Source: Richelia sp. SL_2_1
GTDB taxonomy: Bacteria; Cyanobacteriota; Cyanobacteriia; Cyanobacteriales; Nostocaceae
DNA length: 37,866 bases
Assembly: GCA_012033205.1 (NCBI GenBank)
Contig: JAAUSO010000058.1
Span: 1 to 37,866 of the forward strand
Direction of reading: 5' to 3'
A program made the translations under genes and the position numbers. Below the pieces are notes generated by a model, which was not told the origin of the DNA, ran no database searches, and saw only the letters and a list, made by a program, of their open reading frames with translations. This document shows, piece by piece, positions 1-37,866 of this stretch (positions are counted from its first letter, which is position 1; every line of letters starts with the position of its first letter).

Positions 1-127
1 TCTTATGAATTCCATTTGTCTTTAAATTTTAGCACCTTCGTTGTGATCCAAACAAAGGGCAAAACGATAAATAAATAACCAATAAAATTTAAGATTCCCA
101 TTGCGTTTTTATTATAATAAATTAAAA
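1..127. repeat. Left copy of the 127-bp terminal direct repeat
   Basis: Positions 1-127 are identical to 37740-37866. A length of exactly 127 equals a standard assembler k-mer, so I read this as circularisation overlap and not as a biological terminal repeat. The repeat contains a complete 32-aa gene, and its right-hand copy contains the N-terminal end of the longest reading of the next gene, so the genes run continuously across the junction. Confidence 0.93.
3..101 (-). CDS. Small single-pass membrane protein, 32 aa
   Basis: A 32-aa open frame starts with ATG at 101 and stops with TAA at 3-5. It begins MGILNFIGYLF, has one strongly hydrophobic segment (about residues 4-22) and a short basic, polar tail (KVLKFKDKWNS). 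It lies wholly inside the terminal repeat, so it appears again at 37742-37840. The next gene downstream begins right at its end, which suggests a translationally coupled pair. No family is recognisable. A single-TM peptide in a phage could be a small holin, antiholin or membrane effector, but nothing in the sequence decides between these. The hydrophobic pattern and operon position make it more likely than not to be real. Confidence 0.5.
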   Translation of the reverse strand: MGILNFIGYLFIVLPFVWITTKVLKFKDKWNS

Positions 128-130
128 AGC

Positions 131-232
131 TCAAAGCAATTTATCCCCTTCGATTTGAAACCATACTAGCCTGTGTTGGTATCCAGAACATCCAGACACC
201 GAAGCTAAATCGTCTCGTCTCTTGTCTTTCAT
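131..232 (-). CDS. Hypothetical small protein, 33 aa
   Basis: ATG at 232 and TGA at 131-133 give a 33-aa product that starts MKDKRRDDLASVSG and is basic at the N terminus. It lies between the terminator-like hairpin at 255-277 and the 32-aa membrane peptide, and without it this interval would be empty. Residue use (charged start, then QHRLVWFQIEGDKLL) looks protein-like, but the frame is short and could be chance. No function is proposed. Confidence 0.35.
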   Translation of the reverse strand: MKDKRRDDLASVSGCSGYQHRLVWFQIEGDKLL

Positions 233-254
233 TACACTCTTTTTATGGGATTAA

Positions 255-277
255 GCCTCCTACTTTTAATAGGAGGC
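255..277 (-). terminator. Hairpin after the 95-aa gene, probable terminator
   Basis: An 8-bp perfect inverted repeat (GCCTCCTA / TAGGAGGC, 7-base loop) lies 12 bases past the stop codon of the 290-577 gene. The tail on the minus strand is only TTAAT, so this is a weak intrinsic terminator or an mRNA 3'-end stabiliser. Confidence 0.55.
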
Positions 278-289
278 TGCCAATCATTC

Positions 290-577
290 TTATTCTTCCA
301 CATCAAAAAGCCCGTTGTCTGTTTCGCTATTTTGCCCTAGTATTTCCGCCCTTAGGCGTTTTGCTTCCGCCACCATTTCTGTAATCATTTCAGATAATTG
401 TTTGAGGGTTGCCGCAACAATGGCATCGTTGTTGGGATGTACCTGTTTGGTGGTCAACTGTGTGGTGATCTTGTAGGTGCCGTCGATCTGGTTGACAACC
501 AAATTAACGGATAGCTCGGAGGTAATGCCATTGACTTCAATTTCGCGTGAAACCTTGTGCTTAGATTGGGGTTTCAA
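290..577 (-). CDS. Conserved-looking hypothetical protein, 95 aa
   Basis: The protein is hydrophilic, with a beta-rich first half (VSREIEVNGITSELSVNLVV) and a helical second half rich in Ala, Glu and Arg, ending in an acidic tail (DNGLFDVEE). The usable in-frame start is TTG at 577. The frame is open further upstream to about 610 but has no ATG; the nearest ATG, at 590, is one base out of frame. A promoter of the TTAAAAACCCTAnnTTTG class sits at 624-641, so the transcript starts close to the gene. A hairpin terminator follows at 255-277, making this a probable single-gene unit. No family is recognised. Its promoter sequence resembles those of the terminase operon and the spanin candidate, which suggests the same temporal class. 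Confidence 0.75.
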   Translation of the reverse strand: MKPQSKHKVSREIEVNGITSELSVNLVVNQIDGTYKITTQLTTKQVHPNNDAIVAATLKQLSEMITEMVAEAKRLRAEILGQNSETDNGLFDVEE

Positions 578-623
578 AAACTTGTTCCATAAGCTGTATT
601 TTGGTTTAATGATTAATGATTTA

Positions 624-641
624 CAAATATAGGGTTTTTAA
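624..641 (-). promoter_or_regulatory. Bacteroidota-type promoter P1 (class I)
   Basis: The minus strand reads TTAAAAACCCTATATTTG, containing the Bacteroidota -7 consensus TAnnTTTG. No TTG is seen at the -33 distance. The TTAAAAACCC directly upstream of the -7 box is shared with the promoters at 4828-4857 and 35469-35488. It would drive the 95-aa gene at 290-577. Confidence 0.65.
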
Positions 642-697
642 TTTTTATAAAGAAAATATTTTTCTTAATTATCTTTTGCATCTGGATAGATGCCGCC

Positions 698-889
698 TTA
701 CTTCATGCGTTGTACAACATCTTCCAAGGCTGCAATCATATCGAATCGATTGCAATTGCAGATAAACTTTGCTTTGCCCTCCGGCTTGTTGGTTTCAAAA
801 GCGATAAGGATAAAGCCAGCCTTTTCGAGCTTGCCTAATTTTCGTTCGATAAATTGAGCAAGGGATCGTAATTTGATAGTTGAAATCAT
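698..889 (-). CDS. Hypothetical protein, 63 aa
   Basis: ATG at 889 opens a 63-aa protein beginning MISTIKLRSLAQF. It contains a short Cys pair (CNCNRFD) in the second half and an amphipathic start. The leader just upstream is CTTTAAAAAAAAAG, an A-rich stretch typical of SD-independent initiation in Bacteroidota, preceded by an inverted repeat at 905-949. It is the last gene of the replication-side gene run before promoter P1. No domain is recognised. The CxC pair alone is too little to call metal binding. Confidence 0.65.
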   Translation of the reverse strand: MISTIKLRSLAQFIERKLGKLEKAGFILIAFETNKPEGKAKFICNCNRFDMIAALEDVVQRMK

Positions 890-904
890 GTCTTTTTTTT
901 TAAA

Positions 905-949
905 GTATGCCGCCCATCCGGCGAAGGGTTCGGGTATGGGCAGACATAC
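905..949 (-). other. Inverted repeat upstream of the 63-aa gene
   Basis: GTATG...GCCCAT at one side pairs with ATGGGC...CATAC at the other, with small internal mismatches and a loop of about 18 bases. On the minus strand it is followed by CTTTAAAAAAAAA and then, a few bases on, the start codon of the 63-aa gene. It has no U-tract, so it is more likely an mRNA leader structure or processing site than a terminator. The 9284-9319 hairpin has the same arrangement. Confidence 0.5.
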
Positions 950-969
950 GAAACCGTTGCATGAAAAAA

Positions 970-1148
970 TTAATCTTTAGTTTTCTCCAAGCCAATCGTA
1001 AGTTGACTAAAATCCGTAACAACAACCCCTAGTAGCAGCGGCTCCTGACTTTCATCTTCCCAAATCCAACTTTTATTAATTTTCTAATTAATAAGCCCTT
1101 TGCTACAAGCATCGGGTTGTAAATATTCATTAATATGCTATTTTCCAT
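970..1148 (-). pseudogene. Frame-disrupted small gene (59 aa if read with a -1 shift)
   Basis: ATG at 1148, four bases past the resolvase stop, opens a frame that ends at 1029 after 39 aa with an unnatural tail (VRSRCY). One base back (-1) the sequence becomes clearly protein-like (SWIWEDESQEPLLLGVVV, then TDFSQLTIGLEKTKD) and stops with TAA at 970-972. The -1 frame is closed by TAG just upstream, so the shift must fall in the A-rich stretch around 1070-1090 (AATTAATAAAAGTT). One extra A there would give one continuous 59-aa protein. Read either as a gene broken by one base, a recoded gene, or a consensus error. The function is unknown. Confidence 0.55.
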
Positions 1149-1149
1149 T

Positions 1150-1617
1150 TTACTTCTCTAGTTCGTTGATTCTAAAATGAAGTTTCAAGTTATACGCATT
1201 AAATCCAAAAGCGAGCATTGCCGCATCCCTTGAATGCTCATTTGTGCGCCCTTCCCAGCCGGTGAGCCTTTTAAAAAAGTCGGCGGTGTATTTTGTTTTG
1301 CCCTTTGCAGGCGGAACGCTTATAAAATTGATGCCCTGTTTTTTACAAAATTCCTCCCAAATGGCACAGTCTCTTTTGATGGAACCGGCTCCCTGGAGTG
1401 CCTCTCTATCCTTGTTGCTAAACCAGGTTCTTTTTCTGGCATCTTCAAACACAAGATAAAGGCAAGCCTGATCCTTGTATTTTTTCACGATATCCATCAT
1501 GTCAAGAATGCCCCCGGATAAAATTTCAAGGAACACCCCTCTGTTACTCAGGTTTTTTACAGCAAGCCCAGTCGTGGTTCCCGGATCAATGCCGATTAAT
1601 ATTTTATCTTTAGGCAT
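1150..1617 (-). CDS. RuvC-like Holliday junction resolvase / RNase H-fold nuclease, 155 aa
   Basis: The N terminus holds the RNase H-fold signature ILIGIDPGTTTGLAV with the first catalytic Asp in IDPG. It is followed by a second acidic strand (LVFEDAR) and, near the C terminus, EHSRDAAMLAFG, which supplies the last acidic residues. This is the layout and size of phage RuvC-like resolvases, which cut branched DNA during recombination or before packaging. I chose ATG at 1617 over the longer reading from 1665: it overlaps the end of the DUF5131 gene by a few bases, and the catalytic strand then starts near residue 5. It is in the same gene run as the Sak4-like ATPase and the PD-(D/E)XK nuclease, which fits a phage recombination set. 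Confidence 0.8.
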   Translation of the reverse strand: MPKDKILIGIDPGTTTGLAVKNLSNRGVFLEILSGGILDMMDIVKKYKDQACLYLVFEDARKRTWFSNKDREALQGAGSIKRDCAIWEEFCKKQGINFISVPPAKGKTKYTADFFKRLTGWEGRTNEHSRDAAMLAFGFNAYNLKLHFRINELEK

Positions 1618-2418
1618 ATTTGTAGGGCATATCTCTAATTTGTAAATCGATTGGAAACTCCTCAATGTTCGAGCCGTGCCTGTCTGACATACCTAGTTGC
1701 TTTGAAAGATGTGTGCCCATCTGCTTTACAAAAACCGGAGTAAGTACACGTATCTCTCCAATCATTTTCGCCATCCATTCCACTTCACAAGGGCGGTAAC
1801 GATATTTCCCGGTTTCATTTCCACTTTCCCCTCCAAAAATTGCCCAATCGATGCGCATCTGAGTAGATAGATCAAAGTTCAAATCAACATATTCAAGCAG
1901 CGGTTCAAATGAAACGAAACGGACAGCAGCCGGAAGTGTGGACAAAATTTCAATCCGGTGCCTGGTATCATTATTTTCAACGGATGTGCCTAGCCACACG
2001 TTAGGATAGCCTTCTTCCCAATCCGATGGTAAGCAACCCAAAATTCTTTCGGGTCGCTTGGTGAGTATCTGGTAAATAAATTCAGGGGTGTTTTTTATAA
2101 TTTCCCAAGCCTCCCCGCGCCAAATGTCAGCTTCCTGTATAAAAAATCAGACCAAGAACAAGTGAATATTCTCATATTTGGGAAAGCTGCAAATGATGGT
2201 TTTAATTTTTCCCCAAGCTTTACATTTTGCATTTGAAAAGACCAATTCATTGGATCGTAAAAAGTTGACTTTGAGCGCAGCACATTACTAGGATCATGTC
2301 CGTATCGCTCTTTATCACGGTACATATAACAAAACTTACATCCGGCACTAACTTTCTTACATCCGTGCCAAGGATTCCAAGTTGCATCCGTCCACTGTAT
2401 TTTTGAGTTTTGAGCCAT
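1610..2418 (-). CDS. DUF5131 (Gp37/Gp68, three-Cys motif) protein, 269 aa, needs a -1 frameshift
   Basis: The N-terminal part (2418-2095, 107 aa alone) has the family hallmark WTDATWNPWHGC followed by a cysteine cluster, C-x6-C-x2-C-Y, near residues 20-30. The C-terminal part (LGTSVENNDTRHRIE, FEPLLEYVDL, WAIFGGESG) is the conserved second half of the same family. The two halves are in different frames. At 2146-2140 the frame-0 codons GAT TTT TTA form a perfect slippery heptamer T TTT TTA, and slipping -1 there gives one 269-aa protein of family length. The first half starts in a TAATG overlap with the upstream stop. The family's biochemical role is unknown; the cysteines suggest a metal or Fe-S site. 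I do not see the TcmP partner that often accompanies such proteins. Confidence 0.8.
2140..2146 (-). promoter_or_regulatory. Candidate -1 ribosomal frameshift site T TTT TTA
   Basis: The heptamer is in the correct phase (X XXY YYZ) inside the DUF5131 gene and joins the two halves of a known family. No strong downstream pseudoknot was identified by eye. A missing T in a six-T run is the alternative explanation. Confidence 0.5.
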
Positions 2419-2993
2419 TACATTTTGTTTTTATTAATCATTTTCACTACTTCGGTGCGCTCCAAATCGTATTCGTGAAATAGCTGTTCAATCTTATTCC
2501 CATCAATGGCATTGTACATGACAACTGTACGGCGTGCTCTTGAAAGCACTAACTTGATTTCCGATATTTTCAACCAGTACATGCGCAGGTAAATGTTGCC
2601 GCAGCACTCCAGTAGGCGGCGGGTCTCTGTTCCAAGCTTCACATTGTAAGAGGTAACAAAGTCAGTCAGCATTGCAAGCAAGTAATTCATTGCCTCTTTC
2701 TTTCCCCTGTAAAGGGTGATTGAGGCAAGACTAGGGCATTCGCATTCAATCGCTTGCTGGCACGTTTCAAACGTCCAGTCCGGCGACATAAATCTTTCTT
2801 TAAACCAAGCCGTAGTATAGACCTGGACGGCTTTTTCAGTATCCCAATTTCCGCTTGCCATTGCACGGGCAGCAAATGGAATGCACGAATGCTTGAAACC
2901 GGGATGAGAAAATAAATCCTGCCCATCTTGAAGGACAGGCAAAGTACCAATCTTACCAATTGTCCACTCCCTGAACTGCTGCAATGTGTGCAT
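2418..2993 (-). CDS. Hypothetical phage protein next to the replication gene, 191 aa
   Basis: The protein is mostly helical, with several Cys (ECECPSLAS, LLECCGNIYLRMYW). The start at 2993 (MHTLQQFREW) is preferred because it limits the out-of-frame overlap with the 3' end of the winged-helix gene to 41 bases; an ATG at 3122 would overlap it by 170. The end overlaps the next start as TAATG. No Walker motif is present, so it is not a DnaC-like loader by sequence. Proteins of this general type often sit beside replication initiators in Bacteroidota phages and plasmids, but I do not assign a function. Confidence 0.75.
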   Translation of the reverse strand: MHTLQQFREWTIGKIGTLPVLQDGQDLFSHPGFKHSCIPFAARAMASGNWDTEKAVQVYTTAWFKERFMSPDWTFETCQQAIECECPSLASITLYRGKKEAMNYLLAMLTDFVTSYNVKLGTETRRLLECCGNIYLRMYWLKISEIKLVLSRARRTVVMYNAIDGNKIEQLFHEYDLERTEVVKMINKNKM

Positions 2994-3867
2994 CGGTGAA
3001 TTGATGGGAGCCAGTTCTTTGATGGTTGTATCCGGCTCTACGCAGGGTTGATTCGACGGCGTCTCTAACGGTGTTGTGGGTAAGATTTGTATTGCCAATT
3101 TTGATAGCTTTTGCATAAGCATTCATTTTTATGAAAATATCAGGAAGATGTGTCATCATATTCGATGCTGTGAAAGTTTGCATATTCCATTCCCCTTCCA
3201 TCGACATAGCCGCATACATCTCAAGGAATGGGCGCATTCCCATATCGGCAACGGTTTGGGGATCGGGTTCGTCCTCAAGTCCTAGTTTTTCCTGCACTCG
3301 CTTGCGAAGGTGTGAAACCAGATTTTTCAATTGCCCCAATTCCTTCTCTGTCCACGTGTAGGAATACACCTCGTCCTTTGTCTGGAGCCGGTTGTTTTCC
3401 CAGACACTATACAACTCCCCAAATACTTCGAGGGATGGGTAGCATTTGTTATTGGTTCGTACCTTCTTTTTATCCGGCTCCTGGTCAAGTGCTTTAGCAA
3501 ATGCTTGAGGGGTCAGCTCTGCTTTTCGGAAGGCTACAATAGCGGCATCCACTTTATCCCAATCGAATTTAAAGTGAAGCTGAGCCGGGGAACCCATAAC
3601 AGTCTCTTCACAAAATCCAAGTTCTCGTAAAGTCTTTCGAGCGCCTTCGAGTGGGTAGCGTGTTAGTCCGGTCTCCTCCCTTAGTTCTCGAACAGGCTTT
3701 TCAATCCAGCCTGATTTAGAAGGGGCTTTATCTTCTAAGTAATAGAATTGTGAGAGTAGTATTCCGGCGCTGGCATTGCCGCCACATATTTGCGTAAAGA
3801 TAGGGTGATATGCCACAACTCTACCAAGCAGCCTGGACGCCTGCCGAAGCGTAAATTTTGTTGACAT
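2953..3867 (-). CDS. Winged-helix replication organiser/initiator-like protein, 304 aa
   Basis: Residues about 30-110 (SAGILLSQFYYLED, GWIEKPVRELREETGLTRY, ARKTLRELGF) form the pattern of a winged helix-turn-helix seen in phage replication organisers and plasmid Rep/DnaD-like proteins, where it binds origin DNA. The middle is a charged linker, and the C-terminal half is helical (KELGQLKNLVSHLRKRVQ). Nine bases separate it from the preceding gene, and it overlaps the following 191-aa gene. In a genome without its own polymerase or helicase, such a protein would recruit the host replisome. The fold call is by pattern; the exact family is uncertain. Confidence 0.65.
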   Translation of the reverse strand: MSTKFTLRQASRLLGRVVAYHPIFTQICGGNASAGILLSQFYYLEDKAPSKSGWIEKPVRELREETGLTRYPLEGARKTLRELGFCEETVMGSPAQLHFKFDWDKVDAAIVAFRKAELTPQAFAKALDQEPDKKKVRTNNKCYPSLEVFGELYSVWENNRLQTKDEVYSYTWTEKELGQLKNLVSHLRKRVQEKLGLEDEPDPQTVADMGMRPFLEMYAAMSMEGEWNMQTFTASNMMTHLPDIFIKMNAYAKAIKIGNTNLTHNTVRDAVESTLRRAGYNHQRTGSHQFTDAHIAAVQGVDNW

Positions 3868-3875
3868 AGTATTTC

Positions 3876-4166
3876 CTAGTTTAAGTGAATAACAAAACGG
3901 GAATAAGGAATAGCGTTTTCTTTGATGCCTTCTTCCTGTGCTTTTATGATGCGGATATGCGCCTCATAATTGCTGGAGGTAAGCAGTAACCAATTGTAGG
4001 AAGATGCCCCGTCCGACATTTTGCGCCGCGTAGAAAACCAGCAATTGAATAAATAAGAACAGGATTTCCCACCACCCCAAATGTAACGGACAGTCATAAA
4101 AGTGCAGGGCAGATGAATAGACGGCAAATCAATTGAATCTTGAAATTCGTTTTGGAATAAGTTCAA
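3876..4166 (-). CDS. Hypothetical protein, 96 aa
   Basis: The C-terminal two thirds look clearly coding: IWGGGKSCSYLFNCWF, then a short RRK turn and LLLTSSNYEAHIRIIKAQEEG. The first ~20 residues are less certain, and an internal Met (about residue 24, MTVRYIWGGG) could be the true start. It lies immediately upstream of the winged-helix gene (9 bp), so the two are probably co-transcribed. No family is recognised; GGGKS is not in a P-loop context. Confidence 0.6.
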   Translation of the reverse strand: MNLFQNEFQDSIDLPSIHLPCTFMTVRYIWGGGKSCSYLFNCWFSTRRKMSDGASSYNWLLLTSSNYEAHIRIIKAQEEGIKENAIPYSRFVIHLN

Positions 4167-4185
4167 TGCAACGGTTTTTAAGTTA

Positions 4186-4234
4186 CATAGAAGTAGGGCA
4201 GCAAAATGGAGGCACTGCCCTAACCAATTCTATG
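4186..4234 (-). terminator. Nested hairpin between the spanin candidate and the 96-aa gene
   Basis: Two nested perfect inverted repeats (CATAGAA/TTCTATG outside, AGGGCAG/CTGCCCT inside) make a two-tier stem in the only gap here. There is no U-tract on either side, so factor-independent termination is doubtful; transcript 3'-end protection or a protein site are alternatives. Confidence 0.4.
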
Positions 4235-4259
4235 AAACACTATTTTACATACATAAACA

Positions 4260-4811
4260 TCAACGCTTTACTAGCAGGACAACACTTCCGCAAAGGAGTG
4301 TTAGGGTAATGAGGAAGGCAAAAAACCAAGTGCTTTTCCCCTTCAACCTACCCTTTTGAACGTCGCTTGCCTGCTGACAATCCTTCAATTCTTTTTGAAG
4401 TGCTTCCACTTGAAGGACAAGGAACTTCTCTCTGCTGGTTTGAATGATGGCACTGGAGGTATCTTTACCCTGAATAAATACGGGAATGATTTGCGCCGGA
4501 ATAGTTACCTCTTTTTGAAACACCACCTTTTTAGCGGGTTGTGCTTTGGCTTCCACGAACCAATCACTCCAGTTTAGGTTAAGGGTATCTTCGGGCAGTT
4601 CAGGACAAGGCACTTCGATAGTATCGGTAACAAGGAAAAGAATCGGATTGGTCTTGATGGTGTCTGATAAAGTGATGGTCTTTACGACTGTGGAATCCTT
4701 GCAAGGGTGGTTGACCTCACACCATTGAACCATTTTTTTTTGGGAAAGGCAGCTTTGTAAGGACATGGAAAGAAAAGCTGCAAAGATTGTTAATAGAATA
4801 ATGTTTCGCAT
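4260..4811 (-). CDS. Candidate unimolecular spanin (lipoprotein with C-terminal TM), 183 aa
   Basis: The N terminus is a type II signal peptide (MRNIILLTIFAAFLSMSLQSC), with a lipobox SLQSC that would acylate Cys21. A periplasmic stretch follows with Cys, Pro and beta-prone segments, then a coiled-coil-like part (LVLQVEALQKELKDCQQ), and finally a C-terminal TM helix (WFFAFLITLTLLCGSVVLL) with a basic end. An outer-membrane lipid anchor plus an inner-membrane C-terminal helix in one chain is the architecture of u-spanins such as T1 gp11, which fuse the two membranes in the last step of lysis. It has its own promoter (4828-4857), nearly identical to the terminase promoter, which fits late expression. 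The holin lies far away at 11.2-11.6 kb. Function is inferred from topology only. Confidence 0.55.
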   Translation of the reverse strand: MRNIILLTIFAAFLSMSLQSCLSQKKMVQWCEVNHPCKDSTVVKTITLSDTIKTNPILFLVTDTIEVPCPELPEDTLNLNWSDWFVEAKAQPAKKVVFQKEVTIPAQIIPVFIQGKDTSSAIIQTSREKFLVLQVEALQKELKDCQQASDVQKGRLKGKSTWFFAFLITLTLLCGSVVLLVKR

Positions 4812-4827
4812 TTTTTAATAATTTTTA

Positions 4828-4857
4828 CAAAGTTAGGGTTTTTAAGGAAAAGATCAA
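4828..4857 (-). promoter_or_regulatory. Bacteroidota-type promoter P2 (class I) for the spanin candidate
   Basis: The minus strand has TTG, 19 bases, then TAACTTTG, matching the Bacteroidota -33/-7 consensus. The -7 box is preceded by CCTTAAAAACCC, as at the terminase promoter. The -33 element overlaps the stop codon of the 100-aa gene. The start codon of the 183-aa gene is 16 bases past the -7 box. Confidence 0.75.
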
Positions 4858-5156
4858 ATATCCGCTGAAATATTTTCAGCGGCGAGGATGCCGATTGAAT
4901 ACAGCAGGGCTTTAAGTTTATCGTATTCAGGCAGTTCTTTTATTTTGGGGTCTGCGTGCAAGTCACGCAGGATATTTAAAGCAGCCCGGCAAGACATAGG
5001 AGAAAAGAAAGTATTGCGAATCGAGGCTCCCGACATAAGCAGGCAAATGAAATCCTCAAGATTAATTGTTAATGCAACTTGAAAACTCAAGTCCCTATAT
5101 GTTTGCAGGAACTCCGCCAATTGCGATTCGTCCATTACTTCATTTTGCTTTGGCAT
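4854..5156 (-). CDS. Hypothetical protein, 100 aa
   Basis: A soluble, helix-rich protein beginning MPKQNEVMDESQLAEF, with a central hydrophobic patch (INLEDFICLLMSGASIRN) and a C-terminal helix (LKALLYSIGILAAENI). It starts two bases past the stop of the 71-aa membrane protein and ends inside promoter P2. It is co-oriented with and tightly packed against its neighbours, which supports it as real. No family is recognised. Confidence 0.65.
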   Translation of the reverse strand: MPKQNEVMDESQLAEFLQTYRDLSFQVALTINLEDFICLLMSGASIRNTFFSPMSCRAALNILRDLHADPKIKELPEYDKLKALLYSIGILAAENISADI

Positions 5157-5158
5157 CT

Positions 5159-5374
5159 TTAAGCGTTTGATACGGTGTTTAAAAATAGTTCAAAAACAAA
5201 ATTAAGCACCGCAGTTGCAAGCATTTTCACCAGTGCATGGAAAGTTGGGTTGAATAAGAAAAGTAGCATAGCGGCAATGCCAAGCCCTATGAGTATCCTT
5301 TTTATCCAAATAGTCGCACTGTATGACAGGGGATACCAACGCTTTTTCCTTTTACGGTTTAGAACTAAAGTCAT
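5159..5374 (-). CDS. Small two-TM membrane protein, 71 aa
   Basis: A basic N terminus (RKRKKRWYPL) is followed by one clear TM helix (IWIKRILIGLGIAAMLLFLF) and a second hydrophobic segment (ALVKMLATAVLNFVFELFL). The size and N-in topology resemble small holin or pinholin-like proteins, and the spanin candidate is only two genes downstream. The main holin call in this genome is the 138-aa protein at 11.2 kb, so this could be a second holin, an antiholin or an unrelated membrane peptide. The start at 5374 gives the positive-inside rule a natural fit. Confidence 0.6.
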   Translation of the reverse strand: MTLVLNRKRKKRWYPLSYSATIWIKRILIGLGIAAMLLFLFNPTFHALVKMLATAVLNFVFELFLNTVSNA

Positions 5375-5443
5375 AATATTATTTTGTTTTTAGGTAGTTT
5401 ACTTTCTATAAATTACATAGGAGAAATCAAAATAAAATTTCGT

Positions 5444-5592
5444 TCAGCCCTTTCCTTTGCAGCATGGGCAAATTGTTTCAAGGGGTTCTGTACTTCCTTT
5501 TGGGAAATCCATGAACACACCTTTACCATCGCAGCAAGAACATGGCTCCTTTTCTGGTTTGGGTTTGGGTTTTTCTTCTTCTTGCTTTTCAT
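5444..5592 (-). pseudogene. Mini zinc-ribbon protein with two CxxCxGxG repeats, start out of frame
   Basis: One frame encodes two DnaJ-type zinc motifs, CSCCDGKG and CPCCKGKG, separated by about 18 residues, after a Lys/Pro/Glu-rich lead-in (KPKPKPEKEP), and stops with TGA at 5444-5446. This frame is closed by a TAA just upstream and has no ATG, GTG or TTG before the first motif. The natural ATG (5592), right after the upstream gene, is one base out: it reads MKSKKKKNPNP and loses every cysteine. One extra A in the AAAA after that ATG would give MKKQEEKPKPKPEKEPC, a coherent 48-49 aa protein. Read as a -1 recoded, broken or miscalled gene. CxxCxGxG pairs bind zinc in DnaJ and in many small accessory proteins. 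Confidence 0.6.
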
Positions 5593-5603
5593 AATCAACT
5601 TAA

Positions 5604-5621
5604 GGGGGTGCTTTCACCCCC
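5604..5621 (-). other. GC-rich hairpin before the zinc-ribbon gene
   Basis: A perfect 7-bp stem (GGGGGTG/CACCCCC) with a 4-base loop fills the gap between the nuclease stop codon and the zinc-ribbon ATG, ending 11 bases before that ATG. No T-run follows on the minus strand, so it may act on translation or mRNA stability more than on termination. Confidence 0.5.
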
Positions 5622-5627
5622 ACTTGT

Positions 5628-6311
5628 TTATTTTAAAATCAATTTATCAATCAACCCTTTGTATTCAGCGAATTGTATGAAGCTAGTCAGGTATTCCTGA
5701 ACACGGGCTTCAATGTCTGGACTTCTAAAAAAAGTAAAGTCAAATCGCTCACAAGTCTTTTTCAAACCACTGCCTGTAAAATGAAAGATATGGTACTTAA
5801 TACACTTGGCATCTGGATAAGCCATTAGGTACAGTCGCCATTGCATAGATCGCTCATAGAATTCAAATTCAGGCTTTGACCAACTGCTGCTTGTTTTAAA
5901 TTCATGTAGGACTAAAGGCTCAACGGCATCTATGCGCAAGGAATACATTACCTCATACCCAAGTACAGTGTTAACGAATCGCTTTATATCTGGTATCTCG
6001 TATGCAAGATGTGGATAGGCATTGCAAAATTCAATCAAAGGCTCGACTTCTAGTGGGTTCAAGGAAATATCAAAATTGTGTTCATTGTAAAAATAGAATA
6101 CTTCCCCGTATGCTTCCATGCGGTATTTTTCCGGCGTATTTTCCAACATCGAATGTACTGCCCGACCAAGCCAAACAGCTTGGTTTCCCACCTTTACGCC
6201 CTCCAGATAATTGATAACATCTTGCTCAGTTACTTTGCCATTGAATTCCCCATCCATGTAGCAACGCCACTGGTCGAGTATAGATGGGGAAATTTTTAAA
6301 GTCGGCTTCAT
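5628..6311 (-). CDS. PD-(D/E)XK (RecB/Cas4-like) nuclease, 227 aa
   Basis: The catalytic core is visible: LGRAVH around residues 48-53 (the motif with a metal-ligand His), Asp128 in LRIDAV, Glu137 and Lys139 in LHEFKT (the D...ExK signature), and Gln157 in QWRLYLMAY. This is the order found in RecB-family exonucleases. It overlaps the upstream Sak4-like ATPase by four bases (ATGA), so the two are translationally coupled. Phage exonuclease plus annealing/recombinase ATPase is a standard pair for recombination-dependent replication and repair. The Cys cluster of Cas4-type Fe-S nucleases is absent. The family call is confident; whether it is an exo- or endonuclease is inference. Confidence 0.8.
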   Translation of the reverse strand: MKPTLKISPSILDQWRCYMDGEFNGKVTEQDVINYLEGVKVGNQAVWLGRAVHSMLENTPEKYRMEAYGEVFYFYNEHNFDISLNPLEVEPLIEFCNAYPHLAYEIPDIKRFVNTVLGYEVMYSLRIDAVEPLVLHEFKTSSSWSKPEFEFYERSMQWRLYLMAYPDAKCIKYHIFHFTGSGLKKTCERFDFTFFRSPDIEARVQEYLTSFIQFAEYKGLIDKLILK

Positions 6312-7423
6312 TGTAGGACAAGGTTTAGAAATTTCTTGTCAGTCTTGTCGTAAGCAACCTCTTGCTTTTTAGCAGTCACAAGTAAGCGTTTGAACACTTC
6401 GTTCTTGTAATCAGGAAGATTAGGTACTTCGTTTGCAAGGGATGGTAAGATGTCGTTGAAATCTTCAACTGTCTGGAGACCCTCGAAATTGGCGTCCGAA
6501 TAAATGGCGGCAAAGCGGGCGGCGAATGGAGCCCGCAGCATGGCTTGGACAGTTTCCGGCAAAGTGCCAGTATCTCCTCTAAGGGCTTCCAATTCCTGAA
6601 AGGTCTCTACTTCCAATAGCCGAGCCTTTATGGTTTCCACTTGCTCTAAAAATGCTTTTTGGGCATCTGTTAGCGCGGACATATAGTTCTTTGTCCGGTC
6701 AATGAGGTTGGCAAAAAAGGAATCAAATTTAACCGTATCCACGTGGGGCAAAACAGTAGAGCCAAGTTCGGCACTGTCTTTTAAAATATACCCCTGCTTC
6801 GGTCCGAAGGTCAATATCCGGTTCTTTCCTTCGTAATATAAATTTCCAATCAAGTCGCTGGAGCGGTGAATAATCCCTTTTGAACCACCTTTGACATCTA
6901 AGCCGATGCGAGAATCCTCCCCTTGCTTTTCGTGGCAAATCAGGATAACGTCCAAGCCAAGGGCTTGGTGTGCCTTAATGAGCCAATCGAATTCAATAGA
7001 CAGTACACCCCAGCCACTTTGAGATAAGCCGCCTTGAAGATTACCATTCTTAGCATTTTGACTGATAAGCCAAGGCGTAATTGTATCGTCAAGCAGTGTT
7101 CCGCCTGTGTCAAAAATAACTGACTTGTAGCCCGTTTCTTCAATGAACGCAGGCATTTCATTTTGTACGAAATACTTTAAGCCCGTGTAGTCATCAATGA
7201 AAAATGTTTCCGGTCTGCGCTTTTTATGAGCGCGAATAACGCCATTGTCAAAGTCATAGAGGAATGGCATTTTTGAAGTGAATGCCAGGGAGGTTTTGCC
7301 CAAGCCAGGTTCTCCGTAGATGGTAACTAGAAGCGGGCGGAGTGGAATAGATTCGGCGGCAGAAAAAGAGCGAAGCCCTTTTGATTTTTTTGCATTTTTC
7401 GGTTTTTTTTTAATGATGAACAA
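6308..7423 (-). CDS. Sak4-like / RecA-fold AAA ATPase, 371 aa
   Basis: A P-loop GEPGLGKTS sits at residues 37-45, a Walker B-like strand (SVIFDTGG) near 105, and a third core strand (DVILICHEK) near 180 with the conserved polar residue after it. This is the compact RecA-like core of phage Sak4 / AAA_24 proteins, which work with single-stranded DNA and phage annealing proteins in recombination. The core ends near residue 250, and an additional helical C-terminal domain of about 120 residues follows. It lies between an RHH-like gene (3 bp upstream) and the PD-(D/E)XK nuclease (4-bp overlap), driven by promoter P4. The basic N terminus (KKKPKNAKKSK) may contact DNA. Confidence 0.8.
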   Translation of the reverse strand: MFIIKKKPKNAKKSKGLRSFSAAESIPLRPLLVTIYGEPGLGKTSLAFTSKMPFLYDFDNGVIRAHKKRRPETFFIDDYTGLKYFVQNEMPAFIEETGYKSVIFDTGGTLLDDTITPWLISQNAKNGNLQGGLSQSGWGVLSIEFDWLIKAHQALGLDVILICHEKQGEDSRIGLDVKGGSKGIIHRSSDLIGNLYYEGKNRILTFGPKQGYILKDSAELGSTVLPHVDTVKFDSFFANLIDRTKNYMSALTDAQKAFLEQVETIKARLLEVETFQELEALRGDTGTLPETVQAMLRAPFAARFAAIYSDANFEGLQTVEDFNDILPSLANEVPNLPDYKNEVFKRLLVTAKKQEVAYDKTDKKFLNLVLQ

Positions 7424-7426
7424 TAA

Positions 7427-7624
7427 TTACTTACTTTCCAATTCCTGAGCCAAGGCTTGAAGCCCTAGATTAAAAACGTACTCGACCAATTCCGGCTTCA
7501 AGACTTTGCGTTCTTGTTCCTGCTGCATTTTCAGTTTTAGTTTAATCAAAAGAGGCTCCTGTTCAAGGGGTACAACAATCTGTACTGCCTTTCCAAATCC
7601 ACTGCTAATCGTTTGTCCTTCCAT
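7427..7624 (-). CDS. Small ribbon-helix-helix-like protein, 65 aa
   Basis: The layout is a strand (KAVQIVVPLEQEPLLIKL) followed by two helices (MQQEQERKVLKPELVEYVFNLG / LQALAQELE), reminiscent of small ribbon-helix-helix DNA-binding proteins. It is the first gene after promoter P4 and precedes the Sak4-like ATPase by 3 bp. A leader regulator of the recombination operon is a reasonable guess, and the repeated TTTTTTAAGGAAACT element at P4 could be its site, but neither is shown by the sequence. Confidence 0.6.
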   Translation of the reverse strand: MEGQTISSGFGKAVQIVVPLEQEPLLIKLKLKMQQEQERKVLKPELVEYVFNLGLQALAQELESK

Positions 7625-7639
7625 AATCTGTTTTTTTTA

Positions 7640-7672
7640 CAAAGCTAAGAAAAATAATTTTTTAAGGAAACT
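7640..7672 (-). promoter_or_regulatory. Bacteroidota-type promoter P4 (class II) with repeated upstream element
   Basis: The minus strand reads TTTTTCTTAGCTTTGTAA, with -7 box TAGCTTTG. This agrees closely with promoters at 11066 and 33191 (TTTTCTTAnnTTTGTA). Just upstream is AGTTTCCTTAAAAAA, repeated at 8035-8049. No TTG at -33 is present, so it may depend on an activator. It precedes the 65-aa/Sak4/nuclease genes. Confidence 0.65.
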
Positions 7673-7688
7673 AATTTTTCTTCTTTTT

Positions 7689-8015
7689 TTAGGTAGCGAC
7701 TTCCCGGTTTTTAATTTGCCCCCACAGTTCTTTCAGTTTCTCGCTAGCATCTGGCATACAGGGGACGCCAAACTGAATTTTATAAGTGATGACTTTGTAA
7801 AATTGTGCTACCGGAATACGCCAAGATAAAGTTGTTTCATCCCACCACATGCCGGGTATCTCTTTGATTGCCTCGACTTTTTTATAAAAGTCAACACTTG
7901 AGCCGGGCAGCTTGAAAATGAATTGCGCTTTTTGCGGATTGTAGCCAATGCCCTCCCACCTGTCCGGCGCGGCGGGAGAATTTTTTGTTCGGTTTTTGGA
8001 TGTATTGGTTGCCAT
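7689..8015 (-). CDS. HARP-domain-like protein, 108 aa
   Basis: After a polar N terminus, the protein reads WEGIGYNPQKAQFIFKLP ... VEAIKEIPGMWWDETTLSW ... IPVAQFYKVI. This resembles the HARP module of SMARCAL1/HepA-related proteins (residues pairing 'YN', 'I P G .. W D', 'W .. P'), which binds single/double-strand DNA junctions. Here it stands alone without a helicase. I placed the start at ATG 8015 because the longer reading from 8066 adds only a low-complexity leader across the repeat element. It lies directly upstream of the recombination operon. The domain match is by eye and moderate. Confidence 0.55.
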   Translation of the reverse strand: MATNTSKNRTKNSPAAPDRWEGIGYNPQKAQFIFKLPGSSVDFYKKVEAIKEIPGMWWDETTLSWRIPVAQFYKVITYKIQFGVPCMPDASEKLKELWGQIKNREVAT

Positions 8016-8034
8016 ACAGTTTAATTTTAATAAG

Positions 8035-8049
8035 TTTTTTAAGGAAACT
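8035..8049. repeat. 15-bp repeat TTTTTTAAGGAAACT (second copy at 7658-7672)
   Basis: Both copies lie in the leaders of neighbouring genes (the HARP-like gene and the RHH-like gene). A shorter form, TTTTTAAGGA, occurs in promoters P2 and P3. This distribution suggests a regulatory site, not chance A/T richness. Confidence 0.5.
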
Positions 8050-8087
8050 TTAAAAAGTAACGACAATCAATTTTAAAAAGTTCATTT

Positions 8088-8111
8088 AAAAAAGCAGTCT
8101 CTAAAGACTGC
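8088..8111 (-). terminator. Intrinsic terminator after the 69-aa gene
   Basis: A perfect 7-bp stem GCAGTCT/AGACTGC with a TTAG loop is followed at once by six T on the minus strand. On the plus strand the same stem is followed by TAAAG and eight T, so it may work both ways. It closes the 11-8 kb gene group. Confidence 0.8.
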
Positions 8112-8157
8112 TAAAGTTTTTTTTACGCCCTATTCTATAATAACTCTTATATATAAG

Positions 8158-8232
8158 GTGTGATTGCTGGATTTCCACATGGATGAATGCTGAAAAGTAG
8201 CAATCATGAATGTGGTTTTTCAGCAATCACAC
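8158..8232. other. 75-bp near-perfect palindrome, candidate origin or structured RNA
   Basis: The sequence is symmetric about position 8195. GTGTGATTGCTG (8158-8169) pairs with CAGCAATCACAC (8221-8232). Then come two facing 5-base spacers of equal length, then CCACAT (8175-8180) with ATGTGG (8210-8215), then an inner ATGA-x-TGCT / AGCA-x-TCAT stem. It lies in the only sizeable gap of this region (8112-8257), downstream of the 69-aa gene and upstream of the terminator. Large hairpins in otherwise tight phage genomes are often replication origins, transcript-end structures or protein binding sites. The sequence does not say which. Confidence 0.75.
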
Positions 8233-8248
8233 TGCTGAAAAGTAGCAA
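8188..8248. repeat. 16-bp direct repeat TGCTGAAAAGTAGCAA, two copies 45 bp apart
   Basis: Copy one (8188-8203) forms the tip of the 75-bp palindrome; copy two (8233-8248) abuts its outer edge. Each copy is itself a small hairpin (TGCT ... AGCA). Repeats of this type near a palindrome resemble iterons or operator sites. Confidence 0.7.
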
Positions 8249-8257
8249 CCTTAATTT

Positions 8258-8467
8258 TTATAAGGTTTCATTGCTCTTTTCAGGAACATCTTCAACGCTT
8301 CCGTACTTTTCAAGAAGTGGCTCAACTTCTTCTGAAATGTCATAACCTTTATCCAAAAGGACAGCATTATTTAGTTGCTCCTTTACCAAGGATAGCAACA
8401 TTGGCATTTTTGCCAAATTATTCAAGTTGTAATTAGCTTTCTGTAACGCTTCATGAATTAATGACAT
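8258..8467 (-). CDS. Hypothetical protein, 69 aa
   Basis: A short acidic helical protein: MSLIHEALQKANYNLNNL, then a Leu-rich helix and a charged C terminus (ISEEVEPLLEKYGSVED). No family is recognised. It is the last gene before the palindrome and terminator at 8232-8088 and about 45 bp after the frame-disrupted gene at 8512-8702. It is probably real from its composition and position. Confidence 0.6.
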   Translation of the reverse strand: MSLIHEALQKANYNLNNLAKMPMLLSLVKEQLNNAVLLDKGYDISEEVEPLLEKYGSVEDVPEKSNETL

Positions 8468-8511
8468 TGCTTTATTTGTTTTGATTTAAAGAATATACTT
8501 TCAAAAAATAT

Positions 8512-8702
8512 CTACCAACACTCCGTTAGTCGCTTGACGTGGTTTTCAATTTCTTCCTCCTCAATTATTGCCTCCAGTTCTGCCTCAATAGGACGCCATA
8601 GCTTTAGTAAGTCAAATACTTTTGGAGCCTTTGCGTAAATCAAAGCTTGAATCACGCAATCGCGAACATGCTCAATATCCTGCCTGTCGATATATCCACC
8701 AT
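8512..8702 (-). pseudogene. Frame-disrupted small gene (about 62 aa in the -1 frame)
   Basis: ATG at 8702 follows the stop codon of the 102-aa gene directly, but its frame ends after 16 codons. One base back, the frame is convincingly coding through 8512: GGYIDRQDIEHVRDC, an amphipathic helix VFDLLKLWRPIEAELEA, a Glu-rich stretch and a Cys-Trp end. That frame is closed by a TAA just upstream, so no in-frame ATG exists; an internal GTG (after RDC) would drop about 14 good residues. One additional base near ATGGTGG would repair it. It has the same sign (-1) as seven other disrupted genes here. The function is unknown. Confidence 0.55.
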
Positions 8703-9011
8703 TTAAATAATTTTATAATTTTTAAGTAATTCAATATTTGCAAGGTAAACGGGGCAATTATGATCTTCTTTTACCCTTTCTTCTAATTCATCAATGGTTC
8801 CCCAAAAACAACCTGCTTTCACCATCCAATGATCGTTGTGCCAAACGGCAACACATAGCCGACCAGATGTTGGCATCGGACCGAATTGATATACTCCTTT
8901 TGCGCCTTCGAGGTTTGCGCCTTCTGAAATAGCTTTTAATACTAAAGCCTTCATATCTTCTACCTCTGCTTCAAAAATGATTGCATCCGTAAAACGATTT
9001 GTGATTTTCAT
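8703..9011 (-). CDS. Hypothetical protein, 102 aa
   Basis: A compact alpha/beta-looking protein (TDAIIFEAEVEDMKALVLKA, then GRLCVAVWHNDHWMVKAGCF) with two Cys and several Trp/His in the centre. It starts MKITNRFTDAI after a short A/T-rich leader 33 bp past the 72-aa gene. It ends directly at the ATG of the disrupted 8702 gene, so the two were presumably coupled. No family is recognised. Confidence 0.7.
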   Translation of the reverse strand: MKITNRFTDAIIFEAEVEDMKALVLKAISEGANLEGAKGVYQFGPMPTSGRLCVAVWHNDHWMVKAGCFWGTIDELEERVKEDHNCPVYLANIELLKNYKII

Positions 9012-9044
9012 TTTTAATAATTATAATTAGTGAATGAATTGCAC

Positions 9045-9263
9045 TTAAAACTTTCCTTCTATTTGAGTAGCATAAAACTCTTTATTGTCCGGCTGTTCAG
9101 CAATGGAATGAACCATGCCCCGCGTTAACTCTATTTCGTCAATAACTTGTGCGGAATTATCCTCTAGGTTTCCAATGTGAATAGGCGTGTCTAGCTTAAC
9201 GATGTAAATAACTTTTACAATTTTGCCTACTCCAAACGGCGTTTTGATTTTTCTTTTTCTCAT
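9045..9263 (-). CDS. Small basic protein, 72 aa
   Basis: I take ATG at 9263 (MRKRKIKTPFGVGKIV); the longer open frame from 9506 runs antiparallel to nothing useful and overlaps the 261-aa gene. The product has a basic first 10 residues and a beta-rich body (VKVIYIVKLDTPIHIGNLE). The basic start plus small beta body could suit nucleic-acid binding, but no family is recognised. The leader is CTTTAAAAAAAAACG, downstream of a 9-bp hairpin (9284-9319). Confidence 0.6.
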   Translation of the reverse strand: MRKRKIKTPFGVGKIVKVIYIVKLDTPIHIGNLEDNSAQVIDEIELTRGMVHSIAEQPDNKEFYATQIEGKF

Positions 9264-9283
9264 GGCAACGTTTTTTTTTAAAG

Positions 9284-9319
9284 GGAGCCAGCACATGAAC
9301 ATCCTAAAAAGCTGGCTCC
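9284..9319 (-). other. Leader hairpin before the 72-aa gene
   Basis: A perfect 9-bp stem GGAGCCAGC/GCTGGCTCC with an 18-base loop lies between the 261-aa stop and the 72-aa start. It is followed by CTTTAAAAAAAAA, not by U residues. The layout matches the inverted repeat at 905-949 ahead of the 63-aa gene. Confidence 0.55.
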
Positions 9320-9351
9320 AATAATGTATGAAAAAACTAACTAAACCCTTT

Positions 9352-10137
9352 TTATCTGGCAAAGCAAAGATTGAACTGCAAATGCAAATTACCAATAATC
9401 GTTCTGCCAATGCCGCCGCCTTCCAGAACCCAATCCACAGTTTCCCCATTTGTTTTATCTGAAAAAGATTCAACCCTGGAGCCGGTGATTTTATCCACAA
9501 TTGCAAGGTCGTTTACAGACGCCAGAAAAAGACACAGCCCCTCAAAAGTTTTCAGCGATTCAAAAGCCTGTATTAATGAATCGTCTGTAACGCATTTTAA
9601 AGACGCTGGTAATACTTTATTTTCAACTGGTGTATTTTCACGTCCTGAGAAAGATTCTTTCTCAGTGGAAAGATTAGGCGGCAAATTTTTAATTTCTGTT
9701 TCGTATGGTAAAGTTCCAATTTCGGGAAGTTGGTACTCGGAATCCTCCGAGCGATTAGATTCATTCCAACGATTAATATTAAAAATTGAAAATCTTGGGA
9801 ATAAATTTTTATTGTCTCTTATTTTATTGGGATCAAATCCAAAAATGCTTCCCAAGAATTCCACGTCATCAAGTATATTCACCTTTGTTACTTTCAACAT
9901 GCGCTCTAGTCTTAATATTTCAGGATAAAATACTGAAAAGAAAAGGCTGTCATCCCGTTTATTCGCAGGGGAAAAGAACTTGGCATATACTATTGTCAAT
10001 CCAATCATTAGTTCCTCCGCCGGCGCTTTCCTGATTGACACATCGAACTTGTAAATTTCCTGCATGAACTCCCCGCGCAGGGTTTCCCAAAGCATTTGTT
10101 CAAGCTCAGATACTTGTTTTTTAGTTTTGATTTTCAT
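9352..10137 (-). CDS. Hypothetical protein, 261 aa
   Basis: A soluble protein with a helical N-terminal half (KKQVSELEQMLWETLRGEF, VYPEILRLERMLKVTK-like segments), a polar low-complexity middle (residues about 130-175, rich in Ser, Asn, Glu) and a beta-rich C-terminal part (GETVDWVLEGGGIGRTI). It overlaps the upstream 70-aa gene by four bases (ATGA). There are no catalytic signatures. The domain-linker-domain layout suggests a DNA- or protein-binding early protein, but no family is recognised. Confidence 0.7.
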   Translation of the reverse strand: MKIKTKKQVSELEQMLWETLRGEFMQEIYKFDVSIRKAPAEELMIGLTIVYAKFFSPANKRDDSLFFSVFYPEILRLERMLKVTKVNILDDVEFLGSIFGFDPNKIRDNKNLFPRFSIFNINRWNESNRSEDSEYQLPEIGTLPYETEIKNLPPNLSTEKESFSGRENTPVENKVLPASLKCVTDDSLIQAFESLKTFEGLCLFLASVNDLAIVDKITGSRVESFSDKTNGETVDWVLEGGGIGRTIIGNLHLQFNLCFAR

Positions 10138-10346
10138 TTTGAATTGCTTTTGTCTTTTGGAACGTATTCAGATTTCTGCACTTTACGCGCATTTGCGCGG
10201 ATGCTGTTAATCAAATCTTTCTTGCCTTGTTCGGCGGCTTCCAAATTCAGGAAGATTCCGAAATTGCCACTCAAGTAGATGAGGCGGAAATAAGCGCTTT
10301 CCCCTTCGCCAATCTGCTGTACTATAATCTTGTTTTCCAATTCCAT
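10134..10346 (-). CDS. Hypothetical protein, 70 aa
   Basis: Begins MELENKIIVQQIGEGESAYF: a beta N-terminal part followed by a basic helix (KKDLINSIRANARKVQ) and a Lys/Ser tail. It overlaps the 261-aa gene start by 4 bp and follows the disrupted 10357-10526 gene by about 10 bp. No family is recognised; it is probably a small early protein. Confidence 0.65.
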   Translation of the reverse strand: MELENKIIVQQIGEGESAYFRLIYLSGNFGIFLNLEAAEQGKKDLINSIRANARKVQKSEYVPKDKSNSK

Positions 10347-10356
10347 TTTTAATGAT

Positions 10357-10526
10357 TTATTTTTTGAATAATTGATCCCAAAGTGCGCCGAATAAATCAG
10401 ATGTGACGCGGATAACAGTAATGGTTTGCCCTTCTATGTTTTTCGTTTTAAGGGTAGAGGCTTGCAAGCGTTTCGTTTGGTAAGCGGGATTTCGTCCGGC
10501 TCTACTGTTGTACCATTGTTAGCCAC
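10357..10526 (-). pseudogene. Small gene split by a 5-bp tandem duplication (54 aa if one copy is removed)
   Basis: GTG at 10526, overlapping the 63-aa stop, encodes MANNGTTVEPDEIPLTKR and then falls into a poor frame ending at 10434. In the -1 frame the following sequence is strongly coding: LQASTLKTKNIEGQTITV, IRVTSDLFGALWDQLFKK, stop at 10357. At the junction the minus strand reads AAACGAAACG, an exact tandem duplication of five bases (plus strand CGTTTCGTTT, 10469-10478). Deleting one copy joins the two frames perfectly as ...PLTKRLQAST. The gene therefore looks recently inactivated, or is a reversible length switch, in the population sampled. The function is unknown. Confidence 0.65.
10469..10478. 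repeat. 5-bp tandem duplication CGTTT x2 causing a frameshift
   Basis: Two adjacent CGTTT units. With a single unit the flanking frames fuse into one 54-aa protein, so this duplication is the likely lesion in the gene at 10357-10526. Confidence 0.65.
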
Positions 10527-10710
10527 TACTTTTATCGTTGCCTTTTCCTTTTTCATCGCTTGATTTTTTTTTGTCGATTTCAGATACAGCTTTCTTTAAG
10601 CCGCTTAATGTTTTTTCCTGCTGTGGCGTGCGCTTCTTTGATCCAATGCGCCGAAGTTCCTCTGCACTTCTTGCCAGCCTCTCCCGTCTTTGCTTATCCT
10701 CTGGTGTCAT
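10519..10710 (-). CDS. Small highly charged helical protein, 63 aa
   Basis: Almost entirely Lys, Arg, Glu, Ser and Asp: MTPEDKQRRERLARSAEEL, then KKRTPQQEKTLSG and a low-complexity tail (KKKSSDEKGKGNDKSSG). This looks like a short nucleic-acid-binding or disordered adaptor peptide. The stop codon overlaps the GTG of the next, disrupted gene. It begins 36 bp after the terminator at 10749-10788. No family is recognised. Confidence 0.6.
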   Translation of the reverse strand: MTPEDKQRRERLARSAEELRRIGSKKRTPQQEKTLSGLKKAVSEIDKKKSSDEKGKGNDKSSG

Positions 10711-10748
10711 AATCTGTAGTTAGTTTATGATGAAAAAATAGTGCCATT

Positions 10749-10788
10749 AAAAAGGCACCCCGCCCAAATTGTGAAAAGCGGGGATGCC
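10749..10788 (-). terminator. Strong intrinsic terminator
   Basis: GGCATCCCCGC pairs with GCGGGGTGCC (one bulge/mismatch) and is followed by five T on the minus strand. It lies 14 bases past the stop codon of the 78-aa gene and isolates that gene as a unit with promoter P5. Confidence 0.85.
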
Positions 10789-10802
10789 AGAAAATCATAA
10801 TC

Positions 10803-11039
10803 CTAATCCGTTAATCGTGCCCGCATCAATCGGACATGATTGTTATTATAGAAAGCCTCTAGTCCTTTGTCTGAATTTTGCTCTTGGATAATGCGAGCAG
10901 CCCGGTAGTAAACTTTTAAGTAGTGGCTCAATGCAGCGCGGTAATTGGCAAAAACGCCCTTGTTATACTTCATTGCATGTTTCGCAGCGGCATGTGCATT
11001 GATTAAATTTCCTTTGTGGTTGTAGTTATGAATTTTCAT
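10803..11039 (-). CDS. Hypothetical basic protein, 78 aa, single-gene transcription unit
   Basis: The start at 11039 (MKIHNYNHKGNLINAHAAAKH) is chosen because promoter P5 lies inside the longer open frame that begins at 11108. The protein is rich in Tyr, His, Asn and Arg and is strongly basic (MKYNKGVFANYRAALSHYLK, YYRAARII), suggesting nucleic-acid binding, perhaps a helical peptide. It is bracketed by P5 and the 10749-10788 terminator, so it is transcribed alone and probably strongly. No family is recognised. Confidence 0.65.
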   Translation of the reverse strand: MKIHNYNHKGNLINAHAAAKHAMKYNKGVFANYRAALSHYLKVYYRAARIIQEQNSDKGLEAFYNNNHVRLMRARLTD

Positions 11040-11065
11040 TTTCCAGTATTTTCTTACTTTCCCTA

Positions 11066-11096
11066 CAAATTTAAGAAAAGTTAAAATACCAGTCAA
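11066..11096 (-). promoter_or_regulatory. Bacteroidota-type promoter P5 (class II)
   Basis: The minus strand has TTG, 20 bases, TAAATTTG, in the context TTTTCTTAAATTTGTAG. It is an excellent match to the -33/-7 consensus, placed 26 bases before the ATG of the 78-aa gene. Confidence 0.8.
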
Positions 11097-11127
11097 TAGG
11101 TCAAGCAATATTTTTCTTAAAAAAATT

Positions 11128-11161
11128 AAAAAAGCTAAGGAAGTTGAAAAACCACCTTAGC
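11128..11161 (-). terminator. Intrinsic terminator after the holin gene
   Basis: A 7-bp stem GCTAAGG/CCTTAGC with a 14-base loop is followed by six T on the minus strand. It ends the long structural/holin transcript just before promoter P5. Confidence 0.8.
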
Positions 11162-11200
11162 CCAAAGAGTGAATTATAATCATTAAAAACCGAAATACCT

Positions 11201-11617
11201 TTATCCTTTACCGCCTATACGCATCAAAATCAACCGCCACAGACTTACTCCCGAAATTCTTTTGATATTCTCTAGGATGCTTTTAAATTCGGTAAGGGCG
11301 CAATACATCGTTACAATGTAAACCAATCCAAAGCCAGGAAGCCAAACTTCCTGAACAACCAAGGAGGTAATTGCCAGCAGTAAATAGTCCAGTAACTTTT
11401 TGACACTATCCCTTAGCCTGCTTGATAACAAAGGTTTGCCTTCAACTGCACTTGCCTTTCTGCCCGTAATCCAGTCGATTGCAACCAGAAAGATAATTCC
11501 GCTTACCATGTGCGAAACAGGCAAGAGGTGTTGTAATAAAAAAGATAGCAAAAGGGAAATCCCCAATTTGATAGTCTTTGCTTTCATAATCGCCGTTATT
11601 AATTGAACGAAGGTCAT
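11201..11617 (-). CDS. Phage holin (Holin_4_1-like), 138 aa
   Basis: Hydrophobic helices at about residues 16-30 and 36-48, then the typical DWITGRKAS turn with a following Ser/Leu stretch (LLSSRLRDSVKK), a long third hydrophobic region (LLDYLLLAITSLVV / FGLVYIVTMYCAL), and a C-terminal EFKSILENIKRISG. This order (TM, D-x-x-TG, S-x-R, TM, E...SILEN) is that of the toxin-secretion/phage-lysis holin family common in Bacillota and Bacteroidota phages. It would form the inner-membrane lesion at lysis. It is the last gene of the virion operon, before a strong terminator. No endolysin is recognisable next to it. Confidence 0.85.
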   Translation of the reverse strand: MTFVQLITAIMKAKTIKLGISLLLSFLLQHLLPVSHMVSGIIFLVAIDWITGRKASAVEGKPLLSSRLRDSVKKLLDYLLLAITSLVVQEVWLPGFGLVYIVTMYCALTEFKSILENIKRISGVSLWRLILMRIGGKG

Positions 11618-11669
11618 ATATTCACGGGTTGTAATTTGCTATTATAAAATGTAAACCTGCCTTAATACG

Positions 11670-12218
11670 TCACCAAACCAAACAAAAACTTGCCTCTTCA
11701 TTCCCGCATTCATCACTTGGGCACGCCGCATTGTCAAATAATGGATAAGTTACTTTGTTGGCGCACAGAAAAGTAAGGATGCTTTTTTCTAATCGCTCCA
11801 ACTTTCCAATGAGTTCCTGCTGCATGAACTTGACGCCGTCAATGCCCGCATTTTCAGAGAATTCAGCATTGACCAATTGTAGTCCATTTGCCCCATGTTG
11901 CACCCCGATGTAAGGCTCGGCTTCATGTAGCACTGAAAGGGCACAAAAGCGCATCAACCCTTTATCCTTCCAAAGGGTTTCGTAAGCCGCATTTGAAAAG
12001 CCGGAAACCACTGCCCCAACTGCCGGGTTGTAATTTGATATTGTACTTCCCTTGGCAATCACCAAGGCATCAAAAAATGATTGCCCCAGCATTGGAATGA
12101 CAAAGCGAAGTTCTGCGTCATCCACGTGTGGCGCAAGCAACTGTACATCAAATCGAACATTGCTTGGTGCCGGTCGCAATATCCCTCCGTTAATTACTTC
12201 CTGTCCCGTTATTAACAT
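11670..12218 (-). CDS. Head-tail connector/adaptor-like protein (DUF6712-like), 182 aa
   Basis: A mostly helical soluble protein that starts inside the 3' end of the portal gene (29-bp overlap). The N-terminal part (LAPHVDDAELRFVIPMLGQSFFDAL), a central Trp/Lys segment and a helix ending at ILTFLCANKVTYPLF match the general pattern of small head-completion proteins found next to portals in Bacteroidota phages (similar role to HK97 gp6). The position after the portal is the main argument. The last 20 residues, with three Cys (CPSDECGNEEASFC), are unusual for a connector. Confidence 0.6.
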   Translation of the reverse strand: MLITGQEVINGGILRPAPSNVRFDVQLLAPHVDDAELRFVIPMLGQSFFDALVIAKGSTISNYNPAVGAVVSGFSNAAYETLWKDKGLMRFCALSVLHEAEPYIGVQHGANGLQLVNAEFSENAGIDGVKFMQQELIGKLERLEKSILTFLCANKVTYPLFDNAACPSDECGNEEASFCLVW

Positions 12219-13683
12219 TGCTTGGTATTGCTGTATTTGGTGTTACAATAGGAGTGCCTTTCAATTCCTTCATACCCTCTTCGTCTAAGGGGTCAAAACC
12301 TAAGACCTCCCGTTTTTCATTCGTAGTAAGTACCGCGTTTACATCCACATCACCCATAAAGGAAATGGGCATAAAGTTAGAAACACTCAACGACCAACCC
12401 TTCCAAGCCTGCCCAAGATGTTCGCCCGCCTCTTTTAAAAATGGATTGATTATTTTGGAGAGCAACTTGTTTTGTGCAGGCTTTATAGCCGTTGCATTGA
12501 CGAATTCCAATTCGCGTCTTACCTGTTCGTTTGTTCCCAACTTTCCGGCTTGCGCCTGTCCAGCCAATGACATCGTATAGTTAGCAGATGTGACAATCAT
12601 TTGTGCCGCCAATTGCTGCAACTCCAAATAGTTGCCTTGGCTGTTGTCCTCTAAGACCTGTACGTTTGCCTTGAGTGCCTGGTCGCGGAGCACCTGGATG
12701 AAAACCTTGTGATGCTGCCCGGTGTCTGTGAAGGACTTCTTAAAGTCTCCTACAACCTTCTCCGCATCCGCTTTTGAAACATTGCCAAAGAATTGCACAA
12801 TGGAAGAAGGGACATATCCATTCTTGAATTTTGCAATGTTGTACTTCGGTATCCGATATTCCAATTCCGCGTAATGCTTGGCAGCAATCCAAGTCGGTAA
12901 GCCCCAATAGAAATAACCAGGGGCATACTCCTTTACATGCAAGATGCTGCGTTGATCGGGTGCCCCTGTTGTAAAGCGTGGATAGACCGGCAATTCTCTA
13001 ACGTCCTGCGAAGGGTTTGCCACGATGTTCACCCCACCGGCTCCCGGCTGCTCCGCCCAATTCTCACAAATGCCATACGTTTTTATGAGCATTGTCGTGT
13101 CGGCTTTCTTTACCGCTACCATGTAAACGGGAACATGGTAAATGTAAAACTTTTTATTACTGCCATTGACACGCACCAACTCCGCAAAGCAATTTCCAAA
13201 AGCAAATAAATCATACGCCAACTTATAATAAACCTCCAGTAAGCTTTCCCCATTCAGATTTACATTTCCAAGATAATTCTCTAACCTTTCCAACTCCGAT
13301 TCGCTTAGCCCCAAGATGCTTGCAATTTTACGCAAGGCTACTAGCAGGGTCAATGTTCGCTTCTGTACAATGAAGCCATCCCCGCACGCCATCGTCGATT
13401 TGTCAGTAACGATCCTGCGAAGCGTTGGGGAATTGTTCAATAAGGCAATCAACTCCTTTACAAAGCTTTGATTACTATTGAAAAAGAAAACCCATTCGTC
13501 CACGTCATTCAATAAATTGTTGCGGCTGCGAAGGGGTTCATTGTATAAATCTTCGGCTAATACATCGGTGTCGGCAGTGGTTACGACGGCACTGGCTAGA
13601 ATGCGAGTGCCGCCTCCTTTTCTGGACGCGGCTCCCTTGACTTGAGTAGAGGTAGGCTTAGGCGGAGTATTTCGGTTAGACAT
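12190..13683 (-). CDS. Portal protein, 497 aa
   Basis: Length and layout fit a phage portal: a disordered, basic N-terminal 40 residues, then an SPP1/HK97-like body with DLFAFGNCFAELVR, YHVPVYMVAVKK, the conserved aromatic 'clip' section HVKEYAPGYFYWGLPTW, the long stem helix beginning EVRRELEFVNATAIKPAQNK, and a Pro/Asn-rich tail. The portal forms the dodecameric ring at one capsid vertex through which DNA enters and leaves. It overlaps the connector gene and lies two genes downstream of the 174-aa virion protein, with MCP just beyond, so the head genes are grouped even though their order is unusual. Confidence 0.8.
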   Translation of the reverse strand: MSNRNTPPKPTSTQVKGAASRKGGGTRILASAVVTTADTDVLAEDLYNEPLRSRNNLLNDVDEWVFFFNSNQSFVKELIALLNNSPTLRRIVTDKSTMACGDGFIVQKRTLTLLVALRKIASILGLSESELERLENYLGNVNLNGESLLEVYYKLAYDLFAFGNCFAELVRVNGSNKKFYIYHVPVYMVAVKKADTTMLIKTYGICENWAEQPGAGGVNIVANPSQDVRELPVYPRFTTGAPDQRSILHVKEYAPGYFYWGLPTWIAAKHYAELEYRIPKYNIAKFKNGYVPSSIVQFFGNVSKADAEKVVGDFKKSFTDTGQHHKVFIQVLRDQALKANVQVLEDNSQGNYLELQQLAAQMIVTSANYTMSLAGQAQAGKLGTNEQVRRELEFVNATAIKPAQNKLLSKIINPFLKEAGEHLGQAWKGWSLSVSNFMPISFMGDVDVNAVLTTNEKREVLGFDPLDEEGMKELKGTPIVTPNTAIPSNVNNGTGSN

Positions 13684-13712
13684 GATCTATTTGTTTTAAA
13701 GATAAAATCAAT

Positions 13713-13988
13713 TCAAACGAGGTGCCGGTTGTCCTGGACGGTTGTCCAGCTTGCGAACCTGGATGTTTGAAAAGTCGCCTTCAAATGATAGGCTGCGCTT
13801 TTACCGCCGTCCACACTTGCCCATCCAAGGATTTGTTCATCACTCATATCTTTCAATAGAATGTTAACAGCACCTTTGCCAGTGATAGGATCGTCTCCTC
13901 GATAAATCATTTTCTCGTGCCCTTTTTTAAGGGCAAAGCGGCGCTTCTTTTCTGTGCGCCCTTCTTTGCTTTCTACTTCGTTTGCCAT
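13713..13988 (-). CDS. Hypothetical small virion-operon protein, 91 aa
   Basis: A charged N terminus (MANEVESKEGRTEKKRRFAL) is followed by a short domain (YRGDDPITGKGAVNILL, DEQILGWASVDGG) and a C-terminal half with Lys and Arg. It is placed between the portal and the 29-aa peptide. Small basic proteins beside portals may be head-completion or scaffolding-like factors. No family is recognised. Confidence 0.6.
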   Translation of the reverse strand: MANEVESKEGRTEKKRRFALKKGHEKMIYRGDDPITGKGAVNILLKDMSDEQILGWASVDGGKSAAYHLKATFQTSRFASWTTVQDNRHLV

Positions 13989-14029
13989 TGAAATGTATAT
14001 TAAAGTTTAAAAAAAAAGTATTTTCGGAC

Positions 14030-14119
14030 TTACGGCGTATCCTCCCATTGCCAACCCACCCCGTCATCTTCTTCCCAATAATTGCCCTCCTCAGTAATAT
14101 AATACACCGCGTCCGACAT
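14030..14119 (-). CDS. Tiny acidic protein, 29 aa
   Basis: ATG at 14119 overlaps the upstream stop (TAATG) and the frame ends with TAA at 14030-14032. The product, beginning MSDAVYYITEEGNYWEE and ending in a Trp/Asp/Glu segment, is very acidic and aromatic. The overlap-coupled start and coherent composition make it likely to be a translated gene. The function is unknown. Confidence 0.5.
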   Translation of the reverse strand: MSDAVYYITEEGNYWEEDDGVGWQWEDTP

Positions 14120-14643
14120 TACAAAGGGACACCATCAATTCCAGGCGTGAACTCCCGCGCACACTCACTTGTGATACACTGGAGGGTTAAAGTTGTTTGA
14201 TTCGGATCACTCAGCGCCGCGCCGCTTTGGCTGTCCGCCGTTAACAGGTAAACGTGTCTTTTGGGAAGGTAGCCCCATTCCAATGTAACACCCGTGTTCT
14301 CCTTGTGTATGGCAACCATACCGCAACCATTGCCAGCCAATGCCATAATGAGGTTACGGTCCGGGTGGTTGCGGCAAGTCCAAATCATTTGGAATTGCTG
14401 GGTTACTACACTTACCCCATTTGTGATAGCCAGGTTCTCCGTAAAGTTTGCAGTGAAGTCTTTGAAATCGAAGCTATAAAAAGTAGCATCCGTTTCCATC
14501 GTTATAGCCGTCACCTTTCCATCCATCCCAACCGTAGTGGTTGCAATGTCGGCTTGGTTGGCAAGCATAAGGGTATCGGAAATACCACCGGAGCAAACAC
14601 TATTTTCGCATCCGGTTGTCCGACCTTCTGTTAGTAAAGCCAT
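14119..14643 (-). CDS. Virion protein of unknown type, 174 aa; possible tail tube or head decoration protein
   Basis: Located immediately after MCP in the transcript and before the portal. It is beta-rich with alternating hydrophobic residues (GKVTAITMETDATFYSFDF, FQMIWTCRNHPDR, QTTLTLQCITSECAREF) and four or more Cys. This size and all-beta look suit a tail tube subunit or a decoration protein; the position next to MCP favours decoration or tube. The tail genes proper are elsewhere, so the call is open. It is separated from MCP by the hairpin at 14681-14713. Confidence 0.55.
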   Translation of the reverse strand: MALLTEGRTTGCENSVCSGGISDTLMLANQADIATTTVGMDGKVTAITMETDATFYSFDFKDFTANFTENLAITNGVSVVTQQFQMIWTCRNHPDRNLIMALAGNGCGMVAIHKENTGVTLEWGYLPKRHVYLLTADSQSGAALSDPNQTTLTLQCITSECAREFTPGIDGVPL

Positions 14644-14680
14644 TTAGAAAAAGTTTGAAGGTTAAAAATAGAGCTTAAAT

Positions 14681-14713
14681 CAAAACCCTGCTGGCTACCA
14701 TTAGTAGCCAACA
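14681..14713 (-). terminator. Hairpin overlapping the MCP stop codon, probable attenuating terminator
   Basis: CTG-x-TGGCTAC pairs with GTAGCCA-x-CAG (one mismatch, five-base loop), followed by GGGTTTTGATTT on the minus strand. The left arm contains the last codons of MCP and the loop begins at its TAA. Such partial terminators after capsid genes tune expression of the downstream genes. Confidence 0.6.
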
Positions 14714-15684
14714 GAGATCAAAGACGGGTGAATGTAATTGACACCCATTTTCCAACGTGCTTTGATTTTCAATAACTCGTCATCCTCATCATACCATACT
14801 CTGAAATCTTCCCCTGGATTCACAATGTCGGTAGCCAACACTTTGTTTCCCGGCGTAGTCAATTCAATCAAGTGCGTATGTGGAGCATTGAAATCAGTTG
14901 CCATAATTCCATCCCACCGCCAATTCGGTTTCACTTGAATACCTCTAAAGTACAATACAGCATTGCCCTCAATCATTCGCATCAAACCATAGTCACCGCC
15001 GCCGCCTGTCTCAATGTCCTGCATGTAAGCATTGTAAACCGAACCAGTGACATTGAACACTTTCATGTTGTCGGGCAACCCTCTGAGTTCGAGCGGTTGA
15101 TTGTTGTACGCTGCTTGCAATAGTTCAGTGGCGTCTCCGGCAGCCAGCGCCGTACCGCTTCCTGTATCTACACGCGGAATCAAATCCGCAGCAGCCAGTT
15201 CAGGATAATGTACCGTCCAAAAGCCTTCCACTTGGTCAAAGGCAGGATCGGGATTTGATGGGTCGCCAAAAGCAGCAATGCGTTGAATGTCCAATTTAAT
15301 CCCCTGCAAATAGCGAAGGATGACAATTTGCTCAATGGTCGTTGCTCGAATGTCCGGCATTGCTGTTCCTTGATTGAGCAATTCCTGATAGATCGTATCT
15401 GCAAACTCGTCCCAGCAGAGCTCGACATCTGCCTTCACAGTACGGACTTCAACCTCTCGGTCGAAAAAATTCATCCCGCGCACCGGCTTAAAGCCGCATC
15501 CGGTGTACTTGCGAACAATGCGTTCCAACTTTGAAGCGAACTGCATTTTTTTCTTGTGCGCCACGTTAGGCATAATATTGAACCCAAGTCGAATATCCTC
15601 ATCCATAAACACTGGTTGAAGGATAATCTGATTGGCTTCCTGCCCAACATATCGTACATCAAAACCTCCCAATTCAGTAGGCAT
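14701..15684 (-). CDS. Major capsid protein (HK97-fold), 327 aa
   Basis: Shows the HK97-fold pattern of a single-domain capsid protein: N-terminal arm without a large delta domain, then the spine-helix region, a P-domain with IVILRYLQGIKLDIQR-type helix and AAFGDPSNP, an A-domain ending in long beta strands (VLYFRGIQVKPNWRW, PHTHLIELTTPGNKVLATDIV) and the C-terminal segment KARWKMGVNYIHPSLI. The length, location beside the portal and the hairpin at its 3' end are all as expected for MCP. Scaffold function is supplied by the C-terminal part of the ClpP-like protease gene. Confidence 0.75.
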   Translation of the reverse strand: MPTELGGFDVRYVGQEANQIILQPVFMDEDIRLGFNIMPNVAHKKKMQFASKLERIVRKYTGCGFKPVRGMNFFDREVEVRTVKADVELCWDEFADTIYQELLNQGTAMPDIRATTIEQIVILRYLQGIKLDIQRIAAFGDPSNPDPAFDQVEGFWTVHYPELAAADLIPRVDTGSGTALAAGDATELLQAAYNNQPLELRGLPDNMKVFNVTGSVYNAYMQDIETGGGGDYGLMRMIEGNAVLYFRGIQVKPNWRWDGIMATDFNAPHTHLIELTTPGNKVLATDIVNPGEDFRVWYDEDDELLKIKARWKMGVNYIHPSLISVGY

Positions 15685-15732
15685 AATTCAATGTATTTAA
15701 AAATTAAAAAATATTTTTACCGAGTTATTTAC

Positions 15733-16758
15733 TTACTGTATGCGAATCCATTTATCAACTGATCCGCCAAAGTATTTATACGCCACACGGCTTCCAGCCG
15801 GAAGCGTCGTAACTGCCGTTCCTACAATCGTCTTACCGTTGCCTGAAATAGTTGAGACTGTAATTTCATTCACTGTCGAAATGCTAGTGATGTAACCATC
15901 AACTGGAGACGCTGGTAAATTAAAAGTAAAGGTAGCTTGCGTGCTTCCTTGATTAATCAGGTTATCCCCTGCAACCAAAGCCTGTGGGCTGGAGGTACTT
16001 GTAATTGCTGTATATGGCTCATAAGCAGGGCTGGCAAGTTTCAATTCACCGTCTGACTTAGCAACAACCACACCCCTGAAAGTGCCGTCAAAGGCTTTTG
16101 TGCTTGCTAAGAAGTCGGAACCTATTTTTTCGTTTGGGTCAAACCAAATTCCTTCACCTGTCGAAAAGGCAAAGTCAAAATTATTACCTTGATGTGCATA
16201 GGTTCGCATACCAATTCCAACCCGCATAAAAGCATAATTTGAGTTGATTGAATCTACTTTTGCTTGTAATGCAAAATTGTTTGACCAACCTGGAATATAA
16301 GGATTGCCTGTTCCACTTACCTTTGTTTCGTCTCCGAAAATTGCCGTCCATTCGCCTTTATGTTGTGCAGATAGCGTATTGTTTGAAGCAAAACCCCACG
16401 CTGACCTGCACATCACTTTTGCGCCTTCGCCCTGGTCGTTATTGCCAATGTACAAACGACCGTCACTCAATCCGATATACCCTTCCCAAAGTTGGTCGCT
16501 CTTATATTTTCGACCAATGGCGTAGGCAAGATTTTGAGTTTTCAGGTAGGTTTCAAGTGCGGTGTAATTTGTGATTACATTAGTCCAGCGATATGAGCTG
16601 TCGGTTTTTATAAGCAAGTCGCCAGGGGTCGGTGTATTTTCACCAGGTGTTGAGAAAATTTGAGCATTAGCAGAAAAGAAGCATAGCGAAAATATCAAAA
16701 GGAAAATAAATTTTTCATTGTTTTTATTATGAATATTAATAATAACAGACAGGCACAT
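15733..16758 (-). CDS. Exported fibre-like protein, 341 aa (start disputed)
   Basis: The mature part begins after a signal sequence FIFLLIFSLCFFSANAQ. It contains a trimeric-fibre-like body with Gly, Asn, Asp and beta segments (GRLYIGNNDQGEGA, GEGIWFDPNEKIGSD), and ends in a small beta domain (PASPVDGYITSISTVNEITV ... KYFGGSVDKWIRIQ), much like the C terminus of the 904-aa protein. The expected ATG at 16718 is out of frame by one base (a five-A run; six would give MKKFIFLL). I list the first in-frame ATG at 16758, which overlaps the upstream gene by 23 bp. Both readings keep the signal peptide. It is a probable receptor-binding or accessory fibre protein. Confidence 0.65.
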   Translation of the reverse strand: MCLSVIINIHNKNNEKFIFLLIFSLCFFSANAQIFSTPGENTPTPGDLLIKTDSSYRWTNVITNYTALETYLKTQNLAYAIGRKYKSDQLWEGYIGLSDGRLYIGNNDQGEGAKVMCRSAWGFASNNTLSAQHKGEWTAIFGDETKVSGTGNPYIPGWSNNFALQAKVDSINSNYAFMRVGIGMRTYAHQGNNFDFAFSTGEGIWFDPNEKIGSDFLASTKAFDGTFRGVVVAKSDGELKLASPAYEPYTAITSTSSPQALVAGDNLINQGSTQATFTFNLPASPVDGYITSISTVNEITVSTISGNGKTIVGTAVTTLPAGSRVAYKYFGGSVDKWIRIQ

Positions 16759-17284
16759 CGCAACTACCTCCACATTCAGCCGTATAAGAAACTTGTCCAA
16801 ATGAGTAACCAGTCGCGTCTTGAACCTCGTACACAATTTGCAATTCCACATAGTTCATCCCATAAACATAATCACATGGAGGACACCCTCCCGTATGTAG
16901 TTGAAGGGTTGTACATAAACCAGTAACAGTTCTGCAATTTTTCCCTGTTACAAATCTTGCCGGAAGACTGACTGTTTTGGTTGGACAGTAAACATAGGTA
17001 TTAGGTATTGTACAAGTTCCACCCTTAGTAACTCGCGTTGTTAGAATTGTTAATTTTTGATACCCTCCTGCTGTGTTCGTTCTGTGAACATTAATATTAT
17101 ATAGATGCAATGTTCCGGTAGTTACATCATAACAATGGTCAAGTGTAATGTACCCAGTTCCTGTACTTCTTTGCTGAACAGCCTCGTCTTTTTTAGGGCT
17201 TGTATTTTCATTTTTTGGATTTTCGCAGGAACTTCCAATAAAGCATAGCACATTAATTAGTAAAAAAAATACTAGATTTTTCAT
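16736..17284 (-). CDS. Cysteine-rich lipoprotein, 182 aa
   Basis: An N-terminal lipoprotein signal (MKNLVFFLLINVLCFIGSSC), with the lipobox GSSC, is followed by a polar linker and a compact domain with about twelve Cys (GGTCTIPNTYVYC, GKNCRTVTGLC, GGCPPCDYVYG, ECGGSCDVPVCYY). The regular Cys spacing suggests a disulfide-stabilised periplasmic or surface domain. It sits between two exported fibre-like proteins inside the virion operon. A surface lipoprotein encoded by a phage could block superinfection, but it could equally be a virion-associated or cell-surface accessory. No family is recognised. Confidence 0.65.
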   Translation of the reverse strand: MKNLVFFLLINVLCFIGSSCENPKNENTSPKKDEAVQQRSTGTGYITLDHCYDVTTGTLHLYNINVHRTNTAGGYQKLTILTTRVTKGGTCTIPNTYVYCPTKTVSLPARFVTGKNCRTVTGLCTTLQLHTGGCPPCDYVYGMNYVELQIVYEVQDATGYSFGQVSYTAECGGSCDVPVCYY

Positions 17285-17305
17285 GTTGTTAATATTTAAA
17301 GTTTA

Positions 17306-20020
17306 TTAATAAGTCTTTTTACGCCAACCGATTGTTGAGTTTACATAAGTAAATTCTACGCCTGCATTACTAACTGAAATCACATAATTTTGCACCGTTC
17401 CGTGAAGCTTCTGCGATCCCGTTGTAAAGTTGATTGTAATGTTATTCGTAGTAGCTGTGCCCCTCGAATCAAAAACCGCGAAACGGTCACCTGCGACGGG
17501 TGAATCGGGTGCATCTATACTGATTGCGCCCGATGTCGAATTAACTGGTAATTCCTGTCCTATGACTGCCGTTGTACCTGCACTTACTTCTGTTGCAATA
17601 GTGAGCTGTCCAGTTTCCCAAGCGTCGTCCAGTCGAAAGGTTCCGGACGCGTCCCCTGTGCTTAAAACTTTAGTAGGTCGTCCTGAATCGTTTCTGGTGT
17701 TGGCGTAGTAGATACTTGCAAGATCACGGGCGTAAAGGAAGGAAAGTGCGTTTTCAGCCGCTCCAGAAGCTGTGTTTTGTTTAAACCTAAAGTTGGCTCT
17801 CACGTTATTTGCGTCAACAAATCCGATATTATCTCCAACCAGTTGTAGCGGATAAGCAAACCCGCCTGAAAATGATACACCCGTGCCGCTTACTTTTGCT
17901 CCAAAGTAAATTCCACCAGAAGCATCACCATTTACGACCGTTGCAGGACTTGAACCGCTTAATCTACCTTGCAGAATCCGCAAATAGTTTTGATTGCCGC
18001 TTGCGTTCTCGTAATTCCAGGTATCGAAAAATTGCCCCCTGTTGCTTGCCACACCCCAGCCGCCAAACCAAGTACCACTGCCATAATCTAAATTAGCCCC
18101 AGTCGAATAGGTGTTTGTAGTTAAAAAAGAAAGGGCATCTGCCGAGTTATAAAGGTTTTGAGCTGGTAAAGTAAATTCTAAACCCGTTTCACCAGAATTT
18201 ACACGCGGTACATAACCTGCTAGTCCTGTGTAACTGTCAGGTGTGTCTCGTAATGCCAAAAAATCGTAAGGAAGGAAAGAAGGTACTGTAACTCCCGATG
18301 TTCTTGTCCAGCCAAGCGTTTGTATGTCGCCATCGTCGGTTGAGGGTTGTTCGTTTGGTAATGTGTACTTTTCAAATAAATGAAGTCCATCGTCATTTAT
18401 AACCACACCATCAACCGTAGTGAGCCCGACCGATTTTGGTGTGTATTTTATAATCGCTTCATTTCCTTTCTTCTCCAGCTCGTCATAATCCTCTGTTGCA
18501 GTATAAAATAAACCGCCAACTGTTTCACTTTTCACTCTAAATTCTAAATTTCCAACATCGTTTGTTATTACAATTCCCTCTCCTTCCCCTGATGAGGTAA
18601 AAAAATTCGCGCCAACAAAATAGTAGGTATGATTAGATGTTTCACCACTTAAACCGTCCGAGCTATGACTAAATGATGTATTTCCACTTTCTCCCGCTAT
18701 ACCTTTTGTTGAGTTATAATAATATGAGACATCCCCATTTACACCCGTCTTGCTCAACGTGTAGATCGCACCTGCATTTATTTCACTTTCATTTGCAAGA
18801 AAAACAATAGTATAAGTTGTATCACTGTCATCTATTGTTATCCTTCCCCAAAAAGTATTTGATACTTCATAGGCTTGGTTAACCGATGTTGACGTAACTC
18901 CATTATATGTAATATAATACGTCTCATCAGGATTGCAGACTGTTTTAATCCCTGTAAACCACAAAGAATCAACCCCATCCCCTTCAAGCATACCTGAAAG
19001 ACCGAAAGGTAGTAATTCATCTACTATTATAGACGTAGAATCACTGTCGTTTGAAAACCTAGCTCCTATTCCTTTTCTTATGACTAAATTTTTATTGTCA
19101 TCTATAATAACCTGTTGCACTTCAATTTCATCACCTTCGTTTTCAGGACTATATAAACCATTACCATCCCCTCCTGTACCATCAAAAACAACGCTTTGCG
19201 TTGCGTGATTATACCTTGCCAACTTGTTATTTTGCCCCGCGCCAAGCGTGACGGGCATCTTATAAGCCGAAACTGTTGCAACGTCGCTATTGTCGCCAAT
19301 ATAAATTTTTCCTTCTGGTAGGTAATTATTTACTGATCCTGCACTAAGATTTGCAACCTTGCTATCAATGTCGTTTAAAACACTTTGCAGATCGGTTGTA
19401 TCAGCCCCGCCGTCAATGATCGAAAACCCAACTTGTGAGACGTTGACACCGCTTGCATAGGTGGTATCACTTGCCGGATACCATGCGCCACCGTAATACC
19501 GATACGTTTGCCTAGTCGTTGGTGTAACCGCCGACAATGGTCGATTGCGAAGGCGTGTAACAGTTACGTTTCCCAGATAATCGTTTTCGGCGTCGCCGTT
19601 CATAGTGCGTCCCTGCGCTACGCCGCTTGTGTTACCAATCAAAATATCCCCTTGTGCTAGAGCAAGCGTTGATCCACTCCCACCGCTTGCACTTGCAATA
19701 CTCACCTTTAACCCTGCCCCTGCCCAATCTACAAACCATATACTTGTATCCGCCGTAACGAAAAACAATTTATTGCGCAAGGAATCCGCATTGCCAGAGG
19801 CAGCCGGTGCCGTTGTGCGCTGCGCAATCGTTGCGCCAAAATACTTTCTCGCATCCGAAAAATGAATCCTTCGAGCTAACCCGCCTGCTTGGGAATAGAT
19901 ATGGTCATTGCCATCAGGGTCATTTTTTCTTGTGAAGTTCTGCGGCTTAACCCCGCCACTTTGCCCAAAAGCAGATAAACAAATGAGCAAAGCAGCTAGG
20001 AAAAATATAGGACGTGCCAT
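17306..20020 (-). CDS. Fibre/receptor-binding-like protein with Sec signal peptide, 904 aa
   Basis: The N terminus is a Sec signal peptide (MARPIFFLAALLICLSAFGQ). Next is a region with phage-fibre character (QPRTTAPAASGNADSLRNK-like, ALAQGDILIGNTSGVAQGRT), then a long series of beta-rich, Gly/Asn/Thr-rich segments with no clear repeats, and a C-terminal beta domain (INFTTGSQKLHGTVQNYVI, GWRKKTY) of the kind found at fibre tips. Size and composition are those of a tail fibre or spike. The signal peptide is unusual for a cytoplasmically assembled virion protein. It is followed by the Cys-rich lipoprotein (22 bp) and the 341-aa exported protein, so three exported genes are consecutive. Confidence 0.65.
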   Translation of the reverse strand: MARPIFFLAALLICLSAFGQSGGVKPQNFTRKNDPDGNDHIYSQAGGLARRIHFSDARKYFGATIAQRTTAPAASGNADSLRNKLFFVTADTSIWFVDWAGAGLKVSIASASGGSGSTLALAQGDILIGNTSGVAQGRTMNGDAENDYLGNVTVTRLRNRPLSAVTPTTRQTYRYYGGAWYPASDTTYASGVNVSQVGFSIIDGGADTTDLQSVLNDIDSKVANLSAGSVNNYLPEGKIYIGDNSDVATVSAYKMPVTLGAGQNNKLARYNHATQSVVFDGTGGDGNGLYSPENEGDEIEVQQVIIDDNKNLVIRKGIGARFSNDSDSTSIIVDELLPFGLSGMLEGDGVDSLWFTGIKTVCNPDETYYITYNGVTSTSVNQAYEVSNTFWGRITIDDSDTTYTIVFLANESEINAGAIYTLSKTGVNGDVSYYYNSTKGIAGESGNTSFSHSSDGLSGETSNHTYYFVGANFFTSSGEGEGIVITNDVGNLEFRVKSETVGGLFYTATEDYDELEKKGNEAIIKYTPKSVGLTTVDGVVINDDGLHLFEKYTLPNEQPSTDDGDIQTLGWTRTSGVTVPSFLPYDFLALRDTPDSYTGLAGYVPRVNSGETGLEFTLPAQNLYNSADALSFLTTNTYSTGANLDYGSGTWFGGWGVASNRGQFFDTWNYENASGNQNYLRILQGRLSGSSPATVVNGDASGGIYFGAKVSGTGVSFSGGFAYPLQLVGDNIGFVDANNVRANFRFKQNTASGAAENALSFLYARDLASIYYANTRNDSGRPTKVLSTGDASGTFRLDDAWETGQLTIATEVSAGTTAVIGQELPVNSTSGAISIDAPDSPVAGDRFAVFDSRGTATTNNITINFTTGSQKLHGTVQNYVISVSNAGVEFTYVNSTIGWRKKTY

Positions 20021-20064
20021 TCTAATTAGAAATTAAGAGATTGAAAGAATGATTTACTTCAATA

Positions 20065-20808
20065 CTACGTTGTCAAGGCGTTATCTTCTTCACTCTGCGC
20101 GCTTTCCCCAGCAAGTCCAACCGCCGTTACTACGAAGTAATAAGTCGTTGCATTTGCAAGTCCAGTGTTGTTATAGGCAGAAGTTTCAACATTCGTTACA
20201 AGGGTGTAGGGACCGCCCGAAGCTGTTCCACGATACACGTTGTAAGTCACCGTTTCCCCTACCACGTCGGTAGTCACATCGTCCCAATTCAGCGAGGCGG
20301 AATCATTTCCAGGCGTGGCAACCAAGTTCGCCGGTGCCGGAAGTACGTTTACTTTTGGATAGGAAATAAAACCTACGGTCGGAACTACCTTCACATTGTA
20401 ATCCACATAGTCCCCTGTTTGTCCACTGGTCGCATCCGCATCAACGAGCTGAGCAGAAAAGTAAATCGTCCAATCGTCCTGTGCATTCAAGCCGGAAATA
20501 TCAATGACGATGTCATCTGTTTCGTTTTGCACATCCAGTGCGCCGTATGCCTCATTTCCGCTTTTGTCCATCACCACAAACTTATAGTAACGTGGCACCG
20601 GATTCTCATTTCCAAGGATTGGCGTAATGGTCAATTCACCGGCTGCGGTGTCAATGGAATAACTCCATGCAGTGCGAATAAACCCCGTGATGCGCTCCAC
20701 GCCTTTGAGGTAAATCACGTTTGCCTCATTTGCCCAAGGGTTGGTACGGTCCTTGTCATCATATTGATTCGCCGTACCGTCATATTGATTTAAATCTCCT
20801 CTTGCCAT
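20065..20808 (-). CDS. Virion protein with C-terminal fibronectin type III domain, 247 aa
   Basis: The first ~150 residues are a beta-rich domain (AWSYSIDTAAGELTITPIL, YYKFVVMDKSGNEAYGALD). After a linker (PKVNVLPAPANL) comes a clear Fn3 fold: NLVATPGNDSASLNWDD, then TVTYNVYRGTASGGPYTLV, then AYNNTGLANATTYYFVVTAV, with the conserved Trp, Tyr and Leu. Fn3 and Ig-like domains decorate many phage capsids and tails and bind weakly to carbohydrates or mucus. It lies right after the head protease, so a capsid fibre or decoration protein is plausible. Confidence 0.7.
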   Translation of the reverse strand: MARGDLNQYDGTANQYDDKDRTNPWANEANVIYLKGVERITGFIRTAWSYSIDTAAGELTITPILGNENPVPRYYKFVVMDKSGNEAYGALDVQNETDDIVIDISGLNAQDDWTIYFSAQLVDADATSGQTGDYVDYNVKVVPTVGFISYPKVNVLPAPANLVATPGNDSASLNWDDVTTDVVGETVTYNVYRGTASGGPYTLVTNVETSAYNNTGLANATTYYFVVTAVGLAGESAQSEEDNALTT

Positions 20809-20845
20809 TTTAATTGTAAAATTTAGAAGTTATGAATAAATGAAA

Positions 20846-22093
20846 TTAAAAGCCGCCTTTACGAAGTAGATTCGCCATGTTTCCCCATTGCTTCGCCCGC
20901 TGTGGATTGTTCGCAGAGTAGTTGCGAATGCCCGACTTGTCTGGGCTTTTTGCCCCACCAGAAGGCGCACCGGCTTGGTCGTCCTCCTCTTCCTCAGCCA
21001 TTTCCTTGAGCAAGTCTTTAAGGGTGCTAATCAATTCGTCATTGCCATTGTTTTGGATGACTGGCTTTGCGGTATTCGTAGCGGCAACAGGCTTTGGAGC
21101 AGGTGTTGCTTCGGGCTTGGCTTCTTCAACCGCATAGCCTTTGCTTTTCAAAAGCGCCTTTGCCTTTTCCAGTTCCTCCACTTCGCCTGCCTCGTCCGAA
21201 GCCGGTACTTCTTCCTCTTGCTCCGGTAAAGTGGTTTCTCTCGTCTCGTCATCCGTAGCGCTTTGCGCCTCTACCAATGCCTTGATTTGAGTTAAAAAGT
21301 TTTTAAATTTACTGCCTTTCATTTTAGTAGGTTTTTTATTAGAAAATTGATTTAACATATTGACAACCCCTTGGGGCAGTTTGTCCCAAAAATCGGAATA
21401 GTAGCTTGTGTAATAAGAAGCATTTTCAGCATTCAGAAATGGCACCTCGTCCACGATCTCGTCAATCAACCCAACTTCCAAAGCCTGATCTGCACTAAAG
21501 AATTTAGTGTCTGTCATGTACTTGGAAATCAAAGCCTCGGTTTCTGCCCGGCTCCCATTGACCAATTTGCCATTGGCTTCAATCTTATCCACATATATTT
21601 TGACGATCTGGTTTTTCATTTCATCCCCGGCATCCCCTGCTGCACGCACGGCGGAGGCAGAACCGGAAGCAGAAATGATTGGATCGTGAATCATTAGGAA
21701 GGTATTCTTTGCCATTTGAACGCGGGTTTTTCCGCCACGCACTAGGATAATGGTTGCCGCACTGGCTGCCATACCTGCTACAACTGCCGTTACTTCGCCG
21801 GGAAAACCTCTCAGTACATTGCCTATTGCGATGGCTTCGGGTGCATCCCCACCATTGGAATGAATGCGAACAATCAAATGAGTGGCAGTTGTATTGTAGA
21901 TTTGACGAGTAAGCAAGCTTAACCCATAGCCCCAAAAGGCATCAATGTCCTGATAAATTTCAAGGGCTGCCGTGTCTCCATCCTGCATTTTGAAGGAATA
22001 GCGTTGAGAGGTGATGTTATCCAGTTGCTCCACTGACATTTTTGCAACCTCGGCACGGGTAAGATATTGTAAAGGGGAAGCGGTTGTAGGCAT
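20846..22093 (-). CDS. ClpP-like head maturation protease fused to scaffold-like C terminus, 415 aa
   Basis: Start taken at ATG 22093 (MPTTASPLQYL). The ClpP/SppA-type serine protease domain has HSNGGDAPEAIAIGN (oxyanion region), the nucleophile Ser111 in GMAASAA, and His136 in FLMIHDP, with the acidic third residue downstream. From about residue 240 the chain becomes an acidic, Pro/Ala/Glu-rich, coiled segment (EVEELEKAKALLKSKG, then EMAEEEEDDQ) typical of a fused scaffold, ending NPQRAKQWGNMANLLR. Such proteins build the prohead and then cleave themselves and the capsid arm. A weaker promoter-like sequence lies just upstream at 22111-22120. Confidence 0.85.
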   Translation of the reverse strand: MPTTASPLQYLTRAEVAKMSVEQLDNITSQRYSFKMQDGDTAALEIYQDIDAFWGYGLSLLTRQIYNTTATHLIVRIHSNGGDAPEAIAIGNVLRGFPGEVTAVVAGMAASAATIILVRGGKTRVQMAKNTFLMIHDPIISASGSASAVRAAGDAGDEMKNQIVKIYVDKIEANGKLVNGSRAETEALISKYMTDTKFFSADQALEVGLIDEIVDEVPFLNAENASYYTSYYSDFWDKLPQGVVNMLNQFSNKKPTKMKGSKFKNFLTQIKALVEAQSATDDETRETTLPEQEEEVPASDEAGEVEELEKAKALLKSKGYAVEEAKPEATPAPKPVAATNTAKPVIQNNGNDELISTLKDLLKEMAEEEEDDQAGAPSGGAKSPDKSGIRNYSANNPQRAKQWGNMANLLRKGGF

Positions 22094-22122
22094 TACTTTG
22101 CTGATTTTCTTACAAAGTAAAC

Positions 22123-22530
22123 CTAAAACAATTCGTTGTTCACTGCAAAAACAAGACACTCATTTTTTGATATGTCTGGAAAGTCCTCAAATTCAATGTC
22201 AAGCGAAGCCCTAAAGCGTTTTTGGTCGCTTATTAAATTCCAGATCATGCGCTCTTGATAAGGAAGCATATCCTCCAAATTCAGCACTGCCTTTGATTTG
22301 GAGCCGTCGCATCTATATAATTGTTCAGGGTACAATTCCAAAACCATATAGCGGTTCACTGTCCTGAAATCAATAATCAAATGGATGAGCATATATCGGG
22401 CGAAGTTTTCCGGCGTATGTTCCAAATCGCGGGCATCTGCCCATAACTTGAATTTCTTGGTGACCACTCGCACAAAATCAGTATTGGTGTTTCGCTGCAA
22501 AGAATGATCGTTTTTTACTTTTGTTCTCAT
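22123..22530 (-). CDS. Hypothetical protein, 135 aa
   Basis: Start at 22530 (MRTKVKNDHSLQRN) overlaps the stop of the 81-aa gene as ATGA. It is a helical, soluble protein (ENFARYMLIHLIIDFRTVNRY, LNLEDMLPYQERMIWNLI) with an acidic C-terminal part (DIEFEDFPDISKN). The position between the tape measure and the head protease suggests a virion assembly role. No family is recognised. Confidence 0.65.
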   Translation of the reverse strand: MRTKVKNDHSLQRNTNTDFVRVVTKKFKLWADARDLEHTPENFARYMLIHLIIDFRTVNRYMVLELYPEQLYRCDGSKSKAVLNLEDMLPYQERMIWNLISDQKRFRASLDIEFEDFPDISKNECLVFAVNNELF

Positions 22531-22772
22531 TGTGCGCCCTCCCATGCTTTTACGTACAGTCGCATCTTTCCAACCACTTTGGTACGGCAACCCGAACAAC
22601 CTATATCTTCCGGCTCATCTGCCGGGGCAATGTATCGATTGTACACCTCAAATAAAAATTGCATCTCAACTGTATTTAGTTGCGTTTGCACATAAGTTTT
22701 GGCAATGACTGCCGAAACATCTGCCCGGCATTCTTCCGGTATGCGATTGGCATAGTAATAATTAGCATTCAT
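22527..22772 (-). CDS. Small protein with C-terminal Cys pair, 81 aa
   Basis: Start at 22772 (MNANYYYANRIPEECRADV) is preferred over an upstream ATG at 22805 that overlaps the tape measure. A helix (TVEMQFLFEVYNRYIAP) is followed by CSGC and a basic end (RTKVVGKMRLYVK). The CxxC plus a further Cys could bind zinc, but a second pair is missing. It overlaps the next gene by four bases. The function is unknown. Confidence 0.6.
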   Translation of the reverse strand: MNANYYYANRIPEECRADVSAVIAKTYVQTQLNTVEMQFLFEVYNRYIAPADEPEDIGCSGCRTKVVGKMRLYVKAWEGAQ

Positions 22773-22794
22773 GGAATCATTTGTTTTTGAACAA

Positions 22795-25700
22795 TTATAA
22801 CACATTTTCTAAAGTCGCTTTTGCTTGAATCCTGTCCCGATCTTTTAAATCATTCTCAACATCTTCGCTGACAACGAACACGCGCAAGTTGTCCAGCCTT
22901 GAATTGATGGCGTCCGTTTTCCGGTCAAGTGCTTGAATCATTTCCGTAAAGTTTGCAGTGCCTGCATCCTTCCCGGCAAAGTTTAGATAAGGGGCTTGTA
23001 TTGGTGCGCCGATAATGCCGCCGTCCTGAAAGCCAGGTACGCCAATGGCTCTGAATGTTTTTGCACCGCCCAGCAAAGCCTGTTGGCGCTCATTCACAAT
23101 AACCTCTCCGCGCTTCACCGTTGCAATTACATTATCCCCATTGCGAAGGGTGGGAATGTTTTGTGCCGCCACAATGCGCCCATCTGATAAAGCCACAGGT
23201 ACAACTGCGCTTTGGCTCAACACAGCATCTCCTATTGCACGCCCGCCACTGGCAAGGGGCTGCGCGGCAATAGTTGCCGTTTGCAGTGCGCCAAATATAC
23301 CGGCTGCAATAGCCTGACCCGTACTAAAGGGCGGTCCAGGCGGGTTCTTTAAAGCGGTAATGACAGCCAAGGCAGTTTGGATAATAGACTGAATAATGGC
23401 AATGTCTCTTTGCCGCTTCGCAAAATCCCGCTCCGCCTCTATCTTGGCTTGCTTTTCTTTATCCAATTTATCCTGTTCCTGCTTTAGCTGCTTGGAGAGT
23501 TGGAACTTCTGAACCCCTGTGGCACGTTGCAATTGCTCATCCAGGTTGTCAACAACATCTTGCTGTTTCTGAATACGCTCATCATAAGCCTTTAATTCTC
23601 GTTCTTTTTCTGCTTCAAAAAATTGCGATAAAATTTCAGTGCCTTTTTGAAAGAACTCAAAGGCTTGTGCAGCCTCATCCAAAAGCGCCTGACTGCGCTT
23701 CAAGCTTTCCGCCTTTGCCTTTTCCGTTCGCTCTTCCTCAAGCTTGGCAAGTTCTGTGTTTAACTCTTGCCTGCGAATCAGGATGTCATCAAAAGAATCC
23801 GCTTCCGAGTTGGCTAGTATTTCCTGCTGCTTTAGGATAGCCGCCTTTCGAGCTTCAAAAACTTTTGCATCTGCCTCTAGTTGCCGCTTTGTAGCCTCGT
23901 CAGGCGCTTTTGCTCTTGCCTCCTCTATTTGTAACAATTGAAGTTTAAGTCCTTTCTGTGCCTCTGACAATTGGTCTGAGACCGCTTTAAGTCGTTTCTC
24001 CGAATCTTCCTTGTCAAATCGTTTGTTGATTTCCTGTACCTGAATTCGATACCCTTCTTGAATTGCAAGTCGATTGGCAGCGGCTTGCTTTTCGATAACT
24101 TCTAAATCCTTTCCGGCTTTTGCTCTAAAGTCAAGCACTTGCTTTGAATTGGCACCAAATGCTTTTACTAATTCGGCGTCCTGCTCGACTTGCTTTTGCT
24201 TGAGTGTCGCAATCGTTTTATCGATCTGCTCAATCTGCTGGTCAGATGCAAGCTTTGCCCCCGCTAATGCTTGCTGCCTAGCATCTGCAATGAGCTTTAT
24301 CTGCTCATCCAAATAATTCTTACCAAGCTGCACGATCAACATGGAACTTTCTGCCAAGAATTTTTCCTGATCCTTGAGTGCGTTTTCCTGATCCTTTTTC
24401 CTTCTATCTGCTGCCTGCTTGGCTTCGCGTTCGCGCTCCGCCTGCCTTTTCTTTGCCTCTGCCTCCAATTGTTTGGATAACTTTTCTTGCTCTATGCGCT
24501 TCTTTTCCGTAGCATCCGCCGCCTCTTTCAAGTCCGCTTCAATGGCGTCCGCCGCTTCGATCTTGTTGAACTCCTTCAAAAACACTTCCCGGTACTTTGC
24601 CGAAGCTTCTCCGAATGCGACCGCAACCGGTAAGCCTTTCAGGGTATCTTGAAAGAATACTTTCAAGGAAGCCCCTAATCCTTTTGTAGTGGCAGGCAAT
24701 TGATTGAAAAAATCAAGGATGCTTGCAAAAGTATTCAACAGTCCGGCTTTGATGTTATTACTCAGTATAGTTGCCTCTGTTGAGATACCGGCGAAAGATT
24801 TAGCAACATTGTTCTGCGCATCTGCCAGCACTAGGTTTGATTCATAGACTTGCTGCTGCTGCATCTGGTATTCATTGAAACCGGCTGTTACCTCCTCTAA
24901 GGAGCTTTGCGTATCCTGTAATAACTCAATGAAGCGAAGCCCGGCATCTTCTCCCGGCGCGCCAAACACATTTGCAATGACAGACTGTAATTTGTTGGTT
25001 GGGATTTCCGTATTGTTAATCTCCTTTGCTACACGCTTGAGCGCTTCAATTGTAGTCAGCGACCCATCATTGATACCCTTAAAAATATTATCTGTGAACG
25101 TTTTGCCGAACGCACCCTCTAATGAATCGCGCGTAGTGGTAACTTGCTCTCGGATGCGAAGCCCAAACTCTTTTATCAAGTCAACACCTTTATCTGAGAA
25201 GATACCCTCTTTAGTCGCCTTAATGGAAATAGCAATGAACTCGTCCGCACTTGCGCCCGCTGACTTGAATTGTTCCGGATATTCTTTTATCTGATCCAAT
25301 AACTCTCCATTCAGGTTTCCCGTTGCCAGTAGTCCCGTTGCGATTTTATCCAAGGCATCCGAGGTAGAAATTCCAAAGGATTTGGACAGCGCATTTGCAG
25401 CAACTAAAACATCATTAATATCCTCTCCGAAAGTATCGGAAATTGCTTTTGCGCGGGAAACGGTTTCGTCTAGTGCGTTGCCCGTTTCATCCGTGTAAGA
25501 ACTTACTGTCCTTCGTAGGGCATTAAACTCATCGGCAAAAGCTTTCAATTCTTTTACCCCTTCGGCGAGTTGGGAAACCAATTGGAAGGCTAGAAACCCC
25601 CGCGCAATGTTTCGACCCGTCCGAGAGGTAACCTCTGAAATCTCTCCCAAATTATCTTTCAAAGTGCCAAAAAGCGGGAATACCTCCCTCAAGCCTTTTC

Positions 25701-26154
25701 CAATAGCACTGCCATAATTACCGACGCTGCGCTGAAATTGTCCAACGCTTGCATCAATAGATTTAAGGCGGTCATCCTGTTGCTTAATAACTTTCAATAA
25801 TTCCTTTGCCTCATCGGTACTTTCCTGCTCTGCTGCTGCCAGGTCTTTGTAACGCTGCCGATTGACTGCCAATTGGGCGGACAGCTTTCTGTATTGCCCG
25901 GTGACTTGTTCGCCTAGGTCTAGCTCCGCCTGTTTCTTTTTGATGGATTCATTGACCTGAGCATTGATCTCCTTTTGAACTGCCCGTAGCCGGATGTATT
26001 CGGCGTTGAATTTTTTGAAGTCCTCAACGTTGGTTGCCTCTTTTGCCGCTTTCTGGATTTCCTGAATGGCTTGCGCCACAGAGAGACGCAAGTCCGTTAC
26101 CTCTGTTATCCCCTCTACATTGATCTTAAAGCCTAATACTTGTTCTTGTGCCAT
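22795..26154 (-). CDS. Tape measure protein, 1119 aa
   Basis: The longest gene. The N-terminal third is heptad-rich helix (TDLRLSVAQAIQEIQ, ELLKVIKQQDDRLKSIDAS). A middle region has the minor-tail 'TP901 core' pattern (AKAISDTFGEDINDVLVAANALS, GLLATGNLNGELLDQIKEYPEQF). A long Lys/Glu/Gln coiled coil follows (AEAKKRQAEREREAKQAAD and similar), and a C-terminal hydrophobic/Gly part (AIAAGIFGALQTATIAAQPL) with the GGRAIGDAVLS and RRGEVIVNERQQALLGG-like motifs common to Bacteroidota phage tape measures. Length sets the tail: about 0.15 nm per residue predicts a tail near 165 nm, so a siphovirus is likely. Confidence 0.88.
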   Translation of the reverse strand: MAQEQVLGFKINVEGITEVTDLRLSVAQAIQEIQKAAKEATNVEDFKKFNAEYIRLRAVQKEINAQVNESIKKKQAELDLGEQVTGQYRKLSAQLAVNRQRYKDLAAAEQESTDEAKELLKVIKQQDDRLKSIDASVGQFQRSVGNYGSAIGKGLREVFPLFGTLKDNLGEISEVTSRTGRNIARGFLAFQLVSQLAEGVKELKAFADEFNALRRTVSSYTDETGNALDETVSRAKAISDTFGEDINDVLVAANALSKSFGISTSDALDKIATGLLATGNLNGELLDQIKEYPEQFKSAGASADEFIAISIKATKEGIFSDKGVDLIKEFGLRIREQVTTTRDSLEGAFGKTFTDNIFKGINDGSLTTIEALKRVAKEINNTEIPTNKLQSVIANVFGAPGEDAGLRFIELLQDTQSSLEEVTAGFNEYQMQQQQVYESNLVLADAQNNVAKSFAGISTEATILSNNIKAGLLNTFASILDFFNQLPATTKGLGASLKVFFQDTLKGLPVAVAFGEASAKYREVFLKEFNKIEAADAIEADLKEAADATEKKRIEQEKLSKQLEAEAKKRQAEREREAKQAADRRKKDQENALKDQEKFLAESSMLIVQLGKNYLDEQIKLIADARQQALAGAKLASDQQIEQIDKTIATLKQKQVEQDAELVKAFGANSKQVLDFRAKAGKDLEVIEKQAAANRLAIQEGYRIQVQEINKRFDKEDSEKRLKAVSDQLSEAQKGLKLQLLQIEEARAKAPDEATKRQLEADAKVFEARKAAILKQQEILANSEADSFDDILIRRQELNTELAKLEEERTEKAKAESLKRSQALLDEAAQAFEFFQKGTEILSQFFEAEKERELKAYDERIQKQQDVVDNLDEQLQRATGVQKFQLSKQLKQEQDKLDKEKQAKIEAERDFAKRQRDIAIIQSIIQTALAVITALKNPPGPPFSTGQAIAAGIFGALQTATIAAQPLASGGRAIGDAVLSQSAVVPVALSDGRIVAAQNIPTLRNGDNVIATVKRGEVIVNERQQALLGGAKTFRAIGVPGFQDGGIIGAPIQAPYLNFAGKDAGTANFTEMIQALDRKTDAINSRLDNLRVFVVSEDVENDLKDRDRIQAKATLENVL

Positions 26155-26157
26155 TGC

Positions 26158-26949
26158 TTAGATGTTTTGAATGTACCCATTGAAACCACTTGTTGTGAGG
26201 CGGGCGGCATCCTCTGCCGTTGGTATGTCATCCAACAGTAAAGCTGTTTTTACGCTGTCCATTTTCTGCCCTGCGGGTTTGAACCCATCAATCTTTTGAA
26301 GGATGAATTTCACCCCGTCAATAACTATCTTTCTGGAAAATTTCAAGTTTGTAATTTCGAGCGCCTTCCATCTGATCCACTCCGTTAGCCGCTTGCCAAT
26401 CTGCAATCGCTTCAAATGCTGCAAATGAAACCTGCGAATGATGCCGTCCACTTTTACGCCCGACAACAGCACCTCGTTTCCAAATGACAAAGACGGGTCT
26501 TCTCCCAATGGATCGTTGTAATTGACCATAAAGGAAGCCGGAAAATCGTAAGCCGTTGTTCCATCCAAGTTTACATATCCATCTACTCCAATGCGGCGAC
26601 CTGCCCACCAAAGTAAGCGCGGTTCAAAATTATAATCCGTTTCCTCAACTGTCTTGTCCGTTCTGTAGTCTTCTGGGTAAATCAATGGCACCTGAGGAAT
26701 AACCGTACTGGAGGCATTGCGAATTCCAATATCAAGTAGGTGCAATGTCTTGGCAAAAAAGTCAGTATCATTTGATGTTGTACCGTCCTGATACCTTCCA
26801 TCTGGAAAGGCGTATTGACCGGAATACAAATTTAATTCTACCTGTCCTTCTATGTTCTGCACAGTAGGATCGTCACTCTTATAGCGCATCCTCAAAATAT
26901 TGTTGATGCTGCTATCGAGATTTAATTCCGGTTCTTTTGACAAGTCCAC
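26158..26949 (-). CDS. Second half of a split tail/baseplate protein, 263 aa as annotated
   Basis: GTG at 26949 gives LSKEPELNLDSSINN..., but the same frame is open further upstream and is protein-like (NGNGRASSNQDGFFSDQYP, then KDITAQVDLSKEPEL). It therefore seems to continue the 28250-26958 gene in the -1 frame. The body has beta-rich motifs (DIGIRNASSTVIPQVPLIYP, GVDGYVNLDGTTAYDFPAS), then a basic helical part and a C-terminal domain that looks folded (KIVIDGVKFILQKIDGF). It lies between the preceding tail protein and the tape measure. If it is joined to its partner, the product would be about 700 aa. An AAGGA-like SD ahead of the GTG leaves a separate gene possible. Confidence 0.65.
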   Translation of the reverse strand: MDLSKEPELNLDSSINNILRMRYKSDDPTVQNIEGQVELNLYSGQYAFPDGRYQDGTTSNDTDFFAKTLHLLDIGIRNASSTVIPQVPLIYPEDYRTDKTVEETDYNFEPRLLWWAGRRIGVDGYVNLDGTTAYDFPASFMVNYNDPLGEDPSLSFGNEVLLSGVKVDGIIRRFHLQHLKRLQIGKRLTEWIRWKALEITNLKFSRKIVIDGVKFILQKIDGFKPAGQKMDSVKTALLLDDIPTAEDAARLTTSGFNGYIQNI

Positions 26950-26957
26950 TTGTGCCG

Positions 26958-28250
26958 TTATATCCTTCGGGTATTGGTCAGAGAAAAACCCATCTTGATT
27001 AGAGGAAGCCCGCCCATTCCCGTTATGCGGTAGGGGTCTCTAGGCTCTACATTTACAATGCCGGAATCCGCATCTGTATTCCAGACTAGCCCAAATATTT
27101 TGGTCAAATCCGTTAATAAGCTTGCCGCCTTCCAGGAATCAGGAACAAGCCATTTTAATTGTATGGGCGCTTCGCCCGTATAGTCCACTTCAAACCTCAC
27201 TTCAAACCTGCAACTCACCACATCCGAAGGCGTGAAGCCCAACTCTGTTTGATAATACACTTCAATTACATCGTCCGCCTCCAGTAAACCCACAAAGGCA
27301 ATATTTATAGAAGGGCTTACCAAAACCCCATTTTTATAAATGGCACCAAAAGAAGTAAAGGAACCGGACGACCCCGCTATTCTTGCCTCCAAAGTTGCAA
27401 CGATTGTGTACTTGCCAAAGTAGGGCGCAATGTATCGACTGTTGGGGAGATCGTAATTTCCGGCATTGTCCAATAACTCACTATCAAATGTCAATTTTTG
27501 ATACGTCCCTATCGGTCCCTGTACTGTTGTCTTGAGTGCAATGCAACTCACATTTTCATCTTTCCAGCTTTGGGAATAATCCCGAAGGGGAATCGGAAGG
27601 ATGAGACGGTTAAAGAACTCCGTTTGGAAAAAGTAGGACTGCAAATTATATCCCAAGATGCCGAATAGTTGCCTGAGGTATTGATAAATAAACAAGCCAG
27701 GCGTATGTTCTCGCCAGGTCACATAACTTGAATTGATCCAATTTTTCCACTTGATGAGTGTATAGCAATGCAAGTCCGAAAGGGGATTGGCGTTCGTGCC
27801 ATTCTCAATATTTTCCTCCGTAAATAACTCGGCACTTGTGGTTAGGAAATCAGAAATAGGGCGGTTACGAATAGAGGAAAACCAATCTGCATTGTTGCCA
27901 AACAAATCAAGCTGTATGTCTTGCGGATTCCTGTTGATGCCTCCAGATAGCGAATTGGAGCCGGTGAATTGCGCATTGCCGGAAAGAATGGGAATGCCCG
28001 CCACTTCAATGCGGGCAGGCTTACGGGTGGTTGAAGTAAAATTGTCGGCTGAGATTTCCGGCAATCGACCGGACAGTCTCAAGTTGGTTTTTGTAGCAGG
28101 TAGCGTAAATGACCGGCTGGTATAGTTGCCGGAAATCTTTGTCAGGTCTTCCAAGGTCTCTACACTATACACCAATGCCAGGGGCAATTCCTGTTTCAAA
28201 TCAAGTTCGGCTTCCTGCCCATCGACAAATAGGTTTATATACTCTTCCAT
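26958..28250 (-). CDS. First half of a split tail/baseplate protein, 430 aa as annotated
   Basis: Starts MEEYINLFVDGQEAELDLKQ with no signal peptide. Beta-rich domains follow (KISGNYTSRSFTLPATK, ARIEVAGIPILSGN, YIAPYFGKYTIVATLEA), then a region typical of long tail proteins (LLTDLTKIFGLVWNTDADSG, VNVEPRDPYR). After PYR the frame drops into a short Arg/Leu-rich end (GLPLIKMGFSLTNTRRI) that fits poorly, while the -1 frame continues naturally into the next annotated gene. It is probably a baseplate hub or distal tail component. The N terminus overlaps nothing and begins right after the 415-aa gene. Confidence 0.7.
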   Translation of the reverse strand: MEEYINLFVDGQEAELDLKQELPLALVYSVETLEDLTKISGNYTSRSFTLPATKTNLRLSGRLPEISADNFTSTTRKPARIEVAGIPILSGNAQFTGSNSLSGGINRNPQDIQLDLFGNNADWFSSIRNRPISDFLTTSAELFTEENIENGTNANPLSDLHCYTLIKWKNWINSSYVTWREHTPGLFIYQYLRQLFGILGYNLQSYFFQTEFFNRLILPIPLRDYSQSWKDENVSCIALKTTVQGPIGTYQKLTFDSELLDNAGNYDLPNSRYIAPYFGKYTIVATLEARIAGSSGSFTSFGAIYKNGVLVSPSINIAFVGLLEADDVIEVYYQTELGFTPSDVVSCRFEVRFEVDYTGEAPIQLKWLVPDSWKAASLLTDLTKIFGLVWNTDADSGIVNVEPRDPYRITGMGGLPLIKMGFSLTNTRRI

Positions 28251-28252
28251 TT

Positions 28253-29500
28253 TTAGTAGCGTTGTGTTGTCTCATCCTCTAACTGGATGGTCAAATTAAA
28301 ATCGTTGCCGTCCTTACGTGCATCCTCCAAGGTTGTTTCCCCATTTTCGATGGTTACATTGTTGTACTGCTCATATTGAAGCAGGTACACCTCGGAAGCT
28401 GTTTTTAATTCCCGCAACCAATACGGATAGGGGTCATCAAAATTTTGTGTAATTTCCCACAAAAGCACCGAAGTAATACTGTCCTTAAAGTTGCCTTTAA
28501 AATAGGGAAAGCTGCGCTGCGCCTGCACAAGTGACCATTCAGGGCGTTTTCGTTTAATCTCTCCGCCTGAACGCTGCTTGAGTTGCTGCTCTCCTTCAAA
28601 TGTAAATTGGTCAATGCCGCCCAATCGATTCATCCAAAATAACTGCTTTGCATATCCGCATCGATGCACCACATCAAAACGAATTGGTTCAGTCAGTAGC
28701 ACATAACTTGAAGGCACTCCAGAGGTGTACTTGCCAAAAGTAACCGTGTAGTAAACAATATCTATAAAGTTCAGGGGTAAAAATCCGTTGCCGTCCACAT
28801 CCGTAAAGAATGGGAATGCACCTTGCAAATTTGCCGTACCAACGCCAATAGTTAACATGCTTACGTTTTCGGGAGCCGGGTTAATAATCCATTGTGCGAA
28901 TTGATCTGACCCATCCTTGAGCTTTAGGTACACGTGACAGATGTCAATACCCTTTGCGAGGATGGACACAAAAGCATCCTCAGATAAGCCGATGCTGCGA
29001 TTGTCAGGGGCATTGCTCAATACCTTCCAAGGTGGGCTTGCAATTGCATCGTAATAACTATCTAAGTGCATAGATTCCCAAGACTGGCGTGTGGCGGGAA
29101 TAAAATAAAAGGTATCACTAGTTTCCTTTTCTTCTTCCCCTATTGTCTCTAGCAAGCCAGTAACTGAGCTCCGGTACTGCAAGAACACATCAATGTAAAA
29201 AGAGCCAATTACATCAGAATTATTAACGACCCCATACTCTCCCAAATTACCAAATATAGAGCTGATATGCCCGGTTCTCGGAGCAGAACTTTCAATCAAT
29301 ACTTGATGAACATCAATGTCAAAAGTATAATCGTCACCACTTGAATATACGGGAATCTTATAATAAGAAGTGACCAATTGCCCATACACATAAACCTTGA
29401 CCAAAACGCGCTGCACATTTTCCGTAGAGGTCGCCGTCCATCGGAATACCACTGGACGATAGCAAGGGGAAATCAAATTTGGAGTTACCGTAAATGCCAT
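28253..29500 (-). CDS. Tail/baseplate structural protein, 415 aa
   Basis: A beta-sandwich-rich protein (FTVTPNLISPCYRPVVFRW, VQRVLVKVYVYGQLVTSYY) with a tail-protein-like central part (FWMNRLGGIDQFTFEGEQQ) and a C-terminal segment with repeated Glu/Asp and Tyr (SEVYLLQYEQYNNVTIEN). It precedes the split tail protein by two bases. The Arg-rich linker after the FWMNRLGG motif resembles baseplate proteins of Bacteroidota siphoviruses. It is assigned to the tail tip by position and composition. Confidence 0.65.
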   Translation of the reverse strand: MAFTVTPNLISPCYRPVVFRWTATSTENVQRVLVKVYVYGQLVTSYYKIPVYSSGDDYTFDIDVHQVLIESSAPRTGHISSIFGNLGEYGVVNNSDVIGSFYIDVFLQYRSSVTGLLETIGEEEKETSDTFYFIPATRQSWESMHLDSYYDAIASPPWKVLSNAPDNRSIGLSEDAFVSILAKGIDICHVYLKLKDGSDQFAQWIINPAPENVSMLTIGVGTANLQGAFPFFTDVDGNGFLPLNFIDIVYYTVTFGKYTSGVPSSYVLLTEPIRFDVVHRCGYAKQLFWMNRLGGIDQFTFEGEQQLKQRSGGEIKRKRPEWSLVQAQRSFPYFKGNFKDSITSVLLWEITQNFDDPYPYWLRELKTASEVYLLQYEQYNNVTIENGETTLEDARKDGNDFNLTIQLEDETTQRY

Positions 29501-29504
29501 AGCG

Positions 29505-29996
29505 TTAAATGATTAAAAGCCAAGAATAAAATAAAGTGAACCCGGCTGTGAATGCGATGTAATCCATCACTGCAACCAGCATCCAAAAAAGCCGTTTTTG
29601 GTAGCGCGGTTTTGGATGTAAAATAATAGATGCCCAAAAGCAGGTCAGCATAAACATTTTGGCAAAGTGCCAAAGGTCGGTTACGAATACTAGAAAGGTT
29701 GTTGCACCTATGAACTTTGCCTTTAAGGGCTGCACTAAATTCCCTTCACTGTCCTTCTCATATTTGTTTTCCCAACTCACCATTGGGTTAACAAATTGTT
29801 GGTTGTCAAAAGTGGAGAATACAGATACCGGATAATGAAAAGTAAGGGTGTCCATCACACCATTTGCTGCGCCTGCTAAAAACATCAAAACCACCAGCGG
29901 ATAGTAAATCCGTAGTGGCTTTATCAGGTAACCGGAAACAAGAGTAAGGACGGCAATGATTGCCACTGTCCAACGCCAAAAATATCTAATACTCAT
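29505..29996 (-). CDS. Multi-pass membrane protein in the tail operon, 163 aa
   Basis: Four hydrophobic helices can be counted: WTVAIIAVLTLVSGYLI, IYYPLVVLMFLAGAANGV, MLTCFWASIILH-type, and WMLVAVMDYIAFTAGFTLFY, separated by a central soluble loop (NPMVSWENKYEKDSEGN). It overlaps the upstream 181-aa gene by four bases and is followed by the 415-aa baseplate protein (4 bp). Placing a polytopic membrane protein amid tail genes is unusual; it may be a host-membrane factor needed for assembly, an exclusion protein, or an ejection-related factor. No family is recognised. Confidence 0.7.
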   Translation of the reverse strand: MSIRYFWRWTVAIIAVLTLVSGYLIKPLRIYYPLVVLMFLAGAANGVMDTLTFHYPVSVFSTFDNQQFVNPMVSWENKYEKDSEGNLVQPLKAKFIGATTFLVFVTDLWHFAKMFMLTCFWASIILHPKPRYQKRLFWMLVAVMDYIAFTAGFTLFYSWLLII

Positions 29997-30538
29997 AGCA
30001 ACACATTTATATTATTATTAAATTGAACCAAGGTAAAAATAATACTTTGCTCTACGCCGGATAGTATCAATTCCGACAATTCATCTTGTATGCTGTCCAA
30101 TCCGCGTTGTATAAATCCCGTTCGTTCGCCGGTCTTTGAATACCTCTTTGAATCCCGGTTTGGAATCCCGCCTTCCCCTTCCCGAATCGCTTTGGATGCA
30201 ATGGCGAATGCTATACTTTCGGCTTCTTTTCGGCTCACCCCAAAGCGTTTGCTCGCATAATCCGTTAGCCCTTCGATGTACTTACTTTTGCCGCCGCGTT
30301 TACTGCCGGGTGTATAGGCTACCCTGGAGGGCACAACGCCGTCATCAATTATTTTGACATATCGGTCAACATAAAACTCAAAGGAAATACCGGAAGCGGT
30401 TTCAATGATTTTTTCCTCAATGCTGTCAGATGAAAACTTTCCAGTCAGCTTATGCCCTTGCCTTTCCCAAATAAGCACAACCGCCGCCTTTGCGCGTTCG
30501 ACTATCAATCTTTTAATATCGTCTGAAAATCCAATCAT
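29993..30538 (-). CDS. HK97 gp10-like tail completion protein, 181 aa
   Basis: Characteristic phage pattern: KRLIVERAKAAVVLIWERQ, DDGVVPSRVAYTPGSKRGG, KYIEGLTDYASKRFGVS, EAESIAFAIASKAIREGEG, then IPNRDSKRYSKTGERTG. Proteins of this kind (HK97 gp10-like) are found where the tail joins the head and help tail completion. ATGA overlaps at both ends place it in a tightly coupled block with the tail-terminator-like 195-aa gene and the membrane protein. The identification is by position and pattern; no enzymatic motif. Confidence 0.65.
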   Translation of the reverse strand: MIGFSDDIKRLIVERAKAAVVLIWERQGHKLTGKFSSDSIEEKIIETASGISFEFYVDRYVKIIDDGVVPSRVAYTPGSKRGGKSKYIEGLTDYASKRFGVSRKEAESIAFAIASKAIREGEGGIPNRDSKRYSKTGERTGFIQRGLDSIQDELSELILSGVEQSIIFTLVQFNNNINVLL

Positions 30539-31122
30539 GCTCCTTGCTCGTAAGTGTTTTCATAATCTTCATTTGCAGCCGGTGGGTAATTATACCCAAC
30601 GGATGCTATCATTTCATCCGTTACAGTCCAGGCGGGGCATTCAATTTTTACAAATACGGTGAATCGAAAGTAACAAGTGATGAGCCTATCGGCATACAGG
30701 TTTGAATCTAATCCCCATCTAAAGCGTCCTTTGTTTACGAGTTGAGCGCCGCCATTGACAGGAGCCAATTTCATACCCAATTTAGAAGCCGCCTTTAGGA
30801 ATTGAATACCCGTCGTTTTTAATTTATTCCACTGCTCTAAAGAGGTGTCAGTCAAGGTTTGCCCATCATTGCCGTAATGAAGCAGGTCATCAAAATAAAG
30901 GGTCACATCAATTTGTTCGCCTGCATCTTCCAAGGTAGCTTCCCCGGTCAATGCCGCTTGGCAGTGTACACGCGGATATAGGTTCCCAACTTGATTCTCA
31001 GGATCGAAATTATTTTGCACACTTCGGTTGACATCCGAGCGCCAACCAAAGTGATAGCCTTTCAAATCAGGATGCAATTGAGTAAGCAAGTTGAACAGGT
31101 TAGATAATGCGACAATGGTCAT
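30535..31122 (-). CDS. Tail-terminator/head-tail joining-like protein, 195 aa
   Basis: Mixed alpha/beta, soluble protein: LSNLFNLLTQLHPDLKGYHFG at the start, a central DVTLYFDDLLHYGNDG, and a beta-rich end (ADRLITCYFRFTVFVKIEC). It begins in an ATGA overlap with the stop of the shifted chaperone frame, and ends in one with the gp10-like gene. In siphoviruses the tail terminator precedes or follows these genes. The size is right, but I cannot identify the family with certainty. Confidence 0.55.
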   Translation of the reverse strand: MTIVALSNLFNLLTQLHPDLKGYHFGWRSDVNRSVQNNFDPENQVGNLYPRVHCQAALTGEATLEDAGEQIDVTLYFDDLLHYGNDGQTLTDTSLEQWNKLKTTGIQFLKAASKLGMKLAPVNGGAQLVNKGRFRWGLDSNLYADRLITCYFRFTVFVKIECPAWTVTDEMIASVGYNYPPAANEDYENTYEQGA

Positions 31123-32134
31123 TCTACTTCGTTTAAAGATTGAATAAAATCAAACTCAGCACTTCGGGCACTCATGTAATGAAAGGCATCCCATAGCGGC
31201 GCAAGTTCGGCGGAGCGAAGCGGCGTTTCATTTGGCAGGTTGAAAATGCCCGCTTCTGCCAAATTTTTCAGGGCTAAGAACCACCCGTAGTTTTCTTGTA
31301 GTTTGTTGATCCCGGCTTGGATAAAGCGAGCATTTGCGCCATTGAATAAATTAGGGAACTTCTCCCTAATTGCTCGCTTCGCCTCAGCAAAAAAAAAGCG
31401 ACGTTTACCACTACGTCTAATGGCAGCCTTTCAAAGTTTGCCTTGTTTCGTTTATAGATGTTGGAGGAATAGACCTCCCCTTCTTTTTTTAAAAGCACAC
31501 AACACACATCTAGCATTGCCGTCCATGTTCCGTTCTGTACTTTCTGCATTTGCGCTTGTAGCTGAGCGGATTCCATAAACTCAATCACATTCCCATTTTT
31601 CATCAATCGCTCCGGTACAACGTACACATCCCCCTCAAAGACAAACTTATTCTCATAATCATACTGGTATTCCTGCACGTCCATTGAACGGATAATAATT
31701 TCATACACTGCTTCCAATTGATGCGGGTTCATCCCTTGAATGCCCGGCATCATACCCATAATGGCTGCGTATGGAAGCCCCGTAAAAAAGGAAACCACAC
31801 GGGCAAAGTGTGGAAGCATTTCATGCGTGTAGTAAACCTGGTCAATACTCGTAAGCCATTCCAATCGCTGCGATATGATTGCCGCTTTCTTTTTCGTCAA
31901 CTCCTCAAACTCGGCTTGCTTGTTGGCGGAAACAATTGTCCTTCCTTCAAAAGCCTTGAGTGCAAGGTCAATCTCCTCCTCCTCAATGTAGGCATTTTTG
32001 ATCTGCCGTAAGCGGAGCGGCTCCTTGGGAACCAACTCCTCCAGATAACCCAAAAACTTCCCGAACGTGTGGTCGGAAAGTTTTTCAGGATAAGCAAAAG
32101 TACCCTCTACGCCTTTGACTGTGAAAAGTACCAT
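31119..32134 (-). CDS. Tail assembly chaperone-like protein with -1 frameshift, 338 aa (286 aa unshifted)
   Basis: The first ~246 residues (FTVKGVEGTFAYPEKLSDH, RQIKNAYIEEEEIDLALKA, VSFFTGLPYAAIMGMMPGI) are helical and common to both products. At 31397-31389 the minus strand has nine T, in phase as GCT TTT TTT TTG. Without a slip the frame ends at 31274 with a weak tail (LLRRSEQLGRSS). A -1 slip gives FFFAEAKRAIREKFPNLF and continues as a coherent 92-residue domain (INKLQENYGWFLALKNLAE ...) to a TGA at 31119 that overlaps the next gene's ATG. Tail chaperones of the lambda G/GT type are classically made by a -1 slip, so this is the best explanation, although here five genes separate it from the tape measure. 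Confidence 0.65.
31389..31397 (-). promoter_or_regulatory. Slippery run of nine T (candidate -1 programmed frameshift site)
   Basis: In-phase heptamers T TTT TTT and T TTT TTG both fit the X XXY YYZ rule. Both reading frames remain coding on their own side of this site only, and the shifted frame meets the next gene in an ATGA overlap. Confidence 0.65.
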
Positions 32135-32137
32135 CTG

Positions 32138-32653
32138 CTATTTTTTGAACGGGTTACTGCCTTTAGGATTGTTGATTGAAGGATTGTAAGGCTGCTGCTC
32201 TACAATCTCCGGTTCATAACCTTCGTCCAGATTGTCCGCCGAACTGGCAAGAATAGTGCTGTCTGATTCTTTCCACTGGATGGGCTTTTTCATAGAGGCA
32301 GGCGTGAACAATCGCTTGGCATCGGCTTTGGCATTACCTGTACTTGTGATGCGATTCGTGCGCACCTCAGCGCCAGACTTTACATTGATTAGCATTTTTA
32401 CAATGCTTGATAGTTGAGCCTGTGCTCTTTTTAATCTTGGGAATCCGTGATAAGTAACCTTTCCGCTTCGGATCAATTCGATTTGCCGAGTGACAGTCTC
32501 AAGGGTCAACTCTACCTCCAAAGCAATGTCCTGCATTTCCATTATCTCTACACTTGCTTTTACATCCACAGGTAATTGCGCTGAGTTACCCTTTCCCGAT
32601 TCATCCACTTTTTGATCCAATTCTTTTTTGGTGGTTTTTAATTGTTCTGACAT
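32138..32653 (-). CDS. Hypothetical virion-operon protein, 171 aa
   Basis: Starts MSEQLKTTKKELDQKVDES. The middle is helical (DIALEVELTLETVTRQIELI, LKRAQAQLSSIVKMLINV) and the C terminus is polar and Asn/Pro-rich (YNPSINNPKGSNPFKK). It follows the terminator at 32676-32706 and precedes the chaperone-like gene by three bases. Its position makes a tail-assembly role plausible; no family is recognised. Confidence 0.65.
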   Translation of the reverse strand: MSEQLKTTKKELDQKVDESGKGNSAQLPVDVKASVEIMEMQDIALEVELTLETVTRQIELIRSGKVTYHGFPRLKRAQAQLSSIVKMLINVKSGAEVRTNRITSTGNAKADAKRLFTPASMKKPIQWKESDSTILASSADNLDEGYEPEIVEQQPYNPSINNPKGSNPFKK

Positions 32654-32675
32654 GCTGAATGGTTTTTAATGGTTT

Positions 32676-32706
32676 AAAAAAGGTAGTAAGAAAAAGCCTT
32701 ACTACC
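32676..32706 (-). terminator. Intrinsic terminator after the 146-aa gene
   Basis: A perfect 9-bp stem GGTAGTAAG/CTTACTACC with a 7-base loop is followed by six T on the minus strand. It closes the unit P6-146 aa and leaves the long tail operon dependent on read-through. Confidence 0.88.
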
Positions 32707-32716
32707 AATACAGGAT

Positions 32717-33157
32717 TTAAGCCTGCGGCTCTGCAATCTCTTTTGTGCCCTTGAAGAAGGTCGTTGCGTACCGGATGTACTCGGCGTTGGACTTGACCCA
32801 AAGAATCGTTTGATCCACAAATTGTTCGATGTTGTCCTTGTCCGGTGGTAACAAGTCGAGTGATACGACAAAGTCAACCAATTCGTCAAATTCTTCCTTC
32901 TTGAGTTCCCCGCCGCTGGTTTCCTCAATAACGCCGGGAAAGCGCGTTACCACGGCGAATAAAGCCGGTACGATGCGCGTTCCATAAATCAGGTACTCAT
33001 CCCCCGTTTTCTTTCCATCGTGGTTTGAATCAATCTGGAAGGATTCGTAGGCAATCTTTGCGGCTTCCTGCAACACTGCTTTGGTGTTTTCGATGCCGTG
33101 CGCTCCGTACACTAATTGCGCGTGTAGTGTAAGAGGCTGTTGATAATTTGAACTCAT
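32717..33157 (-). CDS. Hypothetical protein with EF-hand-like loop, 146 aa
   Basis: A helical protein with the sequence DSNHDGKKTGDE (near residue 44), which follows the canonical Ca-binding EF-hand loop (D-x-N-x-D-G-x-x-T-x-x-E). Only one loop is present. The rest is helical (TKAVLQEAAKIAYESFQI, EFDELVDFVVSLDLLPP, YIRYATTFFKG). It is bracketed by promoter P6 and a strong terminator (32676-32706), so it is transcribed as a single gene, possibly at high level, which is typical of an abundant virion or assembly protein. No family is recognised; calcium binding is inferred from the motif alone. Confidence 0.65.
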   Translation of the reverse strand: MSSNYQQPLTLHAQLVYGAHGIENTKAVLQEAAKIAYESFQIDSNHDGKKTGDEYLIYGTRIVPALFAVVTRFPGVIEETSGGELKKEEFDELVDFVVSLDLLPPDKDNIEQFVDQTILWVKSNAEYIRYATTFFKGTKEIAEPQA

Positions 33158-33190
33158 TGTACAATGATTGGTTAAAAAATTAAAGTTTTA

Positions 33191-33222
33191 CAAAAGTAAG
33201 AAAAATTATAATAAGCTGTCAA
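33191..33222 (-). promoter_or_regulatory. Bacteroidota-type promoter P6 (class II)
   Basis: The minus strand has TTG, 21 bases, TACTTTTG within TTTTTCTTACTTTTGTAA. It lies between TerL and the 146-aa gene, 30-odd bases before its ATG. It shares the TTTTCTTAnnTTTGTA core with P4 and P5. Confidence 0.8.
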
Positions 33223-33230
33223 TGCAAGTA

Positions 33231-34718
33231 TTAGCCACTGGCTAGGATGTCACCGCCTTCCCCCATCTTAATCATGTGTACCGTAGCGTCCACTTGGTCA
33301 GTGTGCCCACCGGCTGGGAAGTCCTGCAACTCTTTAAAGTATTCGCCCACCCAATGCGAGTTGATTGCTATTCCTGCCCTTCCGGCTTTCAGGGTTGGGG
33401 TAATGGAATTCGCAGCAACAATCTTGTCCTGATTCGGTGAATAGGAGCGCGAGGCGTTGATCCCCTTTAGCCTAACAAGGGCATCAATCAAGTCAAGCCC
33501 GTTTGCTTTAGGTTCAATCCAGATGGAAGATTGGGAGTTGTAGCCATTGTTGCGAATGAATCTGTCCAGTGCATCGAGTAGTTCAGTGAAGCCAAGCCAA
33601 TCGCGGAAGATACTGCGGATATACCAACGCCCTTCAAAGTAGCAAAAGCAAATGCAGACGGTTGCCGAATTCGTTTTCTTTGTTGTGTATGCCCCATCTA
33701 TTACGAAGTTCCAAATCAAATCCGCCCTTTTGTTTCGAGCGCGAACATACAACTCAGATAGTTCATAGTGAAAAAACCATTTGGTTTGAATGATATTCCC
33801 GCCCGGCTTACTTGGCTGCTGTCCGTACTGCCCGGCGAATTGGGTCATCTTTTTCTCTAGTCTCTCCAGCACTTTTCTTGATAACCTGACGGGCTCTAGC
33901 AAGCCGCCAAAATAAAACTTGCGAAACCAATTTGGCGTGACCGGAAAAGAATCTTGAGCCGGTAGGCAGATCAATTGGTACATCTCGGCATTTTCTTCCA
34001 ACTCCATACCTACCACATCCTGTTGGTGTGTACGCTGCTGAATGAGAATGTGGACACCCGTATCGGGGTCATCTAAACGGGAATAAGCCGTGTCTCTAAA
34101 AAAGTTAATGGCGCGTTTGCGCTCCGGTTCCGAATCGGATAGCAGGGGCGAAAGTAAGTCATCATGTATAATGATGTCCGCCCCTTCTCCGGTGATGGTT
34201 CCTCGAACGGAGGTAGCCATGCGCATACCACCCTCCGATGTGTGGAATTCCCGATTGGTATTCTTTTTTCTGGACAGGGTAAACAAATGCCCAAAGCGTT
34301 CTTGATACCACTTGCTTTCAAGGATGCGCTTGGTTTTGATGGAATGCTTTTCCGATAAGGAGCTGGAGTAAGAGATGGTAATGAACTTGAGCCAGGGGTA
34401 TTTTGTCCACACCCATGCGTTTAAAAATACCGTGCAAAGGCTGGACTTTGAGGCGCGCGGAGGGATGTTAATAATAATGTCCACCGTTTTCTTTTCTCCC
34501 TTTGCGATGCGCTCTACCTCGCTTTGAAGGATACGGCAGATGTATTTGATATGCGGCGCATTAATCAGTTGCTTTTTTTCAATTGTGTGCCAGGCAGCCA
34601 TAAAGAAGTAATAATACCCATCCCGTTCATTGGCATACAATTTCCTTTCCCGTTCAAGAGCGATGACGCGCTTGGTTGGATCAACTTCAATGATACGCTT
34701 TAGGTTGGTTACTCCCAT
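33231..34718 (-). CDS. terL: Terminase large subunit, 495 aa
   Basis: The ATPase has a Walker A-like loop (INIPPRASKSS, near residue 84) and a Walker B strand with catalytic acids (GADIIIHDDLL, around 180), plus the coupling motif region (FFRDTAYSRLDD, HILIQQRTHQQDVVG). The C-terminal RNase H-like nuclease has NFVIDGAYTTKK (first Asp), a central acidic strand (SIWIEPKANGLDL) and DQVDATVHM near the end. It packages DNA into the prohead. The gene follows TerS and a 43-aa gene in the same transcript from promoter P3. The Walker A sequence lacks the classic GKT but matches other phage TerL loops. Confidence 0.92.
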   Translation of the reverse strand: MGVTNLKRIIEVDPTKRVIALERERKLYANERDGYYYFFMAAWHTIEKKQLINAPHIKYICRILQSEVERIAKGEKKTVDIIINIPPRASKSSLCTVFLNAWVWTKYPWLKFITISYSSSLSEKHSIKTKRILESKWYQERFGHLFTLSRKKNTNREFHTSEGGMRMATSVRGTITGEGADIIIHDDLLSPLLSDSEPERKRAINFFRDTAYSRLDDPDTGVHILIQQRTHQQDVVGMELEENAEMYQLICLPAQDSFPVTPNWFRKFYFGGLLEPVRLSRKVLERLEKKMTQFAGQYGQQPSKPGGNIIQTKWFFHYELSELYVRARNKRADLIWNFVIDGAYTTKKTNSATVCICFCYFEGRWYIRSIFRDWLGFTELLDALDRFIRNNGYNSQSSIWIEPKANGLDLIDALVRLKGINASRSYSPNQDKIVAANSITPTLKAGRAGIAINSHWVGEYFKELQDFPAGGHTDQVDATVHMIKMGEGGDILASG

Positions 34719-34747
34719 TTACTTTACGCAAAGTTTAGCCAATTCAA

Positions 34748-34879
34748 TCAACCATTCAGCAAAAGCGGGCGGCGCTCAATGTCATATACATCGAGGTAAG
34801 GCATCGATTTATAGATCGAATCTGCTCTGGCAAATAAAACAGCTACTTGCTTTTCGTTTGTCAACTCACTTATTTGCAT
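34748..34879 (-). CDS. Small protein between TerS and TerL, 43 aa
   Basis: ATG at 34879 (MQISELTNEKQVAVLFARAD), TGA at 34748-34750, three bases after the TerS stop. The product is soluble, with a helical first half and DVYDIERRPLLLNG at the end. Tight spacing on both sides supports it as a real gene of the packaging operon. No family is recognised. Confidence 0.55.
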   Translation of the reverse strand: MQISELTNEKQVAVLFARADSIYKSMPYLDVYDIERRPLLLNG

Positions 34880-34882
34880 CCC

Positions 34883-35416
34883 CTAGTCTTTTTCAATTTC
34901 AATATAATCGTCAAAATCTATTCCCTCATTCTTATCACTTCCAAGAAGCAGGCGAGAATATTCGCTGTCTGACATTTCAGCAATTGCCTGCTCGAACGGA
35001 TCAACACTATTGCCGATTTCCTGAACCGGCGCGGCAACGCCGCCCAAGAAGCCAACACCAAAGAGTTTCAATTCCCCTTCAATTAAGCCCTGCATTAAGC
35101 GCAAGTAGGAAGGGTCGGGCTTGTCGCTTACCTTTGAAACTTCCCAAGCTTCCCAAGCTTCACGCTTGAGTAGTTGTAGTTCCTGATATTTTTGTGCCTT
35201 GAATTGAGTGATGTCAATTACGGTTGAATCCAACCACGTCTTTGATATTTTACCGTAATCCTGATCCAGCATCTTGGAGGTGTAGATGTATTGGATGTGC
35301 TTGCGCTCGTTTAGCTTTTGTACAACTTCTTGACCCTGAAAGCCTTGTAAGCGTAATTTAGCTATGAAAGCCAGGTCTCGATTGCGCTCTTGTGGCGTCC
35401 TTCTTTTTCCAGCCAT
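34883..35416 (-). CDS. terS: Terminase small subunit, 177 aa
   Basis: The N-terminal basic region and helix-turn-helix (RTPQERNRDLAFIAKLRLQ, GFQGQEVVQKLNERKHIQY) recall the DNA-binding domain of small terminases. A long central helix (TQFKAQKYQELQLLKREAWE) suits oligomerisation, and the C-terminal acidic tail (GIDFDDYIEIEKD) may contact TerL. It is directly upstream of the TerL transcript and downstream of promoter P3. An in-frame 9-bp duplication (CTTCCCAAG twice, encoding the repeated EAW in REAWEAWEVSK) is seen near 35140-35161. Confidence 0.75.
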   Translation of the reverse strand: MAGKRRTPQERNRDLAFIAKLRLQGFQGQEVVQKLNERKHIQYIYTSKMLDQDYGKISKTWLDSTVIDITQFKAQKYQELQLLKREAWEAWEVSKVSDKPDPSYLRLMQGLIEGELKLFGVGFLGGVAAPVQEIGNSVDPFEQAIAEMSDSEYSRLLLGSDKNEGIDFDDYIEIEKD

Positions 35417-35468
35417 TTTACACGGGATTATTTATTTGCTCACAATGAATCTTTTACGATGCTCCCAA

Positions 35469-35488
35469 CAAAGTTAGGGTTTTTAAGG
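35469..35488 (-). promoter_or_regulatory. Bacteroidota-type promoter P3 (class I) for the terminase operon
   Basis: The minus strand reads CCTTAAAAACCCTAACTTTG, identical over this stretch to promoter P2 before the spanin candidate. The nearest upstream TTG is 24 bases from the -7 box, longer than usual, so the shared TTAAAAACCC element may be where an activator works. It drives terS, the 43-aa gene and terL. Confidence 0.75.
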
Positions 35489-35535
35489 ATTGGAATAAAG
35501 CAAAGATTTACTGCTATTCGGTTTTAAATGATTTG

Positions 35536-35565
35536 AAAAAGGGTGCAAGCGGTAAGACTTGCACC
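35536..35565 (-). terminator. Intrinsic terminator before the terminase promoter
   Basis: A perfect 8-bp stem GGTGCAAG/CTTGCACC with an 8-base loop; five T follow the hairpin on the minus strand. It ends the small-gene operon after 35616. Its loop resembles that of the terminator at 36806-36835. Confidence 0.9.
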
Positions 35566-35615
35566 TCTATACTATAAGAACTGATACTAAATCTTTCCGG
35601 CTTTGGGTCGATGGT

Positions 35616-35849
35616 TTATTGTATTTTCTTTAACCAAACTTCCATTTTCATATCATGTGCCTCATCTGGAACGAGTAAGAGATCGCGGATTTGAAAGACT
35701 GGAAATCCTTCTACTGGCAAAGCTATTTTGGTGCCGAGTGGAGGAAGGATATTATTGAGCACCATGCCGCGAAGGAATCGGGAAAGCTCCTGGATTTGTT
35801 CGGCGGATGGAATAAAGTCTTGGGCGTGTATTTCGGTTTTAGTAAGCAT
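35616..35849 (-). CDS. Hypothetical protein, 77 aa
   Basis: A soluble mixed alpha/beta protein (AEQIQELSRFLRGMVLNN, TKIALPVEGFPVFQIRDLLLV) ending in a basic tail. It follows the 85-aa coiled-coil gene by four bases and is the last gene before the terminator at 35536-35565. No family is recognised; it sits with exported proteins but has no signal itself. Confidence 0.65.
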   Translation of the reverse strand: MLTKTEIHAQDFIPSAEQIQELSRFLRGMVLNNILPPLGTKIALPVEGFPVFQIRDLLLVPDEAHDMKMEVWLKKIQ

Positions 35850-35853
35850 GGCT

Positions 35854-36111
35854 TTAATAAATTTCGGTTAATGATATTTGATCTTTCACCCTTTGCTTTA
35901 AGTATTCATTCTCTTTTTCAAGAGCGTAGATGCGTTTTCTCAATAGTTCGTTTTGGCTTTCAAGGGTATGCACTTCTTTTTCAAGGGTATCAACAACGGG
36001 TCGAGGGTCTTGTATTGGACTGGCTCCGTTGTTGATACCGGCATAGGCAAGGTAAATGACAATCAACAAGGCAAGAACGCCTAATACAAGTGTTTGCGAT
36101 AGATTTCTCAT
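35854..36111 (-). CDS. Membrane-anchored coiled-coil protein, 85 aa
   Basis: A single N-terminal TM segment (TLVLGVLALLIVIYLAYAG) is followed by a periplasmic coiled coil (TLEKEVHTLESQNELLRKR, ALEKENEYLKQRVKDQ). The size and topology resemble an inner-membrane spanin subunit (i-spanin, Rz-like), and the next gene upstream (202 aa) is a lipoprotein that could be its partner, although that lipoprotein is much larger than a typical o-spanin. This gives an alternative lysis pair to the 183-aa u-spanin candidate. The coiled coil is encoded by a repeated TTTCAAGGGTAT segment on the plus strand. Confidence 0.6.
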   Translation of the reverse strand: MRNLSQTLVLGVLALLIVIYLAYAGINNGASPIQDPRPVVDTLEKEVHTLESQNELLRKRIYALEKENEYLKQRVKDQISLTEIY

Positions 36112-36126
36112 TGCTCTTATTTTTGG

Positions 36127-36735
36127 TTACTGAATACGGATAAAATCCCCCTGGAATGGACCGGCATCGTCCAGCCTTTGAGTTGTGAATGTGTTGTCAT
36201 TTGTAGAGATGGAATAGTAAATGCCATATCCACCCCTATCTTGCTTTGCGATAAGCACAGTGCCATAGAATAAAGATTTGGCAGCGTATAGTCCATTTTC
36301 AAGTGGATGGGTCACTGGCGTGAACCGAAGGTAAATCTCATTAACGTCGTTTAGATCGGAAGGTTTAACCCACAGAAAGGACTTAGGCGTAACGGTTTGA
36401 ATGTACGTTGGTTTTGAAGTGACGGCAATGGGTTCAACACTTGCGCTCGCTTCGGTTTGAAGTATGTAGTCATTCCAATCAGGGTAATTGCCTTCCTTAA
36501 ATTCTTGGATCATGCCGTTTGCTTTGACTTGAGCCGGGGCAATAGTAAGAGAGCACTCAGCACCGCCGCCTACGTAGTCTGTAAATTTATTGCCGATGCG
36601 AACCGTATTGCCGTTTGGCATTTTCACATCATAGGAACCGGCGACCGGCTTGATAACTTGGATGGCTGGCACTTCCTTTCGAGCATCGCAGGAAAACAAA
36701 AAAAGGAGCGGGAATAAAAAAATTAGATGTTTCAT
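36127..36735 (-). CDS. Phage lipoprotein, 202 aa
   Basis: The N terminus is a clear lipoprotein signal: MKHLIFLFPLLFLFSC, with lipobox LFSC. The mature part is beta-rich (IQVIKPVAGSYDVKMPNG, TVTPKSFLWVKPSDLND, SLFYGTVLIAKQDRGGYG). It precedes the TM coiled-coil gene by 15 bases and follows the terminator at 36806-36835. It would be exported to the periplasm or outer membrane of the infected cell; exclusion of other phages or a spanin-like role are both possible. No family is recognised. Confidence 0.7.
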   Translation of the reverse strand: MKHLIFLFPLLFLFSCDARKEVPAIQVIKPVAGSYDVKMPNGNTVRIGNKFTDYVGGGAECSLTIAPAQVKANGMIQEFKEGNYPDWNDYILQTEASASVEPIAVTSKPTYIQTVTPKSFLWVKPSDLNDVNEIYLRFTPVTHPLENGLYAAKSLFYGTVLIAKQDRGGYGIYYSISTNDNTFTTQRLDDAGPFQGDFIRIQ

Positions 36736-36805
36736 ATCCTGAACTGTTTTAATGATTTATGAATGCTGCAATTTATTAAGAAAAATTAGAAAATACAAAT
36801 CTTTG

Positions 36806-36835
36806 AAAAAGGAGGCAAGTCTTACGGCTTGCCTC
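36806..36835 (-). terminator. Intrinsic terminator after the 48-aa gene
   Basis: An 8-bp stem GAGGCAAG/CTTGCCTC with an 8-base loop is followed by CTTTTT on the minus strand. It closes the transcript of the three genes before it. Confidence 0.9.
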
Positions 36836-36856
36836 TGAAATGCGAATAATACTTAA

Positions 36857-37003
36857 TCAACTTGAAAGCGAATCATTCATTGTGTCCGCGTAATCCTGGC
36901 ATTCCCTTTTGCTGCCTCTGAAAACAGCGGGATAAACACTAGGAAACCATGCGGCGTAAACCACGTAACATTCTACAAAATCGGAATAGACTACTTTGTA
37001 CAT
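36857..37003 (-). CDS. Hypothetical small protein, 48 aa
   Basis: ATG at 37003, three bases past the stop of the secreted 123-aa protein, TGA at 36857-36859. The product starts MYKVVYSDFVECYVVYAAWF and ends RECQDYADTMNDSLSS; it is beta-prone with two Cys and no signal peptide. Tight coupling and coherent composition support it. The strong terminator at 36806-36835 follows. The function is unknown. Confidence 0.65.
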   Translation of the reverse strand: MYKVVYSDFVECYVVYAAWFPSVYPAVFRGSKRECQDYADTMNDSLSS

Positions 37004-37006
37004 GGC

Positions 37007-37378
37007 TTAGAATTTTTCGCGTAAATTTTTAACAATCAATTTCCCAATCAACTTACTCAAGTCATCATACTTGATAATTGGGCTTATGATGCCCACAGTG
37101 TCGCCTTTATTTTCAAGTTTGACACTGGAGGGCAAATCCTGAATGGCTTCAAAAACTTCTGATACACTAACACAAGGCGCAATGCCAACAATAATCAACT
37201 CGAAGTGTGTGCCATAATCTTCAAGGTGAATTTCTGTTTTGTTCCAAGAAAGCAGGACATGCCCATTTTCATAATCATAGACATGAGCTTCGGTTGTGGA
37301 GACAAATAGCGAAGGTGTTTGCGCGTCCAAGTAGGCTGCGCAAAGGCACAGGCAAATTAGAAATAATAACATTTTCAT
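37007..37378 (-). CDS. Secreted protein with Sec signal peptide, 123 aa
   Basis: The N-terminal signal (MKMLLFLICLCLCAAYLDAQ) ends in an AQ site typical of Bacteroidota. The mature part is a small alpha/beta domain (NGHVLLSWNKTEIHLEDYG, EVFEAIQDLPSSVKLENKG, YDDLSKLIGKLIVKNLR) with a single Cys. It is coupled to the 48-aa gene and preceded by the 103-aa gene. Its role is unknown; a periplasmic effector of infection is the natural guess for an exported phage protein. Confidence 0.7.
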   Translation of the reverse strand: MKMLLFLICLCLCAAYLDAQTPSLFVSTTEAHVYDYENGHVLLSWNKTEIHLEDYGTHFELIIVGIAPCVSVSEVFEAIQDLPSSVKLENKGDTVGIISPIIKYDDLSKLIGKLIVKNLREKF

Positions 37379-37418
37379 TGAGATTTGATTTAAAGTAATA
37401 GTTGCTAAATAAAAATTA

Positions 37419-37730
37419 TTACGGTAGATCGGGCTTTAATTCCGGCAAAGGCTTATCAAAATTTCGGGAAAGCCAGAACCGGAGTTGCCCGGCAATATCG
37501 GCGTCCAAGCCCTCGACCTTATTGATGAGCTTATGGAGTTCCATAAAGTCGGAATGAAGTAGGATATGACAAGAGGTACACCACTGCTTTAATCCGAAAT
37601 GGAAGTCCTCACTTTCTTTTAGGTCAAGATAAGCCTCAATTTTCTTTGCCAATTGCTTGGAAATTTCTTCCCGAACATAAGATTCAAGCGGGAAGCTTTT
37701 TGGCAAAGATTGGATTTCTTGACTTGTCAT
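37419..37730 (-). CDS. Hypothetical protein, 103 aa
   Basis: I take ATG at 37730 (MTSQEIQSLPKSFPL); an ATG at 37754 inside the terminal repeat would add eight residues and overlap the 32-aa membrane gene. The protein is helical (EISKQLAKKIEAYLDLKES, HKLINKVEGLDADIAGQLRFW) and ends Pro-rich. It contains CTSCH, but without export signals or heme genes this is not a cytochrome site. No family is recognised. Confidence 0.65.
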   Translation of the reverse strand: MTSQEIQSLPKSFPLESYVREEISKQLAKKIEAYLDLKESEDFHFGLKQWCTSCHILLHSDFMELHKLINKVEGLDADIAGQLRFWLSRNFDKPLPELKPDLP

Positions 37731-37739
37731 CTGCAAGCA

Positions 37740-37866
37740 TCTTATGAATTCCATTTGTCTTTAAATTTTAGCACCTTCGTTGTGATCCAAACAAAGGGCA
37801 AAACGATAAATAAATAACCAATAAAATTTAAGATTCCCATTGCGTTTTTATTATAATAAATTAAAA
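37740..37866. repeat. Right copy of the 127-bp terminal direct repeat
   Basis: Identical to positions 1-127. See the left copy: the most likely meaning is a circular contig with an assembly overlap. Confidence 0.93.
37742..37840 (-). CDS. Second copy of the 32-aa membrane protein (within the repeat)
   Basis: Same sequence as the gene at 3-101, duplicated only because the contig ends overlap. In the circular genome this is one gene, placed 11 bases ahead of the 103-aa gene (37730). Confidence 0.5.
   Translation of the reverse strand: MGILNFIGYLFIVLPFVWITTKVLKFKDKWNS

Follow-up and report, generated by a model that had tools for sequence, protein, structure and literature searches.

Eight genes in a 37,866-nucleotide stretch of DNA, here called the window, had been annotated as disrupted, and the account of them that is very probably right as a whole is a divided one, with site 8 (the sites are numbered along the window) a conserved programmed -1 frameshift and sites 1 to 7 errors of the consensus. 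At these seven sites single bases would be absent from the consensus, mostly at short homopolymer runs and in one direction; the missing bases would make whole genes appear cut, and the cyanobacterial contigs of the same assembly carry the same defect. The initial annotation offered either much recoding or systematic one-base undercalls. Undercalls are well supported assembly-wide and give the best account of sites 1 to 7, and recoding holds for one site, site 8. The comparison with relatives that it proposed as a check gives one open frame at site 7 (58 of 58) and a -1 relation at site 8 (47 of 47). Within one contig, programmed frameshifts can be separated from assembly errors by their recurrence in relatives together with the co-assembled DNA of another organism.

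The contig and its phage

The window is contig 91 in a draft genome of 7.55 Mb and 359 contigs. With 10 matches to PF00421 (photosystem II family) and none to SusD (a Bacteroidota family), the draft genome is that of a cyanobacterium. The first and last 127 bases of the contig are identical, and the 127-base end overlap reported initially is exact; this is what a circular molecule would show in an assembly made with k = 127. The contig is a tailed phage (Table 1). Its terminase has its best counterparts, among the matches listed, in phages of Croceibacter, Chryseobacterium and Cellulophaga (32-35% identity), followed closely by those of Roseobacter, and on the strength of these best-listed matches the host is probably a Bacteroidota companion in the culture and not the cyanobacterium itself.

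Relatives were sought with several baits. The first 25 kb of the window, used as query, returned no close relatives at the DNA level among phage records, and the gene at 9352-10137, used as a bait for the early region, returned no relative. The terminase gave no match in a pattern search of IMG/VR, and it matched 3 of 100 genomes, the phage's own genome included; an alignment of terminases that kept 80 of 551 loci at 29-38% identity was of little use for the sites.

Table 1. Positions, in the window, of the eight sites and of phage genes.
Feature	Positions	Strand	Observation
Site 1, two short overlapping frames, status uncertain	970..1157	-	No Pfam or PHROG family match for either piece
Holliday junction resolvase	1150-1665		
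Site 2, C-terminal piece of DUF5131 gene	1610..2146	-	PF07505 positions 89-225 of 243
Site 2, N-terminal piece of DUF5131 gene	2095..2418	-	PF07505 positions 1-86 of 243
Site 3, pair of short overlapping frames, one of them (51 aa) rich in cysteine	5413..5613	-	DnaJ-type and Q-like matches, all weak (below cut-off, or with a best E of 0.004)
Sak4-like protein	6308-7423		
Site 4, 66-aa frame without ATG near its start	8512..8712	-	Codon score 4.8 in claimed frame
Site 5, two short overlapping frames	10357..10595	-	No PHROG match; one weak Pfam match below cut-off
Portal	12190-13683		
Site 6, long open frame of 373 aa between stops, start alone in question	15733..16854	-	Codon score 25.4 in claimed frame
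Head maturation protease	20846-22159		
Tape measure gene	22795-26154		
Site 7, second piece, stop-to-stop frame, 293 aa	26158..27039	-	61 IMG/VR relatives
Site 7, first piece of tail-module gene, 430 aa	26958..28250	-	One open frame with second piece in 58/58 relatives
Site 8, -1 frame domain, 89 aa plus stop	31119..31388	-	Conserved domain
Site 8, frameshift site, nine T (sense strand) then G	31389..31397	-	T9G in 47/47 relatives and 73/73 loci
Site 8, zero-frame ORF, 286 aa, upstream part	31274..32134	-	Homologues in 48 loci
Large terminase	33231-34718		

A conserved frameshift at nine T residues

On comparative evidence, site 8 is a conserved programmed -1 frameshift and not an error. In every one of the 47 loci that hold both pieces the second frame lies at -1 with respect to the first, and the change of frame falls, in the window as in all 47 relatives, at exactly nine T followed by G. 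By a crude ungapped cut at 93% these loci make up 15 clusters. A second search with the -1 domain found 73 loci in about 14 clusters and down to 32% protein identity, 51 of the loci being repeats of a stretch seen before, and T9G stands directly 5' of the domain in all 73. The codon that ends in the first T of the run is GCT in 35, GGT in 35, TCT in 2 and TAT in 1, its final T being invariant.

The frame read past the run is under selection at the protein level. Over the 20 codons that follow, 25 distant pairs share 39% identity in the -1 frame versus 21% in the zero frame, and near pairs 78% versus 75%; differences at the three codon positions number 165, 202 and 218 past the run versus 1193, 799 and 2382 upstream of it, so the third-position bias is lost. 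The -1 frame has ATG in 0 of 48 loci, and the TTG present in 39 of the 48, being at or after the zero-frame stop, comes too late to make the domain's conserved start. Most of the product would end at the zero-frame stop as a protein of 286 aa, and a fraction would move to the -1 frame at the T9 run and so gain the 89-aa domain. Both products are probably made and may have a role in tail assembly. A tblastn search of phage records with the -1 domain and one relative's zero-frame protein gave no match.

Identity and distant relatives of the site 8 gene

In plan the site 8 gene appears to work like lambda gpG/gpGT, and its protein family is without a recognised name. The -1 frameshifts of tail assembly chaperones are reportedly the subject of Xu, Hendrix and Duda (2004). 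The likenesses to lambda gpG/gpGT and to other tail assembly chaperone -1 frameshifts, as these are presented in a portion of PMC5009743, are the two overlapping frames, the -1 relation and its retention in relatives; as with gpG/gpGT, a short major and a longer minor product are expected, and site 8 shares its strand with the tape measure gene and lies upstream of it. Unlike in lambda, a run of nine T is used, and five ORFs intervene between site 8 (31119) and the tape measure gene (22795-26154).

Family searches did not supply a name. Pfam gave only 2 weak matches, both below cut-off; PHROG gave none at E 0.01 and, at E 0.1 with 16 members, 5 weak matches of unknown function; Foldseek found nothing in the PDB at E 0.001, and among the best 50 of its viral list the fold matches are unnamed or uncharacterised proteins, with no named chaperone. 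A PDB profile match to 9hnh_A (E 0.0006) was set aside because it involves short repeated stretches. With the zero-frame model (mean pLDDT 75.9) as query, the viral list includes, at rank 18 and E 0.0035, a 175-aa protein from Nonlabens phage P12024S. In its sister phage P12024L, gene 40 also encodes 175 aa; this gene is nearly identical in P12024S, and its product is presumably the protein listed. Gene 40 too carries nine T in a row, here with A as the next base and with the run shifted by one base relative to the frame, and in -1 the gene runs on into a domain with a similar WGWY motif. It is a probable distant counterpart of the site 8 gene.

Ribosome or RNA polymerase

Ribosomes can shift -1 on U UUU UUU or U UUU UUG, and RNA polymerase is able to slip on nine T, adding a U. 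Of the two, a ribosomal shift is slightly ahead as the reading for site 8. The heptamer U UUU UUU is in frame in both the window and P12024L, and that shared heptamer suffices for a ribosomal shift. A strong fold lies downstream in the window, with a z of -2.26 over 81 nt (-1.34 over 125 nt). A conserved stimulator structure was considered and rejected, since six relatives have z values from -1.72 to +0.74 and compensatory change is seen in 1 of 10 predicted pairs; this failure of the structure to be conserved would suit slippage of RNA polymerase on the nine T, which may be a serious contender while falling somewhat short of an even chance. What else speaks for polymerase slippage is the constancy of the run, which is exactly nine long in 73 of 73 loci and in P12024L, where it is in another phase, and the codon before it, variable yet always ending in T. 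Against the weight of those counts it has to be kept in mind that the loci are related by descent.

The scarcity of other such runs bears on the same question. Across 873,306 b of 47 relatives, A/T runs elsewhere number 12 at length nine and 2 at length ten, a rarity that speaks for polymerase slippage. Besides that of site 8, the window itself has six A/T runs of this length, three of which fall within ORFs, so that they are not rare there. Efficient slippage on 9 A or T in bacteria is described in the part of PMC5009743 that deals with it, and a section of PMC1088944 has many genomes showing selection against A/T runs at nine. The nine-A/T transcriptional slippage of Thermus dnaX and of IS elements, as far as those portions of the two papers present it, resembles site 8 in having exactly nine T and no conserved stimulator. 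Site 8 differs from those cases in that a ribosomal heptamer is also present, in belonging to the structural module of a phage, and in being known from DNA alone. Among the titles and abstract openings listed, none dealt with slippage on nine T, or with frameshifting at T9, in the tail genes of phages. A wider proposal, to be taken as tentative, is that a group of freshwater phages of Bacteroidota type and their distant marine cousin P12024L make a short and a long form of a tail-assembly-like protein through RNA polymerase slippage, with the run selected at exactly nine T, in place of a ribosomal frameshift. Site 8 provides a conserved T9 frameshift gene in Bacteroidota-type phages in which ribosomal and transcriptional slippage can be told apart by a simple test.

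Genes cut at sites 2 and 7

As aligned to Pfam, site 2 is a single DUF5131 domain cut mid-way. At site 7 the second piece, used as query, retrieved 61 loci from IMG/VR, and in all 58 of those that match both pieces the two are in the same frame with no stop between them. Among neighbouring pairs of frames in the 15,085 bases of the window that have relatives (frames matched in at least 3 of the loci of the site 7 relatives), site 7 is the sole pair that forms one open frame in them. In 291 genomes of the order the first piece was found in its own genome only, and in GTDB contigs the second piece was found in 2 short metagenome contigs. A candidate ninth break at 22123-22805 was discarded, 43 of 43 relatives keeping its two parts in different frames.

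In a passage of the GeneTack survey (PMC3711429), singleton frameshifts in public genomes are taken as sequencing errors. The site 7 change of frame, absent from relatives, is like those singletons, as is that of site 2, which cuts one domain; unlike in the survey, the contigs of another organism in the same assembly here serve as a direct control. Undercalls fit sites 2 and 7 well, and the remaining small sites plausibly. For site 7 the evidence is a gene whole in its relatives (58 of 58), and for site 2 it is the one cut domain. Recoding at all or most of the eight sites is very improbable: site 8 is recoded and, by inspection, the run at site 2 reads as a slippery heptamer, but site 7 is a single open frame in all its 58 relatives, and the cyanobacterial contigs break in the same manner, for which phage recoding is no explanation.

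Broken genes in the cyanobacterial contigs

A codon-pair frameshift scan, with one model throughout, was applied to 606,021 b of this assembly in 40 stretches and to 640 kb of three genomes of the same genus. At the middle setting it reported 19 events in this assembly, 13 of -1 and 6 of +1, as against 1 in 240,488 b, 1 in 200,000 b and 0 in 200,000 b of the other genomes. The loose setting gave 55 (36 of -1 and 19 of +1) versus 14 (8 and 6), and the strict setting 8 (7 of -1 and 1 of +1) versus 2 (0 and 2). When losses and gains were simulated, 60 of each, the middle setting recovered 21 and 16 respectively, and the excess is therefore not explained by a method that favours one sign. The scan supersedes a smaller one in which 7 events, all -1 and none in the window, were found in 281,630 b.

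Ten of the 19 pairs of pieces were sent to Pfam; in three both pieces fall in one family in the order that fits a cut gene, and the other seven were uninformative. The three are genes for ferrochelatase, CorA and the large chain of carbamoyl-phosphate synthase, and a photosystem II family gene is likewise split over two overlapping frames. An intact second copy of ferrochelatase exists elsewhere in the genome, as do intact members of the photosystem II family, and these two breaks could for that reason be real pseudogenes; the description of ferrochelatase as a broken essential gene was withdrawn on account of its whole second copy. The cut gene for the carbamoyl-phosphate synthase large chain is the sole copy found in the genome, as judged by its oligomerisation domain. 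Carbamoyl-phosphate synthase is normally essential. All seven genomes of the same genus have DNA matching ferrochelatase (86-97%) and carbamoyl-phosphate synthase (85-97%, in two pieces in one genome), and three of the seven have DNA matching the photosystem II gene at 88% or more.

A three-way comparison covered 38,245 b that align with both of two other genomes, G001 and G002, and counted cleanly isolated single-base differences only. Specific to this assembly are 5 missing and 0 extra bases in coding sequence, and 2 missing and 1 extra in noncoding sequence. The corresponding figures for G001 are 0 missing and 3 extra (coding) and 2 extra (noncoding), and for G002 none (coding) and 1 missing and 2 extra (noncoding). 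As three of the five missing coding bases fall in regions that were picked because a break had already been noticed, the unbiased yield is two. Runs of 3 to 6 hold the missing coding bases, although one run has a score of 1 in one of its two comparisons. The bias seen in the scan and in this filtered comparison is nearly absent from unfiltered single-base gaps, which are close to balanced at 60 versus 56 (G002) and 51 versus 41 (G001); inside ORFs of the other genome the unfiltered gaps number 11 versus 4 (G002) and 11 versus 9 (G001). The resulting rate, 2-5 coding bases absent per 38 kb, predicts a few breaks in the window.

At sites 2 and 7 the probable cause is an error of sequencing. It is improbable that these sites and some others arose by real mutation in a phage population that is decaying or mixed: loss of one base in a run is a common natural mutation too, but an independent chromosome in the same assembly is biased alike, even in the only carbamoyl-phosphate synthase large chain found. 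A broken gene in this cyanobacterial assembly should be called a pseudogene only after recourse to the reads.

The smaller sites and the sign of the frame change

The case initially made from eight changes of one sign in eight genes is weaker than stated. Pairs of frames in a -1 relation do exist at all eight places, with homology in support at sites 2, 7 and 8 only; as for disrupted genes, sites 2 and 7 proved broken, site 8 is programmed, and sites 1 and 3 to 6 are without an informative homologue. Because its frameshift is programmed, site 8 must leave the count of signs, and gene overlaps of the ATGA and TAATG kinds likewise produce a -1 relation. When codons were scanned along the window without supervision, the loosest setting gave 4 minus events and 3 plus ones, the next two settings gave sites 7 and 8 only and then site 8 alone, and the strictest gave none. 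Given these scan results and such uneven support, eight of eight is an unfair sample of signs.

With a model from the relatives, a scan of the window reported two events at the loose setting, both of them -1; one falls within the gene of site 7 and the other, at 9559, is off the list. The strict setting reported 0. On the relatives themselves the same model found site 8 seven times (loose) and once (strict), along with 34 other events of even sign (loose) and 4 (strict) in 1,054,457 b; since it so seldom found site 8 there, the detector is insensitive on phage DNA. Codon scores also count as weak evidence, the N-terminal piece of site 2, real by homology, scoring below zero.

Sites 1, 3, 4, 5 and 6 rest on open frames and codon scores. 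Searches of their pieces against Pfam and PHROG yielded nothing, or weak matches under the curated cut-offs: site 4 has no PHROG match and weak Pfam matches below cut-off, and site 6, which is inside the module that has relatives but in a stretch without matches, has no match to a family in either. At sites 3, 4 and 6 the frame by inspection shifts about ten codons or less from the likely start, so near to it that a misjudged start is an alternative. It is quite conceivable, if not favoured, that several of the five are overlapping genes, misjudged starts or chance open frames instead of disrupted genes. Such a reading is in keeping with their lack of informative homologues in Pfam and PHROG, with a codon score that is below zero in the claimed frame of site 3's long piece, and with the loosest unsupervised scan, which calls an event close to site 4 and another, of plus sign, close to site 6, and none at sites 1, 3 and 5; codon scores for the claimed downstream frame, clear at sites 4 and 6 and modest at sites 1 and 5, argue the other way. 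A cause shared with sites 2 and 7 is the probable one for sites 1 and 3 to 6.

Of the seven undercalls claimed in the window, five are in the first 11.6 kb. The five doubtful sites cluster outside the part that has relatives and exceed the predicted 2-5 per 38 kb, and some small sites may therefore be ordinary overlaps. Runs of five or more bases are about twofold denser in the first 11.6 kb, at 10.1 versus 5.3 per kb.

Genes 40 and 41 of Nonlabens phage P12024L (L010:24388-24640) contain a T9 run and a −1 frame domain, which suggests that they are a single frameshifted gene that has been annotated as two. In the window, six A/T runs of nine are present besides that of the conserved programmed −1 frameshift gene, half of them (3/6) within ORFs, and the density of such runs is much greater than in the related phage loci.

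Additional A/T runs of nine in the window
Run	Position
1	893-901
2	4733-4741
3	7403-7411
4	9271-9279
5	10564-10572
6	14009-14017

The two overlapping ORFs at window 22123-22805 are in a −1 relation, whereas in 43 of 43 relatives the relation is +1.

Two short phage contigs of the window's group, L152 and L153, have been assigned to metagenome bins that carry the labels Actinomycetales and Alphaproteobacteria, and are probably misbinned. Frameshift candidates are numerous on the cyanobacterial contigs of the draft assembly containing the window, C6, C18, C25 and C196 among them; pseudogene counts for this cyanobacterial draft are to be doubted.
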